This document shows positions 1 to 64,000 of a stretch of 64,000 nucleotides of DNA, piece by piece. This DNA comes from a virus. The first letter of the stretch is position 1. Every line of letters begins with the position of its first letter. Location of the stretch: IMG/VR virus record IMGVR_UViG_3300023237_000006, positions 1 through 64,000 of that record; one strand, given 5' to 3'. A program made the position numbers and the translations under genes. The notes below the pieces were generated by a model. That model worked only from the letters and a program-made list of their open reading frames with translations, searched no databases and was not told the origin of the DNA.

Positions 1-233
1 AGCGTCGCAGTATTATCATCAAAAGCTAAAATCTGTGGGGATGACATATCGCCAGATAATGCTGATAAGCTAACTGAATTACCATCGCTTATCAGCAGCA
101 TCGTGGTATCATTATCAAAAGCTAAAATCTGTGGGGATGACATATCGCCAGATAATGCTGATAAGCTAACTGAATTACCATCGCTTATCATCAGCATCGT
201 GGTATCATTATCAAAAGCTAAGGTCTGTGGGGG
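1..233 (-). repeat. 96-bp in-frame tandem repeat
   Basis: The block starting 'aaaagcta' recurs at 21, 117 and 213, a period of exactly 96 bp (32 codons). Copies differ at only a few bases. On the minus strand it encodes a repeat with 'PQILAFDNDTTM' and 'SDGNSVSLSALSGD'. The array runs off the left edge. Units are contiguous, so this is a coding fibre repeat and not a CRISPR array. Confidence 0.9.
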
Positions 234-1757
234 TGGGTGAGAGTTATCCCCTACCCCGAGATATTTTCTTGCAGATAAAGTACCAACAACTACTAGATTG
301 CCATTCATTACACCACCATCAGCAAACTGCATTGCAACAGAACCCCCACCAGCTGAGAGCTCTATAATTCGTCGAAGATTTCTAATTTCTCTCTCAAATC
401 TAGTATCTACTTTAGATTCAATCTCCCTTTTAATAGACTTAAGGTCTATTGTTTTAATATTTTTTGAACCCTCCGTAACTACAATATTTGGAACATCTGT
501 CTCAATTTTAGATATTTCTGTTAAAATTGAACGCCTACTACTCTCTATTATTTTTAAAATCTCTTGTTTATCTCCGACTCTTTCACTTTGAATTACATCT
601 ATTCTATCATTATAAAATTTAACTATATCTTTCTTTTGCTGTGATATTCTCTCACTTATAATACTAATCTCACGATGCATATTACCTAATCTAGATAACG
701 CCCTATTAGAATTTTTTTTAATTTCTAGTATTTTCTCTTCACTATTCTCAGCCTCTACTACTACCTGCCTATTGAGTATTTCACCTATTCTTTGAAGCTC
801 ATCAGAGTTTTCCTCAGTTAGCTTTAGTCTTATAGAATCTGTAACAGTTTCAAATTTAGATAATACAATACCTATTCTTTTTATTTCAGATGCTGCTTGA
901 GCTCTATAAATATTGGTTGTTTTATTAAACTCGGTAGCGTTTTTTGTAGATAAATTTTTGCCTACTGATGATGCAATAGATTTAAACTCTTCTAAGAGAT
1001 CACTTCTTAAGGTAGTTGCAGTATCCCTACATTCTTGTAATATATCTCTGCTTTTTTTAATCTCCAAGCCTACCTGCTTCTTTATATCCGTAGAGGCTCT
1101 TGCAATTTCCCTATTATTATCTACTATAAAGCCCGACTTTATAGATCCAGTGATGATGTCAAATTCGTTTAATACCTTAGATTTTATATCTTCTGTAATT
1201 ATGTTAAATTCATTCAACATACTGATTTTTAACTCATCTCCTACATTATCTATTTCTGCTTTTTTTATCTCTTCAAATTTAGATATTTGAGTTTTTTGAT
1301 TTTCTATATATTGTCTACTAGTATTTTTTATATAATCTCTAGCAGAGGCCTTAACGTCTCTTATAATATCTACTTTTTCCTCGGCAGATACTATCTCTAA
1401 TGGTAGCAGATCCTCATCAATTTTAGACTCGATAAGCTCAATAGTTGGATTATAATCGTTAATACGGCCGGATTTAATCCGCTTATATTTTTTCTGATTA
1501 TCCTTATTATAAAAGACCTTGAACATATCGCCAGTCTCCAACAAAAAAGGAACCTCCTGCTGTACACCCCCGTATGTTACCGGTATACTAACAATAGGTA
1601 TGCCATTATTCTCAGAGACCTTCTCAACTACAAATTTATTCCCGTTTATCTCTAATTCAAAAACGTCATAAAAGATTTCAGTAAAACCCTTAACTGTAAT
1701 AACGTTGAGATTAGAGCTAGTAAAGGTGGGATTCACCTTCTCGCTAAACACAATCAT
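1..1757 (-). CDS. Tail-fibre-like structural protein, C-terminus beyond window
   Basis: This is a partial gene. It is open from an ATG at 1757 to the window edge, so at least 585 residues. The N-terminal ~110 residues look beta-rich. A long charged, coiled-coil-like region follows (about residues 110-460). Then comes a glycine-rich turn with 'FADGGVMNGNLVVVG', a kind of segment common in fibres of marine T4-like phages. The last visible part is at least two and a fraction 32-residue repeats containing 'SDGNSVSLSALSGD'. An exact TATAAATA lies upstream. Fibre or whisker assignment is inferred from architecture. The receptor-binding end is not in the window. Confidence 0.75.
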   Translation of the reverse strand, partial: MIVFSEKVNPTFTSSNLNVITVKGFTEIFYDVFELEINGNKFVVEKVSENNGIPIVSIPVTYGGVQQEVPFLLETGDMFKVFYNKDNQKKYKRIKSGRINDYNPTIELIESKIDEDLLPLEIVSAEEKVDIIRDVKASARDYIKNTSRQYIENQKTQISKFEEIKKAEIDNVGDELKISMLNEFNIITEDIKSKVLNEFDIITGSIKSGFIVDNNREIARASTDIKKQVGLEIKKSRDILQECRDTATTLRSDLLEEFKSIASSVGKNLSTKNATEFNKTTNIYRAQAASEIKRIGIVLSKFETVTDSIRLKLTEENSDELQRIGEILNRQVVVEAENSEEKILEIKKNSNRALSRLGNMHREISIISERISQQKKDIVKFYNDRIDVIQSERVGDKQEILKIIESSRRSILTEISKIETDVPNIVVTEGSKNIKTIDLKSIKREIESKVDTRFEREIRNLRRIIELSAGGGSVAMQFADGGVMNGNLVVVGTLSARKYLGVGDNSHPPPQTLAFDNDTTMLMISDGNSVSLSALSGDMSSPQILAFDNDTTMLLISDGNSVSLSALSGDMSSPQILAFDDNTAT

Positions 1758-1778
1758 TTTATTTTATATATAAATATA

Positions 1779-1786
1779 TTTATACA
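1779..1786 (-). promoter_or_regulatory. Late promoter box for the fibre gene
   Basis: Exact TATAAATA on the minus strand, 21 nt before the ATG at 1757. This is one of the few late boxes here with a longer leader. The intervening bases are all A/T and contain no Shine-Dalgarno sequence. Confidence 0.6.
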
Positions 1787-1822
1787 ATAATACAAAATAA
1801 ACTAGCTATATATAGCTTTTAC

Positions 1823-2140
1823 TTACCGCTGCGGGTTACTACTAAAGAATTGAGTACGGTATGAAAAATTACCATCGCCCATTGCACTGACCTGATTACT
1901 ATTAGTTATACCTCTTAATGTAAACTCAGTACCATCTGGTATAATCATTGCATATTTAGTGGATATAAAGCCCGCGTCAAAGGCAGATAGGGGATTTCCA
2001 GAAGTATTCAATATAACAACCTCAGCGCATGGCTGTATTTCAAGCGCCTTTAATACAGCAGAAGCTTCTATATTAAAAGTGCGACATTGATTAATATTAA
2101 CATATGTAGTACCATTATTATCTGTAAAATTCTGTCCCAT
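1823..2140 (-). CDS. Small putative virion protein
   Basis: 105 residues, not recognised with certainty. The C-terminal half contains 'FTLRGITNSNQVSA' and ends 'YRTQFFSSNPQR', a beta-rich pattern seen in small decoration-type phage structural proteins. That comparison is from memory of the pattern and not a database match. There is no signal peptide or membrane segment. A late-type box ACTAAATA lies at 2150-2157, 9 nt before the ATG, and the gene follows the direction of the neighbouring fibre gene, both consistent with a late virion component. Confidence 0.6.
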   Translation of the reverse strand: MGQNFTDNNGTTYVNINQCRTFNIEASAVLKALEIQPCAEVVILNTSGNPLSAFDAGFISTKYAMIIPDGTEFTLRGITNSNQVSAMGDGNFSYRTQFFSSNPQR

Positions 2141-2209
2141 AACTAATATTATTTAGTCAACTATTGCCCTTTTATACATATATTACTAAATAATGATTGA
2201 GTAATTAAT

Positions 2210-2464
2210 ATGATTAACCCATCAACAAAGCAATTTATGGATAAAGTATTGTCAGAAACTATCGGCCTATCCCCTGGGATGGCTGGCACAATATCTCCAA
2301 TACAATCCCATTCAGTTAATATAGTGACAAAAGAAATTAATGATGCTGCTGATGCAATTAGATTAATAATAGCGTCGGCCAAACAAATAGACCCAGAGTC
2401 TATAGATATTACTAAGGTATCTACTCTTAAGAATATAGCTATGACACTCCAAGAATTGACATAA
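2210..2464 (+). CDS. Small hypothetical protein
   Basis: 84 residues with no family recognised. The protein is predicted mostly helical: an N-terminal helix, a Gly/Pro-containing turn around residues 20-30, then 'NDAADAIRLIIASAKQ'-type helices. It is the only plus-strand gene in the first 8 kb and converges on the minus-strand gene at 2439, overlapping its 3' end by 26 nt. The opposite-strand frame at 2161-2382 gives a less protein-like sequence, so the plus-strand frame is preferred. The gene is plausible but unproven. Confidence 0.5.
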   Translation: MINPSTKQFMDKVLSETIGLSPGMAGTISPIQSHSVNIVTKEINDAADAIRLIIASAKQIDPESIDITKVSTLKNIAMTLQELT

Positions 2465-2981
2465 TTAATTCTTTATCTGAAGTAGATATGACCGACGGTG
2501 TAAAATAATTAATAGCTGCTGCAATATCAGTTGAAATTAACTCTCTAGTCATTGACCCTGAAATGCCTCCAGCTTGTAGAGGTATTTTTACTACCTCTAC
2601 AAGGGCATATTTTTCTGCATTATCAGTGAAGCCGTCATATCTTACAATATCCTCATCTTTTGCACCTGCACCTACCTTTATTGGTATACCCATATTATCA
2701 TCTGCAAAGGTATAAACACTTCTAACAGGCGTTACATCTGCTATTTGTATATCAATTGGCTTATTTAAATATTTGGAATATATTTGCCATATAGCCTTAG
2801 ATTGCAGGGCGGATATATCGTCTCTATCTTTTTTACCTATAAATATAATACCACGGCTACAGTCATTCAGTAAATATTTAAACGCTTCGAAATGACCAGA
2901 CGTTGGAGGTTTAAACCCCCCTGGTAATAATGCAATTTTTTCAGCATTTTTTGCATTAACGTAATCATCAAATTTAATCAT
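2439..2981 (-). CDS. Cytidylyltransferase-like nucleotidylyltransferase
   Basis: 180 residues. Residues ~18-31 contain 'LPGGFKPPTSGHF', the nucleotide-binding (T/H)xGH signature of the cytidylyltransferase/NMN adenylyltransferase superfamily. A C-terminal 'SGSMTRELI' resembles the second, ISSTxxR-type motif. Such enzymes transfer a nucleotide monophosphate from an NTP with release of pyrophosphate; the substrate here is unknown. It is the last gene of a late operon of nucleotide-handling proteins starting at 6659 and lies 1 nt after the ligase-like gene. It lacks a clear capsid-targeting cleavage site, unlike its operon partners. Confidence 0.8.
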   Translation of the reverse strand: MIKFDDYVNAKNAEKIALLPGGFKPPTSGHFEAFKYLLNDCSRGIIFIGKKDRDDISALQSKAIWQIYSKYLNKPIDIQIADVTPVRSVYTFADDNMGIPIKVGAGAKDEDIVRYDGFTDNAEKYALVEVVKIPLQAGGISGSMTRELISTDIAAAINYFTPSVISTSDKELIMSILGVS

Positions 2982-2982
2982 A

Positions 2983-4116
2983 TTATTCTCTCGTTATTGA
3001 TCTGTTTGCCTTAGAAAAGGTCTCTCTAGGTACCAACTTAATATCTCCACCAGTATGAGCTAATACATACCCTTCCCCACCTACCTGCCCATTTATACTC
3101 TGCTTAACTATCTGAGATCTACTATCGAATTGATTTATTATATTATCCTTTATTCTCATAATGCCGTTTACAATTTGCCAAACTGCGCCGAAGGCTTCTA
3201 GATTTTCCTGTACATAATTTATTATATTTTGTTTCTTATTTTCTGTAAACTTTGGTGATGTACTCACCCACTCAACAAAATCCAAACCTAGAGTATCGAG
3301 GCCGGTGTCAACCTTTGAGTTTGTATATGTATATAATATTGTTGCAAAGTTAGAAAGTTTAATATCTCTCAATGTCCTTTCATCTAACATCTTATCAATA
3401 GATACAGAATTTTTCATTATTGCATCTTGTATAATATCTAAATCATTTATATTGAGTGCAGGAGCTTCCTCTACAGTGACGGGAGGCACAACCAGTACAG
3501 TTGTACTATTATATATATCTTCATTTGTAACAGCAGTTTCATTTCCATCTGGATCAACCTCCCTATGTATAACAATACCAGCCTTTGACTTACTTATTCT
3601 CCTACCCAAATCGCTAGATATATCAACCCCATACTCTACTATATTAGGCTTAAATATATAATTACCTCCATATATATTTGGTGGTGAAGTATAGAGCAGA
3701 TCACCTTTAAAAAATCCCCTATAAGACTTAGGCACAGCCTGTTTAAACATATTAAATATAGAAGCCATACGATCCGCAAACTCTACATAGCTTGGAACTT
3801 CGCGACGAGCTCCCCCACTTCTAGATAAAAACATTTCTCTTAATTCCTCACCAGATTTAGCTAGACCGTTATAACCTTTCGCAGTAAATCCGGATTTATC
3901 CGTCAATATAAAATCTCCAGACTTATCTCTCCCAAATATCATCGCTGGGCTGCCATCCCACTTGAGGGTAACGTCTCTGTGATTATTCTGAAGATCTCTA
4001 AGAGACTTAATTGATCTCAGCGCTCCGCGACTTCCCTCCCAGAATATTATATCTTCTGCGTGCTGGATGCGAGCACTTGCCTCAGTTATAAAAACATAAT
4101 TTTTAAATTCTATCAT
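2983..4116 (-). CDS. KWDG-motif ligase/nucleotidyltransferase-like protein
   Basis: 377 residues. 'LKWDGSPAMIFGRD' (about residues 51-64) matches motif I (KxDG) of the covalent nucleotidyltransferase superfamily of DNA/RNA ligases and capping enzymes, with Lys52 the expected AMP-attachment residue. 'GFFKGDLLY' and 'KAGIVIH' further on could be motifs III and IV. Proteins of this kind occur widely in marine T4-like phages without assigned function. The N-terminus has an I-T-E/A site at residues 10-13, like T4 prohead-protease cleavage sites. The ATG follows immediately after the stop of the upstream gene (shared bases 4113-4116). Ligase activity is inference. Confidence 0.75.
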   Translation of the reverse strand: MIEFKNYVFITEASARIQHAEDIIFWEGSRGALRSIKSLRDLQNNHRDVTLKWDGSPAMIFGRDKSGDFILTDKSGFTAKGYNGLAKSGEELREMFLSRSGGARREVPSYVEFADRMASIFNMFKQAVPKSYRGFFKGDLLYTSPPNIYGGNYIFKPNIVEYGVDISSDLGRRISKSKAGIVIHREVDPDGNETAVTNEDIYNSTTVLVVPPVTVEEAPALNINDLDIIQDAIMKNSVSIDKMLDERTLRDIKLSNFATILYTYTNSKVDTGLDTLGLDFVEWVSTSPKFTENKKQNIINYVQENLEAFGAVWQIVNGIMRIKDNIINQFDSRSQIVKQSINGQVGGEGYVLAHTGGDIKLVPRETFSKANRSITRE

Positions 4117-4799
4117 ACTAAATTGATACCTAGGGTTTCTTCTGCCTGCTTCAATATACCTTTTACTGTTTCCTCATCAAACCTTGACCTAATAGCCTTA
4201 ATAATGGCGGGTATATTAAATAGATCTCTTGAGGTTGCTTTTTCATCTAGAATTAACTTCGATATCTCTTCTGGGTCCCTTGATACTATATTATTAGTGG
4301 CTCTATCTACAAGCCCCTTTGTAGATATTTTAAACCCCTTCACTTTTGCAATAGCAGATATAGTTATATTTCTATCTCTTCCTTTATATGGAGGAGATTC
4401 ATTACTAGCATAGAACCACTTTAAAAACTCTGGCTCATCATGAAACATAAAATCAACTTGAACCGTATCCTCTAGAGGTTGCATATCAATTTGAAATATA
4501 TGAGATCTAAATCCAACTTGAATACCAGTCTTCCTAATATCCGCCATTGTTGCCCCTGAGCTTAATAGCACTCTAATTAACTCATCCTTTGATATGATGC
4601 TGTCATCTACGACTATATCGATATCTCCAGATGTTTCCGTCTTTCCGGTAGATCCTAATATATTATCTTTCAGCGGGAGTCCAGTTATAGACTCTAAATG
4701 TCTTAGGGTAGGCCAAATCTCTGCCTTTTTAATTCTCCGTGATGAAAACATATTACCACCTTCATTTAAAATTTTTATATATTGTTTAAGTGTTTTCAT
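4113..4799 (-). CDS. Pol-beta-type nucleotidyltransferase
   Basis: 228 residues. 'GSTGKTETSGDIDIVV' (about residues 49-64) is the hG[GS]...DxD catalytic signature of the polymerase-beta nucleotidyltransferase fold, and 'VQVDFMF' about 60 residues later supplies the third carboxylate. All three metal-binding acids are therefore present. The family includes tRNA-modifying, polyA/CCA-adding and protein-nucleotidylating enzymes; the target here cannot be told. The N-terminus 'MKTLKQYIKILNEGG' resembles the T4 capsid-targeting peptide, with L-N-E/G at residues 11-14. The stop overlaps the next gene and its start overlaps the previous stop, so it is translationally coupled in the operon. Confidence 0.8.
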   Translation of the reverse strand: MKTLKQYIKILNEGGNMFSSRRIKKAEIWPTLRHLESITGLPLKDNILGSTGKTETSGDIDIVVDDSIISKDELIRVLLSSGATMADIRKTGIQVGFRSHIFQIDMQPLEDTVQVDFMFHDEPEFLKWFYASNESPPYKGRDRNITISAIAKVKGFKISTKGLVDRATNNIVSRDPEEISKLILDEKATSRDLFNIPAIIKAIRSRFDEETVKGILKQAEETLGINLV

Positions 4800-6256
4800 T
4801 ATCCTAAATATGTTATCGGTATTCCAGCAGCAAACTGAGAGTCTAATGCTAGAGTTAATCTGAATGGGTTTTTAGTATATATATTATATACGTTAATAAA
4901 ATTAATATATGGGTCTTCAGATTTAAATAATATAGGGAAGACATTAAAGGACTTCTCATTTGTAAACATTAAAACAGGGAACTTGTGAATAAATTGATAC
5001 GATACTGTATGTAATGTTCCAATTATAGCTTTTAAATCTCCTCTTGAATCATTAGCTAAAATCGCTGCCAAAACATCTGGAGTTAATATAGTATTTAGAG
5101 CATCCTTATAACTGGATACCATAGATGGTGGTAAATCCTCATTAATTAAATACAACAGCCCTTCAATATATGATTCCTTACTTAATCCCCAGGGTACCAT
5201 AAACGTATTACGTACAGTATCACCCCATGACGAGCTATATTCTTCTGGGTTAGCACTTATTAAGGCCTCTTCATAATTATTTATAGCATCTATAAATTTT
5301 TGTATTCGTTGACCTACCCCTTTTCTAATAATATCCGCGGTGGGTATTAACAGTTGAAGCTCTGATAACGTTTCGGATGTTAATTCAAAATTATTATCAT
5401 ATACTACATTTTTGACAATGTTATTAGCTATATCAATTACATTATGTAATATTGAAGCATCTTTATTCAAGCTTTCAGCCTTTTCTATGCCTAAGGTTGC
5501 ATAATTTATAAGACTTGAAATACTACCGTCATATGATTGAAATATATAATCCCTTTTTTTCCTAATCTCCTTACCACTATATATATTCCTACCTGCGTGC
5601 GTCTCTAAGAACTTTGGGAGTTCTTTAATAGCATTTAGTGCATTTTTACCCTTACCAGGTCTACCATTTTCCCCTTTAATTTCAACTTCGCCTATACCAG
5701 GTACATCCAGGTCGCCTCTCACACCTTTGGATGCATTTGAAAACATTGACATAACTAACTCACCCTTTCCAACAGCAACCGTTTGAATAGCAAAATTATG
5801 ATTATATATATATTCGTATGCAGCCTGGGGGTTACTAAAAAACCTACTCATAACATTCATACAGCCATTTTTAATATTAAAAGGTTGACCTCCCGCTATC
5901 TCTGTACCAAGCCAATCAAATGTTTCTTTAGCTTCTGAAAATTCTTTAAATTTTTCTATATCTACATCGGTAGTATTATTAATTATATCTAATACTGGTA
6001 TTAATACCTTCTGCTCGTATTCAACCTTTTTACCAGAGTCCCAACGACATTGATTGAGTATATTATGAACAATATCAGCAGTACCTCCCTTTTGTTTTGC
6101 TATAACTTGGCGCCTAATAACATTATAATAACTATCCTCAACAGTCCCTATAGACTTTGGCGCTTCTTCACCTAACTCCTGCGCAAACAACTCAACGTCT
6201 TCCTGCAATACTACTGTATTAGTATAGATATCTGAAAGTGATATATATTTACCCAT
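4799..6256 (-). CDS. Putative PD-(D/E)XK nuclease-like protein
   Basis: 485 residues, no firm family. Around residues 185-205 it has 'GDLDVPGIGEVEIKGE', which fits the D...(D/E)xK active-site pattern of the restriction-endonuclease fold; 'GRPGKGKNAL' follows. The rest is mixed helical. L-Q-E/D at residues 17-20 could be a prohead-protease site, though less typical than in its neighbours. It sits between a small acidic protein and the Pol-beta-type nucleotidyltransferase, with 1-nt gaps or overlaps, so it is co-transcribed. Nuclease activity is an inference from one motif region. Confidence 0.55.
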   Translation of the reverse strand: MGKYISLSDIYTNTVVLQEDVELFAQELGEEAPKSIGTVEDSYYNVIRRQVIAKQKGGTADIVHNILNQCRWDSGKKVEYEQKVLIPVLDIINNTTDVDIEKFKEFSEAKETFDWLGTEIAGGQPFNIKNGCMNVMSRFFSNPQAAYEYIYNHNFAIQTVAVGKGELVMSMFSNASKGVRGDLDVPGIGEVEIKGENGRPGKGKNALNAIKELPKFLETHAGRNIYSGKEIRKKRDYIFQSYDGSISSLINYATLGIEKAESLNKDASILHNVIDIANNIVKNVVYDNNFELTSETLSELQLLIPTADIIRKGVGQRIQKFIDAINNYEEALISANPEEYSSSWGDTVRNTFMVPWGLSKESYIEGLLYLINEDLPPSMVSSYKDALNTILTPDVLAAILANDSRGDLKAIIGTLHTVSYQFIHKFPVLMFTNEKSFNVFPILFKSEDPYINFINVYNIYTKNPFRLTLALDSQFAAGIPITYLG

Positions 6257-6257
6257 A

Positions 6258-6659
6258 TTAAATTGGAATATTCAGCTGCTCCCTTTCAACGCTATCATCT
6301 GAGGATGATGTATAACTAGATATAACCGTCTGTAGTATCTCTAATGTTTCCTTAGCGTTATTCTCATCAATTTCTGATTCATCTGGAACAGACGATAGTA
6401 AATTAGCTTTATCATCTAATGATAAATCAATTACTAATGCCTTTCGGACAAATCTTACGAGTACTACCTCGGCCTCAGGAGATAATACATCTACTTCTAC
6501 CTGATTATCAACATCATCTCCATCAATACCTGGAGATGATCCAACCTCATCAGTAACAGGTGCAGCTGCTCCCATCTCATCTCCAGGTAGAGTAAACTCA
6601 TCTGCCTCTAGTAATGTACCATAACCAGCTCTAACTATTGTCTTATTAAATTGCTTCAT
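6258..6659 (-). CDS. Small acidic protein, first gene of the late enzyme operon
   Basis: 133 residues, strongly acidic, with no recognised domain. A short basic N-terminus is followed by L-L-E/A at residues 16-19, matching the (L/I)xE cleavage pattern of T4 prohead protease gp21. Removing it would leave an almost wholly acidic protein. It heads the operon 6659 to 2439 and carries an exact late box just upstream. It may be an internal head or scaffold-like protein, or a partner of the enzymes encoded after it; both are inference. Confidence 0.6.
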   Translation of the reverse strand: MKQFNKTIVRAGYGTLLEADEFTLPGDEMGAAAPVTDEVGSSPGIDGDDVDNQVEVDVLSPEAEVVLVRFVRKALVIDLSLDDKANLLSSVPDESEIDENNAKETLEILQTVISSYTSSSDDSVEREQLNIPI

Positions 6660-6663
6660 ACAC

Positions 6664-6677
6664 TATTTATATTTATA
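6664..6677 (-). promoter_or_regulatory. Double late promoter box of the enzyme operon
   Basis: The minus strand reads TATAAATATAAATA, two overlapping exact TATAAATA boxes (6670-6677 and 6664-6671). They end 10 and 4 nt before the ATG at 6659, so the transcript would have a leader of about 5 nt or essentially none. The four genes downstream have no promoter of their own and gaps of 1 nt or less. Confidence 0.75.
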
Positions 6678-7239
6678 TAAATGATAGGGCTTTAACTTTA
6701 AAATCGCAAAAAAAATGTTCATTCAACCAGTCGAGACCGTAACGATCACAAAACTTTTTTGCGGTCTGGTATGGGAATTTAGCGGATGATAATTTATTAA
6801 TTTTTATTCTAAGCAGACTAAGTAGATAGTCTCCATTACCATCGCCTTTTGCTATAATACTAGTAAAACTGTCATAAGATAGTGCACTTGATATAATTCT
6901 AATAGGAAAATGACGTTCAATATCAACGATCATCTTATTAATAACTCTTAATAACTGCGTCGCAGTTAATCTTGTCTTAGATAATACTGTTTTATTATGC
7001 AATGACATTAAATCTAACGATATAAATAATATAGTTTTTGCGTTACTCTTACTAGATAGTATTAATGTACACGCACTCTTTATAAAAAAATGATATAGGG
7101 TATATATTTCTTTATTCTTAGGTCCTTTATGTAGCTGCAATTTTTCATTATAATCTAACCAATCAACTATGATGTCATTCAATAAAATATCTGTTAAATC
7201 CACTAGATTAATATTATAATGCTTTAATTCCATCCCCAT
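6673..7239 (-). CDS. Hypothetical protein with host-type promoter
   Basis: 188 residues from the ATG at 7239, not recognised. Alpha/beta composition with hydrophobic strands such as 'KTILFISLDLM' and a C-terminal 'DRYGLDWLNEHFFCDF'. Two further ATG/TTG codons are close; 7239 is chosen because a TTGATA-16-CATAAT promoter ends 6 nt before it, the same spacing as at other early genes. The 3' end overlaps the late box of the next operon, so early transcription of this gene could read into 6659. Function unknown. Confidence 0.6.
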   Translation of the reverse strand: MGMELKHYNINLVDLTDILLNDIIVDWLDYNEKLQLHKGPKNKEIYTLYHFFIKSACTLILSSKSNAKTILFISLDLMSLHNKTVLSKTRLTATQLLRVINKMIVDIERHFPIRIISSALSYDSFTSIIAKGDGNGDYLLSLLRIKINKLSSAKFPYQTAKKFCDRYGLDWLNEHFFCDFKVKALSFI

Positions 7240-7245
7240 GTACAA

Positions 7246-7273
7246 ATTATGAGTATATTTTCTATAATATCAA
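7246..7273 (-). promoter_or_regulatory. Sigma70-like promoter, TTGATA-16-CATAAT
   Basis: On the minus strand, -35 TTGATA (7268-7273) and -10 CATAAT (7246-7251) are separated by 16 nt, and the ATG at 7239 starts 6 nt after the -10. Predicted transcription begins at the start codon. Confidence 0.6.
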
Positions 7274-7284
7274 CTTTTTTTTAA

Positions 7285-7734
7285 TTAAAGACTAACAGCA
7301 GTAAGCGTCGGTGTATCAGCTTTTATTCTACCAAGTCTAATATTAATTATCCCGTTATAGAAATCCTCAGATAAGAGAACGTTATTATCAAACTGCGTCT
7401 TAGCCTCGTAATATGCTAATTCAGACTTACTATTGCAAAATAATATAATTTTAAAGTCAAAACTCTCTTTCCCTTGAGATTCTATATCCCCTAATAAACT
7501 CTCACTAGATCCACAATATAATCTCCAATCAGTATCTTTTTGAATCCGCCGCTTCCGCTTCTTACCCTTCAACGGGGGATATTTAATGATTGTCTTGCAT
7601 TGCTTCTTACCTATATATCGACGATTATTACTAATATTTGTAATACAATATACAAACCCAAAAAAATCAGCAGGTGTATCGATTTCAGATCTCCAATGAC
7701 CTAGACTAATAATATTATTTTCTTTATCCTTCAT
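7285..7734 (-). CDS. GIY-YIG domain endonuclease-like protein
   Basis: 149 residues. 'GFVYCITNISNNRRYIGKK' (about residues 26-44) is a GIY-YIG motif pair with the usual spacing, and a Glu further on ('YYEAKTQF') could be the metal-binding acid. The family covers homing endonucleases, UvrC-type repair nucleases and phage endonuclease II. A basic stretch 'KGKKRKRR' at residues ~57-64 could bind DNA. There is no adjacent interrupted gene, so it is not obviously a homing enzyme of its neighbour. Its start has no late box nearby. Confidence 0.7.
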   Translation of the reverse strand: MKDKENNIISLGHWRSEIDTPADFFGFVYCITNISNNRRYIGKKQCKTIIKYPPLKGKKRKRRIQKDTDWRLYCGSSESLLGDIESQGKESFDFKIILFCNSKSELAYYEAKTQFDNNVLLSEDFYNGIINIRLGRIKADTPTLTAVSL

Positions 7735-7824
7735 TAGATTAATTTTATTATCTTTTCTAAGATGTTCTTAGGGTCTTTTTAACATAGACATATGTTATTT
7801 AATAGATAAAAAATAAAATCAAGG

Positions 7825-8097
7825 CTAATCTCCAGTCTTATTGTATTTTTTTTTATTCTTCTTTGTTTTTTTAGACTTTTTCTTAGATTTAATAGTTTTC
7901 TTACGAGTTTGTATATCCGGTTTTATGTTATTACCAAACATGTTTCTACTATCCCCTGGTGCATACGAGTCTGTCGTTGTAATATTAGTATCTGAAAATA
8001 TTTTTGCAGTATCGCCGAATGCGCCACCATCCCCCGCTGTCATATCCTCCCTTAATATTTTATTAAAAAAGTCCGCATATAAATTTGCCTTTGCCAT
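7825..8097 (-). CDS. Small late protein with Lys-rich tail
   Basis: 90 residues. The N-terminal part has 'NKILREDMTAGDGGAFG' and the middle 'TDSYAPGDSRNMFG'; similar 'EDMTAG...YAPGD.R' small proteins recur in marine T4-like phages. The last ~25 residues are nearly all Lys with Thr/Ser, which suggests nucleic-acid binding. L-R-E/D at residues 15-18 could be a prohead-protease site. An exact TATAAATA lies 5 nt upstream. The opposite-strand frame 7841-8119 is a shadow. Likely a small virion or internal protein. Confidence 0.65.
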   Translation of the reverse strand: MAKANLYADFFNKILREDMTAGDGGAFGDTAKIFSDTNITTTDSYAPGDSRNMFGNNIKPDIQTRKKTIKSKKKSKKTKKNKKKYNKTGD

Positions 8098-8112
8098 ATT
8101 AGTATTTATAAT
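8085..8112 (+). promoter_or_regulatory. uvsY promoter, TTGCCT-16-TATAAT
   Basis: -35 TTGCCT (8085-8090) and -10 TATAAT (8107-8112) with a 16-nt spacer; the uvsY ATG at 8119 starts 6 nt later. It would start the main recombination/replication operon. Confidence 0.6.
8103..8110 (-). promoter_or_regulatory. Late promoter box, exact TATAAATA
   Basis: Minus-strand TATAAATA ending 5 nt before the ATG at 8097. It overlaps the -10 of the divergent uvsY promoter (8107-8112) by four bases, so the two transcription modes should exclude each other. Confidence 0.75.
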
Positions 8113-8118
8113 TATTTA

Positions 8119-8514
8119 ATGGATCTACTCGAGAAATATATAGAAGAATTGAAAGCCGAGTTGGTAATAGATGAAATGAACGTAGGCGAAGTGCAGAGAC
8201 GCCTGCCAGCACGCCGTCACCATTGGGCTGCAAGGTTGATTAGACATAAGAGGGAGTTAAATAAACTATTAAGGGAGATTGATGTTAGGGCTAATGTTAT
8301 AGCTGCTAAATTGAAGGATGAATCACCTACTAGATTATCCTGGAGTCAAACAAAGGGAGCTGCTATGCAGAGTGTAGAGATTATAAAATATAAGCAGCAG
8401 ATTGAGGATTTAGAGTTAATAATTGAGTTTTTAGAGAAGTCTGAAAAAAACTTATCATCTATCCAGTGGGATATAAAAAATATTATTGCTATTCGGCAGT
8501 TAGAATTACTATAA
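8119..8514 (+). CDS. uvsY: UvsY recombination mediator
   Basis: 131 residues against 137 in T4. UvsY loads the recombinase UvsX onto ssDNA covered by gp32. The sequence follows the marine T4-type UvsY pattern: 'IDEMNVGEVQRRLPARRHHWAARLIRHKRELNKL' in the N-terminal half (quoted in parts: 'RRLPARRHHW', 'RHKRELNKL') and 'IEDLELIIEFLEKSEKNLSS' near the C-terminus. Predicted all-helical. The stop overlaps the ATG of uvsW by one base, and uvsX, gp32, gp46 and gp47 all lie within the next 20 kb, completing the T4 recombination machinery. Confidence 0.85.
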   Translation: MDLLEKYIEELKAELVIDEMNVGEVQRRLPARRHHWAARLIRHKRELNKLLREIDVRANVIAAKLKDESPTRLSWSQTKGAAMQSVEIIKYKQQIEDLELIIEFLEKSEKNLSSIQWDIKNIIAIRQLELL

Positions 8515-9965
8515 TGTCTGTAGAGATTAATTATTTGGTTAATATAGGTCAGTGTATTGTTAAGACTAAAGATGCTGTGCTGATGGAGAGTCTTAGAAAT
8601 AAATTCAGCATTCCTAATGAGGGTACTCGATTTAGTAAGTACTCCCCAGCGAGATTGTATGCTATTACCCCAGGTGGTAAGTTTGAGCCAGGATTATTGT
8701 CAGAAGTAGTTGAAGCTATAAAAGAGATTGATATTAAGTGTAGTATTAAACTCAGCCCGTCAGCTATTCTTACAATATCACCAATTGAAGATCCGGAGAA
8801 TATAAAAATGTTGGATACTAAAGATATTAGCCTGAGATATTACCAGATCAGGATTATACAGAAGGCAATGAGCGCTGGTCGAGGTGTTTGTGTTTTAGGT
8901 ACTGGTGGTGGTAAAACATTAGCAATAGCTACATTAATAAATAATTATTATTTAAGATCTAAGAATAAGAAAAACTTTAGATGCCTCGTATTAGTTCCAG
9001 ATAGAGGGCTTGTTAGGCAGACCTCAGATGACTTCACTGAATATAATGTACCTTATACCCATTGCCCCTGGACTGCAGAGTTTGATCTAGATACTAGTTG
9101 TAATATAGTGGTAGCTAGTAATAAGATAGTACAGAGTAGATTTAAAGATGCAGAATGGCTAAAGTATGTGGATATTGTAGTAGTGGATGAAAGCCATAAG
9201 CTAAAGAATAAAAATAAAATTGGAAAATTAGTAAATAAAATACACACCCACTCAAAGTTTGGATTTACAGGGACTCTCCCGGAGAGCCCCATAGATAAAT
9301 GGTCAGTTATAGGTAAACTAGGGCCGGTATTATATGAAAAGGGTAGTGCTGATCTTAGAGAAGAGGGATACTTAACGGATGTAAGTGTAAGTATACTTAG
9401 ACTGACCCATAAAGGAGGGCCTAAAACCCAGTTTACAAAAGCGGAGTGGACTAGCTCAATAAAATATAAGACAGAGTTAGATTATATTTATAATAGTAAC
9501 TTTAGAAATAATATTATATCTAAAATATCAGATAATTTTAATAATAATATTTTAATATTGGTAAATCACCTCGCGCATGGCAATATATTATACGATATAC
9601 ATAAAGATCTTAAGGATAAGCAAGTGTTTTTTGTTAGTGGTAGTGTGGATATTGATACTCGTGAGAGTATTAAAAAAATAATGGAAAATAGTAATAATGT
9701 TGTATGTATAGCGATGTCATCTGTGTTTTCCACCGGTATTAATATTAAAAATATACATATGATTGTATTTGCAAGTGGGGGTAAGGCGTTTATACGAATT
9801 GTTCAATCTATAGGTAGAGGTCTACGCCTCCATAGTTCTAAAACGACTCTGTTAATTATAGATCTAGCGGATAAATTCGAGTATAGTACTAATCACTTTG
9901 AAAAGAGAACGTTAATTTATACTAGAGAAAAAATTCCATATACCATATCTACAATAAAAGAGTAG
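8514..9965 (+). CDS. uvsW: UvsW RNA-DNA / Holliday-junction helicase
   Basis: 483 residues from the ATG at 8514 (T4 about 500). Superfamily 2 helicase motifs in order: Walker A 'GTGGGKT' (residues ~129-135), motif II 'VVDESHK', motif III 'GFTGTLPE', and motif VI 'QSIGRGLRL'. UvsW unwinds R-loops and branched recombination intermediates and drives the switch from origin-dependent to recombination-dependent replication. An upstream in-frame ATG at 8466 lies inside uvsY; the start overlapping the uvsY stop is preferred. Confidence 0.9.
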   Translation: MSVEINYLVNIGQCIVKTKDAVLMESLRNKFSIPNEGTRFSKYSPARLYAITPGGKFEPGLLSEVVEAIKEIDIKCSIKLSPSAILTISPIEDPENIKMLDTKDISLRYYQIRIIQKAMSAGRGVCVLGTGGGKTLAIATLINNYYLRSKNKKNFRCLVLVPDRGLVRQTSDDFTEYNVPYTHCPWTAEFDLDTSCNIVVASNKIVQSRFKDAEWLKYVDIVVVDESHKLKNKNKIGKLVNKIHTHSKFGFTGTLPESPIDKWSVIGKLGPVLYEKGSADLREEGYLTDVSVSILRLTHKGGPKTQFTKAEWTSSIKYKTELDYIYNSNFRNNIISKISDNFNNNILILVNHLAHGNILYDIHKDLKDKQVFFVSGSVDIDTRESIKKIMENSNNVVCIAMSSVFSTGINIKNIHMIVFASGGKAFIRIVQSIGRGLRLHSSKTTLLIIDLADKFEYSTNHFEKRTLIYTREKIPYTISTIKE

Positions 9966-9971
9966 ATATAG

Positions 9972-9999
9972 TTGATTAGTAGTTTTGATTGCATATAAT
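9972..9999 (+). promoter_or_regulatory. Promoter upstream of gene 55, TTGATT-16-TATAAT
   Basis: -35 TTGATT (9972-9977), 16-nt spacer, -10 TATAAT (9994-9999), with a second TATAAT directly after (10000-10005). The ATG at 10016 lies 10-16 nt downstream, so this transcript would carry a short leader, unlike its counterparts at gp32 and gp41. Confidence 0.5.
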
Positions 10000-10015
10000 T
10001 ATAATAGAGTTTAAA

Positions 10016-10483
10016 ATGGCTGAAGAAATAATAATAAAGAAGAAAAAGAAAAAGAAAAATGAGCATTACTACGTAGACCCTAAAGAGTTTAAGGCAGCAA
10101 TAGCATTATATTATGAAAATGGTATATTTCCAGATTATTTAGGAGAGTGTATAATGAAAATTGCAAACGGTTTAGGTTTTAATGGTAAATTTAGAGATTA
10201 TACATATAAAGAGGATATGATTGGAGATGCTATTGTAAAAATGTATGCAGCTCTTAGAAATCAAAATTTTGATGTAACATCAAAATTCAACCCCTTCTCG
10301 TATTTTACTACTATTGCATTCAGAGCTTTTATAAATAGAATAAAAAAAGAGAAGAGGCTCCATAAGGCTGAAACAGACTTTAGAGAGGAAGTGTATGAGC
10401 AATATATGATTGAATCGAGTGATGGTAAGGTTTATACTAAAACTTCTACTGCATTAGAGGAGGATGATTTCTTTAATGAGTAA
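10016..10483 (+). CDS. 55: gp55 late-transcription sigma factor
   Basis: 155 residues from 'MAEEIIIKKKKKKK' (T4 gp55 185). gp55 is a minimal sigma that lets host RNA polymerase recognise the 8-bp TATAAATA late promoter, activated by clamp gp45. The core 'YTYKEDMIGDAIVKMYAAL' and 'NPFSYFTTIAFRAFINRIKKEKR' (quoted in part: 'NPFSYFTTIAFRAFINRI') corresponds to sigma region 2. The C-terminus 'EEDDFFNE' is a plausible clamp-binding tail. A poly-Lys stretch follows the start. The ATG at 10016 is chosen over 9989 because 9989 lies within the promoter. Its presence fits the many late boxes seen in the window. Confidence 0.9.
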   Translation: MAEEIIIKKKKKKKNEHYYVDPKEFKAAIALYYENGIFPDYLGECIMKIANGLGFNGKFRDYTYKEDMIGDAIVKMYAALRNQNFDVTSKFNPFSYFTTIAFRAFINRIKKEKRLHKAETDFREEVYEQYMIESSDGKVYTKTSTALEEDDFFNE

Positions 10484-10485
10484 TA

Positions 10486-11535
10486 ATGATTAAATCTAGT
10501 AAGTGCGCAATATTTAGCGATATACATATAGGGGTACATCGAGATGATTCGATGTGGCATAGAATTACGCTTGATTGGGTCAGGTGGTTTAAAAGCGAAT
10601 TGGATAAAAGTAATATTAATGATGTAATATTTACAGGAGATTTTTTTCATTATAGAGACTCAATAGCTACTAACACTTTATCCCACGCTTCAACAGTTTT
10701 AGATATTCTGAAAGACAAAAATATGATATTTATAACCGGCAATCATGATTGTTATTATAAAGAGTCCTCAGAGATTAACTCTATCTCAATATTCAACGGT
10801 CGTGAGAATATTACAGTAATAGATAAACCATTTAGTTATAAAACACCCGCTGGTAAAAATATATTTTTTGCACCTTGGGGAACTCCAGTCGAGGATATAC
10901 AAGAATGTGATATATTATTTGGTCATTTTGAGATTGAAACGTTTAAGCTAAACTCTTTTAAAATATGTGACCACGGGCTAACCACCGATTCTGTTTATAA
11001 TAAATCCCCCCTTACAATTACCGGGCACTTTCATCACAAGTCCTTAAGAGAGACGAGTGAGGGTACTATATTATATGTAGGTAGCCCATTTCAGATGGAT
11101 TTCGGGGATCAGGGATCTGAAAAGGGATTTTATTCCATTGATTTAGATACAAGTAAATTAAATTTTACAGTAAATAATTTATCTCCAGTTTTTCATAAGC
11201 TGCATTTATCCGAACTAGTTAAAGCCAATGCAACTATATCAGATCTTAAAAAGAGGGTAGAGGGAAATATAATAAAACTAATTATAGATCAAAGAATATC
11301 CTCCACTGACTCTGATTTTTTATTCCAGCAGATTAGAGCTCTTAGACCTATTAGACTGGATGTAGATCACGATATTAATTTTGATATAATAATTGATGAG
11401 GAGAACTCGCACGACTTCTCTGGAATTGATGTAAGCCAAGCAATTACAGAATTTATTAATATAATGGATATAGATAATAAGTCCCCAGTAGTGGAGTATG
11501 TATTGGATGTCTACAACCGCGCCTCAAATCAATGA
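10486..11535 (+). CDS. 47: gp47 recombination nuclease, SbcD/Mre11-like
   Basis: 349 residues (T4 339). Metallophosphoesterase motifs in order: 'FSDIHIGVH' near residue 10, 'TGDFFHYRD', 'GNHDCYY', and 'GHFHHKS'. With gp46 it forms the Mre11/Rad50-type complex that resects DNA ends to give 3' overhangs for UvsX. It starts 2 nt after gene 55 and its stop overlaps the gene 46 start by 4 nt, so the complex is translationally coupled. Confidence 0.93.
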   Translation: MIKSSKCAIFSDIHIGVHRDDSMWHRITLDWVRWFKSELDKSNINDVIFTGDFFHYRDSIATNTLSHASTVLDILKDKNMIFITGNHDCYYKESSEINSISIFNGRENITVIDKPFSYKTPAGKNIFFAPWGTPVEDIQECDILFGHFEIETFKLNSFKICDHGLTTDSVYNKSPLTITGHFHHKSLRETSEGTILYVGSPFQMDFGDQGSEKGFYSIDLDTSKLNFTVNNLSPVFHKLHLSELVKANATISDLKKRVEGNIIKLIIDQRISSTDSDFLFQQIRALRPIRLDVDHDINFDIIIDEENSHDFSGIDVSQAITEFINIMDIDNKSPVVEYVLDVYNRASNQ

Positions 11536-13343
11536 AACACGTAACATTTAAACAACTTAAAATTCGTAACTTTCTATCAGTCGGAGAAAAATCTGTCGAC
11601 ATCGATTTTACTCCAGGTATGCATGTTATAACTGGGGAGAATAAGGATAAAATGGATAGGAAAAATGGTGTTGGGAAGAGTACCATACCGGATGCTTTCT
11701 TTTTTGCTATTTTCGGGCGACCTATTAGAGATATTAAAAAGGAACTTGTTGTTAATAATATTACCGGGGGGTGCTGCAGTGTTTCGCTTAAGTTTAATAT
11801 ACAATCCCCAGACGATAACAGTAATTACAAAATAGAGAGATCTCTAAACCCGTCTAAGTTATTCTTTTATAAAGACGATGTAGATATTACTAGAGATTCT
11901 ATAGCTAATACAACATCTTATATTTTAAATATACTAGAGGCTTCACCTGATATATTTAAAAATTGTGTAGTAATGACCGCCAATAATACCATACCGTTTA
12001 TGGGTCAAAAGACTATTGCAAAAAGAAAGTTTATTGAAAATATCTTTTCGTTAGAAGCGTTTAGTGAAATGCTTAAATTAGTCAGATCAGATTATAATGA
12101 AATTAAAAAAGATTATGATATTAGTATTACACAATTAGAAGAGAAAACTTCTGCGAGTGCTAATTATGTAACTCAACGAGACAAAATTTTATATAATAGA
12201 AATATAAAATTAGAAGATTATAAACAACGGTATATTACTAATAAAACTAATATACAGCGGCATAAAGACGAGCTGGATGAAATAACTCAAATCGATACAG
12301 ATGTATTTGAAAATACTCTATCAGAATATCTAATAGGGGTAGATAAAATAGAGAATAAAATTAGAAGTCAATTAGAGTATTGTGCAGAGATAAAAACTGA
12401 TATTAAGAGAGATGCAGAAATATATAATGAAGTAGGTACTGATAAAAGTGCCTGCCCCACCTGCCTTAGAGATATTACTGATCATGATAGGGCTTGTATT
12501 GAGGGTGATAAGAAAAATTTATTAAATAAAATATCTGAGCAAAAGAAAAATCTAATTAATTGTACCGACGAGGTAGAGAAATATAAATCTGGTAAGAATA
12601 AATTGCAGTCTGCAATTAACAATATTAGAGAAAAAATTAATAATTTACAACTTAGAGCCAGCTCTAAGCCTAGAATACAAGAAAATATAGAGCAATGTAA
12701 TGAATGGATAAAATCTCTAGAGAGTGATATTAAATTACTTAAGTCTACTAATACTGATATGGATTCATTAATAGATTTGAGTACCAGCGAGATATCAAAT
12801 ATCACAGTCCAGGTTGAAAAGGAGAGAGATATGCTAAATATTATTGATATTGGTAAATTTATTGTATCAGAAGAAGGAGTAAAAGCATATATAGTAAAGC
12901 AGATATTACAGATATTTAACAGTAGATTAGCATATTATTTAAAGAAGATGGATGCAAATTGTATTTGTGTCTTTAATGAATATTTTGAAGAAGATATAAT
13001 TAATGAAAATAATAAAATATGTTCATATTTTAATTTTTCTGATGGGGAGAGAAAAAATATAGATTTAGCGTGTCTATTTACTTTTGCAGACGCGAGGAGA
13101 ATGCAAGGTAATGTAGCATATAACGTAAGCTTTTTTGATGAACTATATGACTCCAGTTTAGATAGCCGTGGGGTAGAATTAGTAAATGATATTCTGCAGG
13201 ATCGTGTTAATAATAATAATGAGTGTATATTTATTATTACCCATCGACCGGAAGCAATAAAAGCTATAGCAAATGATGCAAATATTATATATTTGCAAAA
13301 AGAAAGCGGAATAACTACACGAACTTCACGAGTTGAAGTCTAA
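11532..13343 (+). CDS. 46: gp46 recombination ATPase, SbcC/Rad50-like
   Basis: 603 residues (T4 560). N-terminal ATPase half with Walker A 'RKNGVGKST' (about residues 43-51), long coiled coils, a zinc hook C308-P-T-C311 near the middle, and C-terminal 'FSDGERKNIDL' (ABC signature) and 'SFFDELYDSS' (Walker B). This is the partner of gp47 in end resection and recombination-dependent replication. All catalytic elements are intact. Confidence 0.93.
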   Translation: MKHVTFKQLKIRNFLSVGEKSVDIDFTPGMHVITGENKDKMDRKNGVGKSTIPDAFFFAIFGRPIRDIKKELVVNNITGGCCSVSLKFNIQSPDDNSNYKIERSLNPSKLFFYKDDVDITRDSIANTTSYILNILEASPDIFKNCVVMTANNTIPFMGQKTIAKRKFIENIFSLEAFSEMLKLVRSDYNEIKKDYDISITQLEEKTSASANYVTQRDKILYNRNIKLEDYKQRYITNKTNIQRHKDELDEITQIDTDVFENTLSEYLIGVDKIENKIRSQLEYCAEIKTDIKRDAEIYNEVGTDKSACPTCLRDITDHDRACIEGDKKNLLNKISEQKKNLINCTDEVEKYKSGKNKLQSAINNIREKINNLQLRASSKPRIQENIEQCNEWIKSLESDIKLLKSTNTDMDSLIDLSTSEISNITVQVEKERDMLNIIDIGKFIVSEEGVKAYIVKQILQIFNSRLAYYLKKMDANCICVFNEYFEEDIINENNKICSYFNFSDGERKNIDLACLFTFADARRMQGNVAYNVSFFDELYDSSLDSRGVELVNDILQDRVNNNNECIFIITHRPEAIKAIANDANIIYLQKESGITTRTSRVEV

Positions 13344-13366
13344 CTAATATTACATAATTAATAACA

Positions 13367-14596
13367 ATGATACCATCTCGTAAAGCTGTAGGTTTATTCA
13401 GTTCACCATTCACATCACCATTTACCCCCCCTAGTGTAGATATTGCAAACCTGGCAGATGTTAGGAGTAATAGCCAATCTGAAGCCCTTGGAGGTCTCCC
13501 ACGATCTATTAATTATGTCGCAGATTTTAGCGGGTGCGGGCTGTGGCGTATGCTATGGCCTGAGCATATGCTAAACACTCATAATAAAGCTCTAGTGCAG
13601 AGCTCTGCAGTGATGATTACTTCACCTGAATTTTATGAAGGTGTTAAGGCTATAAGAATACAAAGACAAGCAACCCCTAATCAGTTAGAGTTTGTAAAAT
13701 ATTTAAAGGAAGTAATACAACCAAAGTATGGTTGCCGAATTATATATGAAGTGGACGATATTATATTTAGAGAAGACATCCCTGAGTATAATAAATTTAA
13801 ACCGGCATTTGAGTCAGATGAAATAAGAAATACTTCGGTAGAAATTATGAGGTTATGTGATGAAGTAACAGTAACGTGTGACTTCATGAGAGACTATTAT
13901 AAGGAAAAAATAGATAAGGAGGAAATAACAGTTATACCAAATTTCCCACCTAAATTTTGGATTGGGAACTTCTTTGATGAGAAGAGAGTAGGTCAATTAT
14001 ATAAGAAGCACATAAATAAGCCTAGAATATTATATGCTGGATCTGGGGCACATTTTGATGTAGAGAATAGAGACAAGCAACGTGACGATTTCCACCACGT
14101 TGTAGATTCAATAATAAAGACAAGACATAGATTTCAATGGGTATTTGTTGGCGCATTTCCAGCCGCTCTCCGACCGTATATTAACGCTGGTGAAATTGAG
14201 TTTCACGAATGGCAATCATTTTATAATTACCCGCAAAAGCTACATGATCTAGAGATACAAATGTCAGTAGCCCCTCTGTTTGAAAATAACTTTAACCGCG
14301 GTAAGAGTGACTTAAAATATATTGAAGCATGTGCTCTAGGTATACCTGTAGCATGTCAGGATATGTGTACGTATAAAGATGCCCCTATTAAGTTTAAAGA
14401 CGGTGACGGGATGATAAAGTGCATTGAAGATACATTATCTAACGGTAAAAAATATAGAGCGGAAGCTCATAAGAGATATAAAGTAGCTCAAAATAGATTT
14501 TTAGAGAATGAAGAAAACATAAACTGTTATTTAGAACTTATTACCTTGCCTTACGGGCATCCTGATCGTATAATGTTATCGAGATACAATCGATAA
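13367..14596 (+). CDS. GT-B type glycosyltransferase
   Basis: 409 residues. The C-terminal half has the GT-B nucleotide-sugar layout: 'RILYAGSGAHFD', 'WVFVGAFPAAL', 'SVAPLFENNFNRGKSDLKYIE' (quoted in part: 'NRGKSDLKYIEACALG'), ending with a helix-rich tail. The N-terminal half has 'RIIYEVDDIIF'. The acceptor is unknown; DNA, virion proteins or host surface are all possible. It lies between gene 46 and the polymerase, is read in the same direction, and ends 3 nt before the polymerase start. A weak promoter-like TTGAAG-16-TAATTA ends 6 nt before its ATG. Confidence 0.8.
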   Translation: MIPSRKAVGLFSSPFTSPFTPPSVDIANLADVRSNSQSEALGGLPRSINYVADFSGCGLWRMLWPEHMLNTHNKALVQSSAVMITSPEFYEGVKAIRIQRQATPNQLEFVKYLKEVIQPKYGCRIIYEVDDIIFREDIPEYNKFKPAFESDEIRNTSVEIMRLCDEVTVTCDFMRDYYKEKIDKEEITVIPNFPPKFWIGNFFDEKRVGQLYKKHINKPRILYAGSGAHFDVENRDKQRDDFHHVVDSIIKTRHRFQWVFVGAFPAALRPYINAGEIEFHEWQSFYNYPQKLHDLEIQMSVAPLFENNFNRGKSDLKYIEACALGIPVACQDMCTYKDAPIKFKDGDGMIKCIEDTLSNGKKYRAEAHKRYKVAQNRFLENEENINCYLELITLPYGHPDRIMLSRYNR

Positions 14597-14599
14597 TTT

Positions 14600-16141
14600 A
14601 TGATAGGATATAGAAATATTGCGTACATACCTAGAACGAAGGAGGTAAAAGTTTGGACCTGGGATTCTGATGGTAATAGAATATCATACACTAAGTCGTA
14701 CACCCCTTATGTGTATATTGAAGATAAAAATGGGACAGATACTTCAATATTTGGTACTAAGCTCAAGCGTCGAGATTTTCAAACGCAGTACGCTCGAACT
14801 AGGTTTGTTCGAGATACTGGCATAAAGAGACTTTTTGAAAATCTACCTACTCATCAGCAATTTCTGTTAGATAAATACTGGGAGTTTAATGAGGGTGAGG
14901 AGTTTACATCCAAACCGCTCAAAGTACAATTTATAGATATTGAGGCTGTTGCGAGGGATGAATTTCCGAATGCTGAGGAGGCCAAGTACCCAATCAACGT
15001 TATAACTATTTATGATAATTTATTAAAGCATACATTTGTGTGGGGAGTTGGCGCATTTGACTCCTCTAAGTATCCTCCCGAAGATTTGACTTATTATAAT
15101 TGCCGGAATGAATTAGAATTGTTAGATAAAATGCTAACATTTTTTGAGAGTGACTATCCAGATGTAATCTCGGGATGGAACTCTGCTGGATTTGACATGC
15201 CATATATTATTAATAGAATAAACAATATTATGGGGGAGGATGAAATAAAGAGATTATCGCCCATAGGTAATGTTTATAATAGATCAATCAGAGGTATGTA
15301 TGGTAGAAATGATTTGAGATGGTATATCGATGGTGTATCTTGCTTAGATTATCTTGATGTATATAAACGATTTCAATTAAAAAATAGAGACTCATATAAG
15401 TTAGATAATATTGCAAATATAGAATTAGATTTAAGAAAAATTGATTACGGTAATATGCATATTGCAGATTTATGCGTTCAGGATTGGCAGACCTTTGTAG
15501 AGTATAATATTCATGATGTATTTTTACTTCAGAGATTAGATGAGGAATTGAGATATATGGAACTATTACGAATGTTAGCATATGTAGGTCTAACTACATT
15601 AGAGGCAGCTATGGGGGCAGTAGCTGTCATTAATGGAGCTGCAGCAATTAGAGCTAGACATAGAGATCAAAAAATTGCCACATTTATAAGGCATGAAGAT
15701 ACAGGGAAAAATCCAGGAGCGTATGTGAGCGAGCCTCAGGGAGGTTTTCAGCAATATGTAGTATCCTTTGACGCTAATTCCCTATACCCTAATATAATGA
15801 TATCCTTAAATATGTCCCCCGAGACAAAGGTCGGTAAAATTATATCTAAGAACGATAAGACAATTACAGTCAGGTATGTAAACGGTGAGACATTCGAATT
15901 ACCTTTAGAACAATTCGGTAGATTAGTACATAAGGAAAAAATAGCTATATCTAAAGCTGGCATTTTATTCTCTCAAAAGAAAAAAGGCATAATGCCCGAG
16001 ATGGTAGATTTTTATTATAATAAGCGCGTTGAAATTAAAAAATCATTGCAGGCTATAAAAATAGAGGCAAATGAGGTAGACAAGGCTATCAAAAAATTAG
16101 AGAAACTTAATAAGAAAAATGCCTTAGGTGTCTTAAGTTGA
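14600..16141 (+). CDS. 43A: gp43 DNA polymerase, N-terminal half (exonuclease and motif A)
   Basis: 513 residues of a family B DNA polymerase. Proofreading motifs: 'FIDIEAVA' (Exo I, around residue 113), 'NSAGFDMPYI' (Exo II) and 'YNIHDVFLL' (Exo III). Polymerase motif A is 'FDANSLYPNIM' (around residue 390). The protein then ends in a charged helix ('VDKAIKKLEKLNKK') and a TGA, before motifs B and C. These are in the next frame-shifted gene, 16189-17325. The two halves sum to 891 residues, close to the ~898 of T4 gp43, so no domain seems lost. Presumably the halves assemble into one enzyme. Confidence 0.9.
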   Translation: MIGYRNIAYIPRTKEVKVWTWDSDGNRISYTKSYTPYVYIEDKNGTDTSIFGTKLKRRDFQTQYARTRFVRDTGIKRLFENLPTHQQFLLDKYWEFNEGEEFTSKPLKVQFIDIEAVARDEFPNAEEAKYPINVITIYDNLLKHTFVWGVGAFDSSKYPPEDLTYYNCRNELELLDKMLTFFESDYPDVISGWNSAGFDMPYIINRINNIMGEDEIKRLSPIGNVYNRSIRGMYGRNDLRWYIDGVSCLDYLDVYKRFQLKNRDSYKLDNIANIELDLRKIDYGNMHIADLCVQDWQTFVEYNIHDVFLLQRLDEELRYMELLRMLAYVGLTTLEAAMGAVAVINGAAAIRARHRDQKIATFIRHEDTGKNPGAYVSEPQGGFQQYVVSFDANSLYPNIMISLNMSPETKVGKIISKNDKTITVRYVNGETFELPLEQFGRLVHKEKIAISKAGILFSQKKKGIMPEMVDFYYNKRVEIKKSLQAIKIEANEVDKAIKKLEKLNKKNALGVLS

Positions 16142-16188
16142 TCTACCAAATTTACACATTACCATATTAAAGAGGGGTATATATTAAA

Positions 16189-17325
16189 ATGCATATTGAA
16201 GATAAGATAGTAGCGCTAAAGCAAAAGCGTCATGAGCTCCGGATGGAGGAAAATCGATTAGATACAAAACAACTTACTATAAAAGTGCTTATAAATAGCG
16301 CCTATGGATATTTTGGTAATAAACACTCACCTATCGGTGATGATGATATAGCAAGTAGCATAACGCTATCTGGTCAGGCAGTGATTAAGCAGTCTAATAA
16401 GTTTGCTGCTGAGTTTTTACAAAAAGAAGCAGGAGTATCTAATGTTTATATGTCTAAAAACAGCCCTATTTTATACAACGATACAGACTCCTGCTATATA
16501 TCATTAAAGTCATTAGTAGATTCAGGTAAAATCCCGAATTTTGTAGATAGTAATAATAAATTAACGGCGGAGGTTTATGATTACTGTGAAAAATTAACGG
16601 TATATTTAAATGAAAAGATAATAGAATGGGCTAAGTCAGCCTTTAACTCTGAAGACTGTCGATTATTATTTAAGAGAGAAGTTATTAGTGATGTAAGTCT
16701 TTTTTTAGAGAAAAAAAGATACGCTATGCATATCTTAGATGATGAAGGTATTACTATGGACAAGTTTAAATATACTGGGGTAGAAGTAGTTAGAACAACT
16801 ATGCCAGATGCAGTAAAGCCATATGTAAAGGATATAATTGAAACTATGCTGATAGGACGGAAGCAGAAGGATACAGATGAGGCTGTTAAAAAGGCATATG
16901 ATGTGTTTATATCATTACCTGTAGAGGATACTGCATTTGTTGTTGGTTTATCTTCATTCGATAAATATCTTAAAGATTGTCATAATTTTAATACATGTAA
17001 GGGGATGCCAATTCATGCAAAAGCTGGATATTTTTATAATTGTGTATTGAAAGATAATAATTTAGATAAAATATATGAGCCCGCTGCTCAAGGTGATAAG
17101 TTAAGATGGATGTATGTTCAAAAGGGTAATAAATACGGAGTATCAGCTATAGGGTTTAAAGATAAATTTCCAGTAGAGTTAGAGGGTATGTTTAAAATTG
17201 ACTATGAGAAGATGTTTAGTAAAATTATATTCAACGTAGTAGAGAGATTTTATAAGCGCGTTAATTGGGTAGCTAGAAAACCTAATGACCAAATAAAGAC
17301 CGATTTGTTTGATTTATTTGCTTGA
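16189..17325 (+). CDS. 43B: gp43 DNA polymerase, C-terminal half (motifs B and C, thumb)
   Basis: 378 residues starting with a charged helix, then motif B 'KVLINSAYGYFGN' (about residues 35-47) and motif C 'YNDTDSCYI' (about residue 100), followed by the thumb. The C-terminus 'KTDLFDLFA' resembles the clamp-binding peptide at the end of T4 gp43. It is in a different frame from the first half, separated by 47 nt with a stop in its own frame at 16168, so no single base change would rejoin them. A purine-rich 'AGAGGGG' about 12 nt upstream is one of the few possible ribosome-binding sequences in the window. Confidence 0.9.
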   Translation: MHIEDKIVALKQKRHELRMEENRLDTKQLTIKVLINSAYGYFGNKHSPIGDDDIASSITLSGQAVIKQSNKFAAEFLQKEAGVSNVYMSKNSPILYNDTDSCYISLKSLVDSGKIPNFVDSNNKLTAEVYDYCEKLTVYLNEKIIEWAKSAFNSEDCRLLFKREVISDVSLFLEKKRYAMHILDDEGITMDKFKYTGVEVVRTTMPDAVKPYVKDIIETMLIGRKQKDTDEAVKKAYDVFISLPVEDTAFVVGLSSFDKYLKDCHNFNTCKGMPIHAKAGYFYNCVLKDNNLDKIYEPAAQGDKLRWMYVQKGNKYGVSAIGFKDKFPVELEGMFKIDYEKMFSKIIFNVVERFYKRVNWVARKPNDQIKTDLFDLFA

Positions 17326-17349
17326 ACTATACGTATTATACTTTACAAT
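17322..17349 (+). promoter_or_regulatory. Promoter TTGAAC-16-TACAAT
   Basis: -35 TTGAAC (17322-17327), 16-nt spacer, -10 TACAAT (17344-17349). The ATG at 17356 starts 6 nt after the -10, which predicts a leaderless transcript for the 127-residue protein and uvsX. Confidence 0.6.
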
Positions 17350-17355
17350 ATATGT

Positions 17356-17739
17356 ATGAGCGAAGATTCAAAAGAAATTAAAGCAAATCAATTAGTTAGT
17401 TTTATTCAAAACGAGCGAAGCCTTATAGGTGAACTTGTTAAAGAGACAAAAGATGTATTATCTGTAAAAAATCCAGTAGCAGTACACTTAAATGCAGTAG
17501 AGGGGGGTCAAATACAAGTACAATTATTCCCTCTCTGGTTTTCTGAGTTGCTATCAGGCAATCAGAGGAAAACCGGAGTACAATGGGATTTTAAAACATC
17601 CCAAATTGTTCAATCTGATAAACCTATAGAGTTAGCTGATAATTTAGTAAATCAGTACAACCGAACATTTGGATATGTTCAATCACCACAGATAATTCCC
17701 CCAGAGACTAGTAAGGTAGTTAATCTTTTTGATGTATAA
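17356..17739 (+). CDS. Hypothetical protein between polymerase and uvsX
   Basis: 127 residues, not recognised. N-terminal helix rich in charge, a central beta-like segment 'GGQIQVQLFPLWFSELLSG', and a C-terminus ending 'VVNLFDV', which has the hydrophobic look of a clamp-binding tail but is unproven. It lies 6 nt before uvsX and shares its promoter, so a role in replication or recombination is suggested by position only. Confidence 0.65.
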   Translation: MSEDSKEIKANQLVSFIQNERSLIGELVKETKDVLSVKNPVAVHLNAVEGGQIQVQLFPLWFSELLSGNQRKTGVQWDFKTSQIVQSDKPIELADNLVNQYNRTFGYVQSPQIIPPETSKVVNLFDV

Positions 17740-17745
17740 TAATTT

Positions 17746-18897
17746 ATGGAAAAAGATATAAAAAGTGTATTGGATGAAATTGATAAGATTAATCCATTTG
17801 CGTCATACCTAGATGACTCTTCGCTGAGTTTTGTAGATGAGTGGATTGATACCGGCTCTTATGTATTAAATGCAATAATATCTGGAAGTACCTCTGGAGG
17901 CATACCTAAGGGACGAGTAACAATGCTCGCTGGTGAGAGTATGACTGGAAAGTCATTATTTGTTTGCAAGATATTAGCCTCTGCACAAAAGCAGGGACTT
18001 ATACCGGTAATATTTGATACTGAAAATGCGATAGATCCGGCAGGAGCCGCAAGATTAGGATTAGATATTAAGAATGTAAAATATGTACCTACAACAAGTA
18101 TTGAGCAGACTAGAAATTCAATTTACAATTTTCTTGAGAAGGTTAGAGAGAACGGGCTGGAAGGTAAATTTATTATTGCCATAGATTCCCTCGGTAATCT
18201 TCAATCTGAGTTAGAGCTTAAGAGAATGACTAATGATAATACCTCATCTGATATGGGGTCACGGGCAAGGGCTATTAAATCTCTAATGCAAACATGTACG
18301 AACTTAGGAAGTATAACTAATACAACAGTTTTAATTACTAATCATGTATATGATGATCCTTCAGCTATGTATCCGTCTATTGAAAAAAATATGTCGGGTG
18401 GAAAATCAGTTAAATATCTACCATCTGTTACAGTTCAGTTAACTAGAAAACCTATGAAGGATGATGGTGGTAAAATCTCTGATGCAAAGTTAGCTGTTAG
18501 TCAGAAAAAATACCCAGGTATTATAATCAGAGCTCTCACATTAAAGAATAGATTTATTAAACAATACCTGGAGGGAGAGATATATTTATCATTTTCTTCA
18601 GGCCTTGATAGATATTATGGTTTACTAGATATAGCTACCGGGTTAGGTGCGTTGATACAGACCGGCTCTACATACACCCTCGAGGGTGGTAAAAAGATTG
18701 GATACTATAAAGCATTCAGATCAAATACAGAGTTGTGGGAAAATACAATTATACCTATAATAGAACAACGTATGAAAGCTGAATGGAACTATGCTAATTT
18801 GGAAAATAATGATATACCTCCTGAGGTAGATCCAGATGAATTAGCTATTTTAGATAGTGCCGATGTAACCGATACAGAAGAGATAGCAAAAACATAA
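17746..18897 (+). CDS. uvsX: UvsX recombinase, RecA-like
   Basis: 383 residues (T4 about 391). RecA-fold motifs: Walker A 'AGESMTGKSLF' (about residues 62-72), 'VIFDTENAIDP', Walker B 'IIAIDSLGNL', and 'TVLITNHVYDD'. UvsX forms the strand-exchange filament on gp32-covered ssDNA with UvsY as mediator. The C-terminus is acidic, as in T4. It is the second gene of a short operon with the 127-residue protein. Confidence 0.93.
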   Translation: MEKDIKSVLDEIDKINPFASYLDDSSLSFVDEWIDTGSYVLNAIISGSTSGGIPKGRVTMLAGESMTGKSLFVCKILASAQKQGLIPVIFDTENAIDPAGAARLGLDIKNVKYVPTTSIEQTRNSIYNFLEKVRENGLEGKFIIAIDSLGNLQSELELKRMTNDNTSSDMGSRARAIKSLMQTCTNLGSITNTTVLITNHVYDDPSAMYPSIEKNMSGGKSVKYLPSVTVQLTRKPMKDDGGKISDAKLAVSQKKYPGIIIRALTLKNRFIKQYLEGEIYLSFSSGLDRYYGLLDIATGLGALIQTGSTYTLEGGKKIGYYKAFRSNTELWENTIIPIIEQRMKAEWNYANLENNDIPPEVDPDELAILDSADVTDTEEIAKT

Positions 18898-18931
18898 AGT
18901 ATATTTTATAATAGTAATATTTTAAATAACC

Positions 18932-18939
18932 TATAAATA
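18932..18939 (+). promoter_or_regulatory. Late promoter box, exact TATAAATA
   Basis: TATAAATA ending 5 nt before the ATG at 18945. It would place lipoprotein, protease and queC under late control inside the replication region. Confidence 0.78.
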
Positions 18940-18944
18940 CTAAT

Positions 18945-19265
18945 ATGAGATATTTAATATTTTGTATTAGTATTTGTCTTTTCCAGAGTTGTGGTGTAAT
19001 TAATACCAATTCAACTCCAGAACCACCAGTACAAACTACAGTCGAGCCTAGCAATAATTTTTTAATTGCAAAATATATTACTGAGATGACGTATATTACA
19101 AAAGATAAAACAAAAATAAAACTATTTGCTGATGCATATAAAGACCATACATTATCAGCATACCCATCTTTATGGAAACTTGAGGCTTGGTCAAAAGAAA
19201 AAGATCGAGATATTTTAATTAAAGCGATGGACATATTAGTAAATCTTAAATTTAGAGGGCAATGA
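18945..19265 (+). CDS. Small predicted lipoprotein
   Basis: 106 residues. A hydrophobic stretch (residues 3-13) ends in F-Q-S-C16-G, a lipoprotein-type signal with Cys16 as the acylated residue; the -3 and -2 positions are not the canonical ones. A Pro/Thr/Ser linker follows ('STPEPPVQTTVEPS'), then a helical C-terminal domain of ~70 residues. The protein would sit in the outer or inner membrane facing the periplasm. It overlaps the protease gene by 4 nt and has its own late promoter, which suggests a joint late role such as lysis or superinfection exclusion (inference). Confidence 0.7.
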   Translation: MRYLIFCISICLFQSCGVINTNSTPEPPVQTTVEPSNNFLIAKYITEMTYITKDKTKIKLFADAYKDHTLSAYPSLWKLEAWSKEKDRDILIKAMDILVNLKFRGQ

Positions 19266-20026
19266 ATTTTAAAAGAAAATTAAGAAAAAAATACTCATTT
19301 GTAATGCCCTCATTACCTGATGAGAGAGATAGAATATATGTTGCAGGTAGTACTACCCCAATAGTTGAATCTTCTCTGAGGGAATATAGGGGCGGTATAT
19401 TAAATCAGGGAAGTTGGGGATCGTGTACCGGTCATGGCACAGCTGGAATGTTGCATTCTACCTATAAAAGAATTACAGGCATTAATATTGATTTTAACCC
19501 CTTCTGGATATGGTATTGGGCGCGTCGATCAAACGGTTGGGAGAAAAATAATACAGGAGCATACCCTAGGGATGTGTTTAAAAATCTTATAAGTAGGGGT
19601 GTTTGTGAAAACCCAACCTGGTCACCTACTAATTATTCTGAAGCGCCACCGAAATTGCCAGACAGTGATCTTATTAAATTTAAATCATATCATAGAATAC
19701 ATATTGATAAAGATAATTTCGATAATACAAAAAACGACTTTGCATATTGTATAGCTGTTGAGCAGCTACCTATTGGTATAACAATGGCAGTTCATGCATC
19801 ATTTGAGACTTATACATCAGAAACCGGAAGCTTATTAACCCCCAATATAAATGACCCGATTGTAGGTTATCATTGGGTGTATGTTGATGGGGTTGATGAG
19901 GAGGGTATTACGGTAGTCAATTCCTGGGGGGAAAATTGGGGAGATTCAGGAACGTTTCAGATGCCTTGGGATTATGTTAGAAAATATGTTGTCGAAGCCT
20001 GGAGTTTAGACCCATCGCTGCCATAA
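19262..20026 (+). CDS. Papain-like (C1A) cysteine protease
   Basis: 254 residues. Papain-fold active site in order: Gln49 and Cys55 in 'NQGSWGSCTGHG', His204 in 'YHWVYVDG', Asn220 in 'VVNSWGENWGD'. The catalytic residues are intact and the length is that of a mature peptidase with a short N-terminal arm and no inhibitory propeptide. No signal peptide is visible, so export would need another route. C1A proteases are infrequent in phages; possible targets are host surface proteins, peptidoglycan-linked peptides or virion proteins. It is coupled to the lipoprotein gene by ATGA overlap. Confidence 0.85.
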   Translation: MNFKRKLRKKYSFVMPSLPDERDRIYVAGSTTPIVESSLREYRGGILNQGSWGSCTGHGTAGMLHSTYKRITGINIDFNPFWIWYWARRSNGWEKNNTGAYPRDVFKNLISRGVCENPTWSPTNYSEAPPKLPDSDLIKFKSYHRIHIDKDNFDNTKNDFAYCIAVEQLPIGITMAVHASFETYTSETGSLLTPNINDPIVGYHWVYVDGVDEEGITVVNSWGENWGDSGTFQMPWDYVRKYVVEAWSLDPSLP

Positions 20027-20038
20027 TAATATAAAAAA

Positions 20039-20803
20039 ATGAGTAAAATAAAAAAATTAGTACTACCTATGTCTGGAGGGATGGATAGTACAGTATTGTT
20101 ACACAAGGCCTTATTAGAGTTCGATGAAATATATTGTATTACTTTTGATTACGGGCAGCGACATAGTAAAGAAATTACCTGCGCCGAAACGCAAATAGGG
20201 TATGCTAGAAAGAAACATAAGAGGGTATATCACCAGGTTTTAGATATAAGGTTCCTTAAAGAGCTTGCGCCTACTAGTTCGCTTACAAATGATAGTATAG
20301 ATACTCCTAATATAAGAGATATTCAAGGCGAAGCGCAGCCTAAAACGTATGTACCAAATAGAAATATGTTATTTCTTAGTATAGCTGCCGCTAGGGCTGA
20401 AGCTGTAGGAGCTACCACAATATGGCATGGCGCAGCTCAGGCTGATTCGTTAGCTGGCTACTGGGACGGGTCTGTTGAGTTCTTAGATAGTATAAATAAT
20501 ATATTAAATCTAAACAGAGCTTCGCCAGTCGTTGTAGAAGCCCCATTAATTGAGATGTCTAAGGCAGATATTGTAAGAGAAGGTATAAATCATAAAGTCA
20601 AATTCAGCGAGACATGGACCTGCTATGATGGGTCAAATTTACCTGATTATACTACCGCTAGCAGCTCTTTAAGATTGCAAGGGTTTATAGATGCTGGATT
20701 CGCTGACCCTTTAATATATAAGGATCAGCGAAAGTTAACAGACAAATATAACGAATTAGGTGTAGGCTTAATAGACTACGAGACATATATTTTTAAGTTG
20801 TAG
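20039..20803 (+). CDS. queC: QueC-like 7-cyano-7-deazaguanine synthase, zinc site altered
   Basis: 254 residues. The ATP-pyrophosphatase P-loop S12-G-G-M-D-S17 and the family motifs 'FDYGQRHSKE', 'TYVPNRNMLFLS' and 'IWHGAAQAD' are present. QueC turns 7-carboxy-7-deazaguanine into preQ0 with ATP and ammonia, and phages use preQ0-derived bases to modify DNA. The C-terminal zinc site (C-x7-CxxCxxC) is reduced to Cys195 alone: the other three positions are D203, T206 and S209. The reading frame around it is otherwise well aligned ('SETWTCYDG ... LQGFIDAGFADPL'). Activity may therefore differ from canonical QueC. Third gene of the late lipoprotein/protease operon. Confidence 0.85.
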   Translation: MSKIKKLVLPMSGGMDSTVLLHKALLEFDEIYCITFDYGQRHSKEITCAETQIGYARKKHKRVYHQVLDIRFLKELAPTSSLTNDSIDTPNIRDIQGEAQPKTYVPNRNMLFLSIAAARAEAVGATTIWHGAAQADSLAGYWDGSVEFLDSINNILNLNRASPVVVEAPLIEMSKADIVREGINHKVKFSETWTCYDGSNLPDYTTASSSLRLQGFIDAGFADPLIYKDQRKLTDKYNELGVGLIDYETYIFKL

Positions 20804-21452
20804 TTGGCTGTCTACCTGATGTAGGCATCCCACCTGACGCTGGAGGTGCATTATAAGCTGCTTTAGCAGCATCGCCTACACCACCGAAATATCCTTTATT
20901 TTGGGATGTTTCCATATTAGCTTTTGTTTGACTTTGTACATCTACTAAGCGATTAATAATATCACCTAAGCGTTGACTCATAACATCACCGCCGCTGCCT
21001 AAAGAGCCACCACTAAAAACATCGGGGTATTTCTCAATCGCGGAATTTATTAAATTAGCAAGCTCTTGCGCAGCAGCATTTGCTTTTATAATTACCTGTT
21101 GAGCACTCTGATCATCAGATCCAGACTGGTATATATTTTTTGCATTATCTCCGATCTGACCAGCTACTGCACTACCAACTGCGCCTGCAGTCCTAGCAGC
21201 TTGACCTGCAGCACCAGCAATGTTTGCACCAGCCTTTGAAGCGCCAGCTACTGCCCGCTGCCCCATAGACTTCAAGCCACCTAGTATCCCCTCTGAAACT
21301 AACTCTCTATGAATTTCTAATATTGCATTTGCCTCTTCAATTGTATTAATATTTTGAGAGTTCCTTATAAACGTATCAGCAGCAGATTCCAGCATCACCT
21401 GCTTTAGATTGAGAGACTTATAGCTTTCGTATATTAATTCTTTATCATTCAT
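20793..21452 (-). CDS. Late Ala/Gly-rich hypothetical protein
   Basis: 219 residues from the ATG at 21452. The start is chosen because a late box ACTAAATA ends 5 nt before it; the longer frame to 21488 overlaps the preceding gene. N-terminal helices are followed by an Ala/Gly-rich segment (about residues 80-110, 'AGANIAGAAGQAARTAGAVG') and a Gly/Ser/Pro/Thr-rich C-terminus. I-Y-E/S at residues 7-10 fits the prohead-protease pattern. A small-residue helix of this type could insert in membranes, as in ejected phage proteins. Converges on queC, overlapping its end by 11 nt. Confidence 0.65.
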   Translation of the reverse strand: MNDKELIYESYKSLNLKQVMLESAADTFIRNSQNINTIEEANAILEIHRELVSEGILGGLKSMGQRAVAGASKAGANIAGAAGQAARTAGAVGSAVAGQIGDNAKNIYQSGSDDQSAQQVIIKANAAAQELANLINSAIEKYPDVFSGGSLGSGGDVMSQRLGDIINRLVDVQSQTKANMETSQNKGYFGGVGDAAKAAYNAPPASGGMPTSGRQPTTT

Positions 21453-21457
21453 TATAT

Positions 21458-21465
21458 TATTTAGT
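21458..21465 (-). promoter_or_regulatory. Late promoter box, ACTAAATA
   Basis: Minus-strand ACTAAATA ending exactly 5 nt before the ATG at 21452; it lies just before the stop of the upstream gene (21473). Confidence 0.6.
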
Positions 21466-21472
21466 GTAAAAA

Positions 21473-23239
21473 TTACCTTTGACCCCACCTATTGTCATGT
21501 TTCATGTTATTTCTCATGCGATCTGAACGCTGTTTTAACATCCATCTATTTGCTTCTTGTGGAGACATTCTCGACTCTACAACAGTATCAATATCAGCTG
21601 ATTCTTCCTTATGCTTGTGGTCGCATTCACAATCTGGGTTAGGATCATCAATATCACATCCGCATTTAGTGCACAAATTTTTATTATGACTCTCACCATG
21701 TAGCATCTGCATGTCCTCATCCCCGCGACTATGGACTTCAGTAGAATGTTTCATTCCTGTATAATCTCTAATAGCATTTTTTATAGCTGTTTCTTTATCA
21801 GGATTTATATCCTGACTCACTGTATTAGCATCGCGATTATTAACTACTGCAACCCACTCAGTACCAGTAAATCTTTTATATACATTTATGAATACATTAT
21901 CATTACTAATTACAGCCTCCCAAGCTTCATCGCCCTCCGTGGAGGTATCCGTTGTTTCTTCTTGATCTTCATCCCTATAATCTATATGATTATTCCCCGG
22001 CATACCTGTACCATTACAGGATCTGCAATTATCAAATTCCATTTCTCCGTGATGTTTATAATTTTTATAGCCTTTACCTTCGCAATCTACACATGTGGCA
22101 TTAGATGTATCCTCCTCATCCTCCCAGTTATTCTCACCGTCTGGATCCATTGGATCATAATCATACTCACTATCTGGATCTTCTGATTCATCTGAATCGC
22201 CTTGATCTAAATCATCCCTATTTGTATTTTCCGAATCAGCTTCATTATCTCTAGTATCTTCTATATCTGCAAATTGCGCATCTCCAGAAGTCTCAGGATC
22301 AAACTCCATATCGTCTATATTACTAACCGGTATATCTTCAATTTCATCTTCCCCATCGCTTTCATCACTGGTAGGTTTATTATTCTTCTGGAGTTCATCA
22401 CCAAGTGACGATATAGCATTATCAATCTCTTTATCTGGTGGTAGTACTTCGACCATCGCTACACCAGATGAGCTAAATTGACCGAACAGCTCGTCTAAAT
22501 CTTCCTGCTCCATCGACGAAAATTGAACCTCAGCTGGATCCCCGATTGGTAGAAAGAAGTCAATAACAGCATTACCATTTCCCATTCTATCAATGCCTAT
22601 ATTGTCCTCTTCAACACCTATATTTTTAATAACCTCTATTAGTTTATCTTGCTTATCTAAATCTTTAACCTGTATAGATATTAGAGTCCTATCCCTAGAT
22701 GCTTCCATCGAGTCTAATACTGCATCTTCAATCGAATCAGCCACACTTGTATCTACTCCACTGACCTTAATTTGTTTCATCAGCGCTTTTTGCTGCTTAG
22801 CTAAGTCCCTTGCGGCAGCTTGAGCTTGGTATTGATCTTTTCTACCTGTACTATCCTTACCACCCCTACCGCGATTAACAGCAGACCTATTAATAAATTT
22901 TGTAAATTCTCCTTGATATTTATCAGATATTTGATCTCTCTTCGATATAATATCTTCTGAATGGTCATTTAATGCCTGCATTAGTAGCTCTCCACGAGCT
23001 TTAGAGTTATGCGTTCTCTCTATAGTAGTTGCAAGATCATCATCAAAAGATCCAACAACATTTAAGAGATGTGTGATAAATAGCATAGCGTCTCTAGTAG
23101 GTACAGACATTCCAGCTGTTCTTACATCCTTCTTTACTGATTGTAATTCCGGCACTTTCCCACCTATAGTATAATCTCTACCAACTCTACCCTTTTGCTC
23201 CACATATAGATTAAAAATATCATCTTGCCAGTTTATCAT
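21473..23239 (-). CDS. Large acidic late protein with DnaJ-type zinc motifs
   Basis: 588 residues, unrecognised overall. Residues ~1-190 are helical and mixed-charge. Residues ~290-380 are extremely rich in Asp/Glu/Ser. 'CVDCEGKGY' and 'CRSCNGTGM' (about residues 387-417) form a pair of CxxCxGxG units like the zinc domain of DnaJ, and 'CTKCGCDIDDPNPDCECDH' further on is a second Cys cluster. A late box ends 5 nt before its ATG. It may be a scaffold, internal head protein or assembly chaperone; all inference. A Gln/Arg-rich tail ends the protein. Confidence 0.6.
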   Translation of the reverse strand: MINWQDDIFNLYVEQKGRVGRDYTIGGKVPELQSVKKDVRTAGMSVPTRDAMLFITHLLNVVGSFDDDLATTIERTHNSKARGELLMQALNDHSEDIISKRDQISDKYQGEFTKFINRSAVNRGRGGKDSTGRKDQYQAQAAARDLAKQQKALMKQIKVSGVDTSVADSIEDAVLDSMEASRDRTLISIQVKDLDKQDKLIEVIKNIGVEEDNIGIDRMGNGNAVIDFFLPIGDPAEVQFSSMEQEDLDELFGQFSSSGVAMVEVLPPDKEIDNAISSLGDELQKNNKPTSDESDGEDEIEDIPVSNIDDMEFDPETSGDAQFADIEDTRDNEADSENTNRDDLDQGDSDESEDPDSEYDYDPMDPDGENNWEDEEDTSNATCVDCEGKGYKNYKHHGEMEFDNCRSCNGTGMPGNNHIDYRDEDQEETTDTSTEGDEAWEAVISNDNVFINVYKRFTGTEWVAVVNNRDANTVSQDINPDKETAIKNAIRDYTGMKHSTEVHSRGDEDMQMLHGESHNKNLCTKCGCDIDDPNPDCECDHKHKEESADIDTVVESRMSPQEANRWMLKQRSDRMRNNMKHDNRWGQR

Positions 23240-23244
23240 ATAGA

Positions 23245-23252
23245 TATTTATT
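23245..23252 (-). promoter_or_regulatory. Late promoter box, AATAAATA
   Basis: Minus-strand AATAAATA ending 5 nt before the ATG at 23239. Confidence 0.62.
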
Positions 23253-23303
23253 ACTCTGAGTGGATTTTTTAATACTATTGTATATAATTATGTTAATAAT
23301 AGT

Positions 23304-23311
23304 TATAAATA
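23304..23311 (+). promoter_or_regulatory. Late promoter box, exact TATAAATA
   Basis: TATAAATA ending 5 nt before the ATG at 23317, which supports that start and predicts late, leaderless expression of the amidotransferase. Confidence 0.78.
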
Positions 23312-23316
23312 AAGAT

Positions 23317-23985
23317 ATGTGCGCAATATACGGCTCTTTTAATAAATCAATGTTTGAAATATTGCACGAATGCAATTACTCTAGAGGGCCCTGGGCGGGT
23401 AGCTATCTAGGCGCAATATTAAACAATAAGCATATTTATAATATTGAAAAATGGCAGGGCGTTGGTAAGATTGATAAAATCCTCACGAACGTAGATTATG
23501 GAGTATATTTAGGTCACCTGCAAGCACCTACCGGAATTAATAGGACATGGGATGAGCAATCCACTCACCCCTTTACTGTTGGAGATTGGGTAGTGGCTCA
23601 TAACGGAGTAATAACTAACCATAAAAGTATAATAGAGGAATATAATAGCAGTAATACTGTAACAGTTGATTCTAAATTAATACCATTAATGGCTCAGAAG
23701 ATAGCTGCAAGAGACCATAGCATAACTGAAGTTAAATCGTTAGAACTTGCTCTATCTAAGTTAGAAGGTACATTTGCAATCTGGGCATTTAATAAAAAAT
23801 CAGGTGTAATTTATATTAGTCGACAAGGGTCAACATTATATACTGATAAATCTGGGAATTTTTCTTCAACAGACAGTAGAGGCAGCTGGGATGAACTCCC
23901 AGAAGGCAAGATATTTAAATTAAGTAACAAGGGACCAATATTAGTGGGGCAGTTTAAGCAAAATAGCCCCTACCTATTAATATAA
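23317..23985 (+). CDS. Stand-alone class II glutamine amidotransferase
   Basis: 222 residues from 'MCAIYGSF', with Cys2 as the Ntn nucleophile once Met1 is removed; this and the late box fix the start at 23317 rather than 23260. Family elements include 'GHLQAPTGI', 'AHNGVITNH' (oxyanion-hole Asn-Gly) and 'LEGTFAIWAF'. Such domains release ammonia from glutamine and normally are fused to a synthase (GlmS, AsnB, PurF), but no synthase domain follows. The natural partner nearby is the QueC-like ATP-pyrophosphatase at 20039, resembling the fused Gat-QueC used for archaeosine-type bases. The partnership is inference. Confidence 0.8.
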   Translation: MCAIYGSFNKSMFEILHECNYSRGPWAGSYLGAILNNKHIYNIEKWQGVGKIDKILTNVDYGVYLGHLQAPTGINRTWDEQSTHPFTVGDWVVAHNGVITNHKSIIEEYNSSNTVTVDSKLIPLMAQKIAARDHSITEVKSLELALSKLEGTFAIWAFNKKSGVIYISRQGSTLYTDKSGNFSSTDSRGSWDELPEGKIFKLSNKGPILVGQFKQNSPYLLI

Positions 23986-23989
23986 ATTT

Positions 23990-24679
23990 ATGAAGATACC
24001 AAAAGTAGTGTTTATTATCTGTACCAAAAATAATAAGAGTAACCCGACATTAATTGAAAGGAGTATTGAAGACCTGAATATAGAAAATTATGAAATTTAT
24101 AAAATACCACATAATACATCAGGTTTATCAACTCAGTATAATAAATTTATTGATACATCTCTAGATAAATATGAAGATGATACTGCATTTATATTTGTAC
24201 ATGATGATGTTTATCTTAACTGTAAGGATATACACTATAAGTTAGGCCTTTATTTTGCTAAATTTGATATAGTAGGTGTTGCTGGATCAGCTACTGCAGA
24301 GATTAAAGAGCCTGGACTATGGCATTTAATGGCTCCGAGAGAAAGCTTGTTAGGGTGTGTTGCTCATAGTTCAAACCCCAACCCTTATGAACATGAGCCT
24401 TATAATATGACTACTTTCGGAAATTTAAACCAAAGAGCAACACTAATAGATGGTGTATTTATTGCTGCTACTAAATCATCATTAAAACGAGTTAGATTTG
24501 ATGAATCCAATCCAGCTAAATTTCATTTTTACGATTTAGCATTTTGTTTGGATTGCAATAAAGCAGGTTTAAAGATAGGGGTATGTGATATACCAATAAT
24601 ACATAAATCTGCAGGCTTATCTAAAATTACTACTGAGTTTGAAAACGGTAAAAAATGGTTTTTGACTAAGTGGGGTTAA
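23990..24679 (+). CDS. GT-A family glycosyltransferase
   Basis: 229 residues. 'VVFIICTKNN' begins the Rossmann-like fold, 'AFIFVHDDVYL' (around residue 68) holds the D-D-V metal/sugar-nucleotide motif, and 'FDIVGVAGSATAEI' and 'FHFYDLAFCLDCNKAGLKIG' resemble the glycosyltransferase-2-like family that ends with a conserved D. Acceptor unknown. It begins 4 nt after the amidotransferase and is likely co-transcribed, so it may act on the same modified product or on a virion glycan. Confidence 0.75.
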   Translation: MKIPKVVFIICTKNNKSNPTLIERSIEDLNIENYEIYKIPHNTSGLSTQYNKFIDTSLDKYEDDTAFIFVHDDVYLNCKDIHYKLGLYFAKFDIVGVAGSATAEIKEPGLWHLMAPRESLLGCVAHSSNPNPYEHEPYNMTTFGNLNQRATLIDGVFIAATKSSLKRVRFDESNPAKFHFYDLAFCLDCNKAGLKIGVCDIPIIHKSAGLSKITTEFENGKKWFLTKWG

Positions 24680-24683
24680 AAAA

Positions 24684-24712
24684 TTGATTTATACAATAGT
24701 ATATCATATAAT
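24684..24712 (+). promoter_or_regulatory. Promoter TTGATT-17-TATAAT before gene 41
   Basis: -35 TTGATT (24684-24689), 17-nt spacer, -10 TATAAT (24707-24712). The gp41 ATG at 24719 is 6 nt downstream, so transcription should start on the start codon. Confidence 0.7.
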
Positions 24713-24718
24713 ATACAT

Positions 24719-26050
24719 ATGAAGATTGATCATAATTTTATGGAGAGAGTTATTCTCTTCAGAGCTCTAACTAACGAGGGTTATTTGGCTGCAGTCATAG
24801 ACTTTATAACTCCAGATATTTTTGAAGATCGGCATATTAGTGACATTATAGGGGTTATATCTGATTTTCATGATAGGAATAATACTTGCCCTAGTCTAAC
24901 CGAAGTAAAAACTCTACTTACTACCGAAGAGCTTATTAAATCCTTTAAATCTGCTATAGAGCAAGTTAAGGATGTAGATGTAAAATTCAATAATGAAGAG
25001 CTCATAAGAAATACAGAACAATTTATTAAAGAACGTAGAGTTTATAATACCCTACTTGAAACTGCAAAAACTATAAGTGATGGTGATGCAGATACATCAC
25101 TCATACTTACAAAATTTGAAGACGCGTGTAATATAAATCTTATTACTGATCACGGCATTGAAGTATTTGGTGATATTGATAAAATTGCAGAAGATCTTAC
25201 AAAGAAAGACCCAGTAATATCTTCTGGGTGGGATTGGATGGATGAGATGCTAGGGGGAGGTTTTCAAAAAGTGGGTCGTGCTATATATGTTTTTGCAGGT
25301 AGACCTAATGTAGGTAAGAGCATATTCTTAGGCAACATAGCTAATAATATATCTACTAAAAATAAAAACGTTTTAGTTGTTACGTTAGAAATGTCGGAAA
25401 TGGTATATGCAAAAAGAATGTGTTCTAATATTACAGCAATACCTATATCAGAACTACCAAGTTCGACGACCGCAATGCAAAGAGAGATAAATAAAATAAA
25501 TGAGAGTCATCCAGATCGTCGAATATTTATAAAAGAATTTCCCCCATCAACTGTAACAACAAAACAGTTATCTGCATTTGTTAAAAAAATGGAATCTACT
25601 GGCATCAACTTTGATGCTATTGTAGTTGACTATCTAAATTTACTCCACTCTACTAACGGCTCTAATTCATATGAGAGAGTTAAAGATATAATTGAACAGC
25701 TTCGAGCGATGAGTTATATTTACGAATGCCCTATTATTACAGCTACACAATTAAACCGAGGGGGGATGGATGAGGAAAAACCAGGTATGAATAGTTTATC
25801 TGAATCAGTAGGGGTTGCAGCCACTTCAGATTTTATAGCTAGCTTATGGCAGGATGAAGAAGATGTTGAATATGAAACTATACATGTCGGGGTAATGAAA
25901 AACCGATTTGGTAGAGCAATCGGATCGTCTCGATTTAAAATTGACTACACTACACTAACTCTTAGTGAGTTAGTCGACTCAGATTTGCTACCTATTGATG
26001 GCGAAGAAAATGATATATATAATAGCTTTAAAATGTTAGCAGATAGTTGA
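24719..26050 (+). CDS. 41: gp41 replicative DNA helicase, DnaB-like
   Basis: 443 residues (T4 475). N-terminal helical domain, then a RecA-like motor with Walker A 'AGRPNVGKSIF' (about residues 196-206), 'VVTLEMSEM', Walker B 'IVVDYLNLL', and 'ITATQLNRGG'. It is the hexameric 5'-3' helicase of the replisome, loaded by gp59 and paired with primase gp61 (33233-34255, opposite strand). Strong host-type promoter directly upstream. Confidence 0.92.
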   Translation: MKIDHNFMERVILFRALTNEGYLAAVIDFITPDIFEDRHISDIIGVISDFHDRNNTCPSLTEVKTLLTTEELIKSFKSAIEQVKDVDVKFNNEELIRNTEQFIKERRVYNTLLETAKTISDGDADTSLILTKFEDACNINLITDHGIEVFGDIDKIAEDLTKKDPVISSGWDWMDEMLGGGFQKVGRAIYVFAGRPNVGKSIFLGNIANNISTKNKNVLVVTLEMSEMVYAKRMCSNITAIPISELPSSTTAMQREINKINESHPDRRIFIKEFPPSTVTTKQLSAFVKKMESTGINFDAIVVDYLNLLHSTNGSNSYERVKDIIEQLRAMSYIYECPIITATQLNRGGMDEEKPGMNSLSESVGVAATSDFIASLWQDEEDVEYETIHVGVMKNRFGRAIGSSRFKIDYTTLTLSELVDSDLLPIDGEENDIYNSFKMLADS

Positions 26051-26066
26051 TTTTTTAGGATGTATA

Positions 26067-26074
26067 TATAAATA
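26067..26074 (+). promoter_or_regulatory. TATAAATA box before the DHH gene
   Basis: Exact TATAAATA, 7 nt before the ATG at 26082. A TTGATT at 26047-26052 stands 16 nt before TAAATA (26069-26074), so this may be a combined host-type and late promoter. Confidence 0.5.
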
Positions 26075-26081
26075 ATTTATA

Positions 26082-26954
26082 ATGATATTTGTTTGGACGG
26101 ACGCAGATTTAGATGGTGCTGGAGCGAGCTTAATGCTCTCCTGGGTTATGGGAAAATCAGCACCCACCAAGGTAACTACTTGTAAGACTTTTGAGAGAGA
26201 TTTTAAAAGTTGGTATAATCATGAAGGCCATAAATATAATAAAATATTTATATGTGATATGGATGTTAGTGGGTGTATGGATCTAGTCGACCAGCATAAT
26301 ATATTTATATTTGACCATCACGATAGTCATATGGAGCATGTCGGTAAATATAAAAAGGCCCAAACTATAATAAAAGAGGCAGGATCCACAACTAAGCTAA
26401 TATACGAGTTTTTTAAAGATTCATTATCTCTGTTTAAAGAGCAGAAGCTACTTATTGAGCTAGTTGATGATTATGATAGCTATCAATTAAAATATGAACT
26501 ATCCGCAGATCTAAATAAATTGTTTTGGGGATTTTCTGGCAATCGCGTTCAGAAATTTGCTGATGCTTTCTATAATGGATTTACCGGATTTACATATACC
26601 CATAGTAATATAATTAATTTTTATAATGTAAAGCTAAAAGAGACTATTGAGGGGCTAGAAATACATACCGGTCAAGTAACTATAGGTGACGAAAATGTAA
26701 AGGTAGTTTCAACAGTTGCATCATTCGGTCTTAATGATGTGGCGCATAATATAATTGAAACCCATTCTGCTGATATTGGTATAGTAGTTAACCCAAATTC
26801 TGGGACTGTATCATTTAGAAGATCTAAAGAATGTAACATACCAGTTAATAAATTAGCTAGTAAATTAGCAGCAGGAGGGGGGCATGAGGCCGCCGCCGGA
26901 GGCACTTTAACCGATACATTTTTTACCTTTTGTAAAACACTTAAACCGATATGA
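26082..26954 (+). CDS. DHH-family phosphoesterase
   Basis: 290 residues. N-terminal DHH domain with 'TDADLDGAGAS' (motif I, residues ~6-16), 'CDMDVSG' (motif II) and 'FDHHDSH' (motif III), and a C-terminal DHHA1-type 'GGGHEAAAGG'. The family includes RecJ exonuclease, NrnA nano-RNase/pAp phosphatase and cyclic-di-AMP hydrolases. The compact size suggests an NrnA-like small-substrate enzyme rather than RecJ, but a role in recombination or oligonucleotide salvage cannot be separated by sequence. It lies between helicase and SSB genes. Confidence 0.85.
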   Translation: MIFVWTDADLDGAGASLMLSWVMGKSAPTKVTTCKTFERDFKSWYNHEGHKYNKIFICDMDVSGCMDLVDQHNIFIFDHHDSHMEHVGKYKKAQTIIKEAGSTTKLIYEFFKDSLSLFKEQKLLIELVDDYDSYQLKYELSADLNKLFWGFSGNRVQKFADAFYNGFTGFTYTHSNIINFYNVKLKETIEGLEIHTGQVTIGDENVKVVSTVASFGLNDVAHNIIETHSADIGIVVNPNSGTVSFRRSKECNIPVNKLASKLAAGGGHEAAAGGTLTDTFFTFCKTLKPI

Positions 26955-27250
26955 TTCCAAGAAATACATTTAATCCGATAGACAGTATTAACTTCGCTGA
27001 GAGTGATCACCAACTCTTATGCTTCTGCAGTTTTGTTTGTATTTTACATAATAAAAAGTTGAATCTTCCAAATATATTCCTATTATTATTAGAGAATAAG
27101 AATTATAGAACGTTATTCCAAGCCATGACTGGAATTGATACTAACTATGATACATTTAAGAGATTCATACAATACGATCCCTCTTTATCTAAAAGTAAAT
27201 ATATTTCAAAATATCTGAATAAATGTCCGCAGGAACTGGTGATAAAATAA
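26951..27250 (+). CDS. Hypothetical protein in the gp33 position
   Basis: 99 residues. No residues recognisable as T4 gp33 are seen. Its place directly before a gp59-like gene and gp32 equals that of gene 33 in T4 (order 33-59-32), and its length is near the 112 residues of gp33, the late-transcription co-activator. The sequence is helical and hydrophobic in the centre ('NLPNIFLLLLENKNY') with a C-terminal Lys/Tyr-rich region. It overlaps the DHH gene by 4 nt and the next gene by 28 nt. Assignment to gp33 is only positional. Confidence 0.6.
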   Translation: MIPRNTFNPIDSINFAESDHQLLCFCSFVCILHNKKLNLPNIFLLLLENKNYRTLFQAMTGIDTNYDTFKRFIQYDPSLSKSKYISKYLNKCPQELVIK

Positions 27251-27879
27251 CAAATTTTGAGAAACAAATTTATAATACATATTTATCAACTACTAGAGGT
27301 GTACAAAATAAGCCCTGGAGACCCAGATTAAATTTCGATAAATTCCCGGAAGTTAATCTAATGTATTGTCGTAAGATTTCCTTAAAATTGACTCAGTTTC
27401 CCTGGATATCTCTATCCGACTTTTTTTATGCCCCATTTTATGAAGATAGATCAATTCGAATAAATTTGGAATATTTTGCCTCAATGAAGTCCATGAATTC
27501 ATATATGAGGTATATGAAGTATTTAGAATCATTACCACCAGATGCTCCTGAGATTTTAGAGAGAGTAATTTCATCTCTTAGATTTATTAATAAATACTGT
27601 ATGGAACATAAAATAACTGTTAGTGATTACTTTAATGAGATGTCTGGAACTATACCAACTACTATTAAGCACATCAAAGAGAGGCGAGTATGGATATATG
27701 CCCTACTAGAGTTTAACGAATTTAGTAAGATGATACAACGATGCGATATAGAGGTAGTGCGTCTTATGTTTGGCGACGACTTCTTCGATCGAATTGAAGT
27801 ATGTAGATTTAAATATTTAAACAACAAAATAGCAAAAAAAACAATAAAACTGATACTTAAAAAGTTGATAACCACATAA
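27223..27879 (+). CDS. 59: Probable gp59 helicase loader
   Basis: 218 residues (T4 gp59 217), located directly upstream of gene 32 as in T4. Predicted all-helical and basic. A central 'YMRYMKYLESLP' followed by 'TIPTTIKHIKERRVWIYALLEF' occupies the place of the T4 C-terminal helical domain, though identity is low. gp59 loads gp41 onto gp32-covered forks. The assignment depends mostly on synteny and size. The start at 27223 lies inside the previous gene. Confidence 0.5.
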   Translation: MSAGTGDKITNFEKQIYNTYLSTTRGVQNKPWRPRLNFDKFPEVNLMYCRKISLKLTQFPWISLSDFFYAPFYEDRSIRINLEYFASMKSMNSYMRYMKYLESLPPDAPEILERVISSLRFINKYCMEHKITVSDYFNEMSGTIPTTIKHIKERRVWIYALLEFNEFSKMIQRCDIEVVRLMFGDDFFDRIEVCRFKYLNNKIAKKTIKLILKKLITT

Positions 27880-27892
27880 AAGCAATTATAAT
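27865..27892 (+). promoter_or_regulatory. Promoter TTGATA-16-TATAAT before gene 32
   Basis: -35 TTGATA (27865-27870), 16-nt spacer, -10 TATAAT (27887-27892), followed by a second TATAAT and then the ATG at 27899. Transcription is predicted to start at the start codon. Overlaps the end of the gp59-like gene. Confidence 0.7.
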
Positions 27893-27898
27893 TATAAT

Positions 27899-28792
27899 AT
27901 GAAGCAATTCAATTCATCCATGTTCGATAGCATAAAGGGGGCCCTTGCATCTCAAGAGTCCAAGAGTAACTTTAGCGATATATTAACAATGAAGCCAGGT
28001 AATACATATACCGTTAGGCTACTACCTAATGTTGAGACCCCATCTGATACATTTTACAGATATTTTAATGTAGGGTGGGAATCATTTGCTACTGGGCAAT
28101 ATGTACAATACGTATCACCTACTACTTTTGAGGAGCGGGACCCTATTTTAGAGAATCGCTTTAAAATTTATAAGCACGGTTCGGAATCTGATAAGGCAAA
28201 AGTCACAAAAGTTAAGCGGGGTGAAAAATGGCTTATTAACGCTTATATTGTTGATGATCCTACTGATGCTGATAATAATGGGAAAGTAAAAATGCTCAGA
28301 TATGGTAAGCAGGTAGATAAGATCATTCGTGAGGCGATTGATGGTGAAGATTCTGTTGAATTCGGTGGTAGAATATTTGATTTATCGCCCGACGGTTGTA
28401 ACTTTAAAATAAAAGTAGAGAAGCAAGGAGAATATCCAACTTACGTTTCATCTAGATTTACAACTGCGGATGGTGATTTAAAACTCTCAGACGATCAAAT
28501 AGAAAAAATTTATGGGGGAGGGTTTGATCTCTCATCCGTATTCCAGATTAAATCGTTTGAAGATCTTGAGGCTATGTGGACTGAGCATTTTTTGGTTAGT
28601 GGTAGCAATAATACCGAAGATCAACCTGATCAGCCTGCATCGCCAGGTCAGTCAGATACACCAAACGCTTCTATAGTGGATTCAGCAATTGCAAATTCAC
28701 AAGTCGCTGATGCAGCGCCACCTGAGCAACCAGAAGATGAAGAGCTTCCCCCTGAAGTAGCAAAATTGCTTGCAAGCTTAAACGATGACTAA
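27899..28792 (+). CDS. 32: gp32 single-stranded DNA-binding protein
   Basis: 297 residues (T4 301). N-terminal basic arm, an OB-fold core with 'YTVRLLPNVETPSDTFYRYF' (quoted in part: 'YTVRLLPN'), 'KWLINAYIVDDPTDADNNGKV' and 'GCNFKIKVEKQGEYPTY', and a Pro/Asp/Glu-rich acidic C-terminus ending 'LLASLNDD' that in T4 recruits partner proteins. Unlike T4 gp32, the zinc site is missing: the place of the ligands reads 'SPTTFEERDP' and the whole protein has one cysteine. Own host-type promoter. Confidence 0.92.
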   Translation: MKQFNSSMFDSIKGALASQESKSNFSDILTMKPGNTYTVRLLPNVETPSDTFYRYFNVGWESFATGQYVQYVSPTTFEERDPILENRFKIYKHGSESDKAKVTKVKRGEKWLINAYIVDDPTDADNNGKVKMLRYGKQVDKIIREAIDGEDSVEFGGRIFDLSPDGCNFKIKVEKQGEYPTYVSSRFTTADGDLKLSDDQIEKIYGGGFDLSSVFQIKSFEDLEAMWTEHFLVSGSNNTEDQPDQPASPGQSDTPNASIVDSAIANSQVADAAPPEQPEDEELPPEVAKLLASLNDD

Positions 28793-29471
28793 TAATAAAG
28801 AAAACGATAAAAGGGCCCTAGCAAATTTTCTAGGGGCCTTTATGAGTAGATCCGCCGAGTTAGATAAATCTACAGTAGTACCTACATCTAAGCAGAATTC
28901 AGAAGCTATTATAGCTAAAGCTGCGAATGATATAGATACTAAATTTGGAAATCCTAATTATAATACACCGACATATAGCGCTATAGATGAAGTTAATGCC
29001 CCTATAGTTCCACCACATCAATATGACCCATCAGATAACTTAGATGGTGGTAATAATATACCAATGCCCGATTTAGGTAGTGGTAATAATATAACAATAC
29101 CCGATTTAGGTAGTGGTACTGCCATACGAAGGCCTAATTTAGATTTAGATAAAGGGACTGCTATACCACCAACTATAAGTGGGGAGAATCAGCTAGAGTT
29201 TGAATTTACTGAGCCCTCAGCTCAAACTAAAATTTTAATAAGCGAAATTAATCAATTAAAATTAGAATTAAAGTATATTAAAGGGTCTCTAGATATATTA
29301 CTTAATAAAAAGAAAGAATTGTCAGACTCAGCGAGAAAAAGAGCTAAAACAAAGCGAGCACAAAAGAAAAAATCTAATAAAGCTCCAACACCTAAAGCTC
29401 CAACACCTAAAGAGGCAACACCTAAAGATGTTCGAATTCAGGATTCCGAAAAAATGATAACAAACTGGTAA
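28785..29471 (+). CDS. Hypothetical protein with short repeats and basic tail
   Basis: 228 residues overlapping gene 32 by 8 nt. Residues ~85-115 contain two copies of an 11-residue unit 'GNNIxxPDLGS'; a coiled-coil-like helix follows (about 150-185); then a Lys/Arg-rich stretch and three 'KAPTP'-type units. The Pro-rich ends look disordered. No family recognised. Being translationally coupled to gp32 and directly before the clamp gene suggests a replication accessory role by position only. Confidence 0.65.
   Translation: MTNNKENDKRALANFLGAFMSRSAELDKSTVVPTSKQNSEAIIAKAANDIDTKFGNPNYNTPTYSAIDEVNAPIVPPHQYDPSDNLDGGNNIPMPDLGSGNNITIPDLGSGTAIRRPNLDLDKGTAIPPTISGENQLEFEFTEPSAQTKILISEINQLKLELKYIKGSLDILLNKKKELSDSARKRAKTKRAQKKKSNKAPTPKAPTPKEATPKDVRIQDSEKMITNW
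29049..29114 (+). repeat. 33-bp tandem duplication, two copies
   Basis: Copies at 29049-29081 and 29082-29114 begin 'ggtaataatata' and end 'cccgatttaggtagt'; they differ at three positions or fewer and encode an 11-residue unit within the gene after gp32. Confidence 0.8.
29379..29423 (+). repeat. 15-bp tandem repeat, three copies
   Basis: AAAGCTCCAACACCT at 29379-29393 and 29394-29408, then the variant AAAGAGGCAACACCT at 29409-29423, coding KAPTP, KAPTP, KEATP. Confidence 0.85.
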
Positions 29472-29474
29472 TAT

Positions 29475-30206
29475 ATGAATTTAAAAATTAACGATAAAGA
29501 GACATTCATTAGAGATTTTTTAAAGCCTATAACACAATTTTCTGAAACTGCTGTATTTAATAATAAGAACGGAGAGATGCAATGTATTGTGTCTTCTGTC
29601 GATAACTCAACGATACTATACACAAGGCATTTAACCGGAGTTACAGATGATGAGGATATTACAATCAATGTACCTAGCGTAGATAAACTTGTTAATTCTC
29701 TTAAGCTGATTGAAGGTAATGAAATTAATTTAATTATTAATACCAATAATCTGCAGTATAAATCAAATTTATTTAAATTTAAATACCACTTATATGAGGA
29801 TGGTATTTTATCCATACCAAAGCTCAACATAGATAAGATTAACGCATTTAAATATGATGTAGAATTTGAGATTAGTGCGGAACTTATTAACCAGATAGTT
29901 AAAAGCTCTACGGTAGCAGGAGATGCAAATAAAGTTTATTTTTACTCGAAAGATCAAAATATATACGCCGAGTTAACAGACAGGACAATTGATAATAGTG
30001 ATATGTTTTCATTTTGCCTCATCGAAGGTCATACAGGTAATGAGATTACAACACCTATACCGTTAATGTTAGATGCAATCCGCTCATTCTCGACCCTTAG
30101 ACAACCAGCGACGGTTTGTATTAATAATGAGTATGGCATCGCAAAATTTGATATTAATGTTGGGTCTACGAGGCTTCAATATATAGTTACATCAGTTATA
30201 TCATGA
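29475..30206 (+). CDS. 45: gp45 sliding clamp
   Basis: 243 residues (T4 228). The PCNA/gp45-type two-domain fold is indicated by the spacing of strands such as 'QCIVSSVDNSTILYTRHL', 'KLVNSLKLIEGNEINLIIN' and a C-terminal 'FDINVGSTRLQYIVTS'. The trimeric clamp holds gp43 on DNA and, in T4, also activates gp55-dependent late transcription. The gene starts 3 nt after the preceding one. The loader subunit gp44 is at 62490-63431 on the other strand rather than next door; a gp62 gene was not seen. Confidence 0.85.
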   Translation: MNLKINDKETFIRDFLKPITQFSETAVFNNKNGEMQCIVSSVDNSTILYTRHLTGVTDDEDITINVPSVDKLVNSLKLIEGNEINLIINTNNLQYKSNLFKFKYHLYEDGILSIPKLNIDKINAFKYDVEFEISAELINQIVKSSTVAGDANKVYFYSKDQNIYAELTDRTIDNSDMFSFCLIEGHTGNEITTPIPLMLDAIRSFSTLRQPATVCINNEYGIAKFDINVGSTRLQYIVTSVIS

Positions 30207-30562
30207 AAAAAACAAAGAACAATATTTATACTCAAGGTTATTTTTTAAAGAGGTTGAGAGATTGCGGATTTATAGTACTTAAAATGTATAACGAATTTGC
30301 TGAACATGACCCTCGAAGGTGGACAGTATTAGTAGACCCAGGAAATACCAGTATTTTTATTACATGCAGTAATGATCAATTTGACAATAAGGAGGTAGTA
30401 TTTTCATTTGATGACGGTGGTAGATCTTTTGGGGTTAACCATAAGCTAAAAACATCATCTATGGAAGTGTTAGTTGAAGTGCTTATGAAGCATGGCGCTC
30501 AGCAGTTAGGTGATAATAGTAAATTTATAAAGGATCGATCAGAAACGATAATTCCGAATTAG
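30203..30562 (+). CDS. Conserved-type phage hypothetical protein
   Basis: 119 residues overlapping the clamp stop by 4 nt. Contains 'GYFLKRLRDCGF' and 'DPRRWTVLVDPGNTSIFITC', reminiscent of small proteins found in the replication region of marine T4-like phages. Predicted alpha/beta, no catalytic motif visible. Function unknown; coupling to gp45 suggests co-expression with the replisome. Confidence 0.7.
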   Translation: MKKTKNNIYTQGYFLKRLRDCGFIVLKMYNEFAEHDPRRWTVLVDPGNTSIFITCSNDQFDNKEVVFSFDDGGRSFGVNHKLKTSSMEVLVEVLMKHGAQQLGDNSKFIKDRSETIIPN

Positions 30563-30568
30563 AATATA

Positions 30569-30811
30569 ATGCCTAAAGACTGTGATATATTCGGAGTTCA
30601 TAAAGGGGACTACGCTGGCGAGCTGTGGATATTTTGCAGTGAAGATAATAATAACTATCAATTTTTAGCCGTACCTGTAATGGTGAATCGTAAACTCGAT
30701 AAGCCTACATTTGATATAGGTATAGAGTCGGGAATTGTAAAACATATCAAGAGTATACCATCTTATGTATTTGAAACATCAAAATTGCAATATTTGAAAA
30801 ATGAAAAGTAA
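30569..30811 (+). CDS. Small hypothetical protein
   Basis: 80 residues, mostly beta strands ('GELWIFCSEDNNNYQFLAVPVMVN') with a short helical C-terminus. No family recognised. It starts 6 nt after the preceding gene and overlaps the start of the 5' nuclease by 11 nt, so it is part of the replication operon. Confidence 0.6.
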   Translation: MPKDCDIFGVHKGDYAGELWIFCSEDNNNYQFLAVPVMVNRKLDKPTFDIGIESGIVKHIKSIPSYVFETSKLQYLKNEK

Positions 30812-31667
30812 CTTAATAATTGACGGTAATAACCTGTTACATCGTGCATTCTGGGTATCTAATATAAATCCAGATTTAAATCATATTTCTATTTTACTTA
30901 AATCGATTAAAATGTATAAGGAAAAATTTAAACCGACCGATATTTATTGCGCGTGGGATCGGAGGTTGAGTGATGAAGAGCCTTTCCGTAAATCAGAAGA
31001 TGCAGAATATAAGGGTAATCGGGATGCGGTTTATAATGCAGAAGTTTATGAGCTAGCCCCGGAAATTGAAAAAATATTTGAGTCCTTAGGTATTTTAAAT
31101 ATACACCCAGAGCGAGGGGAGGCAGATGATATAATATTTTATCTCACTAATAAGCTAGAAGGCAAAAAAATAGTAGTAACAGTAGATACAGATATGCTAC
31201 AGCTTATAGATAGTAATACTTCAGTTTTCTCCCCAATTAAAAAAGTAATGTATGACGTTAGTAAATTTACTACGGAGTATAACATGAAGCCTACCCAGTA
31301 TGCAAAATATAAATCTATAACAGGAGATAAAGCTGATAATATTTTAGGTGTATATAAGTTTGGCAACAAAAAGGCATTAAAAGTTTTAAACGGTGAAACT
31401 GCTCTAACTGAGGATCAAAATTTAATTGTCGAAAACAATTTAAAGTTAATTAATCTTAATAATATTGGATTACCTGAGTGGGATAATGAATATGAGACTT
31501 ATAACAACCAGCTAGCAGTTGGGCTACCTAACCCCAAATTTAATATATTTGTTAAATTGTGTAATTCTAATAATTTATATGATACTTTAAAACAAGAGTC
31601 ATCCTGGCATAATTTATTTTTTATGGATAATGTACTAAATAATACTATAGCGAAACTATTTTCGTAA
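30801..31667 (+). CDS. rnh: 5'-3' exonuclease / RNase H, FEN family
   Basis: 288 residues (T4 305). FEN/5'-exonuclease acidic residues lie in the expected order: 'IIDGNNLLHR' (residues 5-14), 'CAWDRR', 'EADDIIFYL', 'VTVDTDMLQL' and 'ITGDKADNILGVY' (helix-hairpin-helix region). T4 RNase H removes RNA primers and adjacent DNA from lagging-strand fragments. It is the last gene of the plus-strand replication block before late genes begin at 31721. Confidence 0.9.
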   Translation: MKSNLIIDGNNLLHRAFWVSNINPDLNHISILLKSIKMYKEKFKPTDIYCAWDRRLSDEEPFRKSEDAEYKGNRDAVYNAEVYELAPEIEKIFESLGILNIHPERGEADDIIFYLTNKLEGKKIVVTVDTDMLQLIDSNTSVFSPIKKVMYDVSKFTTEYNMKPTQYAKYKSITGDKADNILGVYKFGNKKALKVLNGETALTEDQNLIVENNLKLINLNNIGLPEWDNEYETYNNQLAVGLPNPKFNIFVKLCNSNNLYDTLKQESSWHNLFFMDNVLNNTIAKLFS

Positions 31668-31707
31668 TATAATAATACGGTTAAATAGGGAAGATTTTAC
31701 TATCTGC

Positions 31708-31715
31708 CATAAATA
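31708..31715 (+). promoter_or_regulatory. Late promoter box, CATAAATA
   Basis: CATAAATA ending 5 nt before the ATG at 31721; marks the change from replication to late genes. Confidence 0.65.
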
Positions 31716-31720
31716 GTATT

Positions 31721-32155
31721 ATGGAACAAAATGTACGTCCAGTAAAAATAATTTCGCCTATTACAGGGCATCCTGTATCACCGACTTTAAGGACAATTGA
31801 ATATAGAGATCGAACTGTAGTTGAAGCACGATGGATAGACCCTAGCGTGGGTACCTTCTTAAGAAAGGGTATAGTATCGACAGTTCACCACGAATTAAAC
31901 GAATCTGTTGAGCGTAATAACTCCGTCAGCTGCCCTGACGCTGTACGTGATATTTTATTATCGATTGCGCACGGCGAGATCGATGCCTATGATGTTATGA
32001 ATCACCCTAACACTATGCAAGAGAGAGAGGCGTCTAAGCATATACAACAAATGTATGATGATGTAGTTGTAGAAAACCCATCTCTACACCCTGATGATGA
32101 CTTCGAGAGTATATTTAGTAAGGTAGAAGCTGATATTGAGAAACTATATTCATAA
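31721..32155 (+). CDS. Late hypothetical protein
   Basis: 144 residues, no family recognised. N-terminal part contains 'RTIEYRDRTVVEARWIDP' and the C-terminal half is acidic and helical. Late box at standard spacing upstream. The next gene starts 4 nt after its stop. A virion or assembly role is suggested by late control only. Confidence 0.6.
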   Translation: MEQNVRPVKIISPITGHPVSPTLRTIEYRDRTVVEARWIDPSVGTFLRKGIVSTVHHELNESVERNNSVSCPDAVRDILLSIAHGEIDAYDVMNHPNTMQEREASKHIQQMYDDVVVENPSLHPDDDFESIFSKVEADIEKLYS

Positions 32156-32159
32156 TACT

Positions 32160-33236
32160 ATGAGACGTCATAAAATAAATGAAGCAAGAGATGGTAGATC
32201 TGGCGCTCGGTACCACTCAGCTAGGACAAACGCAGGCCCATCACCATCACCTGGAGCTTCTCCTGTAGGTAGATCTGATTTCAATCCAGAGTCCCCCAGT
32301 AAAAGTAATATAAAAGATCCGAGAGACGCAGGGGTCTCAGATCATATGAAACTGTTTAACCAGTTTGTTACAGCAATGAGAATTGTCTATAAACAAGATA
32401 TGGGAGATCAGTTAGAATCTACGCTAAGTAATATACTTGAGTCTATTAGGAGATTTCGACAAGCTTCTTTTATTTTAGCAGATCCAAAGAATGCAAAAAG
32501 CCTATATGGGGGTAATATAAATTTTGATAGGTATAAGCAAGAGGCTGAAACTGCCAGGGTTGAAATTCAAGCTGCTCATAAATCTAATAAGCCCATATTA
32601 TCGAAGCTTATAACAAAAGCTGTAAGAAGTTTATATCTAGCTGCGTCGCCTAGTGATAGAAATAATATAAAGACGGCAAAAAGCTTTAATGATATATCAG
32701 AGGCTGATCTTGATAGCCTTAATATAGATGAGGCTACTTTAGTATATGAAATTTACTTTGCAGGAGGCAAGCCATCTGCCAGCGAAATAGAAGATAAGGT
32801 TTCTAGGATTTTTGAATCCTTTATAACCCTCAAAGAGCAACAATTTAAATCTGAAGGAAATTCTACAGGGCAGAGTTTTGACCCTTATGAGTTTTTAACA
32901 ACTTTTGCTAAGTCTGCAAAGACCTCTCAGGATTTTACGGCTCGTGTTAGAAAGCAAAAAAGTGACCCGATGGCAGCTCCTGAGGCCGCTAGAAGTAAAT
33001 TATCTAAAGACGTACAGCAATTGGCTAAAGAGCTAAAGAAAGCTCTTAGTAAAAATAATTACGAAGCAGCAAAAGCTATACTGAGTGATAATGGCCGTGA
33101 GAGCCTTATTAGTATAGTAGATGATATTGAGTTAGATCAAGCCTCTGAGAGAGATTTAATTATCTCTTTGTATAATGAGTGTTTATCATTATTAGATGCA
33201 TCTGCATTATATTTAGTAGAGTCTCATATTTCTTAA
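32160..33236 (+). CDS. Late hypothetical protein with prohead-type N-terminus
   Basis: 358 residues from the ATG at 32160; the longer frame from 32136 would overlap the previous gene. The start gives I-N-E/A at residues 6-9, a prohead-protease-like site, followed by a disordered Ser/Pro/Gly segment (to about residue 65) and a long helical region. Rich in Lys, Asp and Ser. Probably a virion or internal head protein (inference). It converges on the primase gene and shares the tetranucleotide TTAA as both stop codons. Confidence 0.6.
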   Translation: MRRHKINEARDGRSGARYHSARTNAGPSPSPGASPVGRSDFNPESPSKSNIKDPRDAGVSDHMKLFNQFVTAMRIVYKQDMGDQLESTLSNILESIRRFRQASFILADPKNAKSLYGGNINFDRYKQEAETARVEIQAAHKSNKPILSKLITKAVRSLYLAASPSDRNNIKTAKSFNDISEADLDSLNIDEATLVYEIYFAGGKPSASEIEDKVSRIFESFITLKEQQFKSEGNSTGQSFDPYEFLTTFAKSAKTSQDFTARVRKQKSDPMAAPEAARSKLSKDVQQLAKELKKALSKNNYEAAKAILSDNGRESLISIVDDIELDQASERDLIISLYNECLSLLDASALYLVESHIS

Positions 33237-34255
33237 GCCTCAGCTGATATAGCAATCTTAGCTCCCATACCTCTAAACGAGTTATCAACTATATATTTTG
33301 TTGGTAGCTCGTTTATCTTTAGGTCTATTGCAATATCATTAAAGTCTTTATACTTATTACCTAGACCTCTCGGCCATACAAATATATTTTCACCTAAATC
33401 GGCAAGTATGTTAGATTTTAATCTAGAGGCTCTATCTTTTTGTTGAGAATCTAAAACCCATATTCTTTTATATAATGGGAGTTCTTGAAGCTGAGATTGT
33501 TGGACGTTCGTAAAGCTAGTTGTTGACTTTTCTTGTATACCTGCAACAGCGACACCATTCCTACAAAAAAAGCTATTGATCGGCCCCTCAAATAAGAAAA
33601 TATACTCCAAGGAAGGATCTATATTATTAAACCCGTACAAGCTCTTTATACCGTCAGTTTTCGATAAATATTTTGGAAGGCTATCATCCATAATGGATCT
33701 AGATTGATAGAAAATAATCTTTTCAGAATTATCATAAAAAGGTATAATCAGCCTATTTTTATGAACGAAATCAGATAAGGAAACAAATATACCTTTAGGT
33801 CGATTAACGGCCGTATCAATATACCGTCCCTTTATGACTTGTAGTGCCTGCTGTATAACTTTATTATCACTATAAAATTTTACTTGACTCGGATCAAATA
33901 AATTTATACAGTCATCAGGTAATGTTTTTACAACTCGTCTGCTTTCAACATTCTCTCGAGTCTTTAGGTATTTATCTACATCAATATCAAAATCTCGAGC
34001 TTCCTCTAAGATTTCATCATAAGTTAGTGATCCTACCTCTTTAATCCATTTTATAGACTTGGATGACCACCCGCAATTATGACAGTATATAATATCATTA
34101 GCTGGTATATAGTAACATCTCTGCTTTTTACCTAATGACTTACCCTCACGGCATACCGGGCATCCCGCCTGATATGAATCATTATACTTATTATGCTTAG
34201 TGTTATGACCGTACTGAAAAAATTTTAATACGGTATATTCTCTAGGAATATCCAT
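33233..34255 (-). CDS. 61: gp61 DNA primase
   Basis: 340 residues (T4 342). N-terminal zinc-binding domain with 'CPVC' (about residues 31-34) and 'CHNC' (about residues 58-61), followed by a TOPRIM-type core containing 'FLFEGPINSFFC' and 'RIWVLDSQQKDRA'. It makes RNA primers with helicase gp41. It lies alone on the minus strand with a host-type promoter. Zinc ligands are intact here, in contrast to gp32 and QueC. Confidence 0.9.
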   Translation of the reverse strand: MDIPREYTVLKFFQYGHNTKHNKYNDSYQAGCPVCREGKSLGKKQRCYYIPANDIIYCHNCGWSSKSIKWIKEVGSLTYDEILEEARDFDIDVDKYLKTRENVESRRVVKTLPDDCINLFDPSQVKFYSDNKVIQQALQVIKGRYIDTAVNRPKGIFVSLSDFVHKNRLIIPFYDNSEKIIFYQSRSIMDDSLPKYLSKTDGIKSLYGFNNIDPSLEYIFLFEGPINSFFCRNGVAVAGIQEKSTTSFTNVQQSQLQELPLYKRIWVLDSQQKDRASRLKSNILADLGENIFVWPRGLGNKYKDFNDIAIDLKINELPTKYIVDNSFRGMGAKIAISAEA

Positions 34256-34260
34256 ACCTT

Positions 34261-34288
34261 AGTATACGAACTTTCCCTTATTTTGCAA
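34261..34288 (-). promoter_or_regulatory. Primase promoter TTGCAA-16-TATACT
   Basis: Minus-strand -35 TTGCAA (34283-34288), 16-nt spacer, -10 TATACT (34261-34266), 5 nt before the ATG at 34255. The perfect inverted repeat GCAATTATTGC (34285-34295) overlaps the -35 and could be an operator. Confidence 0.6.
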
Positions 34289-34309
34289 TTATTGCTGGTA
34301 TATTAATTA

Positions 34310-34747
34310 TTACACAAATTTATATTTACTGTCATCCGAGCTAGCTAAATAGCCGCGCAGTATCTCTTTTAATCCAGCAACCTCCATAGAAACTCGGGAA
34401 ATTTTCTTCATCTCTGAAGATCTAATTTTATCCATAATTGTATCAGGTATAGAATTTTTTAACTGGGACTGAACAGACATATCATCAAGACCGTTCAAAA
34501 ATTCAACAAAACCATCCATTTCGTTAATCCAATGTGTTAGGGAATCTTTCATTGCTTGGTTATTTCTTGCCATTGCAGATTGTACATCCCCGCCCGCCCC
34601 CTCAGGGGCACCTAAAGAGCTCGCATCTGTCCCTGGATCTAGTGTATCCGACATAGCCGCCGCTTCAGCACCTGGATTAATACCGATTTCCATTTCATCC
34701 TGCTCGAGGTGAATTTTGAAAGCTTTTTCATATAAGTGACTACTCAT
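34310..34747 (-). CDS. Late hypothetical, probable virion protein
   Basis: 145 residues. N-terminal helix with L-Y-E/K at residues 5-8, an Ala/Gly/Asp-rich linker (about 22-55), and a C-terminal helical part with 'INEMDGFVEFLNGLDDMSVQ' and 'KNSIPDTIMDKIRSSEMKKI', reminiscent of conserved structural proteins of marine T4-like phages. A late box ends 5 nt before the ATG. Exact role unknown. Confidence 0.65.
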   Translation of the reverse strand: MSSHLYEKAFKIHLEQDEMEIGINPGAEAAAMSDTLDPGTDASSLGAPEGAGGDVQSAMARNNQAMKDSLTHWINEMDGFVEFLNGLDDMSVQSQLKNSIPDTIMDKIRSSEMKKISRVSMEVAGLKEILRGYLASSDDSKYKFV

Positions 34748-34752
34748 ATTAT

Positions 34753-34760
34753 TATTTATT
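34753..34760 (-). promoter_or_regulatory. Late promoter box, AATAAATA
   Basis: Minus-strand AATAAATA ending 5 nt before the ATG at 34747. Confidence 0.62.
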
Positions 34761-34790
34761 CCTTATGGAATGTTTCTCTCTATTTTTTTG

Positions 34791-34798
34791 ATTAAATA
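34791..34798 (+). promoter_or_regulatory. Late promoter box, ATTAAATA
   Basis: ATTAAATA ending 6 nt before the ATG at 34805; with the box at 34753-34760 it forms a divergent late pair. Confidence 0.58.
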
Positions 34799-34804
34799 AT
34801 ATAA

Positions 34805-35170
34805 ATGGATACAATAGCTAATTCAAAAAGAAGCCAATCCGGTTCAGGAGTTGGGAGCTCTTCAGCAGATGATGTAGAGAGTAGATTGCCAAACGGTGAC
34901 ATTTTTGCAAAGAATAAGCAGCAACATAATGATAATAATCTTGCACCATCTGGATTACCCTACCAGTTAAATAGTGTTATTGATCAAATAGGTGATGTAT
35001 TTATCTCTGTTTTAGATATAAAAAAGACATTTAACTCATCTCTTGAAAATCCTACCATAAAAAAAGAGCATATGGAGGTAATCTCCCATATAGACGGGGA
35101 GTTAGATACTGTAAATACGATATTGGCAGATTTAACGATTAAAATTGATCTTTTACAGTTGAAAGGTTGA
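34805..35170 (+). CDS. Late hypothetical protein
   Basis: 121 residues. The first ~50 residues are Ser/Gly/Asn-rich and likely disordered; the rest is a helical pair ('LNSVIDQIGDVFISVLDIKKTF', 'ELDTVNTILADLTIKIDLLQ') that could form a coiled coil. No family recognised. Late box at standard spacing. Confidence 0.55.
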   Translation: MDTIANSKRSQSGSGVGSSSADDVESRLPNGDIFAKNKQQHNDNNLAPSGLPYQLNSVIDQIGDVFISVLDIKKTFNSSLENPTIKKEHMEVISHIDGELDTVNTILADLTIKIDLLQLKG

Positions 35171-35192
35171 TTTTATACTATAAAATTAGTTT

Positions 35193-35678
35193 ATGGTAAA
35201 AATGCTCTTTAATATATTTCGCGCAATGGGAACAATATGCGTAATAAGTAGTACATTAGCTCTCATTTTTATAAAGCATGGATTTATTGAAGTATTTGCA
35301 ATTACAACTATAATACAGCTATTAGTATATTGGAGCTCGTTACCATTTATTCATCTATATAGTAGAAAATTGCAAATCCGAGAATTAGAGACCTTAGAGA
35401 AACAAGGTATGGAGATTTCCTGCCCATGCTTCAAGAAAAATAAGCAATTTATACCAATTATTCTAAATACAGATAACACATTTGATTGTAATGTGTGTAA
35501 TAAACAAATAAACGTAGAAGTGGATGTTACATCTATACTTGCTACGATCCCAGTTGATATTAATCAGTCAAATAAAAATATTAATGAAATATATAACAGC
35601 TTAATAACTACTCGGGATTCTACAGATGAGGACAAAACCACCCCCACCCCCACCCATACCAAACCTGATGCCGCTTGA
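35193..35678 (+). CDS. Predicted membrane protein with Cys-rich cytoplasmic domain
   Basis: 161 residues. Two hydrophobic segments (about residues 7-27 and 31-55) form a helical hairpin in the membrane. A charged helix follows, then 'CPCF' (about residue 77) and 'CNVCNK' (about residue 106), which together could bind zinc. The C-terminus is Thr/Pro/Asp-rich. Function unknown; a role in membrane takeover or exclusion is possible. It overlaps the next gene, another small Cys-rich protein. Confidence 0.65.
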   Translation: MVKMLFNIFRAMGTICVISSTLALIFIKHGFIEVFAITTIIQLLVYWSSLPFIHLYSRKLQIRELETLEKQGMEISCPCFKKNKQFIPIILNTDNTFDCNVCNKQINVEVDVTSILATIPVDINQSNKNINEIYNSLITTRDSTDEDKTTPTPTHTKPDAA

Positions 35679-35859
35679 GCTTTGGAATGCTACAAAGACT
35701 AGGTATTACTTATCAGAGTATCCAAGAGATACAGGTTTAGCTTGCCCTAAGTGTAATAACCAGCTCCAAGACACTTTAATGTATATATTATGTACAGATC
35801 CACCGCAGAGAGATGTTAAGTGTACAATTTGTAATTATATAGGGTTAAGGGTTTGTTAA
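35668..35859 (+). CDS. Small zinc-ribbon protein
   Basis: 63 residues from the ATG at 35668 (an in-frame ATG at 35626 would add a Pro-rich stretch and a longer out-of-frame overlap). Contains 'CPKC' and 'CTIC' separated by ~24 residues, a zinc-ribbon arrangement like those of small transcription- or translation-linked phage proteins. Overlaps the membrane-protein gene by 11 nt and ends 1 nt before the next gene. Confidence 0.6.
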   Translation: MPLELWNATKTRYYLSEYPRDTGLACPKCNNQLQDTLMYILCTDPPQRDVKCTICNYIGLRVC

Positions 35860-35860
35860 T

Positions 35861-36247
35861 ATGACAAATATAGACTATAAGGAAACTAAACCATCAGCAA
35901 TTGGTCCTAAGCCAATTGACTTAATTTCAGATGAAGATATAACTAGTGCATACTTGAAGATGGTTGCAAGAACGAGTCCGGAATCCATGGACGCTATAAA
36001 CTTAGCAAATCTTCACAAGAGTCAGTTCAGTAAAATTGGTTCCTCAAATGATATTTTAAGAGTAACACTCAATTGTTATGAAGAATTAATAAAAAAGGAA
36101 CAGGGGTATAATATAGATATGAGAAAGTCTAAAAAACTAAAAGAAATTATAAATTGTATACGTAGTCTATTTTTAATATTAGAAGATGATGAATTTAATG
36201 TCGGTAAAGATCAAATGATCTCAATGATTCGAACATTACTCGCATAA
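35861..36247 (+). CDS. Hypothetical protein
   Basis: 128 residues, predicted helical throughout after a short disordered N-terminus ('ETKPSAIGPKPIDLI'). No family recognised. Packed 1 nt after the zinc-ribbon gene and 1 nt before the next gene, so co-transcribed. Confidence 0.6.
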   Translation: MTNIDYKETKPSAIGPKPIDLISDEDITSAYLKMVARTSPESMDAINLANLHKSQFSKIGSSNDILRVTLNCYEELIKKEQGYNIDMRKSKKLKEIINCIRSLFLILEDDEFNVGKDQMISMIRTLLA

Positions 36248-36248
36248 T

Positions 36249-36515
36249 ATGAAAATACCTATTAAAGAAAAAAAGGGATGGGATAAAATGCAGACGGATG
36301 AGCAAGCTAGATGGTTATGCTTGATGAATGCTGTTAATATATCTGCCACTTATGCTGAAGAAAATGGAATTGATCCGAATAAATCATATAAGTGGATCAA
36401 GCCATCTGCGTATAACAGTTATATAAAAGAAATGTTCCCCTCAATGCGACTTAGAATACAGCATGAAAAGGAAACTGGAATTTTTAGTAAGAGTTTAGCA
36501 GAAACTTTTGACTAA
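36249..36515 (+). CDS. Small hypothetical protein
   Basis: 88 residues, helical, with 'YAEENGIDPNKSYKWIKPSAYNSYIKEMFPSM' character (Tyr/Trp/Lys-rich) that may suit nucleic-acid binding. No family recognised. Its stop shares the tetranucleotide CTAA with the stop of the convergent fibre gene. Confidence 0.55.
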   Translation: MKIPIKEKKGWDKMQTDEQARWLCLMNAVNISATYAEENGIDPNKSYKWIKPSAYNSYIKEMFPSMRLRIQHEKETGIFSKSLAETFD

Positions 36516-38593
36516 CCACGGTACGGCCCCCAAGTATGTATTACATTTATTGTTAGACTGAGATCTTCTGCATATTGATCACCAGTTTCTGAGAACATCG
36601 GCTTTACTAATGAGCCCGGCTCTGGTGTTATTATGTATGTAGACTCTAATGGTCCAGTAGTAGCTTGCGTACCTTGGAGTACACGTGGTATATTCCATTT
36701 AAATAGCCATACACCATTTTCAATCCCGGGTAATATTTGAACTACTTTTGTCCCGTCTGTATTATATGTGGTATATGTTCGATCTTCTATTCTCCCATGA
36801 GTAATAATACCGCCCTTTATGGGCCCGTAACCATTTAGGTGATCGAAATGAAAAGTATTAATAGCAGTATTGGGATACATAAGAGTATCATCAGACTGAG
36901 TATATGAATTTTCTTCAGACCCTGTGCTAAAGTTTATATGCGGTAAATATGCACCAGACGTCGGTTCAATCGGCATATCCATACCAGATAATGTGTATAG
37001 TAAATAATCTCTATTGTATACATGACCGCTTAATGGAATTTTAATTAGGGTTGATGATACTGAAGTGACAGTTGTGGGGTAAACAGTTGGTATATACTTA
37101 GTATGAGATACAATACTTTCATATTCATTTATATTTGATACAGCTATAAACCCACCACTACCAGTAGATGTTAAACTCACCCAAGGCTTAGATCCTATAT
37201 TGCTATTATTAGGCAACCAATCTATACCATTCACTGAGTGCATTGAAGAGTCTGTCCCCCCTGAAGCAATCGCCACAAACAAATTATTGCCAAATTCTAT
37301 ACCCTGCCAATTATTCGGATATGGGGTTGAGGCAGATAGCCAGGAAGTAAGATTGGATTCATCTGCATACATTATTCTATTTGCACCATCGTTAGATATA
37401 GCTACATATCTACCATTACCGTATGTAACATCTCTCCAATTGTTATCTTCGGGAGATCCTGCTGATAGCCAGGTAATAGCGTCCTTCGAAAAAGCTACCT
37501 GTGGATTACTACCAGCTGCTGCAACAGCAACAAACCCTCCAACTGGTCCGTATGTAACAGAAGACCATTCCGAATTACCGGTTATATTATCACTACCACC
37601 GCTAGTCCAATCAGCGGCAGTTGTAGAATACATAACTCGGGCAGTTCCACTATCAGCTACTGCAACAAATGTCCCAGCGGCTGTATCATCTATAATTTTT
37701 CCATACGTAACCCCAGTCCAATTTGTTGTATATGCAGGGAAAGCAACGTACCACTGAGTAATGTTATAAGTAGTATATGCCACGCGACCATCCCCAACAG
37801 CTACAAATTTATTAATTTCCAGGCTTTCATCATACCCGTTTACTACATCATTAAAATTTAGTGTTGATAGATTTGTAGCTATAGGCGACCAGGTCTCTCC
37901 AGTATCTAATGAGAACATTACATTCTTAGGGTCTGTCTCTCCTGATGAAACTACAACAATATTACTACCATCGCTTGCAATACCCGTCCCATTCATGCCA
38001 CTGATTCCCTCAGCAATAGTCCAATCAGTAGGAAATGTTGCAGGGGTAGCATTATATTCGTTCCCCTCGAGACCTAGCCTATATGATATTTCAAAATCGT
38101 TTACGTTTGTATACTCTGGCCAATCAACTTCTACTCTATAAGAAAACTCAATACCGTCTCCTCCTTTGAGTGGTATATCTAGAAGCTGCCTAGAAAATCC
38201 AGATTCAAACGCGCTCGGTTTAATTGAGAATTCCTGTAAGGATAAATCCCTTAATGTTGTATTAGTTCTAAAGAATGAGGTAAAAATTGTTTTCGAATTT
38301 TCATAATCAATCGTCGATTTATAGTTAAGAGCAGATAGATTAGTAAATAGAGTAGCGTTCGGGTATGCCGAGCTAACTACTCCAGTCTGAGTTGATTCCA
38401 CACGTTTATTTGATATTCCAAAATCTATGACCCGTATACATTCATCCACAGATTTATTGTATAAATGTGATAGACCTGTATCTAATATTAAATTTTTATA
38501 TTCAGGCGATTTGTATGTAACATTATCAGGAGTCTCTGAAAATATATTGTATGCAAAATAGCCGTTAATGTTTGTGTGCAGGTGTACCTCCAT
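36512..38593 (-). CDS. Fibre protein with propeller-like repeats
   Basis: 693 residues. The middle (about residues 185-500) has at least five units of ~40 residues with the pattern W-x-x-V-T-Y-G ... F-V-A-V ... G ... W, for example 'WSSVTYGPVGGFVAVA' and 'WRDVTYGNGRYVAIS', indicating a beta-propeller. The N-terminal ~180 and C-terminal ~190 residues are beta-rich without recognised domains. Last gene of the structural block, with its own late box. A host-binding fibre or decoration is the likely role. Confidence 0.7.
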   Translation of the reverse strand: MEVHLHTNINGYFAYNIFSETPDNVTYKSPEYKNLILDTGLSHLYNKSVDECIRVIDFGISNKRVESTQTGVVSSAYPNATLFTNLSALNYKSTIDYENSKTIFTSFFRTNTTLRDLSLQEFSIKPSAFESGFSRQLLDIPLKGGDGIEFSYRVEVDWPEYTNVNDFEISYRLGLEGNEYNATPATFPTDWTIAEGISGMNGTGIASDGSNIVVVSSGETDPKNVMFSLDTGETWSPIATNLSTLNFNDVVNGYDESLEINKFVAVGDGRVAYTTYNITQWYVAFPAYTTNWTGVTYGKIIDDTAAGTFVAVADSGTARVMYSTTAADWTSGGSDNITGNSEWSSVTYGPVGGFVAVAAAGSNPQVAFSKDAITWLSAGSPEDNNWRDVTYGNGRYVAISNDGANRIMYADESNLTSWLSASTPYPNNWQGIEFGNNLFVAIASGGTDSSMHSVNGIDWLPNNSNIGSKPWVSLTSTGSGGFIAVSNINEYESIVSHTKYIPTVYPTTVTSVSSTLIKIPLSGHVYNRDYLLYTLSGMDMPIEPTSGAYLPHINFSTGSEENSYTQSDDTLMYPNTAINTFHFDHLNGYGPIKGGIITHGRIEDRTYTTYNTDGTKVVQILPGIENGVWLFKWNIPRVLQGTQATTGPLESTYIITPEPGSLVKPMFSETGDQYAEDLSLTINVIHTWGPYRG

Positions 38594-38598
38594 TATTA

Positions 38599-39444
38599 TT
38601 ATTTATTACTAAATGTAATATATTCATTGACGGCAGTGTTATAAATATGATTTATAGTCAGCTCTGGTAATATATTAGCGAAGTTCATCTTTATTTCGCT
38701 AATATACGAATGAGTAAAATTTCCATATATATCAAATGCACCAATAAAGTAGTTCCACAATCGATCTTCAGCAATATTTGGGTATGGTATACCTCTAGGT
38801 CTGTCGAAACGATGTACCCATTGTAGCTGCGGTATACATAAACACTTACTACCTCTTTTCATAAATTTTTTATGAATATAGCCCTCCTCCCCCCCGAAGC
38901 CTTTCATTAGAGAATGAAACTCAGGCCATACCTCTGTTCTGCATGAAAATAACCCCATCCCCATCGATTTAATTTCAAACGGCTTACCCCTTTTATATTG
39001 TACTTCATCAAAATCCCACTGGCCGTGCATTAAGCTTCCCCAATTTTCATTAAAGTGTGTATATCTATGAGTGAGACTATTTGATACTAACGGCCCTTGA
39101 ATTAAATCCTCAGTTAGAGGATTCTCCATATAAAACTCGATGAGAGCTTCAATGCTCTCTTGTGGTAATAGAATATGACAATCTATACATAATGTAAATT
39201 TAGTTTCAGAGTGTTTAAATATTTCATTCTTTATACTGGTGCCTATACGCTCTGTATATTCAACATATTTGCCCATTACCTCTGTTTCTATAAACTTCTT
39301 AGTAGCCTTACCATCTGCACTAGTTGGGTTATTATCAATTACCACAAATTGTATATTCATATCAGGGCAATTTAATCTAATGGATTGAATCGTAAAAAAC
39401 ACCCCATCAAAATCGTCATAAACTGGCATCCCTATTGTTAACAT
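38599..39444 (-). CDS. GT2-type glycosyltransferase
   Basis: 281 residues. 'LTIGMPVYDDFDGVFFTIQSI' (quoted in part: 'IGMPVYDDF') starts the GT-A fold, 'FTLCIDCHILLP' holds the DxD-like metal motif, and 'GFGGEEGYIHKKFMKRG' resembles the ED-containing acceptor region. A cytoplasmic enzyme without membrane segment. It lies between fibre genes in the late block, right after another glycosyltransferase, so a virion protein is a likely acceptor (inference). Confidence 0.8.
   Translation of the reverse strand: MLTIGMPVYDDFDGVFFTIQSIRLNCPDMNIQFVVIDNNPTSADGKATKKFIETEVMGKYVEYTERIGTSIKNEIFKHSETKFTLCIDCHILLPQESIEALIEFYMENPLTEDLIQGPLVSNSLTHRYTHFNENWGSLMHGQWDFDEVQYKRGKPFEIKSMGMGLFSCRTEVWPEFHSLMKGFGGEEGYIHKKFMKRGSKCLCIPQLQWVHRFDRPRGIPYPNIAEDRLWNYFIGAFDIYGNFTHSYISEIKMNFANILPELTINHIYNTAVNEYITFSNK
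38600..38607 (-). promoter_or_regulatory. Late promoter box, AATAAATA
   Basis: Minus-strand AATAAATA ending 6 nt before the ATG at 38593; it lies at the very end of the glycosyltransferase gene. Confidence 0.58.
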
Positions 39445-39445
39445 A

Positions 39446-40930
39446 CTATATATGGTGAATGCATGATATATCTGTATCTAAATATAGGTTACCAGATTTT
39501 AATAACCTAGAGCTGAGTAGCCAATCCCACCCAACTCTCGTTTCCGCATCATAATATACTGGAAGGTTAGCCTTTACATGAGACGTATTGTATATAGTAA
39601 AGCCTCCTGGTATTCTATCTGCTCTATATATTCCACTATTAGATATTAAATTATATGCTAAATTGTTATGTACATCATCTTCAAACTTACCGCATACTTT
39701 TTCCCCTTCATTAGCATATTGTAGCGCATTACGGTCTATATAAACTGCTGCAATTGCACTGGCGTCAGTATTATCAAAAAATGAATTAATTAATAGGTTT
39801 ATACCATCATCAGGGGGTGTTACATCGTCTTCTAATATTATAACAGATCTACTATTTTGATCTGCAAGAACCTCTGTATATATTTTACCGATATCAGAAT
39901 GAACGTCAGTAAAATAATTATCCTTAGAGCGCTTACTTATTGCCTTATTATATATAATAAGAATATCGATGTTATATTTTTTTTGCAATTTATACTTAGC
40001 CAATCGCGTAAGACCTCTAAATAATATATTACTACTGTTAACGATCCATGTTAGATTTATATTATGTATAGTATTTAAATTAGTATTATAAAATTTAAAT
40101 ATGTTTCTCAGCAGTTGAATATTACCTCTAAATAATGTTATAATACCTATACCTAAGGGCTTACATTTAAACATCTCGATGTAATAATTAGATATAACCG
40201 CTGTAATTTTTTCAATTGAACTGGCGCTATATAGCGCCAGAAATATATTGGAGTTTAATACTAGGTCACCTCGATTTTTATTGGAGTATATAGGGTGGTA
40301 TAGATGTACACCATAACTTTCAAATAATATGTGGATATCTTTATTATTAGTAATTAATCTATAGCAGAACTCAGTATCCTCATGCCCCCACCCTAAAAAA
40401 TTCTCATTGAACATACCCAGATCAATAAAAGCTGACTTTTTAAATATAAAGGAAAGAGCTCCGTACATACACCCCATATGAGCATATGGTTGATTTTTAT
40501 AAGAGCACTCTACGGGGTTATCTTTACGTAGTTGTTTTGATTTTACACTATCTATAAACTCTACATTTTCATAAGGCTGAATAAAATCATGATTTACCCG
40601 ACTACTCTCTAAATCCTTTATTAATTTATTGAACTTCAATAGACAATCAGCATCATTTACCCATATATACTCAGTATCTATTAACTTAGTGCCTATGTTT
40701 ATTAATTTGGATTTATTTATTCTATTACCAGCATCATGAACTGAGTGATATTTAATATTATATTTTTCCGCATAATCTTTAATTTTGCTTGCAGCCTTTA
40801 TATCGGATACCTGCTCTATAATTAATATATTATCTGTCGCTCCTCTTATTTTATTTGTAGTAAATAAAAAATTATCATATCGAAATCCCTTTAAATTAAA
40901 TACGGGAATTAAAAAGGTATAGTTGAACAT
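39446..40930 (-). CDS. Two-domain GT-A glycosyltransferase
   Basis: 494 residues. N-terminal domain with 'YTFLIPVFN', 'YIWVNDADCLLKF' (DxD) and 'NFLGWGHEDTEFCYRL', the galactosyltransferase-type W-G-x-E-D-x-(D/E) signature. C-terminal domain with 'SVIILEDDVTPP' (second DD motif) and 'VGWDWLLSS'. Two transferase domains in tandem suggest synthesis of a short glycan. The start overlaps the stop of the lectin-like fibre gene, whose poly-Thr stalk is a natural candidate acceptor. Confidence 0.78.
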   Translation of the reverse strand: MFNYTFLIPVFNLKGFRYDNFLFTTNKIRGATDNILIIEQVSDIKAASKIKDYAEKYNIKYHSVHDAGNRINKSKLINIGTKLIDTEYIWVNDADCLLKFNKLIKDLESSRVNHDFIQPYENVEFIDSVKSKQLRKDNPVECSYKNQPYAHMGCMYGALSFIFKKSAFIDLGMFNENFLGWGHEDTEFCYRLITNNKDIHILFESYGVHLYHPIYSNKNRGDLVLNSNIFLALYSASSIEKITAVISNYYIEMFKCKPLGIGIITLFRGNIQLLRNIFKFYNTNLNTIHNINLTWIVNSSNILFRGLTRLAKYKLQKKYNIDILIIYNKAISKRSKDNYFTDVHSDIGKIYTEVLADQNSRSVIILEDDVTPPDDGINLLINSFFDNTDASAIAAVYIDRNALQYANEGEKVCGKFEDDVHNNLAYNLISNSGIYRADRIPGGFTIYNTSHVKANLPVYYDAETRVGWDWLLSSRLLKSGNLYLDTDISCIHHI

Positions 40931-42009
40931 TATGGAAATATTTCAGTATGATAGTCTGTCGGTGCCTGTGCAAAGGCACCAGGGGCACTATAATACGGAT
41001 ACGGCGTCTCTGTAGTTGTCGTCGTAGTCGTCGTAGTCGTAGTAGTCGTAGTAGTTGGGTCAGGAGTTGACGGTAGTAAGTTTACATACACCCCAGTAAT
41101 GATCGGAGGTCTTACAGCTATCGGTATTTCATTGCCGGCTGATAATGTTATAAATGTAACTGAGCATTTATCAGGATCACTAAGTAATATCTCCGGATCA
41201 TCGGGACAATCATACAGCGTTATTTTTTCTAATCGGACAATCGGAACCGCTGATGGGGCAACGACATTTGTAGATTGTTGATATTGATAAGCTGGAAAAG
41301 CTATTGGTATTAGACTTCTTTCTGCTGCTACGGGGTTGTTATGTACGCCCTCGACATGATAATTTCTAATGGAAAATTTATAAGGTGTAGCAGCTCCACT
41401 AACAGGAGCAGAATAACCTACACCCACTTTAAATGCTGTAGTATCATTAACAGATAATGAGACCTGATATGTTAGTAGTTCTACATATCGCCCACCTTCG
41501 GTCTTATAATGTATTTTTAAGGTATTACCAACATCAGTTAATCTGAATCTTAACCGATTATAATTAATTTCTGCCTCTTCAAATATAAATGAACTATCAA
41601 TCGCTGACAATTCAATACTCGTTAATAATTGAAACCCGGTAGCGCCGCCTCGTATAGTTAAAGATTTATTTTTTGCATTAAAATTACCATCTACACCATT
41701 ACCGCTTATGGCAAACATACCCGCAGTATCAAAATTAATTCCTAATTTAGCTCCTGAAACTCCGGGTATATCTGCCCCAATTGAATGAGATTCTAACGGG
41801 AGATACCCACCTGCTTTACCAGGGCCCCCTCCAACTAAGCTCTCTACGTCAGCATCATATAAGAAGGTTGTAAAGGACCCCTGCGATTTATCAGGAATAC
41901 CACTTAATGCATAGTCAAACGACCACACTATATCAAAATTAGCATTATACCCCTTATTATGGGATATATTATTTACAATGCTATTATTAGGGATAAAATA
42001 CGTCGCCAT
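40930..42009 (-). CDS. Lectin-like fibre protein with poly-Thr stalk
   Basis: 359 residues. The N-terminal ~225 residues resemble an L-type lectin/concanavalin-like sandwich ('FDIVWSFDYALSG', 'GSFTTFLYDADV', 'LGINFDTAGMFAISG'). A Cys-containing segment follows, then 15 consecutive Thr (codons 41011-41055) before a short Tyr/Pro-rich C-terminus. The gene has a late box at standard spacing. The poly-Thr run could be flexible, or O-glycosylated by the enzymes encoded immediately downstream. Confidence 0.75.
   Translation of the reverse strand: MATYFIPNNSIVNNISHNKGYNANFDIVWSFDYALSGIPDKSQGSFTTFLYDADVESLVGGGPGKAGGYLPLESHSIGADIPGVSGAKLGINFDTAGMFAISGNGVDGNFNAKNKSLTIRGGATGFQLLTSIELSAIDSSFIFEEAEINYNRLRFRLTDVGNTLKIHYKTEGGRYVELLTYQVSLSVNDTTAFKVGVGYSAPVSGAATPYKFSIRNYHVEGVHNNPVAAERSLIPIAFPAYQYQQSTNVVAPSAVPIVRLEKITLYDCPDDPEILLSDPDKCSVTFITLSAGNEIPIAVRPPIITGVYVNLLPSTPDPTTTTTTTTTTTTTTTETPYPYYSAPGAFAQAPTDYHTEIFP
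41011..41055 (-). repeat. Threonine-codon triplet repeat
   Basis: Fifteen consecutive Thr codons, mixed ACT, ACG and ACA, inside the lectin-like fibre gene. Changes in copy number would keep frame and alter stalk length. Confidence 0.85.
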
Positions 42010-42014
42010 GAGTA

Positions 42015-42022
42015 TATTTACT
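42015..42022 (-). promoter_or_regulatory. Late promoter box, AGTAAATA
   Basis: Minus-strand AGTAAATA ending 5 nt before the ATG at 42009. Confidence 0.6.
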
Positions 42023-42035
42023 CAAACATCTAGTC

Positions 42036-42287
42036 TTAACCGGCAACTTCTTCTATAATACGAATAACTTTATTATAAAGATCTCCACAAACACTCATAT
42101 CCCCTGCAGTTATAATACCTTCTTTTGCAGCAACGCTAATCAGACTTGTTATAAGCTGCAGATCCTGAACAGTAAAGGCAAATATATCATCATCACTAGG
42201 GTTAGGTAATTTGTCTGCCCCTGCCAACTCAGTAGTTTCCTTAATATTTGACGAGTTTGGTTGTTTTAGATCTGATATATTATCCAT
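42036..42287 (-). CDS. Small late hypothetical protein
   Basis: 83 residues: a disordered acidic N-terminal half, then helices ('FTVQDLQLITSLISVAAKEGIITAGDM'). No family recognised. It has its own late box and lies between the adhesin and the lectin-like fibre; it may be a fibre chaperone or assembly factor by position only. Confidence 0.6.
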   Translation of the reverse strand: MDNISDLKQPNSSNIKETTELAGADKLPNPSDDDIFAFTVQDLQLITSLISVAAKEGIITAGDMSVCGDLYNKVIRIIEEVAG

Positions 42288-42292
42288 AATGG

Positions 42293-42300
42293 TATTTAAT
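42293..42300 (-). promoter_or_regulatory. Late promoter box, ATTAAATA
   Basis: Minus-strand ATTAAATA ending 5 nt before the ATG at 42287. Confidence 0.6.
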
Positions 42301-42307
42301 ACCTATG

Positions 42308-44212
42308 TTATAATGTTTCAACTATAATAATACCATTTCCTGCTTCAGCTATAGTCTCTCCGGATCTGCTCTTTGTAGACCAACCAGCACCCCCACCGCC
42401 AGGTGCAGGCCCTGTACCCCAAAATCCAGATCCACCAACACCCTCCGGAGTCCGACCATCTGTAAAGTTTCCACCATTACCACCATTAATTATAATAGAT
42501 GACTCAATACGACCTGATTGATTAGGCACTGACCCTACACCACCACCGAATCCCTCATATGCATAGCCTCCACCTGCATGATCAACCATCCTCGATGTAT
42601 TAGTCTCTCGCGCACCATTAGCAGAAATATCGTTATATATTGTAGCAGCATTTGTACTAAGACCGAAAACAGAAGTTGTACCTAAACCTACACCACTTAA
42701 AGTATTTTGCAGCTTAGATGTTCTATTTGCAACACCACCCTCACCAATACTTAATCTGTACGACTCTCCAGGTATTACATCAATATAAGCTATAACAGTG
42801 CTACCTGCTCCGCCCTGAGTACCATCTGCTCTATAAAAATCAGCCGCGTATCTAACATACCCATGACCACCCCCACCGGTCGCTGTAACCTTGAGTTTGT
42901 ATGTGTGATTAGGTATTATATATTCATATATACCTGGTACCTTATACTCAGACATTGTAGGTACTCTTGCTCTCTGTATAGCCTCAACTACCCTGGAATT
43001 ACCAGTACCTATATCCCCAGCAGGTATACCCAATGCAAACTGACCAGATGGGCCGGTCGTGTCTGTTGATGAGCTTGCATTAATATCGTATGCAGACAGC
43101 CCCTCTGCAGTAAGTACCTGATTAGTAGTTTCTAAAAATATATCCTCAAATAATATTTCAGCTTGATGCTTAATTAAGTAGTATGTACTGAATCCGGATA
43201 GGGAATTTGTATAGGTCTCTGTAGTATTCGCGGATAGTGCGGATAAAGATGTGGCTGAAGTACCTGTTAATTCAGTACTAGCATCAACACCAGTCAGTAT
43301 TGGGTATTCCGTCCCTAAATTTTCCGTTGTATATGCGCCAAAAGGAACCTTACCTGGCATAATATTCGGTAAATTAAAATTTATATCATCCCCACCGAAC
43401 ATACTACCAATAGCGGCTGATAAAGCAGGGTATGTTGCACCGACTACGGATCTACCATCACAAAACAGCCAACCATCCGGCTCGACCAGAGCTTGTGATA
43501 CATAAGGCGTAACTGTGCCTACTGGTACAGAAACACTATTAATATATACTGTACCTGCCTGAGCGGAAATAGGCTTTTGCCAGGTTAAGTTCCCTAACAG
43601 GTCTGTTATTAAATTATAACCGTTATATTTTGGTTGACCTACTGGAAACTTATAGCTCTCTGTAGATGTACCATCATTAAAGACTATAGCATTAGGTATC
43701 TCTAAGCTAGAATTATCTTTTAACTTAATTATATCTATCGGAATGGCGGCAGATAATGAAATTATTCCACTAGCTAATACTATACCACTACCGAATGAGT
43801 CATTCGATATATTGCTACCTTCAATTATGTTTACATGTAGTACCCCATCAACATCTGCACTTAAAGTAGCATTATCTGTAACTGCAAACTTATGAGAAGC
43901 AACCATCTCCCAATCTGTTATAGTACTACCGTCATTACTCTTAAGTCTAAATAGCTCATTTGTATCAGATTTAAAGACGATATCACCTATATGCGATCGA
44001 CCCCCAAAATCGGTTATTGTTGCAGTAGACCCTAGAAATATATTACTGGTAGGTACTCCACCCTTCGTGACCCCATCTCCTACATATAATCTTTTTGTAT
44101 CTACAGTAAACCCGACCTCACCTTCTGCAAGTAAAACGCCAACTCTCTCCGCATTGCTGCCTCTCCTCGTGAGCAGCTTTATAATTGTATTATTAGTTAT
44201 TTCTACTGACAT
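42308..44212 (-). CDS. Tail-collar adhesin with Gly-rich tip
   Basis: 634 residues. The N-terminal module 'RRGSNAERVGVLLAEGEVGF ... DTKRLYVGDG' is of a type found at the start of many phage adhesins. A collar-like domain follows ('GTVTPYVSQALVEPDGWLFCDG ... YPALSAAIGSMFGGDD ... NLPNIMPGK', about residues 230-300). The C-terminal ~170 residues are glycine-rich ('GGGGAGW', 'GGNGGNF', 'GGGYAYEGFGGG'), like the poly-Gly receptor-recognition tips of T-even adhesins. It is the best candidate for host-range determinant in the window. Its N-terminus is paralogous to that of the gene at 44216. Confidence 0.78.
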   Translation of the reverse strand: MSVEITNNTIIKLLTRRGSNAERVGVLLAEGEVGFTVDTKRLYVGDGVTKGGVPTSNIFLGSTATITDFGGRSHIGDIVFKSDTNELFRLKSNDGSTITDWEMVASHKFAVTDNATLSADVDGVLHVNIIEGSNISNDSFGSGIVLASGIISLSAAIPIDIIKLKDNSSLEIPNAIVFNDGTSTESYKFPVGQPKYNGYNLITDLLGNLTWQKPISAQAGTVYINSVSVPVGTVTPYVSQALVEPDGWLFCDGRSVVGATYPALSAAIGSMFGGDDINFNLPNIMPGKVPFGAYTTENLGTEYPILTGVDASTELTGTSATSLSALSANTTETYTNSLSGFSTYYLIKHQAEILFEDIFLETTNQVLTAEGLSAYDINASSSTDTTGPSGQFALGIPAGDIGTGNSRVVEAIQRARVPTMSEYKVPGIYEYIIPNHTYKLKVTATGGGGHGYVRYAADFYRADGTQGGAGSTVIAYIDVIPGESYRLSIGEGGVANRTSKLQNTLSGVGLGTTSVFGLSTNAATIYNDISANGARETNTSRMVDHAGGGYAYEGFGGGVGSVPNQSGRIESSIIINGGNGGNFTDGRTPEGVGGSGFWGTGPAPGGGGAGWSTKSRSGETIAEAGNGIIIVETL

Positions 44213-44215
44213 ATA

Positions 44216-45718
44216 TTATGGGCATGTGCTGACTGATTGTACTATGTTACTTCCATCTACTAGATACAGTCGCTCACCTTCAATATTTATCCAACCAGAT
44301 AAAGAATTGTACTCAGATGATGTTAAAGAAGTAGGAGTTGCAGCAAAATTAGTACCTACACTTAAACTAGGTGTGTCGCTATATATAATAACCGCCTCTG
44401 CAAATCCAGTATAATCATCGCTCCCTGAGCATGCTGCAGAGCTTAGCGTATTACCGTTAGCAGTGTAATCATTAAGGGTTGGGTCGTGCGCTCTATAACC
44501 GACCCACTCATATGGGTATGTTTCTACGAAGGTAAACTTATTATCTATAATATCTATTAGAGTTTGTGGTATAGTAAATGCTTGTATAGCTAGATATTGA
44601 GCATTATCATAATTCCTAACATCTCCATCAGTAATAGTAGGTGTACCTACATTCAGAATCATAAAACCGGCAGAAGATAATATTTGTACATTGGAGGCAC
44701 TCACACCAGTAACGACTGCTACTGTAGTATTAGTTTCGGATCCCTCTCTTTGTGTTGGAAAGCCGCCATATCCAGCGTAATTCGACGAGAGTGGCATTAT
44801 TGTCCCATTATTAGCTCCTATTATAGTGCCCTTACTATTTAGAGTAACATTAGGCATATGAAATGTCTGTGAGTTAAAATCAAACTTCTGAGCTAGCTCT
44901 AATTTACCTGCGGCAGTAATTAAATCATCTGGATCTATTGTCTGTACAAAATGCTCCAGTTTACCTAGATTATTCTCCATACCTACACCTAATTGTATAT
45001 TATCTGCAGAAATAGTACCAACTGCGACTTTACCATCCTCGATTATAATAGTCTCGTTATCTGTATGTACAAATATTTTATCTGGCCCCGCGCCAGATAG
45101 ACCATCACCAATTGCATTAATCGAAATATTGCCTTGATCTACAGCCCCCGCCGATAGCTCTGAATTTGAGACGCCGCCAGGCTTTATACTTAAATATTTA
45201 CTTACTGGGTCTATATATATTGTATTATTATCTACATTAGCAGATAAACCTAAATTTGGATTTAAAGATAACCCACCTGAACTGTAAACTATACCAGCAC
45301 TTAAATTGCTCGGAGTTATAGTTTGCATTGCAATTTGTAAATTTGTGACTCCGGCCTGTTTAATTATAAGTTTCCCAGCAGTATTATATTCTAAAGTACT
45401 ATCATCGGCTCTCGTCCCCACAAATACCCAACTATCTAAATTAGCCGGGCTATCTCCAGTTAGCTGATACATTAGGTTACTTTCATAAACTATATCATTT
45501 TTATATGCATTTACTAACCCGACACGAGATCCTGATACTGGAAGAATATTATGGACATGTATACCTACAGTCTCGCCTCCAGATAATATACCATCCCCTA
45601 TAAAGGCTCTCTTAGTATCAATAGTATATCCAAATTCGCCTTGCTCTAGGACGGTCCCCACCCTCTCAGAATCTAAACCTCTCCGAGCCTTAATTTTTGC
45701 TATTATTATATTAGACAT
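44216..45718 (-). CDS. Fibre protein, paralogue of the collar adhesin
   Basis: 500 residues. The N-terminus 'RRGLDSERVGTVLEQGEFGY ... DTKRAFIGDG' matches the adjacent adhesin closely enough to indicate duplication of the attachment module; the rest is beta-rich and diverged, with no collar or Gly-rich tip. The two proteins may attach to the same baseplate or fibre socket. The gene overlaps the stop of the upstream gene by one base and ends 3 nt before the adhesin start. Confidence 0.72.
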   Translation of the reverse strand: MSNIIIAKIKARRGLDSERVGTVLEQGEFGYTIDTKRAFIGDGILSGGETVGIHVHNILPVSGSRVGLVNAYKNDIVYESNLMYQLTGDSPANLDSWVFVGTRADDSTLEYNTAGKLIIKQAGVTNLQIAMQTITPSNLSAGIVYSSGGLSLNPNLGLSANVDNNTIYIDPVSKYLSIKPGGVSNSELSAGAVDQGNISINAIGDGLSGAGPDKIFVHTDNETIIIEDGKVAVGTISADNIQLGVGMENNLGKLEHFVQTIDPDDLITAAGKLELAQKFDFNSQTFHMPNVTLNSKGTIIGANNGTIMPLSSNYAGYGGFPTQREGSETNTTVAVVTGVSASNVQILSSAGFMILNVGTPTITDGDVRNYDNAQYLAIQAFTIPQTLIDIIDNKFTFVETYPYEWVGYRAHDPTLNDYTANGNTLSSAACSGSDDYTGFAEAVIIYSDTPSLSVGTNFAATPTSLTSSEYNSLSGWINIEGERLYLVDGSNIVQSVSTCP

Positions 45719-46197
45719 TATACCTTTTCTTTAAACTCACTAAATTCTTCATATACACCTGTAATTACATTACTCATATTTGTGTCATCAATAAAATGTA
45801 TATCATCAGCTGACATTGAAATATTTATAGTATTATTATATTGATCTATTTGAGCGGTTAAAAACTCCCTCATCTTAATAAACTCTGGAGTTAATGTTGT
45901 TCCTCCCCCTTCAATACAATTACATATAATATTTAATTGATCATGAATATCATAATGTTTCAAAATGTTTTTAGATGTATGATTTGCTACCATCGTCTTC
46001 GTAACGGTTTTCACCGTTCCTAAACTTTCTGGAACTGGTGCATTTAGTCTGATAATGTAACCATTATCGAAATCTCCGACCCACCTATCTCTACCAAATA
46101 TGAAATCGTCTAGCTCCTTATATATATATTTATCATCTACCGGAGGTGCATCAGCTACGTATAGAAACTGCTTAGTTGAGTTGAAAATTGCGAACAT
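45718..46197 (-). CDS. Late structural hypothetical protein
   Basis: 159 residues, no family recognised. N-terminal part beta-rich with 'FIFGRDRWVGDFDNGYIIRL', C-terminal part helical. Own late box at 5 nt. Lies between fibre genes and may be a connector or chaperone. Confidence 0.6.
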   Translation of the reverse strand: MFAIFNSTKQFLYVADAPPVDDKYIYKELDDFIFGRDRWVGDFDNGYIIRLNAPVPESLGTVKTVTKTMVANHTSKNILKHYDIHDQLNIICNCIEGGGTTLTPEFIKMREFLTAQIDQYNNTINISMSADDIHFIDDTNMSNVITGVYEEFSEFKEKV

Positions 46198-46202
46198 ACT
46201 TT

Positions 46203-46210
46203 TATTTAAT
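46203..46210 (-). promoter_or_regulatory. Late promoter box, ATTAAATA
   Basis: Minus-strand ATTAAATA ending 5 nt before the ATG at 46197. Confidence 0.6.
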
Positions 46211-46215
46211 AATAA

Positions 46216-47178
46216 TTACGAGGTTGGCCAGTTAGTTTCCCCAACAACCGGCGCAGAGTCAACCAGCCATGACGTAGGATCATCTCCAGGTTCTATTTCT
46301 CTAGTACCTAAAAGCTCCCACTCACTACCGGTCCACCTATACCCCCATGCCTTCATCCCCGTTTCTGTTACTGTTATAGAAACTACACCATTTTCAGCCG
46401 CTACTGCTTTAGTAGTATTACCTGTTCTTGTAGCTATAATTATAGCGCAATCCCCTGTAATCGGAGCAGTTGAATGTTCGAGATTCCATACACTATTTAC
46501 ATATGCATCTACTGCCGAGCTCTCGTAATATCTTCCTGCTTTTGTAGATTTTGAAAATGGTACATCAGGATCTAATCTAAGATCGAAGAAAAATGTTCGA
46601 ACCTGAGATCTAACTATAGCAGAAGAAGTCAATAAATTACCATAGTACACTTTTGTAATTAGCCCTCCTTTTGTATCTATATCAACTACATATTGAGGGG
46701 ATCCCTCATCTGGAGCACCTAATCTGGATGTACCTCCTGCACTCTCTGTAATAGTAGTTATTTCTTTACTGGCTATTTCTGTAACTATCCCGTTCTCTGC
46801 CCGTAGAAAAGGTATTCTATTAGAAGATAATGATACATAAGAATTAAAAGTTACCCCTACACCTGAAATCTTTAGTATTTGCGATATTGAGCTTAAACCT
46901 AGCTGGGCCGTTCCATTAGAACCGTTAGTAGTTTGAAATACGACACCAAATCGTTCACCATACCCTGGAGGGTATAACAGATCTGAGACTGTTAGGTCGG
47001 AAGCAGAGAGACCCTGACAATATATACCCTGACCCTCTCTACCTATTAATACTGCAGACTTACTACCATCCCCGTCATATATAGGTACAACACCGGATAT
47101 AGGTAATTCATTTCCTGAAGCGTGTAATATACTTTTGTATGTATCTGCAGGGGAAGTATTTTTAAAGCTAAAGGCCAT
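46216..47178 (-). CDS. Late fibre-type structural protein
   Basis: 320 residues, beta-rich throughout with small Ser/Thr/Gly-rich strands ('QLGLSSISQILKISGVGVTFN'). It opens with 'MAFSFKNTSPADTYKSILH' and ends with a Trp-rich stretch ('WGYRWTGSEWELLG'). No named domain. Late box 6 nt before the ATG. Likely a short fibre or fibre-linker. Confidence 0.65.
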   Translation of the reverse strand: MAFSFKNTSPADTYKSILHASGNELPISGVVPIYDGDGSKSAVLIGREGQGIYCQGLSASDLTVSDLLYPPGYGERFGVVFQTTNGSNGTAQLGLSSISQILKISGVGVTFNSYVSLSSNRIPFLRAENGIVTEIASKEITTITESAGGTSRLGAPDEGSPQYVVDIDTKGGLITKVYYGNLLTSSAIVRSQVRTFFFDLRLDPDVPFSKSTKAGRYYESSAVDAYVNSVWNLEHSTAPITGDCAIIIATRTGNTTKAVAAENGVVSITVTETGMKAWGYRWTGSEWELLGTREIEPGDDPTSWLVDSAPVVGETNWPTS

Positions 47179-47183
47179 TGTTA

Positions 47184-49178
47184 TTATTTAATAGGATACA
47201 GATTTTTTACTTTTGTATTAATTATATTTAATATATCTTCCTGCAGATCAAATATAATATTGAGACATCTATTAATATTTCCAACTGATAAATGTTCGTT
47301 CTCATGAATATATAGATTGTTTGTATCAATTGACTTAATACTATCAAAAGATGTATACTCGTACTGCTTATATAGCAAATCCCCATTAATGTCATATTCC
47401 CCTATAAATCTACCCTTTAATAAGCTTTTGAGTTGAAATAAATTGTATATTTGTTTGTATATCTCGCTATTAATGGAAAGTGGCCCTATGTAGCCATTTA
47501 TTTCTGGACCGATCTTATCCTTAGTATAAATATTAATATCAGTTGTCTTTAATATTGTATCGAATACGGTACTCTCTGATACGCTAATAAACCTTATAGG
47601 GGCTGTCGTATTCATTCTTCTCCCTTGAATATTTACTATCTTCGGAGTACCTACATTTAGCGCAGCAAAAATTCTATCGAATTTACCACTCTCACTAATT
47701 GTAAAGTCATTAATTCGAGCAATTATATTATCTCCTCCGAATACAGATAATGCTTTCATTTCGTCCCAATTAACAGTAACCTGACTATAAGATAAATCGT
47801 CAATTAAATTCCATATATTTCTAAGAGATATTCCAGTGTTTTCTATTTGCCATTTACCTATAGGCTCAGAAAAGTTAGATATGAAATATTTAAAAATATT
47901 AGATGTCGTTTGGATATAAAAGACGTTCGAGTTTTCTGTACTAAATTCTATACTCGTTTCATATTTATTAATATTATCTTCAAGCTGAATTTCAAATTTT
48001 TCATACTGTATTGAGCCAGATTTATTAAACGTATTTATATAATATATAGAACTACCAACACCTCTGAATGTTGGGGAGGCCAACCCCTGAGGGGTGAGTA
48101 GAGGTACTCTAGGTGCAGAAGATAATACAAATAATATATCATTAAATTTATTATATTTGCAGGCTAAAATCTTTTCATTTTTACCCGTTATTTTAATATC
48201 AGCTATCCACGAGAAAAAGCTATCAAAAACCCTAACTATATTTGCCCCTGAATCATGTACGTATATAGTATCATCTGCAGACTCTATACGTTCTATATTA
48301 CTAAATAAATTCTTTTGATTTGATCGATCTATAGCCCCACCAACACTCTCTTCTAGTAGTAGCTTTTTATCTGTTGAACCATCACTAAAGAAATTAGATA
48401 TATCGTATTTAAATATAGTATTATTAGAGGAATCGGCAATAAACATCTTCTTACCTTCAATACATACATCTACTATATTTTTAAATTCTAGCGTCTTATT
48501 GCTATCAATTTTAGACCCACTAAATGTAACATTAATAGTATTATATGCACTATCTGAGGATAATGTTATTAATTTAGTGCCAGTACATGCAAAAATTATA
48601 TTATTACCATCATTAGTCTGTATATTATCAAACCTCCGGATTAAATCTAAATCATTTAGGCCGACTTCATTGCTAGACACTGTATCAGCAATATATTCCC
48701 CCGCGTGCCATTTCAAATCAAACCCTCCATCAGCTGTTGCTGTTAATATCTCAGTTGCCGTCGACACATCAATATCTGCCGAAACACCTGCCCAAAACGT
48801 CTCACCGGATGGTATATTATTGGAGGCTATAAATAGCTTACTATATAAAAATATTGTATTTTCATATACCCTATTAAGTACACTATTAAATGCAGTATAT
48901 GATATCGACTCATTAGCAGGCACTAATATATTTTCACGAGTATACGGGAATAGCAGACTATCCGATATTTTACGATCTTTAAAATATTTAGATTGGTAGT
49001 AATCACATTCAATCTTATTATTACTAGTTAATAATTTTGATTTATCGGTTCTATACTTACCAGTAGTAAACACACCATTATTGATATTAAAAAATCCTTC
49101 ATATGCACTACCATCTAATAATAGCTCACCGCTATCAGCATATGCATATCGCTTTTTAAAGAGTTCAGATATTTTCAT
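47184..49178 (-). CDS. Large structural protein with propeller-like middle
   Basis: 664 residues. The middle has strand repeats such as 'NNIIFACTGTKLITLSSDSAYN', 'VCIEGKKMFIADSSNNTIFKYD' and 'IESADDTIYVHDSGANIVRVFD', the pattern of NHL-like beta-propeller blades. N- and C-terminal parts are mixed. No catalytic motif. It lies in the run of very large proteins after the baseplate wedge genes and has only a 5-nt gap to the next gene. Baseplate-periphery or fibre role is inferred. Confidence 0.65.
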   Translation of the reverse strand: MKISELFKKRYAYADSGELLLDGSAYEGFFNINNGVFTTGKYRTDKSKLLTSNNKIECDYYQSKYFKDRKISDSLLFPYTRENILVPANESISYTAFNSVLNRVYENTIFLYSKLFIASNNIPSGETFWAGVSADIDVSTATEILTATADGGFDLKWHAGEYIADTVSSNEVGLNDLDLIRRFDNIQTNDGNNIIFACTGTKLITLSSDSAYNTINVTFSGSKIDSNKTLEFKNIVDVCIEGKKMFIADSSNNTIFKYDISNFFSDGSTDKKLLLEESVGGAIDRSNQKNLFSNIERIESADDTIYVHDSGANIVRVFDSFFSWIADIKITGKNEKILACKYNKFNDILFVLSSAPRVPLLTPQGLASPTFRGVGSSIYYINTFNKSGSIQYEKFEIQLEDNINKYETSIEFSTENSNVFYIQTTSNIFKYFISNFSEPIGKWQIENTGISLRNIWNLIDDLSYSQVTVNWDEMKALSVFGGDNIIARINDFTISESGKFDRIFAALNVGTPKIVNIQGRRMNTTAPIRFISVSESTVFDTILKTTDINIYTKDKIGPEINGYIGPLSINSEIYKQIYNLFQLKSLLKGRFIGEYDINGDLLYKQYEYTSFDSIKSIDTNNLYIHENEHLSVGNINRCLNIIFDLQEDILNIINTKVKNLYPIK
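47185..47192 (-). promoter_or_regulatory. Late promoter box, ATTAAATA
   Basis: Minus-strand ATTAAATA ending 6 nt before the ATG at 47178; overlaps the end of the upstream gene. Confidence 0.58.
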
Positions 49179-49179
49179 G

Positions 49180-52100
49180 TTAATAAGATTTAAATTCGAT
49201 ATTTTTAATATTGACGGATGCAGGTAGGGTTTTGGTTATATCTAATACTATAGCTTCTTTTAAATTAGAATCAGGAAGATCCTCAAGTAACTCCCCCTTT
49301 ATTATTATATTAATATCATTTGATTTGCTAGGCGCTCCCTGCCACTTATAGTACGCTTTAATTGTCTCCATTTGATTATTTTCCCCCGCCGGAAGTGAAA
49401 CGGTTAAATTAGGCATATCTATATTGTTATAGTATAAAAACTTTATATCTATATCATCGACTGCAGTCGCGTAAAATTTTGGTTGTTCCATTTGAAGACC
49501 TCTACATAAGTATGACCCTGGCATTTTTATGTAATCCGCTAATAATAAATTATTAAAGAAGTTTGTACCTCCCACACAAAGACCATCTGTTAATAACGAC
49601 TCAATATTATACTTTGCAGGATTAAATATATACTGTTCGACCTGATGAGAGTCTATAAAGAGGGTTATTGTCCCCCTTTTTGTATCTACCCTAATTGCAA
49701 AATGGTGCTTACTCCCGGGTAGGAATTCTTCTAAATCATAATTAAATTTTGCAATTAATTTATCTGTACTATTTCTTGTATTGTCTATCTTAAAATTAAA
49801 GTGTAGCTGATTTTTTTCATCAATTTGATCTTGAAGATATTTAAAGTTAGTTAAATTGTACCTATAACTACTCCCATCACACTTACTATTAAACACTACA
49901 TTAGTCTCTATAGATACTGACTCCACTAAAGGGTTACCTACACTATCTTCTAATATTTTAATAAGATAATTATTCTGCTTTTTTTCACTAATAGTACTGT
50001 TTGCAATAACAATAGGGTATTCATATAACTCGCCGTTAATATACTCTCGAACAATATCTACAGCAATTGCATTACGGCTCTCATTTTCTGCTAAAGGAGC
50101 TCCAGCAAATAGAGGGAGATTATATACTGTTGTACCATTATCTCGCATTTTTATTAAGCTCTCACCTTTAATTATAAAAATATTATTATCAAAAACAGCA
50201 AAATCTTTAATAGCTACTCCTGATAGGGGAGTGGGTGGTAGTACGATACCTTGCCTACTTAAGGTAAATGAATTTAATGTATTATTATTTTTTAATAAAA
50301 TCTGACGTGAGGAGTGATCATATGATTCGAGAGCTAGTGTAACATTTTCAATGAGAGTCAGAGCATATAAATCGTTAAATTTAATAGTCTTATCACCTCG
50401 GAACCCAACAATGTTACCATTTATATCCATAGATATTGATCTAATTTTATAAACTTCTCCACTTTCTTCTGGTATAATAACTGGATCTAATATGGTGACC
50501 TCCTCTGTATGTAAATCTAGTTCTACTACTCTACCCTCTTCATTTTCCAATATATACAACTTCCCACCAAAATTATAATAGTTTATATATCCGGTTATTT
50601 CAGTAAGCTTCTTACTGCTATATATAGGGCCATTTGATTGGATTTTATAAATGTTAAAACTATCTGTTATAGCATACATATCATCTAAATGATCAGTTCG
50701 TATTAGATCTATAATTTTTTCACGGTTGCTGCTTGTCCTGATGGGCCTGACTGTATGTAGCCGTCTACCATTTGTATTATATATATCAATCGATTGCTTA
50801 GATTCAGATTGAACCGCAACAAATGGGGTTATAGCCTCATCGTTTGTCACTGAAATGCCTCGATTGTTGTAGGACCCTAAAATTTGATGATTTATTGACT
50901 TCTTCCAATCGAGTCTACGAAGCCAGAATGACATTGTTAATTCAGAATTTCTATTAATTAATTCATTATCGTTGGTTAGGTAGTAAGAATTATCTAAATT
51001 ATATATATTGCTATCCACATCATCATCGCTAATAGCTGGCTGTAATCCTCCCCGTGATGATTTAAGTTGTAATCTATCTAAAATTATTTCATCATCTAAA
51101 TGCTCTAAAAATTGCTTTATATAGGTAGAGCCAATCCGCTGATATATATATTTGCTATCTGGTATAATAGCTAAAGTACTCTTGATATCAAAATATTCAT
51201 CTAGATTATTTTCTGCCTTTATTGTTTCTCCTAATGAAGAGAAATACCCGTGACTCACTGCGCTAGATGAAAGAGCGTTGAATTTATTAATAGCTTCAGG
51301 TATATAATACCTATCCAGCCACACGCTAGCACCACCACCACCACCTGATAGCCAGGTGCATAAGTATTCTCCGGTAGCCGCTCCCGGCATTACCCCCTCA
51401 TTCGCTGTATATAATCTATCTGCAGTATGGGGAGAGTCCCCAGGGAAACTTCCACACCTGGCAAATAATGTATCATTAATATTTATCTGTGTATATGGGT
51501 ATAAGCTCTTCGGCGTTGTAAATGTGTTATATGTATCTGGATAAAATTTAAAATTTTGATTATAATATGTATATGTAAAGGATATATCAGTGTTTCCTTT
51601 TTCTTCGAAGCTTCCGGTTTGCATCCCTTCATAAGATCTTAGATCTACATTCGGTATTTTTTCTGAATTATATTGGGTCATGTAGTCCCCTCGCATTATA
51701 GTATTATCATTACTTAAAGCATTCTTAAGAGGCAGCATATTTAATTCTATATAGTCCCCAGTTATATTACTATATTGTGTAGATAAAAAGTAGTTAGTAG
51801 ATTGATTAAAAATGCTTCGACTATTGTCAATTTTATTATTAAAGTCCTTATATGATACCCATGAAGTATCTATTTTAGGGTGTATATCTTGAATTATATT
51901 TATATTATCTATGCTAAATTTAGTCGTCGAGTTAAACAATATACTACCTCCTGAGGAATTGTAATTTGTAAGAGTAAGCTGATCATTAACGACGCTTACC
52001 GTTTTCCTATACTCACCTTCAACTCCGCTTATTAACTTCACAAGGGTTAGTGTATTGTTATCTATATAATATTCAAATAATGTATCATCGATGGTAGTCG

Positions 52101-52626
52101 GTATACCCTCTACTACTACCTGCTTATTAAACATCAATTTATCGTCTTGATTTACGGTTAAATAAAATATATTATTTTTAGATTGATGAGATACGCGACA
52201 AAATATTGAGTTAATTAGATTAATCTCAAAATATTTACGACTTTCGTCTGATATACTATCATCTTGTTTGACTAAGCATGGGTATGTATCCTTTGAGAAG
52301 TCACTCGTACTTTCACTGATATATATATATTTACGAGACTCAACATCACCTTCACAATTATCTATATATATAGGAGTTACTATATTATTAATTATATTCG
52401 ATATATTATTAAAATTTAATATATCACTCCCTCTAATTTTTTTAGATAAAAAAAGCGCACTATAATTATTAATATTTGCAGCCTTCACATCTTGAAGAGC
52501 GGCAGGCTTATGTATCGATATATTTGTCGATTCAATAATATGCCTAGTAGATTTAATAGAGAACTCCTCATCAACAAATCTTGCGCTTAAACTACGAGCG
52601 CTGGTACTAAAGTATACGGTATCCAT
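49180..52626 (-). CDS. Very large structural protein with LamG-like C-terminal domain
   Basis: 1148 residues. About residues 650-900 show propeller-type strands ('GKLYILENEEGRVVELDLH', 'NNIFIIKGESLIKMRDNG'). About residues 930-1060 resemble a laminin-G/concanavalin-like sandwich: 'HFAIRVDTKRGTITLFIDSH' and 'DGLCVGGTNFFNN'. Such domains commonly bind carbohydrate, so a receptor- or capsule-binding role at the baseplate edge is reasonable. A late box lies 9 nt upstream. Confidence 0.7.
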   Translation of the reverse strand: MDTVYFSTSARSLSARFVDEEFSIKSTRHIIESTNISIHKPAALQDVKAANINNYSALFLSKKIRGSDILNFNNISNIINNIVTPIYIDNCEGDVESRKYIYISESTSDFSKDTYPCLVKQDDSISDESRKYFEINLINSIFCRVSHQSKNNIFYLTVNQDDKLMFNKQVVVEGIPTTIDDTLFEYYIDNNTLTLVKLISGVEGEYRKTVSVVNDQLTLTNYNSSGGSILFNSTTKFSIDNINIIQDIHPKIDTSWVSYKDFNNKIDNSRSIFNQSTNYFLSTQYSNITGDYIELNMLPLKNALSNDNTIMRGDYMTQYNSEKIPNVDLRSYEGMQTGSFEEKGNTDISFTYTYYNQNFKFYPDTYNTFTTPKSLYPYTQININDTLFARCGSFPGDSPHTADRLYTANEGVMPGAATGEYLCTWLSGGGGGASVWLDRYYIPEAINKFNALSSSAVSHGYFSSLGETIKAENNLDEYFDIKSTLAIIPDSKYIYQRIGSTYIKQFLEHLDDEIILDRLQLKSSRGGLQPAISDDDVDSNIYNLDNSYYLTNDNELINRNSELTMSFWLRRLDWKKSINHQILGSYNNRGISVTNDEAITPFVAVQSESKQSIDIYNTNGRRLHTVRPIRTSSNREKIIDLIRTDHLDDMYAITDSFNIYKIQSNGPIYSSKKLTEITGYINYYNFGGKLYILENEEGRVVELDLHTEEVTILDPVIIPEESGEVYKIRSISMDINGNIVGFRGDKTIKFNDLYALTLIENVTLALESYDHSSRQILLKNNNTLNSFTLSRQGIVLPPTPLSGVAIKDFAVFDNNIFIIKGESLIKMRDNGTTVYNLPLFAGAPLAENESRNAIAVDIVREYINGELYEYPIVIANSTISEKKQNNYLIKILEDSVGNPLVESVSIETNVVFNSKCDGSSYRYNLTNFKYLQDQIDEKNQLHFNFKIDNTRNSTDKLIAKFNYDLEEFLPGSKHHFAIRVDTKRGTITLFIDSHQVEQYIFNPAKYNIESLLTDGLCVGGTNFFNNLLLADYIKMPGSYLCRGLQMEQPKFYATAVDDIDIKFLYYNNIDMPNLTVSLPAGENNQMETIKAYYKWQGAPSKSNDINIIIKGELLEDLPDSNLKEAIVLDITKTLPASVNIKNIEFKSY

Positions 52627-52635
52627 TTACACTTA

Positions 52636-52643
52636 TATTTAGG
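52636..52643 (-). promoter_or_regulatory. Late promoter box, CCTAAATA
   Basis: Minus-strand CCTAAATA ending 9 nt before the ATG at 52626; spacing is looser than at other late genes. Confidence 0.45.
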
Positions 52644-53175
52644 ATAATACTATATTTATAACGTCACCAGACTCAGTCTCTACTATACAAAAAACGTTAT
52701 TATTGGTAGTATCAGTTAATTGAGTATTAATTATGCTAACATCCCCTAAAGTATCATAATAACTATCCTTATAAATATTAATTGGGATGCTATGTAACAC
52801 CTCTCTATAGTCGGAATATCTAACAAGTATTTGTGCTGTTATTGCTCCATAATCTATATTATTATCTTCAACGGGGTAATGGCTCTCATCAAATTTAAAT
52901 GTATGATCTGCCCCGGTAGATATTAAAAATGTGTTATATCGTGCAAAATTATATGTTATAGGGGTATTAATATGGTCATTTTCAACTTTATAATTTTTAT
53001 ACTCTATAGCAGACCCGTCGCCATAATCTATCTGTATACGTGATACGATTGTATTATCTAATGCCAGTGAGGCGAAGTTAAATGTAACATCCGTTTCTCC
53101 CTTTATATAAAGAGTATTATAGGTCTGATTACCTTCTGCTGGGCCGCCGGTTAAATGTACTGTTTGCATATTCAT
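52639..53175 (-). CDS. Small PKD-like structural protein
   Basis: 178 residues from the ATG at 53175, which directly follows the upstream stop (TAG, G, ATG); a longer frame to 53256 would lie inside the upstream gene. 'IQIDYGDGSAIEYKNY' and 'HINTPITYNF' fit the PKD-fold pattern (xxDFGDG ... H.Y). All-beta. It repeats, in a separate small protein, the domain type found in the 1107-residue protein at 56198. Confidence 0.62.
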   Translation of the reverse strand: MNMQTVHLTGGPAEGNQTYNTLYIKGETDVTFNFASLALDNTIVSRIQIDYGDGSAIEYKNYKVENDHINTPITYNFARYNTFLISTGADHTFKFDESHYPVEDNNIDYGAITAQILVRYSDYREVLHSIPINIYKDSYYDTLGDVSIINTQLTDTTNNNVFCIVETESGDVINIVLS

Positions 53176-53176
53176 C

Positions 53177-56173
53177 CTAATTAAATTTATATTCACCTGT
53201 ATCTTTTGAATGTATAGGATCTGTATTAAGTTCAGATCCAGACAATAATGAAGCACTCATACTGTCAAAAAAGTTATAGCTATAACCGTTTTGTGACATT
53301 GGGTATGCCCTTATGCTTTGTATATTGATAGATTTATCATTATCCTTATGATTAAATCTCATATTAAAAAATGTTGATTGATAATTACCATCATTTCCTG
53401 CCCACGTTAATGAGAAAATATTATTTCTTGAGTTGTGAGTTAGAGATGGCTTGGTAATATTAGTTATGTTTATACCTATAGCACTAAGAGAGAATAGTGA
53501 TGACAATTTATTATAATCATCACCTACCGGGTATATCTTCTTGACCTTATTTCCAGAAATATCATAAGCATATATTTCTGGAAATACACTTTTACTATTT
53601 GAAGAGGAAAGTGTACTTAATAACGAAGTAGTGCAAAAATATAATTTATTGTAGGAGTTAACATAAAATGGATTACTCACCCATTTAAATGGATCGCTTA
53701 AGGGTACATTATATACAAAATTATCAGATATACCGATTGAAGATTTAAATTGATTATCCGCAAATTTGAAATCTTGAACTATAAAATCATTAGTCGTTTC
53801 AATAATTATGGTATTGTATAATATATCAAAATATGTAATATCTCCGTCGTATATAGAATCTCTTACTATACTATCATATGAACTAAACACCCCACTCAGC
53901 GCAGCGCTCAACGGTAAAATCGTATTAGTCTTAAAGTTATGAACGAATACATTACCTGACAACTGCTGTATATAGCTAAGCGATTTATCAATAGCAGCTT
54001 CGCTTGAATTATCAAAAATTGTTGTTGAATGGGGTATCTCTTCATCAGATCGTGGGTATATATCGTTAGTATATAGTGTTTCGCCTCTATATAATATATC
54101 CAACCCGAAGCTCTTACCATCTATGATAAAAAAATTGTTGGAAGATAATATTGGAGCCGCTGTAAAACTCGCTTCGTCTATAGGTGAGGATATATTCGAA
54201 TTATTAGGGTTTATACCCGCCTCTATAAGTATACTATAATAGACTTCAGCGTTATCATGTTCTTTATTGAATCTGATGTCATCAGCGCTCATTTCATCAA
54301 CTCCCCGGAAACCACCGCCATCATATATTACACTTTTCTCTAAAAGATAATCTAATGACTCATTATATGTAGTTTCAATATAGGGGCAGAACTCTCTGAA
54401 ATATAAGGAACTAATATCATCTCCTGTGAGATTAAACATATGAGTACTCAAATAATTGTATCCGGTGGAGTAGTTCCCACTACCATATGGTACCTCTTCT
54501 ATAGTTCTTGCTGTAAGACCTGTACGCGTCGCATACCCTAAGTATAGATCATCACTAGATAAGCTATAGTTAAAATTATACCCCTCTATATCATCATAAA
54601 ATACATGACCGTCAAATAATATGCGATCTTTATCCTTAGCACTATTTATCAATAAACTAGCACTCTCTATTGATCTTCTACCGGTAGATTTTTTTATAAG
54701 GCCAAATTGATTCCCATATAAATCATGTTTTAAATTTGCCAATATCCCAGAATTATACAGCTTAGTAAACAGTGGAGTAAATACAGTATTTTGATTATTT
54801 TGTGTATTTTCATTGCTGTTATAGCTATAGGCTAGTGTATCATATGGCGTACTAAATACATCATTTACGGAAAACCCATGACCAGCTGATTTTTTAAGTT
54901 TACTTTCATTTATAAAAAACTCAAGAGGGTAATTCTTGAGTGTATCTTCTGTAAAATTAGATACGTTACCATATAGATTTGGGTCTGGAAATATATAAAT
55001 ATTATCAGGTTCAAGCTGACCAATATCCTTTATTGAAAAGTTCTCAATAGCCGTTTTAAATGTCAGCTTCCCTAACTTATCTGGCTTAAAAAACAGACCA
55101 AGTTCTCTCGCCGATTTCCTCGACCCCTCCGGTATAGTGGCTGTAGATGGGAATCTTTTATTTGAATAATTCTTTGCAGGGGATTCAGCTTCTGCTAATA
55201 TACCGGATGTGAAATCAGTCAATGTACTATTAGTAGATAAAAAGTAAATATCAGTACCTAGATATTTTGATAATATTTTCTTTCTTATATCTAATCGATA
55301 TTCACTATTAGGTTTACCGTCTCTTATTGTCTGCTCTAATGTATTACTAGGTGTACATATTAGATCTACTAAACTTGGGCTATAATTTACCTTAAATAAA
55401 TCTATATTATCTATAATTATCGGCTTCTTAAAAATATCCCTCTTTAGAGACTCTTCAAAATCAGTAAAGAGGTCGAGCTCAAAAACATTCGTATTTGAAG
55501 ACCAATATGCTGCACGCCTACCGGTAGCGTTATAATCACTTGCGTTCGAATCAGCACTGATATCAAAATATTCAGAATATGTATCATATAGCTCCTCTAT
55601 TTCTATATCTAAATCTTGAATTATTGCAGATAAACTAGTATTTAAAAGATTATAGTTATTATAACCATATTCAACAAATACATAGTCATAAATTGTATCG
55701 AAAATTCTCTGAGTAGACTCCTGAGTGGTTCCTTTGGATTTGACTGAAGCAGTTCTAGTCTTCAGTTTCTCTCTCTTTTCAATATAAAATTCACATATAT
55801 CCGAAAGTTTTAAGCTGAAAAATGGGATAGCGATCGCTAAATCTTCTTCACTATCATAATCTATATTACTTAAAAATCTCTTCTCCTCTAATGTAGTATA
55901 ATTTAAGGCGATATTACGCAGTAGATCAATGTATTGATTTTTTACATTTAATATTACAGCCTCCTTTGATTCACCCTTATGTACATACCAGGCTTCTAGA
56001 TAATCTTTATATGCATTATTATATTGTTGAGGTGTTCCTATATTTTCAACCTGCTTTACAAAAGCATTAAAAGTAAACGGTTCACTAAAATCCAACCACC
56101 TATCTTCTTCTGTAGATAGATTTGTAATTGAGTTAGATACACTGATAGATCCATATACAGGAATAGGCTGCAT
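53177..56173 (-). CDS. Very large baseplate-region structural protein
   Basis: 998 residues, no domain recognised with certainty. The first ~220 residues are helical ('AYKDYLEAWYVHKGESKEAV', 'LSDICEFYIEKREKLKTRT'), the remainder mixed and Ser/Asn/Tyr-rich. Size and position two genes after gp6 are those of T4 gp7 or gp10-like wedge proteins, but sequence support is lacking. An exact TATAAATA ends 5 nt before its ATG. Confidence 0.65.
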   Translation of the reverse strand: MQPIPVYGSISVSNSITNLSTEEDRWLDFSEPFTFNAFVKQVENIGTPQQYNNAYKDYLEAWYVHKGESKEAVILNVKNQYIDLLRNIALNYTTLEEKRFLSNIDYDSEEDLAIAIPFFSLKLSDICEFYIEKREKLKTRTASVKSKGTTQESTQRIFDTIYDYVFVEYGYNNYNLLNTSLSAIIQDLDIEIEELYDTYSEYFDISADSNASDYNATGRRAAYWSSNTNVFELDLFTDFEESLKRDIFKKPIIIDNIDLFKVNYSPSLVDLICTPSNTLEQTIRDGKPNSEYRLDIRKKILSKYLGTDIYFLSTNSTLTDFTSGILAEAESPAKNYSNKRFPSTATIPEGSRKSARELGLFFKPDKLGKLTFKTAIENFSIKDIGQLEPDNIYIFPDPNLYGNVSNFTEDTLKNYPLEFFINESKLKKSAGHGFSVNDVFSTPYDTLAYSYNSNENTQNNQNTVFTPLFTKLYNSGILANLKHDLYGNQFGLIKKSTGRRSIESASLLINSAKDKDRILFDGHVFYDDIEGYNFNYSLSSDDLYLGYATRTGLTARTIEEVPYGSGNYSTGYNYLSTHMFNLTGDDISSLYFREFCPYIETTYNESLDYLLEKSVIYDGGGFRGVDEMSADDIRFNKEHDNAEVYYSILIEAGINPNNSNISSPIDEASFTAAPILSSNNFFIIDGKSFGLDILYRGETLYTNDIYPRSDEEIPHSTTIFDNSSEAAIDKSLSYIQQLSGNVFVHNFKTNTILPLSAALSGVFSSYDSIVRDSIYDGDITYFDILYNTIIIETTNDFIVQDFKFADNQFKSSIGISDNFVYNVPLSDPFKWVSNPFYVNSYNKLYFCTTSLLSTLSSSNSKSVFPEIYAYDISGNKVKKIYPVGDDYNKLSSLFSLSAIGINITNITKPSLTHNSRNNIFSLTWAGNDGNYQSTFFNMRFNHKDNDKSINIQSIRAYPMSQNGYSYNFFDSMSASLLSGSELNTDPIHSKDTGEYKFN

Positions 56174-56178
56174 ATTAA

Positions 56179-56186
56179 TATTTATA
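56179..56186 (-). promoter_or_regulatory. Late promoter box, exact TATAAATA
   Basis: Minus-strand TATAAATA ending 5 nt before the ATG at 56173. Confidence 0.78.
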
Positions 56187-56197
56187 GCATATTACGC

Positions 56198-59100
56198 TTA
56201 AGAGCAAAGAGATGTGGTAAATAAACCAGTACCTTCAATTAAAGTATATCTTAAAGCTTCACTTACCGAACCATCTTTACCTACCCATTCCGCATTTGAG
56301 CTTAGAGCCTCATTTAAATTATGAAAATTAGAGTCTTCCCAGTTCAGTATACCTTCTAATTGCGAGTTCTCTGGAGTAAAGTTAATTGTATATAAATCAT
56401 ATAACTTTTCTATATCCATATATGTAGCACTCACTGGTAATACTAACGGCCATCCCCAACCAGCGTCAAAACTACTCAACGGAAATGTTTGATTAAGTCT
56501 CATTTCACCTGCATATGCACTCAAAATATTAGTATTAAGTAATTTATAATTATTACTAAATTTACTCTTCGCAACTATAGGCTCGGAAAATTCTCCTGCA
56601 GTTAATAAAGTAGTCTCCATATTGTCGATCTTTAATTTGAGATTAGTTCCATAAAAGTTATTAGGTATCGGGTAATTTTGTGAATCGAAATTATTAGTAT
56701 ATTGATTTCTACCAGCCCATAAACGAGATTGTTTAATTGAGAATATATCCATCAATCGTTTTAAATTGGACGGTATAGAAAATCTAAAATTCTCAAAGGA
56801 CTCTAGATTAAACCCGAGCATACTATACATATTATATAGAGAATCTATATTACATAAGTCCACATCAGAATTATTACTAACAAAATCTGAAATTTTATCA
56901 TATACTCGCTTACCTAGAGTGTTTGGGGATGAGCTTAAATTACCTACTATAGACCCTATTAACTCATCAAACATTACCGTATCGTCAAACAAGGCCTCTT
57001 GATATCTTAAACTCTTATAGTGTTCTGTACTATCGAAGGATTCTGATTTTTTCTCTACTTGATACTTATTAGAATTATATATATTAAAGTTTGAGCTCAT
57101 ACCAGTCGCTACAGCAGACATACTGAATGTAGTTGTAGCATATTTTAATGCCCACCTCATCCCGGTCCAGTCACCTCTTGCCTCAATTAAAGAATTACTA
57201 CTTACAGTAGCTATTGTAGTGTTGCCAGTTTCAACGTAAGATCCTGAAGCAACCCCAGTTATAGATTTTGTTGAGTTATTTACAAATACTATATCCCCAG
57301 TACCAACTGTACCTACTCCAGTTATATCACTTGAAGAGTTGGTGGTAGTAATAGTTGATATATTTTTTAATTCAACTCCAGATAAATTTAGGATACCATA
57401 ATCATTAACATTTATATTAAAGATAGCATGATCGTCTGTATCAATAGTAATATGGCTCGATCTCCCAGATATAGAATATACTGCAGTTGTTACACCTGAA
57501 GCATCGTTATGGTGAAAAATTTTATCATTATAACTAGAAAGAGCTTCATAATATGTACTCTCGTCTTGAGCGATTATCCATATATTATTACTCGTATCTA
57601 TGCAGAGGTCTACTGGAGTATACCCCCCAGTCAAACTTATAGAGCTCAATGTGTTACCTAAGGTATCGTATTTAACCAATTTAGATGTGAGGGATGTAGA
57701 ATATGTCATCCATATATTATTATTGATATCAGTATCAATCGGCCCCGCACTATAATTATCTAGACTAACTACAGCTAGTAGATTATTATCATTATCAATC
57801 TTTATAGCGCTAGAGCTGTTATAAAATGATCCCCAGATATCTTTATTACCATCTATAGCAATATTTGACCCACTATTGCCCGCTGCTACGGTTAGACCGA
57901 AAGAGGATAAATGTGTTGTAGATAGCGGGGTCGAGAACGCATCATATTTCTGCAAAATTCCAGACTTCAAAGCTGCCCAGGCTGAATAATAGGAACCTGT
58001 ATGTGTATTATCTTCTGGGAATAGGCTATGTGGTATATATGTGCTATTGTAATTTGGGGTGTCATATACATAACTAGCTACTGGAATAGTTTCCTTTACA
58101 ATAATACTATCAGACCCGAATTGAGTCTTTAGTGCAAAACTTATATTTAAAGATTTATTAATATCGCCACATCCTACGATTCCAAGCATTGGGACGGTAT
58201 CGGAGTAGTTATATGTTTCATTAACTATAGTATCTGCAGATAGGTATAAATCATTCAACGTGAAATTACTATCGGATGATAAATAACTATTTGAAAAGTG
58301 CATATACCCCTTCCAGTAGCCCCCTGCACTCGATAGATTATCTGTGTACGTGCTTATAATAGATGGCTGCGCAGATGTAGGTATAGCAACACCTGCCCCA
58401 GATACAACATTAATTTTTATTTGATATGGTTGTGTAATATTACCTACTGCGGTTAAAGTGGGTAAATAATTGGAGGCATATTTACTTGCATCCTTTAATC
58501 TTATAACAAAAGGTATACGTGTATCAGTGTATTGAATATTAGATAATTTAAATGTATCTATATTATCTTCAATACCATCAATACCGTTTTGAGAAAATGT
58601 TAAGGTATTAACACTCAAATGAGGGGTTATAGTTAGATTAAAGCTGGCTGCAGCCGTATTTAGCGTTGGTAGCTCAGATCTATTATATATATTCTTGTAA
58701 TAGTTATTTTCATAAGATACTCTATCATCGAATTTAGATGTATCAAATCTTATAAGACCTAATATAGCAGATCTATCTTTCAACCATTTATTATCGGTTG
58801 TTATTTTATCGGAGCTAATATATACTCTTTCTGTACTATATGTTCCTGCAACTTCCGCGTCTGTATCACACTTACGACATCTTACAATATTATCCCCAGA
58901 TACTTTTGCATATATTATATCTTTAGGGTGTGTTGTAATGCTATCGATTACTTTATATTCAGCTGTAGAGGTAATAGTATTAAAACATCTACTATAAAAT
59001 TTGACACTAGGTATTAGGTGAGCATATTTGTTGGAGTAATACTGATCATGTGTTAAAAAATCCCCTCCTGACGCATATAAATTAACAGTAATGCCTGAAC

Positions 59101-59521
59101 CAGATAGCGAATTATAAGTTTGCCAGTTATTATATATTTGAAGGTCTATGCCCTCGTCGTGACCTGTAGAGCCAGCTGGTTGTATAAAAGATGATTTTGA
59201 GCTAAGAGAAATTGTGTTTGTTACAAAGTCGCTTATTTTGAGGCTTTTTGTAAATGAGCTAGTATGCGCATCACCGCCTGTATTGTATACATATAATGTA
59301 ACTTTGTATATTCCTGAAAAATTATAACTATGAGTTGCACATAAGCTTTGAGAGGTAGTACCATCTCCAAAATCCCACAATACCTGACCTGTATTTGAAT
59401 TAGGGTTTATCTGAGGTATAAATGTAAATGGGCATATATCTAGAGCATAGCTAGAGAGTGAGAAATTCCCAGTGAAATCTCTTATATTAAAAAATGTGTA
59501 GTCTGTCTGAGGGTGCTCCAT
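56198..59521 (-). CDS. Very large baseplate-region protein with PKD and propeller domains
   Basis: 1107 residues. Residues ~30-95 form a PKD domain ('VLWDFGDGTTSQ', 'THSYNFSGIYKVTLYVYN'). About residues 540-720 show NHL-type blades ('SNIAIDGNKDIWGSF', 'GPIDTDINNNIWMTYS', 'PVDLCIDTSNNIWIIA'). The C-terminal ~250 residues are helical/mixed and may anchor to the wedge. It directly follows gp6, where T4 has gp7, and may be its functional counterpart; that is positional inference. There is no late box at the start, so it is read through from gp25/gp6. Confidence 0.7.
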   Translation of the reverse strand: MEHPQTDYTFFNIRDFTGNFSLSSYALDICPFTFIPQINPNSNTGQVLWDFGDGTTSQSLCATHSYNFSGIYKVTLYVYNTGGDAHTSSFTKSLKISDFVTNTISLSSKSSFIQPAGSTGHDEGIDLQIYNNWQTYNSLSGSGITVNLYASGGDFLTHDQYYSNKYAHLIPSVKFYSRCFNTITSTAEYKVIDSITTHPKDIIYAKVSGDNIVRCRKCDTDAEVAGTYSTERVYISSDKITTDNKWLKDRSAILGLIRFDTSKFDDRVSYENNYYKNIYNRSELPTLNTAAASFNLTITPHLSVNTLTFSQNGIDGIEDNIDTFKLSNIQYTDTRIPFVIRLKDASKYASNYLPTLTAVGNITQPYQIKINVVSGAGVAIPTSAQPSIISTYTDNLSSAGGYWKGYMHFSNSYLSSDSNFTLNDLYLSADTIVNETYNYSDTVPMLGIVGCGDINKSLNISFALKTQFGSDSIIVKETIPVASYVYDTPNYNSTYIPHSLFPEDNTHTGSYYSAWAALKSGILQKYDAFSTPLSTTHLSSFGLTVAAGNSGSNIAIDGNKDIWGSFYNSSSAIKIDNDNNLLAVVSLDNYSAGPIDTDINNNIWMTYSTSLTSKLVKYDTLGNTLSSISLTGGYTPVDLCIDTSNNIWIIAQDESTYYEALSSYNDKIFHHNDASGVTTAVYSISGRSSHITIDTDDHAIFNINVNDYGILNLSGVELKNISTITTTNSSSDITGVGTVGTGDIVFVNNSTKSITGVASGSYVETGNTTIATVSSNSLIEARGDWTGMRWALKYATTTFSMSAVATGMSSNFNIYNSNKYQVEKKSESFDSTEHYKSLRYQEALFDDTVMFDELIGSIVGNLSSSPNTLGKRVYDKISDFVSNNSDVDLCNIDSLYNMYSMLGFNLESFENFRFSIPSNLKRLMDIFSIKQSRLWAGRNQYTNNFDSQNYPIPNNFYGTNLKLKIDNMETTLLTAGEFSEPIVAKSKFSNNYKLLNTNILSAYAGEMRLNQTFPLSSFDAGWGWPLVLPVSATYMDIEKLYDLYTINFTPENSQLEGILNWEDSNFHNLNEALSSNAEWVGKDGSVSEALRYTLIEGTGLFTTSLCS

Positions 59522-59524
59522 GTA

Positions 59525-60820
59525 TTAATTAATTATTATCTTCGCAGCAAGTTCCGAACCTTTGTAGAAAAACGGCACTTTAAAGAACGGTAATTGTATA
59601 TTTTGGGTTGTAATATTTATATCATCTTCCGGATATAGTGTATTCCACGTTAGTAGACTAATGCCGGGTTTTTTAATAGTATTGCCTTCATAAGTTGTAG
59701 ATGTGTATATTTCATCTACCCCTGATATATCTATTATTCGTCTAGATAAATCAGCTAAATCTATTACCATTCCGAGAGTTATATTACTATTATCAAAATA
59801 GTCTAATATAATTTTATTGATGGAGGTCTTTATATCATCTAGGGATATATTTATGCCCCTATCTGCATTAACTACTAAAGTCGTATTGTCTCTAATTTCC
59901 GAAATTGACCTTGGGTCGTTTGATTGTATTTCTACCCCTAAGTCTACCGCAGTATAAACTGGATCGCAAATTACAATCTCATTCGTAACCATCTTTACAC
60001 GATCTATATAATCATTAATGGCCTTTTTTAATGATTGTGGCGTTGCTACCGGCGCAATTTCATTTATAATGGATCCTGCTGATGGTAATGCAAAAACATA
60101 TATATTATTAAAGTCGCATGCATCTGCGAACTTTAACTGGTTAATTGATACATTAGTATCTTCGTTAGGTCGTGATAGCCCAATGTCGTAGTAATATTTT
60201 ATTACATTATCTATATAGCTATTATTATTGACAACTTTTATAGACTGAAACAGGTTACTAAATTGCTTTTTTAATAATGATTCATAATCATCTATAGTCA
60301 CCGCTCTATTTTGCGCAGAAAATACTCTAGGCGCGTTTTGTTTAATATCTTCTAATAATTCATAGTCTGAGTATGGGGTAGATTTTGCGGTATTATTTAA
60401 TTCTATCTCTTCAGATGCAATCCTGCCAGCTATTGTATTAGATCCAACAAAATTGATATTAGTGGAATCGCTATACAATGCTGAATTTAATTCTTGAAAT
60501 CTTTGGGAGTTGTATTGTTTGATAGAAGATGCCTTAAGCAGCCCTGATATATCAATATAAGCTTCACTACCATCACTCAATAGATAGAATACATATATTA
60601 TATCTCCCTCATTAAGCTTTTTACCGGTAATATTATTACCAAACTTTAACTCTACACGACCATTTTCGTTTACTCTCTTTTCAAATACATCCGATGTACC
60701 GCCAGCATAATATAGACTATCTATCTCTTCCCATTGCGACCAGGTATTATCCCCTATATTTTTAACATAAATGTTAATATTATTATAATCTATAAATTGG
60801 GTATTTTTATTGTCTACATC
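59525..60820 (-). pseudogene. 6: Baseplate wedge gp6, C-terminal part (frameshifted)
   Basis: Open frame of 431 codons from 60820, with the first in-frame ATG only at 60580. It carries the gp6/BplA-like core 'SAQNRAVTIDDYESLLKKQF' and the C-terminal part 'LADLSRRIIDISGVDEIYTS'. Residues coded upstream of the ATG ('YVKNIGDNTWSQWEEID', 'ELKFGNNITGKKLNEGD') are clearly protein-like and continue the 5' fragment at 60814-61374. One extra G after AAG (60820-60822) would restore a single gp6 of about 615 residues (T4 660). It may be a sequencing or assembly error, a true mutation, or a recoding site. Confidence 0.8.
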
Positions 60821-61374
60821 TTAAGTATTAATGTTAATACTTCATAACTCTCACCCATCGCTGTATATTCCGGATATTCAGTAAATACGCCCTGAAATAG
60901 CAACGTCTTGTCTGAAAAAGTAGTAAGGGGTTCATTACCAGTAATTGTTTTTTCAAATGATACATCTTTAGAAAATGAATATGTAAATCCGTTATAATTA
61001 ATATAAGAGTATCTCTTTATACCATATGCCCCGACCGGTAGTTCTGCCGTCCCCTTCGCTTGAAAGCTTACAACTGAAGTCTTAGGCCCTTCAGGCTTAT
61101 AATCTATAAGTTTTACCAACTTATTCATATTCTCATATAGCTGAGTTTGATCAAACATTGTTTCAGATGATGTTTGGTTCAAATAGAACAGTAGTATATG
61201 ATATGTAAAGGCAAAAATATCAGTCAATGCAGCAAGGTTACTTCCCTCAAAATTCTGATCGGTAAATACAGTATTTTCAGTTAGCCTATCTGTTATGTAG
61301 TCCTTCAGCGTTACAGCGTCAAAAGATGCATAGGCTCCTTTAGGTAAATTAAATTCAACAAATTCAGTACTCAT
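60814..61374 (-). pseudogene. 6: Baseplate wedge gp6, N-terminal part (frameshifted)
   Basis: 186 residues ending at a TAG. 'FEGSNLAALTDIFAFTYHILLFYLN' (quoted in part: 'FEGSNLAALTDIFAFTYH') and the Met-Phe-Asp-rich segment after it are the usual N-terminal signature of gp6-type wedge proteins. The protein stops abruptly ('LTLILKM') where the neighbouring frame goes on with 'DVDNKNTQFIDYNN'. gp6 forms the wedge ring around the hub and is essential in T4, so full-length product is expected in a viable phage. Starts 6 nt after gp25. Confidence 0.8.
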
Positions 61375-61380
61375 ATCTTC

Positions 61381-61866
61381 TTAGTTATTTAATACAGCGA
61401 ACCCTTCGTAGTTGAGTAACCCCGATAATAATAATTCACTTCCAGCTAAAAAGGGTACGCGAATGAATAAATTTACTATATATGCTTCGTCTTCTATACG
61501 CGAAATCACCTCTGGGGGTTTTATAAATTCAATACGAGGTTCTTGTTCTATTAGACCTGACCTTATTCTCTCTACAATAGTTACCCTAACACTTTCGGAT
61601 ATTGGCTCAAATAGTACATCTCTTAAATCAATGCCGAATAGCGGATTTAATATCTTCTCCCCTGGAGAGGTAGTCATTATATTAATTATTGAATTTCTGA
61701 TAGCCCCTAAATCATAGTCAATTTGAATATCTTTTCTCTCATTATCCGCATATACCTCATCTCTGGATGTAAAGGTGGCAGCAATATCTAGATGTAAGTC
61801 GGAGTACGAAAAATCTCTTGTATATTCACGAGCTTTCGGCAACGACGTTATTTTAACGTTTCCCAT
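61381..61866 (-). CDS. 25: gp25 baseplate wedge protein
   Basis: 161 residues from the ATG at 61866 (T4 gp25 132). The core 'GAIRNSIINIMTTSPGEKIL' and 'PLFGIDLRDVLFEP' is typical of the gp25/lysozyme-like wedge family conserved in contractile injection machines. The start is chosen because a late box ends 5 nt before it and because it removes an antisense overlap with the gene at 61901. First gene of the 25-kb late structural block. Confidence 0.88.
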   Translation of the reverse strand: MGNVKITSLPKAREYTRDFSYSDLHLDIAATFTSRDEVYADNERKDIQIDYDLGAIRNSIINIMTTSPGEKILNPLFGIDLRDVLFEPISESVRVTIVERIRSGLIEQEPRIEFIKPPEVISRIEDEAYIVNLFIRVPFLAGSELLLSGLLNYEGFAVLNN

Positions 61867-61871
61867 GAAAA

Positions 61872-61879
61872 TATTTAAG
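61872..61879 (-). promoter_or_regulatory. Late promoter box for gp25, CTTAAATA
   Basis: Minus-strand CTTAAATA ending 5 nt before the ATG at 61866. Confidence 0.6.
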
Positions 61880-61886
61880 GAGATAG

Positions 61887-61894
61887 AATAAATA
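61887..61894 (+). promoter_or_regulatory. Divergent late promoter box, AATAAATA
   Basis: Plus-strand AATAAATA ending 3 nt before the ATG at 61898 and 6 nt before the next in-frame ATG at 61901. The standard spacing favours 61901. It lies 7 nt from the opposing gp25 box. Confidence 0.58.
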
Positions 61895-61900
61895 ACAATG

Positions 61901-62503
61901 ATGAAGAACGACCAAAAATTTATAAAACTTTGTGAAGCTGCGCTCACCCGCTTAGATCGGGCGGGATTTCTCGTTGGAGACGTTGTCGAGATCTCAGATC
62001 TATCAAAAGTTTCAGAGAAAATTAGATCCGGCCTAAAAGAATATGTTGATTTAGGTTTAAATCTTAGAGTTATTGATATAGTCAATAACACACCATCTGA
62101 TAAGCCTGGCAGTCAACTTAATAACACCGGCGATGTTACTATATTTCTAGGTGTAGATTATGGAGGTGGTAGAATTATCGGTAGATTCCCAGTACCTCCA
62201 GAGAGTTGTACTCCAATTGAATTTTATCCTAATCTCGCTCCAATTCCAGATGCACTTCGTCGTGATAATGCAATTACAATTAAACCAGAGGTTGTCCCTG
62301 GTTATGAAGGTGAGGAATTTAAAAAGCAAACCGGTACTGCAAATGACGGTAATGGTAAGCTAAAGCCGGTAGAGGCTTCCAATCCAGTAAAAGATACAAA
62401 AATACCAAGCCCTACACCCCCTAAGCAAGCTGTATACTTTAGAGAGTCTAAAGAGCGGGATGTAGAATGCTTGGCAGATGCATATATAGCTATGCAAAAA
62501 TAG
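61901..62503 (+). CDS. Late hypothetical protein
   Basis: 200 residues from the second of two adjacent ATGs. N-terminal helix-rich part ('FIKLCEAALTRLDRAGFLVGDVVEI'), a beta segment with 'VTIFLGVDYGGGRIIGRFPV', then a Pro/Lys-rich disordered tail and a final helix. No family recognised. Divergent from gp25 and converging on gp44 with a 14-nt overlap of ends. Confidence 0.6.
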   Translation: MKNDQKFIKLCEAALTRLDRAGFLVGDVVEISDLSKVSEKIRSGLKEYVDLGLNLRVIDIVNNTPSDKPGSQLNNTGDVTIFLGVDYGGGRIIGRFPVPPESCTPIEFYPNLAPIPDALRRDNAITIKPEVVPGYEGEEFKKQTGTANDGNGKLKPVEASNPVKDTKIPSPTPPKQAVYFRESKERDVECLADAYIAMQK

Positions 62504-63431
62504 CCCTGTTTAGTTGTATGGTGCAAGCTGTAAAGTTAATTTCTTGATCGACAACAAAAGCAGCTCTATATAAATGTTCAGATATAGATAATATGCAGTC
62601 CTGCTTTTTATCTGCCGTTATATCTGTCTTTTTAAATATTATATCTAACAATGTTTTAAGAAGCGTTTGATAGTCGTTTTGAAAATCTATCCCATGCTGA
62701 ATAACATATGTTCTTAAGGCAAGAGGGTCGTCTAATTTACTATAAACCTTCTCAGCCACATGGTCTATAGTCTCTGACTTATTTATATTAAGTTTTCCTG
62801 ATGAACTAAATTTCTGTAGTAGATTTATAGTTTTTCTTATATCTGGATAGATGCCTCTAACTAATTCTACAAATTTTAAATGATCTTCCTTTTCTACCGT
62901 TATATCTTCAGATTTTAATATAGACATACACCTCGTTACTATACCTGCAACTGGAGGAGATAAATCTATTTCTTGTACTCTACTCTGCAACGGAGCAATA
63001 ATACGGTGCTTAAAATTAGCAGTTAAAATGAATTTTGTATACTCTGAGTATTCCTCCATTACATTCCGCAAAGCTCTCTGAGAATCAGGAGTGATACCGT
63101 CTGCTTCATCTAGTATAATCACCTTAATATTACCATCGATGCTCTTAGTACGAGCGAAGCCTATAATTTTGTTTCTAACAGTATCTATACCGCTCTCATC
63201 ACTTGCATTTATATATAAATGCTGACATTTCAAAATATCATTAACAATTACTTTAGCTACAGTAGTTTTACCTATCCCCGGAGGCCCCTGGAGTAGTAGA
63301 TGGCTCATATTACCATCAATCGCTATTTTATCTAGGACTTCTCGCGACGAATCGCTAAGAATAATTTCTTCTAATATTTTAGGCCGATATTTTTCAGCCC
63401 AAATATTTTTTATACCACCACTATTTTCCAT
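62490..63431 (-). CDS. 44: gp44 clamp-loader ATPase subunit
   Basis: 313 residues (T4 319). AAA+ motifs in order: 'WAEKYRPKILEEII', Walker A 'GPPGIGKTTVAKVI' (about residues 49-62), Walker B 'VIILDEADGI', and sensor/SRC-like 'ILTANFKHRIIAPLQSRVQ'. It loads the gp45 clamp with gp62, for which no gene is visible here. It starts 5 nt after the dUTPase and is separated by ~32 kb from gp45, unlike the adjacent 45-44-62 order in T4. Confidence 0.92.
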   Translation of the reverse strand: MENSGGIKNIWAEKYRPKILEEIILSDSSREVLDKIAIDGNMSHLLLQGPPGIGKTTVAKVIVNDILKCQHLYINASDESGIDTVRNKIIGFARTKSIDGNIKVIILDEADGITPDSQRALRNVMEEYSEYTKFILTANFKHRIIAPLQSRVQEIDLSPPVAGIVTRCMSILKSEDITVEKEDHLKFVELVRGIYPDIRKTINLLQKFSSSGKLNINKSETIDHVAEKVYSKLDDPLALRTYVIQHGIDFQNDYQTLLKTLLDIIFKKTDITADKKQDCILSISEHLYRAAFVVDQEINFTACTIQLNRAIFA

Positions 63432-63436
63432 ATTTT

Positions 63437-63976
63437 TTATTTACCTGTTGATCCAAACCCACCGTCACCACGATCGGAGACACTATCGCTAATACTAAAG
63501 GCACTAAAGGACATATTAGCATCAATCAGTGGGTATACTACTATTTGAGCAATTCTATCCCCGATACTAACATTATAATCTACATCAGTAAAATTGTATA
63601 ACTTTACTGCGAGATCTCCCCTATATCCATTATCGATTATACCAAAATGTGGAGATATGCCATGTTTAAACCCTAAACCTGAGCGACCTTCAATTCTGAA
63701 CCAGTACCCTGGTTGTATATATGCAACTGTTAATCCTACATCAACAATCGCCGAGCCTACCTTATAATGCTTATTAATGTCTGTATACTTACTAAGTGGA
63801 ACTTCCTCAATAGTTGATGCTCCCTGTGATCCTGCTGGTATAGTAGTATTAACAACAGATACCAGATCATATCCAGAGTCGCCGGTACCCGAATTACCCT
63901 CTTTATCAATACCTATATGACTCCTAATAGGTATTTCCGCCCTATCGTGTGTTTTCGTAAAAAATATATTAATCAT
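63437..63976 (-). CDS. dut: dUTPase, trimeric family
   Basis: 179 residues. Trimeric dUTPase motifs in order: 'GDSGYDLVSV' (I), 'GRSGLGFKHGI' (II), 'GIIDNGYRGDLAVKLYN' (III), 'GDRIAQIVVYP' (IV) and C-terminal 'RGDGGFGSTGK' (V). It hydrolyses dUTP to dUMP, which keeps uracil out of phage DNA and feeds thymidylate synthesis. The ATG lies 24 nt from the window edge; the upstream sequence has a TATTAA 6 nt before it but a -35 would be outside the window. Confidence 0.93.
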   Translation of the reverse strand: MINIFFTKTHDRAEIPIRSHIGIDKEGNSGTGDSGYDLVSVVNTTIPAGSQGASTIEEVPLSKYTDINKHYKVGSAIVDVGLTVAYIQPGYWFRIEGRSGLGFKHGISPHFGIIDNGYRGDLAVKLYNFTDVDYNVSIGDRIAQIVVYPLIDANMSFSAFSISDSVSDRGDGGFGSTGK

Positions 63977-64000
63977 CGTAATTTAATAATAGTATCAGAG

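Follow-up and report, generated by a model that had tools for sequence, protein, structure and literature searches.

In the analysed stretch of viral DNA (64,000 nucleotides, positions 1 to 64,000 of IMG/VR record IMGVR_UViG_3300023237_000006; hereafter the window), we identified a block of five genes that, on balance, appears to encode a kit for the repair of nucleic-acid ends, packaged in the phage head by means of T4-type capsid-targeting leaders. The tags on most of the block enzymes resemble the T4 head-loading tag, and the phage therefore probably carries the enzymes and injects them. Packaging in the head is likely; the repair role, together with leader cleavage, packaging in the source phage and injection, is what we infer. 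Here a targeting mechanism that is already known would carry a new cargo.

Organization of the Gene Block

The ORF reading of the window confirmed the five genes of the initial annotation as real, tightly packed minus-strand ORFs spanning 2439-6659 (Table 1). The small acidic protein has a positional counterpart in L015, where the leader ends in LIAE/Q. A small lysine-rich protein encoded outside the block is a candidate further head protein, and its homologues retain the site as LLE/D (L014) and LME/D (L015). Conservation of the block had been suggested as a check, and the block was indeed found again in related contigs, with diverged leaders and the site kept. The nucleotidyltransferase (NTase) and the ligase-like protein were often adjacent or fused. 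A near-DNA search of phage records gave no match.

Table 1. Features of the block and its surroundings; a slash marks the predicted or possible cut.
Feature	Position	Strand	Evidence and leader
Double TATAAATA box	6664..6677	-	box present; kind common before starts in genome
Small acidic protein, 133 aa	6258..6659	-	ORF; predicted leader residues 1-18 (6659-6606), MKQFNKTIVRAGYGTLLE/A
PD-(D/E)XK-like protein, 485 aa	4799..6256	-	motif conserved in relatives; possible leader to VVLQE/D, residue 19
Pol-beta-type nucleotidyltransferase (NTase), 228 aa	4113..4799	-	GSTGK..SGDID; predicted leader residues 1-13 (4799-4761), MKTLKQYIKILNE/GG
DUF6267 ligase-like nucleotidyltransferase, 377 aa	2983..4116	-	Pfam profile; predicted leader residues 1-12 (4116-4081), MIEFKNYVFITE/A
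HIGH-type cytidylyl/adenylyltransferase (CTase), 180 aa	2439..2981	-	GGFKPPTSGH; leader-like start MIKFDDYV without consensus cut site
Candidate further head protein, small lysine-rich	7825..8097	-	predicted leader MAKANLYADFFNKILRE/D (8097-8047)

Leaders and Predicted Cut Sites of the Window Proteins

The (L/I)xE/(A/G) N-termini ascribed to three of the five proteins proved exact, namely FITE/A (residue 12, 2983 gene), LNE/G (residue 13, 4113 gene) and LLE/A (residue 18, 6258 gene). With a strict site defined as [LI]xE[AG] whose end falls no later than about residue 25, 7 of the 149 ORFs of the record carried one, as did 2.2% of internal windows; three such sites among the five genes of one block would arise by chance with a P of about 1e-4 to 2e-4. 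The 485-aa protein carried a relaxed site only. Across the block families, the relaxed motif was present in 72-100% of protein clusters; the corresponding figures were 22% for distant genes and 18% for internal windows.

The residues near positions 4 and 7 were F4/Y7 in the window DUF6267 protein and CTase, and L4/Y7 in the NTase. This pattern occurred in 62% of CTase clusters, 32% of DUF6267 clusters and 1.2% of distant genes, and many of the short NTase leaders do not match it.

Neither a recognised prohead protease or Gp23 nor any recognisable capsid gene was detected in the record, which is probably incomplete. Among the block relatives, T4-type Gp23 was found in G001 and G006, and a Peptidase_S77 protease in G002; a prohead protease is also annotated in cyanophages S-SM1 and S-CREM2.

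Putative Promoter Sequence

The double TATAAATA had been read as a late promoter driving the block. This reading was not supported, as a TATAAATA-like box lies ∼5 nt before many start codons, that of a replication-type gene included. With 34 occurrences in the window and 27 ± 5.5 expected, TATAAATA was not over-represented, 15 of the 22 upstream ATAAATA matches were located 3-7 nt before start codons, and Shine-Dalgarno-like words were not enriched upstream of starts. Since a box of this kind sits before many starts, it was set aside as a weak sign of late expression, and the promoter evidence supports neither late expression of the block nor its transcription as a single unit.

Enzyme Families of the Block

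The product of the 2983 gene matched the Pfam family DUF6267 (PF19782; E 1.9e-37, 130 bits versus a cut-off of 27), which so far is without an assigned role in Pfam. The ligase-like KWDG motif noted earlier is present as K52xDG. This element, GD139, E348GxV and K360 were invariant or nearly so in 49 DUF6267 proteins, and motifs I, III, IV and V of the covalent nucleotidyltransferase (ligase/capping) superfamily were all present in the family. The structure model had a pLDDT of 92.1, with residues 1-14, which include the predicted leader, disordered. Its similarity to solved ligases was weak, the best PDB match being a fungal tRNA ligase domain (E 0.032, probability 0.35), while comparison with a phage RNA ligase model gave an E of 0.004. 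The RNA_ligase profile had no match in the block. The DUF6267 proteins of P-HM1 and S-PM2 have no leader, and no published detection of a DUF6267 protein in virions was found in the virion literature covered. A DUF6267 search of prokaryote genomes returned 24 matches, mostly on short contigs of metagenome bins, which may be phage.

The Pol-beta-type D/D/D triad attributed to the 4113 gene was borne out by alignment. G49 S50, D59, D61 and D116 were invariant in eight NTase proteins, and the GS motif, the DxD and the third D are present. The NTase matched no library profile, and a search with the RlaP profile (PF10127) at E up to 1 found nothing in G000 or the relatives. In PA5oct, the NTase has a structural annotation based on ESI-MS/MS. 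The S-CREM2 virion protein gp156 (PF01909 nucleotidyltransferase) was considered as a homologue of the window NTase, and it counts as an analogue only, because profile comparison (probability 0.3%) gives no support for homology.

The PD-(D/E)XK-like assignment stands at the motif level, with E166, D182 and E192xK194 invariant in seven relatives of the 485-aa protein; the structure model had a pLDDT of 33 and was set aside. The family profiles of the 485-aa protein, the NTase and DUF6267 gave nothing significant against PDB sequences.

Virion-Detected Homologues of the CTase

The cytidylyltransferase-like enzyme of the initial annotation carries a HIGH-type nucleotidyltransferase motif, and alignment with the virion-detected homologues showed conservation of GxFxPxxxGH and of a downstream S/T..R motif. 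Its profile scores were weak, as was its PDB similarity, which was to phosphopantetheine adenylyltransferase. Published mass spectrometry places a CTase homologue in virions of cyanophages S-SM1, S-SCSM1 and S-CREM2, where, according to the proteome authors, the detected enzymes may be contaminants. These homologues begin MKKFSAFLNE/A (S-SM1), MKSFLQFLKE/A (S-SCSM1) and MKNFSSFLTE/A (S-CREM2), and all three share MKxFxxFLxE/A, the pattern of the T4 IPII/IPIII start MKTYQEFIAE/A. The S-SCSM1 virion proteins 89, 90 and 92, encoded near the CTase, were considered as homologues of the other block members and rejected, as no such homology was detectable.

The CTase homologues also bear on a different and rather unlikely reading, in which the role of the packaged proteins would lie in NAD+ metabolism or signalling. 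In this case, the CTase would act like an NMN adenylyltransferase that restores NAD+ after depletion by host defence, and the others would process related nucleotides. The homologues in S-SCSM1 and immuto are annotated as NMNAT/NadR-like, an NAD+ role was proposed by the cyanophage proteome authors, and head-packaged NAD+/ADP-ribose enzymes have been proposed for myoviruses (PMC9503650). However, the window CTase received no profile-level assignment to an NMNAT family, and an NAD+ route leaves unexplained the link between the NTase and the ligase-like protein, which is the tightest in the data and often a fusion.

Genomic Context and Cargo Variation

In the window, the block is found close to uvsW, and the S-CREM2 CTase is located near uvsY, uvsW, gp55 and head genes. 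This context, and the possibility that genome ends serve as substrates for a nuclease-like protein, a ligase and an NTase, would suit a role in head assembly or DNA packaging (genome-end processing or core tailoring) instead of in the next host. We regard such a role as improbable, as it is well established that T4 packages its DNA without a comparable block. In addition, the cargo content differs among relatives, with DUF6267 swapped for another ligase-like family, and such variation is expected of host-directed effectors.

Conservation of the Predicted Cut Site

Of 45 distinct leaders in the NTase family, 44 ended in [LIV]xE directly before GG, with lengths ranging from 4 to 44 residues. E at P1 and L/I/V at P3 were thus retained (44/45), with P2, P4 and leader length variable, and leaderless NTase homologues begin at the glycine of the same GG. 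In DUF6267, 69 of the 72 proteins carried [LIV]xE no more than 16 residues from the folded core, versus 26% when shuffled, and the spacing from the site to the core varied. The 69 include NTase-DUF6267 fusions, in which the site is located at the junction.

The capsid-targeting idea of the initial annotation is supported by the retention of the site while the leader diverges, by the leaderless starts at the predicted cut, and by the T4 pattern on virion-detected homologues; the absence of a consensus site from the window CTase counts against it. The shortest NTase leaders (MLTE/GG, MILKE/GG) look too short for targeting. Still, we give little credence to the reading in which the (L/I/V)xE segments belong to the fold as a conserved N-terminus and are not cut sites, the proteins being ordinary cytoplasmic repair enzymes. 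It is hard to reconcile with a P3/P1 rule common to unrelated families, with the variable spacing, with the leaderless and virion-detected homologues and with the disordered leader of the DUF6267 model.

Proposed Mechanism and Implications

Under the preferred reading, that of a head-packaged end-repair kit, the block proteins would be made before or during head assembly, and a short N-terminal peptide with an aromatic or large hydrophobic residue near positions 4 and 7 would bind the prohead core. The prohead protease would cut after (L/I/V)xE to give mature enzymes starting with G, A, S or similar, which would stay inside the head alongside the DNA and be carried with it into the next host. 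There, the DUF6267 protein, probably adenylylated on K52, would act with the NTase, the PD-(D/E)XK-like protein and the CTase on nucleic acid ends or nucleotides. The simplest task would be to trim, extend and reseal tRNA or DNA that host defence nucleases have broken, before phage gene expression begins.

A broader proposal is more tentative, and we hold it as a possibility somewhat short of even. Many large tailed phages, mostly from aquatic metagenomes, may inject an end-repair set in which a new Pol-beta NTase accompanies a ligase-fold enzyme of a new family or is fused to it; the set would be made as precursors cut by the prohead protease, sometimes as one polyprotein, and would undo host nuclease damage ahead of all phage gene expression.

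The leader pattern would explain the presence of such enzymes in virion proteomes and predicts their exact mature N-termini. It suggests that host-inflicted damage could be repaired before phage gene expression, and it provides a sequence rule for recognising head cargo in uncultured T4-like phages. It also bears on the cyanophage core protein T4-GC190, a cytidylyltransferase whose role has so far been only tentative.

Comparison With Known Systems

A close parallel is found in the T4 internal proteins IPI-IPIII and Alt, whose leaders are cut by gp21. The T4 peptide cited in the initial annotation was read directly from AF158101, where ipII and ipIII begin MKTYQEFIAEA. Like the block proteins, the T4 proteins have a short N-terminal leader that carries aromatic or large residues around positions 4 and 7 and an (L/I)xE/ site. 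The block cargo differs in comprising nucleotidyl-transfer enzymes, which in some relatives bear long extensions or very short leaders, or are fused into polyproteins that carry a site where the parts join.

The T4-GC190 cytidylyltransferase shares the homologous HIGH-type domain and, in S-SM1, S-SCSM1 and S-CREM2, the leader type, from which the window CTase differs at the cut site. The T4-GC190 literature covered proposes a metabolic role and does not mention the leader.

Repair pairs of an RNA ligase and an RlaP Pol-beta NTase occur in large phages (PMC7824862) and likewise couple a ligase-like enzyme with a Pol-beta-type NTase, whereas the block proteins match neither the RlaP nor the RNA_ligase profile and carry leaders of the head-targeting type. 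Head-packaged ADP-ribosyltransferase, Nudix and polyvalent effectors have been proposed for myoviruses (PMC9503650), and these too are enzymes that would arrive with the DNA and act early. The block differs from them in its enzyme classes and in bearing separate leaders instead of fusions to head proteins.

Gene block and promoter

The virus record has 111,925 bases, of which the window represents 1-64000. T4-type genes for replication, the tail and terminase were present in the record, whereas Gp23 and Peptidase_S77 gave no match in it, and the record is probably incomplete. Only one of the five block proteins was recognised by Pfam, the 377-aa ligase-like protein (DUF6267, E 1.9e-37); the 180-aa cytidylyl/adenylyltransferase (CTase) gave a weak cytidyltransferase hint in PHROGs. 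The features located are listed in the table, in which ↓ marks a predicted prohead-protease cut.

Features located in the record and in related IMG/VR loci
Feature	Position	Strand	Remarks
Five block ORFs	window 2439-6659	minus	close-packed; neighbours 1 nt apart or overlapping by 4 or 1 bases
TAAATA-type box, some 5 nt ahead of start codons (examples)	window 6664-6671, 8103-8110, 18932-18939, 26067-26074, 56179-56186		
Small protein near block	window 7825-8097	minus	leader-like NKILRE↓D; LLE↓D or LME↓D conserved in relatives
Small protein near block	window 2210-2464	plus	leader-like DKVLSE↓T; LLKE↓D in a protein of relative L014 that resembles it in start and position
DNA polymerase split over adjacent ORFs	window 14600-16141, 16189-17325		N- and C-terminal parts of phrog_262 (positions 19-506, 498-845)
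DUF1501 protein (E 1e-104)	record 91653-92876 (L006:10653-11876)		similar-looking protein in relative, L134:11089-12324
PP-loop (ATP_bind_3) protein, class including TilS	record 102940-103632 (L007:3940-4632)		
Other neighbours in relatives, near-T4 leader	L096:7686-7916		MKTFSQYISE↓A
	L089:4683-5792		MKTFKQYFFE↓S
	L085:11332-11751		MKTFKQYIFE↓K

DUF1501 proteins are typically those of Planctomycetota and Verrucomicrobiota, and this one may hint at the host of the phage. With regard to the PP-loop protein, a tilS gene was reported for the jumbo phages MIJ3 and PA5oct (PMC6892783).

The initial annotation had placed the block under a late promoter, a claim that was not supported. TATAAATA showed no over-representation, the box precedes many starts, and it does not mark the block as late. 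ATAAATA lay 3-7 nt before ATG in 15 of its 22 upstream occurrences, including that of the DHH-domain gene at 26082, and over the whole record 32 of the 53 upstream TAAATA matches fell within 0-9 nt of start codons. Shine-Dalgarno-like words displayed neither enrichment nor a positional peak upstream of starts. Such spacing would suit a -10 box giving leaderless transcripts or, alternatively, a translation signal of non-SD type.

Conservation of the leader peptides

Three of the five block proteins had been proposed to carry targeting-like leaders ending in (L/I)xE. The strict site, [LI]xE[AG], was observed near the N-terminus of 7 of 149 ORFs, compared with 2.2% of similar-size internal windows; its occurrence in three of the five proteins of one block (P near 1e-4) is modest evidence alone, because the block was picked by the initial annotation. 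A comparative test on about 160 IMG/VR loci with the DUF6267, Pol-beta-type nucleotidyltransferase (NTase) and 485-aa families, a set not so picked, is stronger. The five-gene order was found again in L014, L015 (which stops within the CTase) and L016, and partially in L017 and L018. Across relatives the leaders diverged and the site was kept, which strengthens the proposal, both in DUF6267 (MIEFKNYVFITE↓A, MISFKEYFILTE↓G, MIPFSQYFYLNE↓S, MINFKNYFLRE↓G) and in the NTase (MKTLKQYIKILNE↓G, MKTFKQFFNLLKE↓G, MKTFRQYFTLLKE↓G). At least five neighbouring genes of L134 also had leader-type starts (MIKFKDFFLLKE↓G, MISFKSFFIE↓N, MNFKTFFE↓N, MNFKEFYIE↓K, MSKFTKILE↓N). Counted over clusters of similar proteins, a relaxed motif occurred in 72-100% of block clusters depending on the family, compared with 41% for close neighbours on the same strand, 22% for distant genes and 18% for internal windows. 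Leader counts refer to distinct sequences, not independent events, and such percentages overstate independence because of shared ancestry.

In DUF6267, [LIV]xE lay at most 16 residues from the core in 69 of 72 distinct upstream ends, compared with 26% after shuffling, with L (39), I (26) or V (4) at P3, the third residue back from the cut. Between 2 and 10 residues separated the site from the core, and this variation shows that the motif does not just belong to the core. The predicted leader also falls within residues 1-14, the sole segment under pLDDT 50 in an otherwise confident model (mean 92.1). Among NTases, 44 of 45 distinct leaders had E at P1, and in all 44 P3 was L, I or V. P2, P4 and the length (4 to 44) were variable; the sole exception was M↓GGN. 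NTase homologues in PA5oct, immuto and Phosso are leaderless, and their starts (MSGN, MGGN or MGGA) coincide with the predicted cut.

Comparison with T4 leaders and virion proteomes

T4 ipII and ipIII start with MKTYQEFIAEA; the prohead protease gp21 cuts after L/I-x-E, and in the IPIII leader residues 4 and 7 serve targeting, and 8 and 10 processing (PMC9026906). A T4-type pattern ([FY] near position 4, [FYILV] three residues on, then a hydrophobic-x-E site) was identified in 62% of CTase clusters, 90% for a second ligase family (represented by only two clusters), 32% for DUF6267 and 18% for the NTase, and in 1.2% of distant genes. Many NTase leaders are too short for this pattern, and the proteins concerned may be carried in along with their ligase partner.

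CTase homologues were detected in purified virions of the cyanophages S-SM1 (T4-GC190; PMC3037559), S-SCSM1 (ORF91; PMC9602691) and S-CREM2 (gp154; PMC10665884). Their N-termini (MKKFSAFLNE↓AERSF, MKSFLQFLKE↓AAESG and MKNFSSFLTE↓ADEKQ, respectively) all have the T4 leader spacing, E10↓A11. Prohead proteases are annotated in S-SM1 and S-CREM2, and the S-CREM2 major capsid protein has LLTE↓A near its N-terminus. Contamination by abundant enzymes was raised as a possibility by the S-CREM2 and S-SCSM1 authors (PMC10665884, PMC9602691). The PA5oct annotation gives the NTase homologue and several of its neighbours as structural on the basis of ESI-MS/MS. The gene three positions upstream of this homologue is related to DUF6267 by fold (E 7e-5) and by a profile match in the motif IV-V region (E 7.5e-5), and is not marked as detected. 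The predicted packaging and processing of the block enzymes are supported by the comparative evidence and the proteomes of homologues.

Enzyme families

The D/D/D triad ascribed to the NTase was supported, D59, D61 and D116 being invariant in 8 proteins; NTase searches against Pfam, RlaP and PDB profiles gave no match. In DUF6267, K52xDG (motif I), D139 (III), E348GxV (IV) and K360 (V) were invariant or nearly so among 49 proteins. Its fold search weakly ranked fungal tRNA ligase adenylyltransferase domains at the top (E 0.03), with other ligases lower, and among viral models weakly matched a phage RNA ligase (E 0.004). A second ligase-like family (EKxDG, EWLYS, EGxVxK), with leaders of similar kind in most members, replaces DUF6267 beside the NTase in L101, L105, L134, L106 and L166. 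The CTase has a GGFKPPTSGH-type motif and weak PDB similarity to phosphopantetheine adenylyltransferase; M1 and F4, along with four enzyme-domain residues, were invariant in 11 diverse CTases. For the 485-aa protein, described as PD-(D/E)XK-like, the motif residues stood (E166, D182 and E192xK194, invariant in 7 relatives), while structure prediction gave no usable fold model.

The NTase and DUF6267 formed one ORF in several loci (L107, L117, L124, L126, L128, L142, L161 and others), with a junction site (V/I)xE↓(A/S/G), such as VITE↓A, VIVE↓A or similar. This arrangement suggests a polyprotein that would be cut by the prohead protease.

Possible role after entry

Precedents exist for capsid targeting, for head-packaged effectors and for the CTase in virions. 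We found no paper naming the DUF6267 family, and none in the openly accessible literature that links this block and its leaders to T4-type targeting. From the gene content, we infer a role in repair after entry, with NAD+ metabolism or participation in assembly as less likely alternatives. If the enzymes were delivered from the head, repair could begin ahead of phage transcription. Neighbours in relatives include a zeta-toxin/AAA_33-type P-loop kinase in HTVC008M, NT5C-type phosphatases in Melnitz and immuto, and, in L085, a HAD-like protein (by motif only) with the leader MKSFKDYLIE↓E. With its tight and often fused pairing of NTase and ligase, and an occasional kinase or phosphatase among its neighbours, the block resembles RNA repair sets described in phages, for which it has been predicted that Pol-beta NTases restore lost bases ahead of ligation (PMC7824862).

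Follow-up and report, generated by a model that had tools for sequence, protein, structure and literature searches.

About one-third of the genes of IMGVR_UViG_3300023237_000006, an uncultured virus with a record of 111,925 bases, carry a T4-type late box (TAAATA, or in full the octamer TATAAATA) five or six nucleotides before the ATG, and it is very likely that these boxes, read through gp55 and gp45, would produce late mRNAs that are leaderless. We analysed bases 1–64000 of the record (the whole stretch of 64,000 nucleotides, referred to here as the window) by comparing each TAAATA, on both strands, with each ATG opening an ORF of at least 60 amino acids, the ORF starts being those called by an in-house script. 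Twelve ORF ATGs were found at a gap of 5 nt and five at a gap of 6 nt, with 0–2 at nearly every other gap up to 39, and in a check set beforehand, the count for gaps 5 and 6 together averaged 0.12 and reached at most 1 over 60 shuffles that preserved the dinucleotides of the window, compared to the 17 observed, which shows that the spacing peak is not compositional. A further 9 starts at gap 5 and 4 at gap 6 were found in the remainder of the record (64001–111925), which had not been seen in the sequence-only reading that proposed the pattern, and for the record as a whole the 21 starts at gap 5 and 9 at gap 6 stand against a background of 1.06 per gap (Poisson P = 3e-24). No comparable peak was produced by hexamers of the same composition, and the overlapping registers ATAAAT and AAATAT gave weaker peaks. 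Octamers resembling TATAAATA are found above chance at gene starts in this record, with the exact octamer at gap 5 upstream of the ATGs at 8097, 18945, 23317 and 56173. All sixteen ATGs named in the sequence-only reading have the position, strand and TAAATA gap ascribed to them, and their boxes are listed here together with the gaps found in related records (G001, G003 and G006) and in the pelagiphage HTVC008M:

8103..8110, minus strand, late box TATAAATA, gap 5 to ATG 8097; gap 5 in the G001 orthologue
18932..18939, plus strand, late box TATAAATA, gap 5 to ATG 18945
21458..21465, minus strand, late box, gap 5 to ATG 21452; gap 5 in the G001 orthologue
23245..23252, minus strand, late box, gap 5 to ATG 23239; gap 5 in the G001 orthologue
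23304..23311, plus strand, late box TATAAATA, gap 5 to ATG 23317; gap 5 in the G001 orthologue
31708..31715, plus strand, late box, gap 5 to ATG 31721; gap 5 in the G001 orthologue
34753..34760, minus strand, late box, gap 5 to ATG 34747; gap 5 in G006, and gap 5 in G001 with the start two codons away
34791..34798, plus strand, late box, gap 6 to ATG 34805 (divergent from 34747); gap 5 in G001, and gap 5 in G006 with the start one codon away
38600..38607, minus strand, late box, gap 6 to ATG 38593; gap 6 in G006 and gap 7 in G001
42015..42022, minus strand, late box, gap 5 to ATG 42009; gap 5 in G006
42293..42300, minus strand, late box, gap 5 to ATG 42287
46203..46210, minus strand, late box, gap 5 to ATG 46197
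47185..47192, minus strand, late box, gap 6 to ATG 47178; gap 6 in G006 and gap 7 in G001
56179..56186, minus strand, late box TATAAATA, gap 5 to ATG 56173; gap 5 in G001 and G006
61872..61879, minus strand, late box, gap 5 to ATG 61866 of the gp25-like baseplate wedge gene; gap 5 in G001, G006 and HTVC008M, gap 6 in G003
61887..61894, plus strand, late box, gap 6 to ATG 61901, the second ATG of an ATGATG, and gap 3 to the first, overlapping ATG at 61898; gap 7 in G001

The design had been described as genome-wide, which is too broad, since a box at gap 5 or 6 precedes 33 of the 101 called genes and the others have no box or a box at a different gap; at about one-third of the genes the spacing is nonetheless real.

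Profile matches to PHROG families pointed to T4-like genes for replication and late transcription, namely UvsY, UvsW, gp55, gp47, gp46, UvsX, gp41, gp32, gp45, gp44 and a DNA polymerase spread over two ORFs, as well as the tail sheath, a gp25-like wedge protein, the tape measure and TerL (the TerL frame is open for 569 codons). The homologues of the T4 late-transcription proteins are located as follows:

10016..10483, plus strand, gp55 homologue, late sigma factor (PHROG 234, E=2e-29; PDB 7d7c chain F, T4 gp55, E=2e-10)
29475..30206, plus strand, gp45 homologue, sliding clamp (PHROG 223, E=4e-8)
62490..63431, minus strand, gp44 homologue, clamp loader (PHROG 168, E=4e-78), with a gap-6 box of its own

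No match to gp33, which is small and divergent, was found among the window proteins scanned, which were part of the ORFs. The boxes are most likely to be T4-type late promoters because the gp55, gp45 and gp44 homologues are encoded by the same phage and because the spacing is locked to the ATG. The likeness to the T4 late promoters served by gp55, gp33 and gp45 extends to the octamer TATAAATA, these homologues, the distance between the box and the predicted +1, and the use of both strands. We note that the DNA polymerase gp43 at 14600–17325 of the window is divided between two adjacent ORFs (matching PHROG 262 positions 19–506 and 505–845), and that QueC-like and glutamine-amidotransferase-like genes at 20039–20803 and 23290–23985 possibly have a role in 7-deazaguanine DNA modification.

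The position of the predicted start follows from what is known of T4, where the first T of the late octamer is at −13 (PMC2988020) and adenines −12, −9 and −8 are contacted in pockets of gp55 in the gp55 structure (PMC7892883). If TATAAATA is placed at −13 to −6, which fits both sources, +1 coincides at gap 5 with the first base of the ATG, as the sequence-only reading had proposed from T4 geometry; for a gap of 6 the proposal needs to be loosened, with +1 predicted on the A or one nucleotide before it and a leader of 0 or 1 nt. The base in front of the gap-5 ATGs was a pyrimidine in 58/61 cases compared to 238/459 at other starts when the genomes were pooled (Fisher P=2.5e-12), and this was seen in each genome, with 19/20 in this record, 20/20 in G001, 7/7 in G006 and 8/9 in the first 50 kb of HTVC008M, against about half at the other starts of all genomes. 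In leadered late promoters the predicted +1, six bases on from the box, was a purine in 10/12 T4 and 10/10 Melnitz promoters, so the identical start position is marked there too. A pyrimidine–purine step at the predicted start is consistent with initiation about one helical turn beyond the box. Leaderless bacterial genes are by accepted practice recognised in silico from a TA-like signal about 10–12 bp before the start (PMC3160421), and a −10-like element approximately 10–12 bp upstream of the start codon is present at the boxed genes of this record. As in TA-led leaderless bacterial genes, this element takes the place of a Shine–Dalgarno sequence (PMC3160421); however, the bacterial element is similar to the −10 box of the host's sigma-70, whereas here it would be the site of the phage late sigma factor, and this would tie leaderlessness to the late phase of infection.

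We propose that the TAAATA/TATAAATA boxes would be read by the RNA polymerase of the host with gp55 of the phage as its sigma factor and the gp45 clamp as activator. With a box placed before about one-third of the genes, transcription would begin at the A of the start codon where the gap is 5, and on this A or one base upstream where the gap is 6. The primary late mRNAs would then be leaderless, with the 5'-terminal AUG acting as the initiation signal and a Shine–Dalgarno sequence impossible. Read-through may in addition supply mRNA for the translation of several boxed genes that stand in tandem, and some genes probably have leadered copies from this source. This proposal draws its support at the sequence level from the locked spacing, the conservation of the boxes, the pyrimidine–purine initiator, the gp55, gp45 and gp44 genes and the contrast with T4, and from these we infer where the actual 5' ends would lie, that gp55 would be used at each box, and that the mRNAs would be translated in leaderless form.

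T4 late transcription is a textbook case in which the promoter and the ribosome-binding site are separate parts. When we examined T4 it showed a box peak at gaps of 24–29 nt (12 sites, P=2e-5) with a Shine–Dalgarno sequence in the leader between box and ATG, and Melnitz was found to be likewise, which bears out the earlier statement that T4 uses leaders with ribosome-binding sites. In contrast, the leader predicted for the phage studied here is 0–1 nt, and promoter and translation start appear to have been merged, with an 8-bp box plus 5 bp setting both the start of the RNA and the start of translation. The late promoters of the cyanophages S-PM2 and Syn9, NATAAATA, are a related box used with gp55 (PMC2984593), but S-PM2, Syn9, P-HM1 and P-SSM4 differ from our phage in that their gap-5 counts are near the control level.

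Genes for replication, recombination and nucleotides, of which 16 were recognised, are all without a conserved box at gap 5 or 6, and the sole box at these gaps among these early-type genes, that of gp44, is absent from the gp44 genes of the relatives. Among the boxed genes are gp25 and the tape measure, though most have no recognised function, and the description of the boxed genes as late rests partly on their position and on the box itself. There are exceptions among the recognised structural genes: the sheath has its box at gap 7, and no box precedes the tail-fibre or the gp6-like start.

A search with gp44 identified 21 related loci, most with 45–69% identity, and the whole records of the larger ones were then counted. 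G001 has 21 starts at gap 5 and 7 at gap 6, and G006 has 7 and 3, respectively; the peak is at gap 6 in G003 (5 starts) and G002 (8 starts). The box is kept at orthologous starts of proteins sharing 35–68% identity, the clearest case being gp25 (ATG 61866). The most informative case is the cultured pelagiphage HTVC008M, which has 12 gap-5 ATGs, all of which are GenBank-annotated starts. These ATGs are at 6280, 7562, 11972, 18943, 19456, 31132, 49760, 75559, 75830 and 142360, with two more on the minus strand at 16007 and 18916, and the genes concerned include the tape measure, gp2, gp4, gp48, gp25 and a baseplate initiator; at the HTVC008M starts inspected, the late-box gaps fall into two classes, one of 5–8 and one of 18 or more (8 starts). 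Pelagimyophage gp25 promoters have a gap of 5 or 6 in 21/21 distinct sequences (at least 73% identity). In a more distant set there are starts with a gap of 8, yet in most of the sequences inspected the fifth and sixth bases beyond the box are still a pyrimidine and a purine, which would mean a 3-nt leader.

Whole-genome counts of ATAAATA-N5-ATG were compared with control counts. These were high in the two cultured pelagimyophages, HTVC008M (9 vs 1) and Mosig (8 vs 0), as well as in this record (16 vs 3) and G001 (14 vs 0), slightly raised in Melnitz (4 vs 0) and the 490-kb Atu_ph07 (5 vs 2), and near control in T4, the four cyanophages, BUCT-ZZ01, KVP40, phiM12, CP220, Cr30 and RM378. The near-control counts do not support RM378 and the cyanophages as sharing the design. 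It should be noted that HTVC008M encodes a ribosomal protein, bS21 (41228–41431), which might, as a matter of speculation, aid leaderless translation; a search for bS21 in this record and the related ones (G000–G007) gave no match, and we do not regard it as a general helper.

Shine–Dalgarno sequences were found at 1/24 boxed starts and 11/95 other starts in this record. The absence of such sequences from the boxed genes, claimed in the sequence-only reading, is therefore true but is not specific to late genes, and as nearly all genes of this phage lack one, their absence is not diagnostic here; translation in this phage may be independent of Shine–Dalgarno sequences in any case. Their absence is informative in pelagimyophages only, e.g. 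HTVC008M. No Shine–Dalgarno sequence lies inside the predicted mRNA at any of 15 pelagimyophage loci. The non-boxed genes of HTVC008M have one in 17/37 cases. At its late-box starts, one is present in 2/15 with a gap of 8 or less, in each case ahead of the box and so outside the mRNA, compared to 8/8 where the gap is 16 or more (P=9e-5).

We considered three other explanations for the fixed gap. The first accepts the boxes as late promoters but holds that translation is mostly from upstream leadered or polycistronic mRNAs, with the short gap the result of tight promoter packing. Read-through is likely, given that many boxed genes are in tandem with spacers of 5–30 nt, but packing predicts a spread of gaps and not a sharp peak at 5–6, the boxed genes at 77096, 77981, 82246 and 84340 have the identical gap despite long free upstream regions, and in HTVC008M the short gaps of 5–8 stand apart from the class of 18 or more with its Shine–Dalgarno sequences, all of which make this explanation improbable. 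A second, for which we see even less of a chance, is that the box is not a promoter but a translation signal on a longer mRNA, similar to the A/T-rich Kozak-like element of Bacteroidota with adenines at −3 and −6. With a gap of 5 the box does end in an A at −6, and TATAAATA has its second base at −12, both of which are favoured in Flavobacterium (PMC6847099), and the non-boxed genes of this phage likewise have no Shine–Dalgarno sequence and a remote relative is found in a Flavobacteriales MAG. However, 68 non-boxed genes show no enrichment for A at −6 (26/68) and their A/T richness is weak, what recurs is one fixed hexamer that agrees with the late box of T4, this hexamer is missing from the recognised replication genes save for the non-conserved copy at gp44, and a Kozak-like rule does not include a pyrimidine at −1. 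The same gap is also found in HTVC008M, whose other genes use Shine–Dalgarno sequences, and we rejected this explanation on the profile of the non-boxed genes and on HTVC008M. Finally, chance or the base composition of an AT-rich genome, in which TAAATA is common, occurring 324 times in the record, can be dismissed with near certainty, being refuted by the shuffles, by the repetition of the peak in the remainder of the record, the relatives and two isolates, and by the conservation of the box at orthologous starts.

Leaderless late mRNAs made from T4-type late boxes thus remain our preferred reading. Leaderless late programmes are known, e.g. in the Thermus phage phiYS40, which is not known to be a T4-type gp55 system, and a version built on T4-type late promoters was not found described. 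Most middle and late mRNAs of phiYS40 are leaderless (PMC3594737), and the likeness between the two phages lies in leaderless middle or late mRNAs which were measured in phiYS40 and are predicted here. In the open-access literature our search gave no account of late mRNAs of T4-like phages being leaderless, nor did the sources searched yield RNA data for these phages; within this scope the design appears to be new for a T4-like phage, as the sequence-only reading had suggested. It is not peculiar to this phage, as it recurs in relatives and two cultured pelagimyophages. We consider it reasonably likely that this is a widespread and undescribed design of marine T4-like phages, including the pelagimyophages of SAR11, in which gp55 promoters are fused to start codons and translation is switched late from leadered to leaderless mRNAs, possibly with the aid of bS21. 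Late-promoter prediction was unsuccessful in a pelagimyophage study (PMC7029224), which the merged design may explain. The design would also help gene finders to place start sites in many marine phages by rule, and leaderless translation could be tested in a cultured pair, HTVC008M on Pelagibacter ubique HTCC1062.

The host of this phage was also considered. No close cultured relative was found, with gp44 matches of 38% identity or less in that search, and the collection searched held no phage near this one. A first genome scan for the host was empty, and the best match of a second was a remote relative (gp44 38% identical) on a Flavobacteriales MAG contig (L136), which is a weak hint of a Bacteroidota host for part of the clade. 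A scan for Bacteroidota −7/−33 promoters gave counts only slightly above shuffles, and we name no host from these scans.

Several arrangements of boxes and starts in the record are worth describing. An overlapping double late box, TATAAATATAAATA, is found at 6664–6677 of the window on the minus strand before the ATG at 6659, with gaps of 4 and 10. The divergent starts at 61866 and 61901 are 34 bp apart with one late box each (gaps 5 and 6), and mutual exclusion of polymerases at these promoters would be expected; HTVC008M has a comparable divergent pair, 18916 on the minus strand and 18943 on the plus strand, 26 bp apart and both at gap 5. Two GTG starts also lie at gap 5 from a box, at 71588 (minus strand) and 64035 (plus strand) of the record, and leaderless GTG starts would be unusual; the box of the start at 64035 is conserved in both G001 and G006.

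What the first reader, a model, noticed from the sequence alone, without database searches (positions are those of the whole stretch)
7246..34288. Host-type promoters also end 5-6 nt before the ATG
Six TTGnnn-16/17-(TATAAT-like) promoters are placed as the late boxes are: 7239 gene (TTGATA-16-CATAAT-6-ATG), uvsY (TTGCCT-16-TATAAT-6), 17356 gene (TTGAAC-16-TACAAT-6), gp41 (TTGATT-17-TATAAT-6), gp32 (TTGATA-16-TATAAT-6) and primase (TTGCAA-16-TATACT-5). A sigma70 -10 box 6 nt before +1 makes these leaderless too. The spacing is the same for two unrelated promoter classes, which points to a translation-side requirement: host ribosomes must start well on 5'-terminal AUG.
Basis: partly seen in the sequence, partly recalled or inferred. 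Interest (0 to 1): 0.72.

Follow-up and report, generated by a model that had tools for sequence, protein, structure and literature searches.

The report
Phage promoters ending at start codons
In a group of uncultured T4-like phages, the switches that turn genes on sit so close to the genes that the messages should begin exactly at the first codon with no ribosome-landing site, which suggests that their unknown hosts read messages in an unusual way.

Summary
All six -35/-10 pairs lie where stated, with the -10 box ending 5-6 nt before ATG, and I found a seventh (35193). Such sites are not enriched in the DNA at large (102 found, 102.5 expected) but are strongly enriched at this one distance from start codons (8 against 0.26 in shuffles).

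The same holds in related phage contigs of 80-230 kb. Pooled, the sigma70-type boxes peak 6 nt before ATG and the late boxes at 5 nt. That is the 1-nt difference expected if both classes start RNA on the A of ATG. Shine-Dalgarno motifs are at background in all six genomes; T4 and Melnitz-3 have abundant SD motifs and leaders. The placement is kept upstream of uvsY, gp41 and primase at 38-60% protein identity, sometimes with GTG starts. A third class outside the window (GGAAC-N5-TATAAT) often abuts start codons too.

Leaderless initiation looks like a standard mode of this lineage, but it is not required: several gp32 homologues and gp55 carry short leaders without SD, and operon-internal genes have neither. 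The host is unidentified and no 5' end has been mapped.

The parts
7246..7273 (-). sigma70-type promoter TTGATA-16-CATAAT, -10 ends 6 nt before ATG 7239 (gene 6673-7239, unknown)
8085..8112 (+). promoter TTGCCT-16-TATAAT, 6 nt before ATG 8119 of uvsY; its -10 overlaps the late box of the divergent gene 7825-8097
   Evidence: kept at d=6-7 in homologues at 38-61% identity
17322..17349 (+). promoter TTGAAC-16-TACAAT, 6 nt before ATG 17356 (gene 17356-17739, phrog_527)
   Evidence: G010 homologue has d=8
24684..24712 (+). promoter TTGATT-17-TATAAT, 6 nt before ATG 24719 of gp41 helicase
   Evidence: d=6 with GTG in G001, G002, G004
27865..27892 (+). promoter TTGATA-16-TATAAT, 6 nt before ATG 27899 of gp32
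   Evidence: promoter kept in nearly all relatives, distance variable
34261..34288 (-). promoter TTGCAA-16-TATACT, 5 nt before ATG 34255 of primase
   Evidence: d=5-7 in 13 of 15 distinct homologues that have a strong promoter
   Evidence: d=5 in G001
26067..26074 (+). late box TATAAATA 7 nt before ATG 26082 (DHH phosphoesterase), preceded by TTGATT
9972..9999 (+). promoter TTGATT-16-TATAAT 16 nt before ATG 10016 of gp55: a counter-example with a leader of about 10 nt
10016..10483 (+). gp55-like late sigma factor, which explains the late boxes
8103..8110 (-). late box TATAAATA 5 nt before ATG 8097 of the divergent gene, overlapping the uvsY -10
18932..18939 (+). late box TATAAATA 5 nt before ATG 18945, an example of the late class
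36097..36112 (+). GGAAC-N5-TATAAT followed after 6 nt by an in-frame internal ATG; the only member of the third class inside the window (function doubtful)

Best explanation
These are real sigma70-type promoters of the phage's replication genes, placed so that RNA polymerase starts on the first base of the start codon. The mRNAs are therefore leaderless and carry no Shine-Dalgarno sequence, like those made from the gp55-dependent late promoters of the same genome. The phage lineage as a whole does not use SD initiation. Promoter-proximal genes start on a 5'-terminal AUG or GUG. Operon-internal genes start at or near the stop codon of the previous gene, probably by coupling. This implies a host whose ribosomes initiate well on 5'-terminal start codons and do not need SD. 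Shown from sequence: the boxes, the distances, their conservation and the absence of SD. Inferred: the transcription start points, leaderless translation, and the property of the host.
For: (1) Position-specific enrichment: 8 against 0.26 shuffled. Relatives G001, G002, G003 and G007 have 7, 7, 17 and 24 against 0.35-1.0 shuffled; G004 is weak (2 against 0.45); T4 has 0. (2) Pooled over six genomes, sigma70 -10 boxes peak at 6 nt (5:16, 6:33, 7:16 of 146) and late octamers at 5 nt (5:60, 6:27, 7:9 of 134). The late octamer begins at -13 (PMC2988020), so it spans -13 to -6, and the sigma70 hexamer spans -12 to -7; a 1-nt shift of the mode is what +1 = A of ATG predicts, and the shift is significant (P about 1e-6). 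(3) SD motifs at -15 to -4 are at background in all six (2-9%, control 4-8%); T4 61%, Melnitz-3 62%, HTVC008M 51% by the same method. (4) Orthologues keep the distance while the sequence changes: uvsY in G010, G001, G002, G003 and G007 (d=6-7, 38-61% identity), gp41 in G001, G002 and G004 (d=6), primase 13 of 15. (5) In the pelagiphages HTVC008M and Mosig, genes with an abutting promoter lack SD (about 10%) although other genes have it (54%). (6) Abutting starts in the relatives are ATG or GTG, never TTG, the same as the rule measured in mycobacteria (PMC4633059). (7) A third class, GGAAC-N5-TATAAT, abuts ATG at 5-8 nt in 17 of 18 cases in G002.
Against: No 5' end is mapped, and sigma70 start points scatter by 1-2 nt, so 1-3 nt leaders are possible. 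The comparison of the two classes anchored on T(-7) is close but not identical (P=6e-4). gp32 homologues often have 2-5 or 16-22 nt leaders without SD. The 66-69%-identical gp41 relatives have lost the promoter. Many of these genes can also be read through from upstream promoters. The host is unknown, so its translation cannot be checked.
Confidence: 0.77

Rival explanations
1. Compaction without selection for a 5'-terminal AUG. Once SD is not needed, deletion removes everything between promoter and gene, and the ATG comes to lie as near as it can while still being transcribed.
For: No SD in the lineage; very dense genomes; the box cannot sit nearer than about 5 nt or the ATG would not be transcribed, which alone gives a lower edge.
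Against: The peak is narrow and differs by 1 nt between classes as the +1 geometry predicts; counts fall sharply beyond 7 nt although 16-28 nt leaders exist and persist in gp32; intergenic gaps of these genes are not minimal (median 21-30 nt in five of the six genomes).
Confidence: 0.15
2. The TATAAT-like stretch is an AT-rich, unstructured translation-start context (or remains of stop codons) and not a promoter; the -35 match is chance.
For: Promoter-like pairs are no more frequent than chance in the DNA at large, and ATAAT-like words are common before ATG in this genome.
Against: The paired -35 at 16-17 nt is enriched only at the promoter distance; TTGA-16-TATAAT is conserved upstream of gp32 even where it has moved 16-22 nt away; primase and uvsY keep both boxes while the bases between diverge.
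Confidence: 0.04
3. The ATGs are misassigned and true starts lie downstream behind real leaders with ribosome sites.
For: Starts were taken as the first ATG of each frame.
Against: gp32 homologues share M1, F4, N5, M8 and F9 right after the promoter; uvsY, gp41 and primase alignments mostly begin at residues 1-3; there is no SD signal upstream of the called starts in these genomes.
Confidence: 0.03

Closest known systems
Leaderless phage mRNAs such as lambda cI from PRM (own knowledge; leaderless phage transcripts are mentioned in PMC5312081)
   Same: Transcript expected to start on the AUG of the first gene.
   Different: There a single gene in a phage that otherwise uses SD; here several promoter classes of a whole lineage without SD.
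T4 gp55/gp45 late promoters (TATAAATA; PMC2988020)
   Same: Same octamer, gp55 homologue in all relatives tested, sliding clamp gene present in the window.
   Different: In T4 the box lies 12-35 nt before the ATG and SD motifs are abundant; here mostly 5-6 nt and no SD.
Pelagibacter phages HTVC008M and Mosig EXVC030M
   Same: 7 and 5 late boxes lie exactly 5 nt before an ATG, and genes with abutting promoters mostly lack SD.
   Different: About half of their other genes have SD, and sigma70-type sites show little or no comparable peak.
Mycobacterial leaderless genes (PMC4633059)
   Same: RTG (ATG or GTG, not TTG) at the 5' end is sufficient; about a quarter of transcripts.
   Different: Cellular genes in a host that also uses SD; no actinobacterial marker (WhiB) was found in these phages.

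Membership tests
sigma70-type promoter | -35 TTGACA-like and -10 TATAAT-like hexamers 15-18 nt apart | tested here: met
   seven sites, spacing 16-17
sigma70-type promoter | transcription starts about 7 nt after the -10 | not testable with these tools
   needs 5'-end mapping
leaderless mRNA | 5' end at or within a few nt of the start codon | tested here: inconclusive
   predicted from box position and the 1-nt class shift; not mapped
leaderless mRNA | no SD upstream of the start | tested here: met
   0% SD in promoter-abutting genes of the six genomes
leaderless mRNA | start codon AUG (or GUG), not UUG | tested here: met
   ATG or GTG only, no TTG in the relatives
T4-type late transcription | gp55 homologue, sliding clamp and TATAAATA boxes | tested here: met
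Bacteroidota-type promoter (TTTG/TAnnTTTG) | TAnnTTTG at -7 | tested here: not met
   by reading, the seven -10 regions have no TAnnTTTG
SD-dependent phage genes | purine-rich SD 5-10 nt before starts | tested here: not met
   2-9% against 4-8% control; T4 61%

The most novel reading that the evidence does not exclude
A lineage of T4-like phages makes its promoter-proximal messages leaderless from three separate promoter classes (sigma70-type, gp55 late, and an apparently undescribed GGAAC-N5-TATAAT class) and has given up SD initiation entirely, matching an unidentified host, or a phage-altered ribosome, for which a 5'-terminal RUG is a main start signal.
Probability: 0.4. Interest if true: 0.8.

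Novelty: new variant of a known kind. Interest (0 to 1): 0.62.

Why it matters
Leaderless phage messages are known as single cases. A whole phage lineage in which early-type, late and a third promoter class all start on the start codon, with no SD signal, would show that translation-start mechanism shapes promoter architecture genome-wide. It would also be a sequence-readable clue to the host's ribosomes, give a way to call start sites in SD-less viral genomes, and predict that the host (unknown, probably an aquatic bacterium) is a leaderless-competent species that has not been studied for it.

Tried and rejected
Host identification: scans of 84,980 species genomes with gp32 and terminase alignments found no relative; no WhiB and no psbA, so neither an actinobacterial nor a cyanobacterial marker; two tRNAs lie outside the window but were not informative. 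Phage-encoded bS21 as a way to alter SD use: none in seven genomes. RegB, T4's nuclease that cuts SD-like GGAG sites: none except in T4. MotA-type reading of GGAAC boxes was rejected because the element lies at about -23 to -19 with fixed spacing. ECF -35 (GGAAC) was rejected because of the 5-nt spacing to TATAAT. Papers: no report found of this arrangement in T4-like or pelagic phages; the library holds open-access papers only.
Full report
WHAT IS THERE. The window is bases 1-64000 of a 111,925-base viral contig of an uncultured T4-like phage, about 35% G+C. It encodes UvsY, gp41 helicase, gp32, primase, a DNA polymerase in two pieces, UvsX, gp55 and the gp45 clamp; a terminase lies outside the window. 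Cultured relatives are distant: gp32 and gp41 are about 28-33% identical to those of cyanophages, pelagiphages and Methylophilales phages.

THE SIX SITES. Every site is present exactly as written. A seventh of the same kind is at 35193 (TTGAAA-16-TAAAAT-6-ATG). Promoter-like pairs in general are not enriched (102 against 102.5 expected in 7000-26999), so taken alone the motif would be worthless in DNA this rich in A+T. Distance to the start codon is what is not random: -10 boxes with a -35 partner end 5-7 nt before an ATG in 8 genes of the record, against 0.26 in shuffles (maximum 2 of 300), and 1 at 489 internal in-frame ATGs. One of these 8 (26082) is better read as a late box.

THE SAME IN RELATIVES. 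I took five relatives as contigs of 80-230 kb (G001-G004, G007), another T4-like contig (G005), and T4, Syn9, Melnitz-3, HTVC008M and Mosig as yardsticks, all with one gene-calling rule. In the window's phage and the five relatives SD motifs are at background (2-9% against 4-8%). T4 (61%), Melnitz-3 (62%), HTVC008M (51%), Mosig (52%) and Syn9 (29%, control 12%) have them. sigma70-type sites at 5-7 nt number 8, 7, 7, 17, 2 and 24 in the six, against 0.35-1.0 in shuffles (G004 with 2 is not significant), and 0 in T4, 1 in Syn9, 2 in Melnitz-3. Late boxes lie 4-7 nt before ATG in 12 of 15, 15 of 15, 13 of 22, 24 of 38, 12 of 16 and 22 of 28 genes, and in 0 of 24 in T4. G005 does not share the pattern clearly.

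A ONE-NUCLEOTIDE TEST. The late octamer begins at -13 (numbering in PMC2988020), so it occupies -13 to -6, and the sigma70 hexamer occupies -12 to -7 (established knowledge). If both classes start RNA on the A of ATG, the gap between box and ATG should be 5 for late boxes and 6 for sigma70 boxes. The pooled modes are 5 (60 of 134) and 6 (33 of 146), and the distributions differ as predicted (P about 1e-6). Anchored on the shared T at -7 the two are close but not identical (P=6e-4), the late class lying about half a base further out. The base before ATG is a pyrimidine more often than at other genes (74% and 79% against 60%; P=0.04 and 4e-4), which fits the usual start-site preference but is weak.

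ORTHOLOGUES. uvsY keeps a -35/-10 pair at 6-7 nt in G010, G001, G002, G003 and G007 at 38-61% protein identity; in G001 and G002 the start codon at that distance is GTG. gp41 keeps it at 6 nt with a GTG start in G001, G002 and G004. Primase keeps it at 5-7 nt in 13 of 15 distinct homologues with a strong promoter, many with GTG. gp32 keeps the promoter (TTGA-16-TATAAT) in nearly all relatives but not the distance: 6-7 nt in 7 of 21, 8-11 nt in 6, and 15-28 nt in 7 with a strong site, with A-rich leaders and no SD. The gp41 relatives nearest in protein sequence have lost the promoter. So leaderless placement is common and long-lived but not obligatory.

START CODONS. When GTG and TTG starts are allowed, abutting promoters in the relatives stand before ATG or GTG and never TTG. 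In mycobacteria ATG and GTG, but not TTG or CTG, work at the 5' end (PMC4633059). This agrees with leaderless initiation but does not identify the host.

GENES WITHOUT SUCH PROMOTERS. In the six genomes these have no SD either (3-10%) and mostly start within 15 nt of the previous stop codon (59-70% of same-strand neighbours), whereas promoter-abutting genes have median gaps of 21-30 nt in five of the six. This suggests two start modes, leaderless and coupled; coupling is inferred.

A THIRD CLASS. In 76-112 kb of the record, outside the window, and in G002 there are boxes GGAAC-N5-TATAAT with fixed 5-nt spacing (15 in each, one of the 15 in the record lying inside the window at 36097; 0.05 or fewer in simulated sequence). 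In G002, 17 of 18 (a looser -10 included) have an ATG 5-8 nt downstream that opens a reading frame, mostly of 48-159 codons. In the window's phage more than half have leaders or mini-ORFs of 5 codons. GGAAC lies near -23 to -19, where neither a -35 box, an extended -10 nor a T4 MotA box is expected. I know of no such class, but did not search the literature for it specifically.

PELAGIPHAGES. HTVC008M and Mosig have 7 and 5 late boxes exactly 5 nt before an ATG. Genes with abutting promoters in those two phages have SD in about 10% of cases, against 54% of other genes. Late leaderless messages may therefore be more widespread in marine T4-like phages than the SD-less lineage.

WHAT IT MOST LIKELY IS. 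Functional sigma70-type promoters that make leaderless messages for replication genes, in a lineage that does not use SD. Shown: boxes, distances, conservation, absence of SD. Inferred: start sites, translation mode, host. A requirement for 5'-terminal AUG on the part of the host is not shown; tolerance plus a preference fits better. Host searches failed, and phage bS21 and RegB are absent.

LIMITS. Gene calls are simple; relatives are not independent; the weight matrix is generic; all statements on RNA are predictions. Gene starts are supported by conserved N-termini for gp32 and by alignments that mostly begin at residues 1-3 for the others.

Noticed in passing
window 36097; record G000 76484-111367 (L002-L004); G002 (the record of L055) 2727-21926 and 103023: Apparently undescribed promoter-like class GGAAC-N5-TATAAT with fixed spacing, 15 copies on one strand in G000 and 18 in G002; in G002 17 of 18 stand 5-8 nt before an ATG.
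   Followed up: partly
window 8085-8119: Two divergent genes 21 bp apart: the uvsY sigma70-type -10 overlaps the late box of the gene on the other strand, each abutting its own ATG; the same layout is kept in G010. Early and late transcription may exclude each other there.
   Followed up: partly
HTVC008M and Mosig (L128-L135, L161-L167): Cultured pelagiphages have late boxes exactly 5 nt before ATGs (7 and 5 genes); genes with abutting promoters there mostly lack SD although about half of the other genes have it.
   Followed up: partly
G005 (L193-L199): AAACACTAA-like motif within 60 nt upstream of about 45 of 205 genes; unexplained, possibly another SD-independent start or promoter signal.
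   Followed up: no
window 14600-16141 and 16189-17325: DNA polymerase gp43 is split into two adjacent genes.
   Followed up: no
record G000 88447 and 102908 (L003, L004): Third-class boxes followed by 5-codon mini-ORFs (MKTNL*, MRNDD*) just before the real gene, perhaps for re-initiation.
   Followed up: no

Follow-up and report, generated by a model that had tools for sequence, protein, structure and literature searches.

A virus-specific QueC clade without zinc cysteines and its stand-alone glutamine amidotransferase: a probable two-subunit preQ0 synthase for phage DNA modification

The DNA considered here (the window) is the first 64,000 bases of a linear, 111,925-base virus record in IMG/VR, also labelled G000, and no nucleotide match to it was found in phages. 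The record is very probably incomplete, since it contains T4-type replication genes and relatives sharing its gene order extend to 185–230 kb. In the window, a queC-like gene and a gene for a separate glutamine amidotransferase (Gat) stand between a recombinase gene and a helicase gene, and the following features were recognized:

17746–18897, plus strand: UvsX-type recombinase, the left synteny anchor (same order in relatives G001, G006, G014, G017, G018 and G019)
20039–20803, plus strand: queC-like gene for a QueC-family ATP-pyrophosphatase without zinc cysteines (PF06508, TIGR00364, AlphaFold model)
20072–20089, plus strand: SGGMDS ATP-binding loop, residues 12–17 of QueC (S-G-G-x-D-S invariant in 64 zinc-less sequences)
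20621–20665, plus strand: zinc site remodelled to C195, D203, T206 and S209, the last three replacing cysteines (alignment with viral relatives)
23317–23985, plus strand: stand-alone class II glutamine amidotransferase, Gat (PF13522, Cys2, linkage to queC)
23990–24679, plus strand: glycosyltransferase-like gene directly after Gat (PF13712 match, conserved position)
24719–26050, plus strand: gp41-type helicase, the right synteny anchor (conserved gene order)

The end of queC and Gat are separated by a gap of 2.5 kb containing two minus-strand genes. Directly before queC lies a gene for a papain-family (C1) cysteine peptidase (19262–20026), and the gp43-type DNA polymerase consists of two ORFs in different frames (14600–16141 and 16189–17325), corresponding to one 868-aa ORF in relatives such as G001; the cause may be a frameshift, an error of sequencing or a genuine split. 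The preliminary description of this locus placed both queC and Gat under exact TATAAATA late promoters, a claim that does not stand. The 1 kb preceding queC has no same-strand copy of the motif; the nearest one upstream is at 18932–18939, and another lies inside the gene at 20491. A copy near Gat (23304–23311) stops 5 bp short of the ATG. The window shows no enrichment of the motif, with 34 copies observed against 27 ± 5.5 expected, a count reached by 18 of 100 shuffles.

The 254-aa product of the queC-like gene was assigned to its family by Pfam PF06508 (E = 4e-52) and passed the cut-off of the NCBIfam equivalog TIGR00364 (166.9 bits; cut-off 150.3). Conservation was assessed across 64 zinc-less sequences, all distinct virus proteins and at least 42% identical in every pair, in which the SGGxDS, YxQxHxxE and VPxRN motifs are invariant except that a single Ala replaces the Pro of VPxRN. 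Mutagenesis of E. coli QueC identified Y35, R99, Y131 and Y189 as essential (PMC13329287); their counterparts in the window protein, Y38, R108, Y141 and Y196, are each invariant in the same 64 proteins. The YPDC motif reads YWDG, with its essential Tyr and the Asp retained, Pro changed to Trp and Cys to Gly. An AlphaFold model of the protein (pLDDT 87) matches B. subtilis QueC (3bl5) with a Z score of 19.4 over 184 residues and matches Cap9 with a Z score of 19.4 as well. The QueC fold is kept and Cap9 is equally close; therefore, it is the conserved catalytic residues, and not the fold, that favour QueC chemistry.

Since only C195 remains of the C(x)8CxxCxxC zinc motif of canonical QueC, the window protein is best regarded as a QueC-family variant. 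Residues 203, 206 and 209 align with the three zinc cysteines retained by nearer viral relatives, in agreement with the preliminary description, which had reported an SGGMDS loop combined with D203, T206 and S209 at the expected CxxCxxC. A first scan of viral contigs yielded 21 QueC relatives, both zinc-less and zinc-bearing, and a profile scan yielded at least 588; among the 83 best-matching viral sequences examined, a sample that leans towards the query, 71 were zinc-less. Across the 64 zinc-less sequences the former ligand positions form a conserved C-D-[T/S]-S signature (C195 in 64, D203 in 62, Thr or Ser at 206 in 63 and S209 in 64). In a maximum-likelihood tree, the zinc-less proteins form one clade (support 99/96) nested within zinc-bearing viral QueC (98/95), and a search of 84,980 bacterial and archaeal species genomes with the same QueC profile returned no relative. 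According to both tree and alignment, the QueC of Rhizobium phage RHEph04 lost its cysteines independently of this clade. The C-terminal zinc site would thus have been replaced once in the clade, with the polar C-D-[T/S]-S residues presumably holding the same fold metal-free. The absence of zinc is a clade-wide conserved substitution and does not hint at an unknown substrate, all of the residues proven essential in the QueC mutagenesis cited above being retained.

The listed ORF for Gat opens at a GTG at 23260, and translation from the ATG at 23317 places Cys at the second residue. The protein matches PF13522 at 33.8 bits (cut-off 27), bearing out the earlier prediction of a free-standing Ntn amidotransferase with Cys2 about 2.5 kb from queC. 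The residues of the class II (Ntn) type, namely an N-terminal Cys, HNG and an active-site Asp, are all present, and M1-C2, HNG (N96-G97) and D118 are invariant in a nine-member Gat alignment that includes KVP40 and pf16. An Arg of the GlmS R73 type plays a role in the glutamine-binding loop of class II amidotransferases. Throughout the split-Gat alignment, this loop reads HxQAPT, with Gln and not Arg, and the fused form of phage 9g has Arg at the corresponding substrate-loop position. Because Gln replaces the loop Arg, Gat is classed here as a GATase_6 family protein with predicted glutaminase activity. A search of viral contigs with Gat alone found nothing.

Each of the 72 loci whose 3′ flank extends at least 4 kb past queC (64 zinc-less and 8 zinc-bearing) has a Gat gene downstream of queC on the same strand, at spacings ranging from overlap to about 3 kb, and this linkage rules out a chance pairing. 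The order gp43–x–uvsX–queC–gat–glycosyltransferase–gp41–DHH gene is kept across strongly diverged phages. Both the linkage and the known fused form suggest that Gat acts as the partner of QueC. No description was found in the literature consulted of a virus-only QueC clade in which the metal site is gone, the catalytic signature is kept and a separate glutaminase is constant; phage QueC, Gat-QueC fusions and deazaguanine modification of DNA are already known. The glycosyltransferase-like gene is directly 3′ of Gat in 65 of 75 loci by scripted count, and 4 of the 10 exceptions merely overlap Gat by more than 50 bases. One could read the conserved queC–gat–glycosyltransferase order within the replication module as the source of a glycosylated 7-deazaguanine hypermodification made via a dedicated metal-free QueC-Gat pair, a speculation that we rate as a long shot. 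To our knowledge, no glycosylated 7-deazaguanine is known as a DNA hypermodification.

The surroundings of the pair are best seen in 11 large relatives with zinc-less QueC (records of 82–230 kb), which were searched with HMMs. All 11 encode queD and queE, with queD about 19–40 kb upstream of queC, and 7 encode folE. QueF (PF14819 and PF14489), with the motif ESKSIKLYFNSF, is present in seven, and the same seven encode a protein of phrog_19058, a PHROG family annotated as of unknown function; in the four largest records (185–230 kb), queD, queE, QueF and the phrog_19058 protein are all found. An AlphaFold model of the latter (pLDDT 90) has as its best PDB match in Foldseek the tRNA-guanine transglycosylase 2pot (E = 1.4e-10) and also matches the DNA preQ0 insertase DpdA (7ui4, E = 1e-5). 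Three aspartates, D56, D87 and D210, are invariant in 26 phrog_19058 sequences and were equated with the catalytic Asp residues of TGT by motif order only. With this TGT-like fold and these conserved aspartates, which are the marks of the TGT/DpdA superfamily, phrog_19058 is likely a transglycosylase-fold protein of the QueF operon. Of 80 viral loci (L214–L293, including L215:3001–3801), 74 have the phrog_19058 gene adjoining QueF and an AAA_28 P-loop gene. In one of the 80 (L216), a zinc-less QueC ends about 1.2 kb before the phrog_19058/AAA_28/QueF operon, and the gene beside queC in a Campylobacter phage is also a member of the family. Proteins of the phrog_19058 type may correspond to the DpdA3 of Cui and colleagues (2023). 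Thus, in the large relatives, the QueC-Gat pair very probably belongs to a pathway that modifies phage DNA.

Several further genes were observed in relatives. In G014, a formyltransferase-like gene (L048:10842–11363) neighbours the transglycosylase-like gene, and QueF is overlapped by an IMPDH/GMP reductase gene (L048:1953–2978); further tailoring of the base and a lowering of the G pool are possible roles. In G018, a phosphoribosyltransferase gene (L053:14843–15310) lies between queE and the AAA_28 kinase-like gene, and similar phosphoribosyltransferases occur in G022, G024, G025, G030 and G036. The gene after folE in G001 (L044:3257–3805) weakly resembles T4 endonuclease V (PF03013, below cut-off), and in both G024 and G026 the gene after folE begins similarly, that of G026 having no Pfam match. 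The phosphoribosyltransferase, AAA_28 kinase-like and GMP reductase-like genes of some relatives would suit a route in which the modified base enters through the nucleotide pool; base exchange is the simpler reading because a transglycosylase-fold protein is present.

In the window record itself, neither the window nor the rest of the 111,925 bases contains folE, queD, queE, QueF, a TGT-type gene or a phrog_19058-type gene, so that the absence of folE, queD, queE and DpdA-type genes first reported for the window extends to the whole of this incomplete record. This absence is uninformative because queD lies about 19–40 kb upstream of queC in relatives, the record holds 20.0 kb upstream of queC, and its two closest relatives, L081 (71% identity) and L083 (62%), are fragments that reach no further than 1.7 kb upstream of queC and show no pathway genes. 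The notion that folE, queD and queE just lie beyond the left end is weakened by the left-end synteny with relatives, which breaks at about 2.2–2.4 kb; the relative G026 would have folE about 1.5 kb beyond this break. The missing genes may lie outside the record, or may have been relocated or lost, so the window phage would either carry the remaining pathway genes or borrow them, and supply of CDG (7-carboxy-7-deazaguanine) by the host is possible. Elsewhere in the record are a second PP-loop ATPase (PF01171, TilS-like; record positions 102940–103632, L025:2940–3632), possibly a tRNA- or nucleotide-modifying enzyme, and a DUF1501 protein (E = 1e-104; record positions 91653–92876, L024:11653–12876), which is unusual for a phage genome.

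Taken together, the products of the queC and Gat genes probably form a virus-specific, two-subunit preQ0 synthase that depends on glutamine and feeds 7-deazaguanine modification of DNA. Counting against this reading are the lack of the other pathway genes in the record, the Gln in the Gat substrate loop and the Gly at the Cys of YPDC. In the proposed mechanism, Gat would hydrolyse glutamine at its N-terminal Cys2 and supply ammonia, with which the QueC subunit, using the usual QueC active site, would convert CDG via the amide to preQ0 (7-cyano-7-deazaguanine) at the expense of ATP. The transglycosylase-fold protein would then insert preQ0, or in phages with QueF its reduction product preQ1, into phage DNA, and the inserted base would shield the DNA from host nucleases. 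QueF acts on the nitrile, and its presence in the relatives implies a pathway through preQ0. Because a QueF encoded alongside would require this nitrile, a role of zinc-less QueC as an ADG synthase stopping at the amide, conceivable in that some phages carry dADG, was dropped as the main reading.

The proposal of DNA modification by a split Gat and QueC is thus well supported as regards the unit itself, by the 72/72 linkage and the complete pathways of large relatives; its other half, an archaeosine-type amidine as the product, has become less likely. A split archaeosine synthase, in which QueC and Gat carry preQ0 on to the amidine G+ and so yield dG+ in DNA, would fit the match of both window proteins to PHROG 10428, which holds fused Gat-QueC. 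In the phage study PMC6884629, the Gat-QueC of 9g together with DpdA produces dG+ in E. coli even when the host queC is mutated, and a trace of dG+ is reported for nt-1, which has the split pair and, in that cluster, no QueF. According to the same study, however, the main modification of nt-1 is dPreQ0, roughly five-fold over dG+, with lesser dADG and dG+, and the authors credit its dG+ to an ArcS homologue (PMC6884629). QueF in the large relatives likewise points away from archaeosine and to preQ1, and so does Vibrio phage 6E351A: 6E35-type Vibrio phages have the pair, close 6E35 relatives of 6E351A carry Gat, and the product reported for 6E351A, with QueF in its cluster, is dPreQ1 at 15% of dG and not dG+ (PMC12028318). 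We therefore consider dPreQ0 or dPreQ1 the more likely DNA product and archaeosine formation by the split pair unlikely.

Less probable again is a destination in tRNA, with phage-made preQ0 boosting host queuosine and the DNA left unmodified. PreQ0 is an intermediate common to the tRNA and DNA pathways, and no transglycosylase was found in the window record; on the other side, 7 of the 11 large relatives have the transglycosylase-fold protein in the QueF operon, and related split pairs adjoin DpdA2 in phages with modified DNA. It is very unlikely that the QueC-like protein acts on some other substrate, such as a protein N-terminus in the manner of Cap9/QatC, or in an AsnB-like amidation. The zinc loss and the Cys-to-Gly change in YPDC do depart from canonical QueC, and there are precedents for the repurposing of proteins from this family (PMC13329287, PMC13279940). 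On the other side, the residues found essential for CDG conversion (PMC13329287) are all invariant, a Pfam scan of gene products around queC and elsewhere in the record found neither QatC-type neighbours (qatA/qatD) nor a CD-NTase, and the CDG-making queD and queE accompany zinc-less QueC in all 11 large relatives. Finally, a decaying or inactive gene, with zinc loss as degeneration, would agree with the remaining pathway genes not being seen in the record, but is extremely improbable, since the ORF is intact, every catalytic residue is retained and the replacement residues are conserved in 64 divergent sequences.

These findings suggest that QueC can dispense with its zinc site, which is treated as a hallmark of the family, and still keep an invariant catalytic signature. 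They also point to a two-gene, probably glutamine-linked QueC in many T4-like environmental viruses and in the model phages KVP40 and nt-1, provide a likely identity for the widespread unannotated family phrog_19058, and lead to direct predictions for DNA chemistry and enzyme activity.

Compared with canonical QueC (E. coli and B. subtilis 3BL5), the window clade shares the fold, the SGGxDS, YxQxHxxE and VPxRN motifs, the Tyr and Asp of YPDC, a Lys, and the C-Y of the C-terminal motif. It differs in having Asp, Thr/Ser and Ser for three of the four zinc cysteines, Gly for the Cys of YPDC and a constant Gat neighbour, and in its absence, by profile, from the prokaryote genomes searched. With the fused Gat-QueC of phage 9g and archaea it shares the pairing of a class II glutaminase with QueC as well as the PHROG family noted above; unlike the fusion, the window has two genes 2.5 kb apart, and QueF rather than archaeosine formation is indicated in the large relatives. 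The QueC of RHEph04 (L076:1480–2316) also lacks the zinc cysteines and sits in a queE-queC-queD-folE cluster, whereas it belongs to a separate lineage, has lost all four cysteines and has no adjoining Gat.

The closest parallel in gene content is offered by KVP40, nt-1 and pf16, T4-like or T4-related phages with a split queC and gat surrounded by the preQ0 pathway. The split pair is found in KVP40 (KVP40.0124/0125), nt-1, 1.081.O, 2.275.O and pf16, and the two genes overlap by one base in KVP40, nt-1 and 1.081.O. The clusters of these Vibrio phages and pf16 contain folE, DpdA2 or another transglycosylase-like gene and often QueF. Class II glutaminase genes directly after queC were observed in KVP40 (KVP40.0125, L037:15714–16322), nt-1 (L068:7001–7609) and pf16 (L067:15001–15639), where they are annotated as ‘hypothetical protein’ or ‘nucleophile aminohydrolase’; the consulted parts of the nt-1 modification study mention no glutaminase (PMC6884629). 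The Gat proteins of KVP40, nt-1 and pf16 are homologous to the window Gat, with 29–30% identity. Unlike the zinc-less clade, these phages have a QueC that keeps its zinc cysteines, and their transglycosylase is DpdA2, which was not found in the zinc-less clade, where the phrog_19058 protein is present instead.
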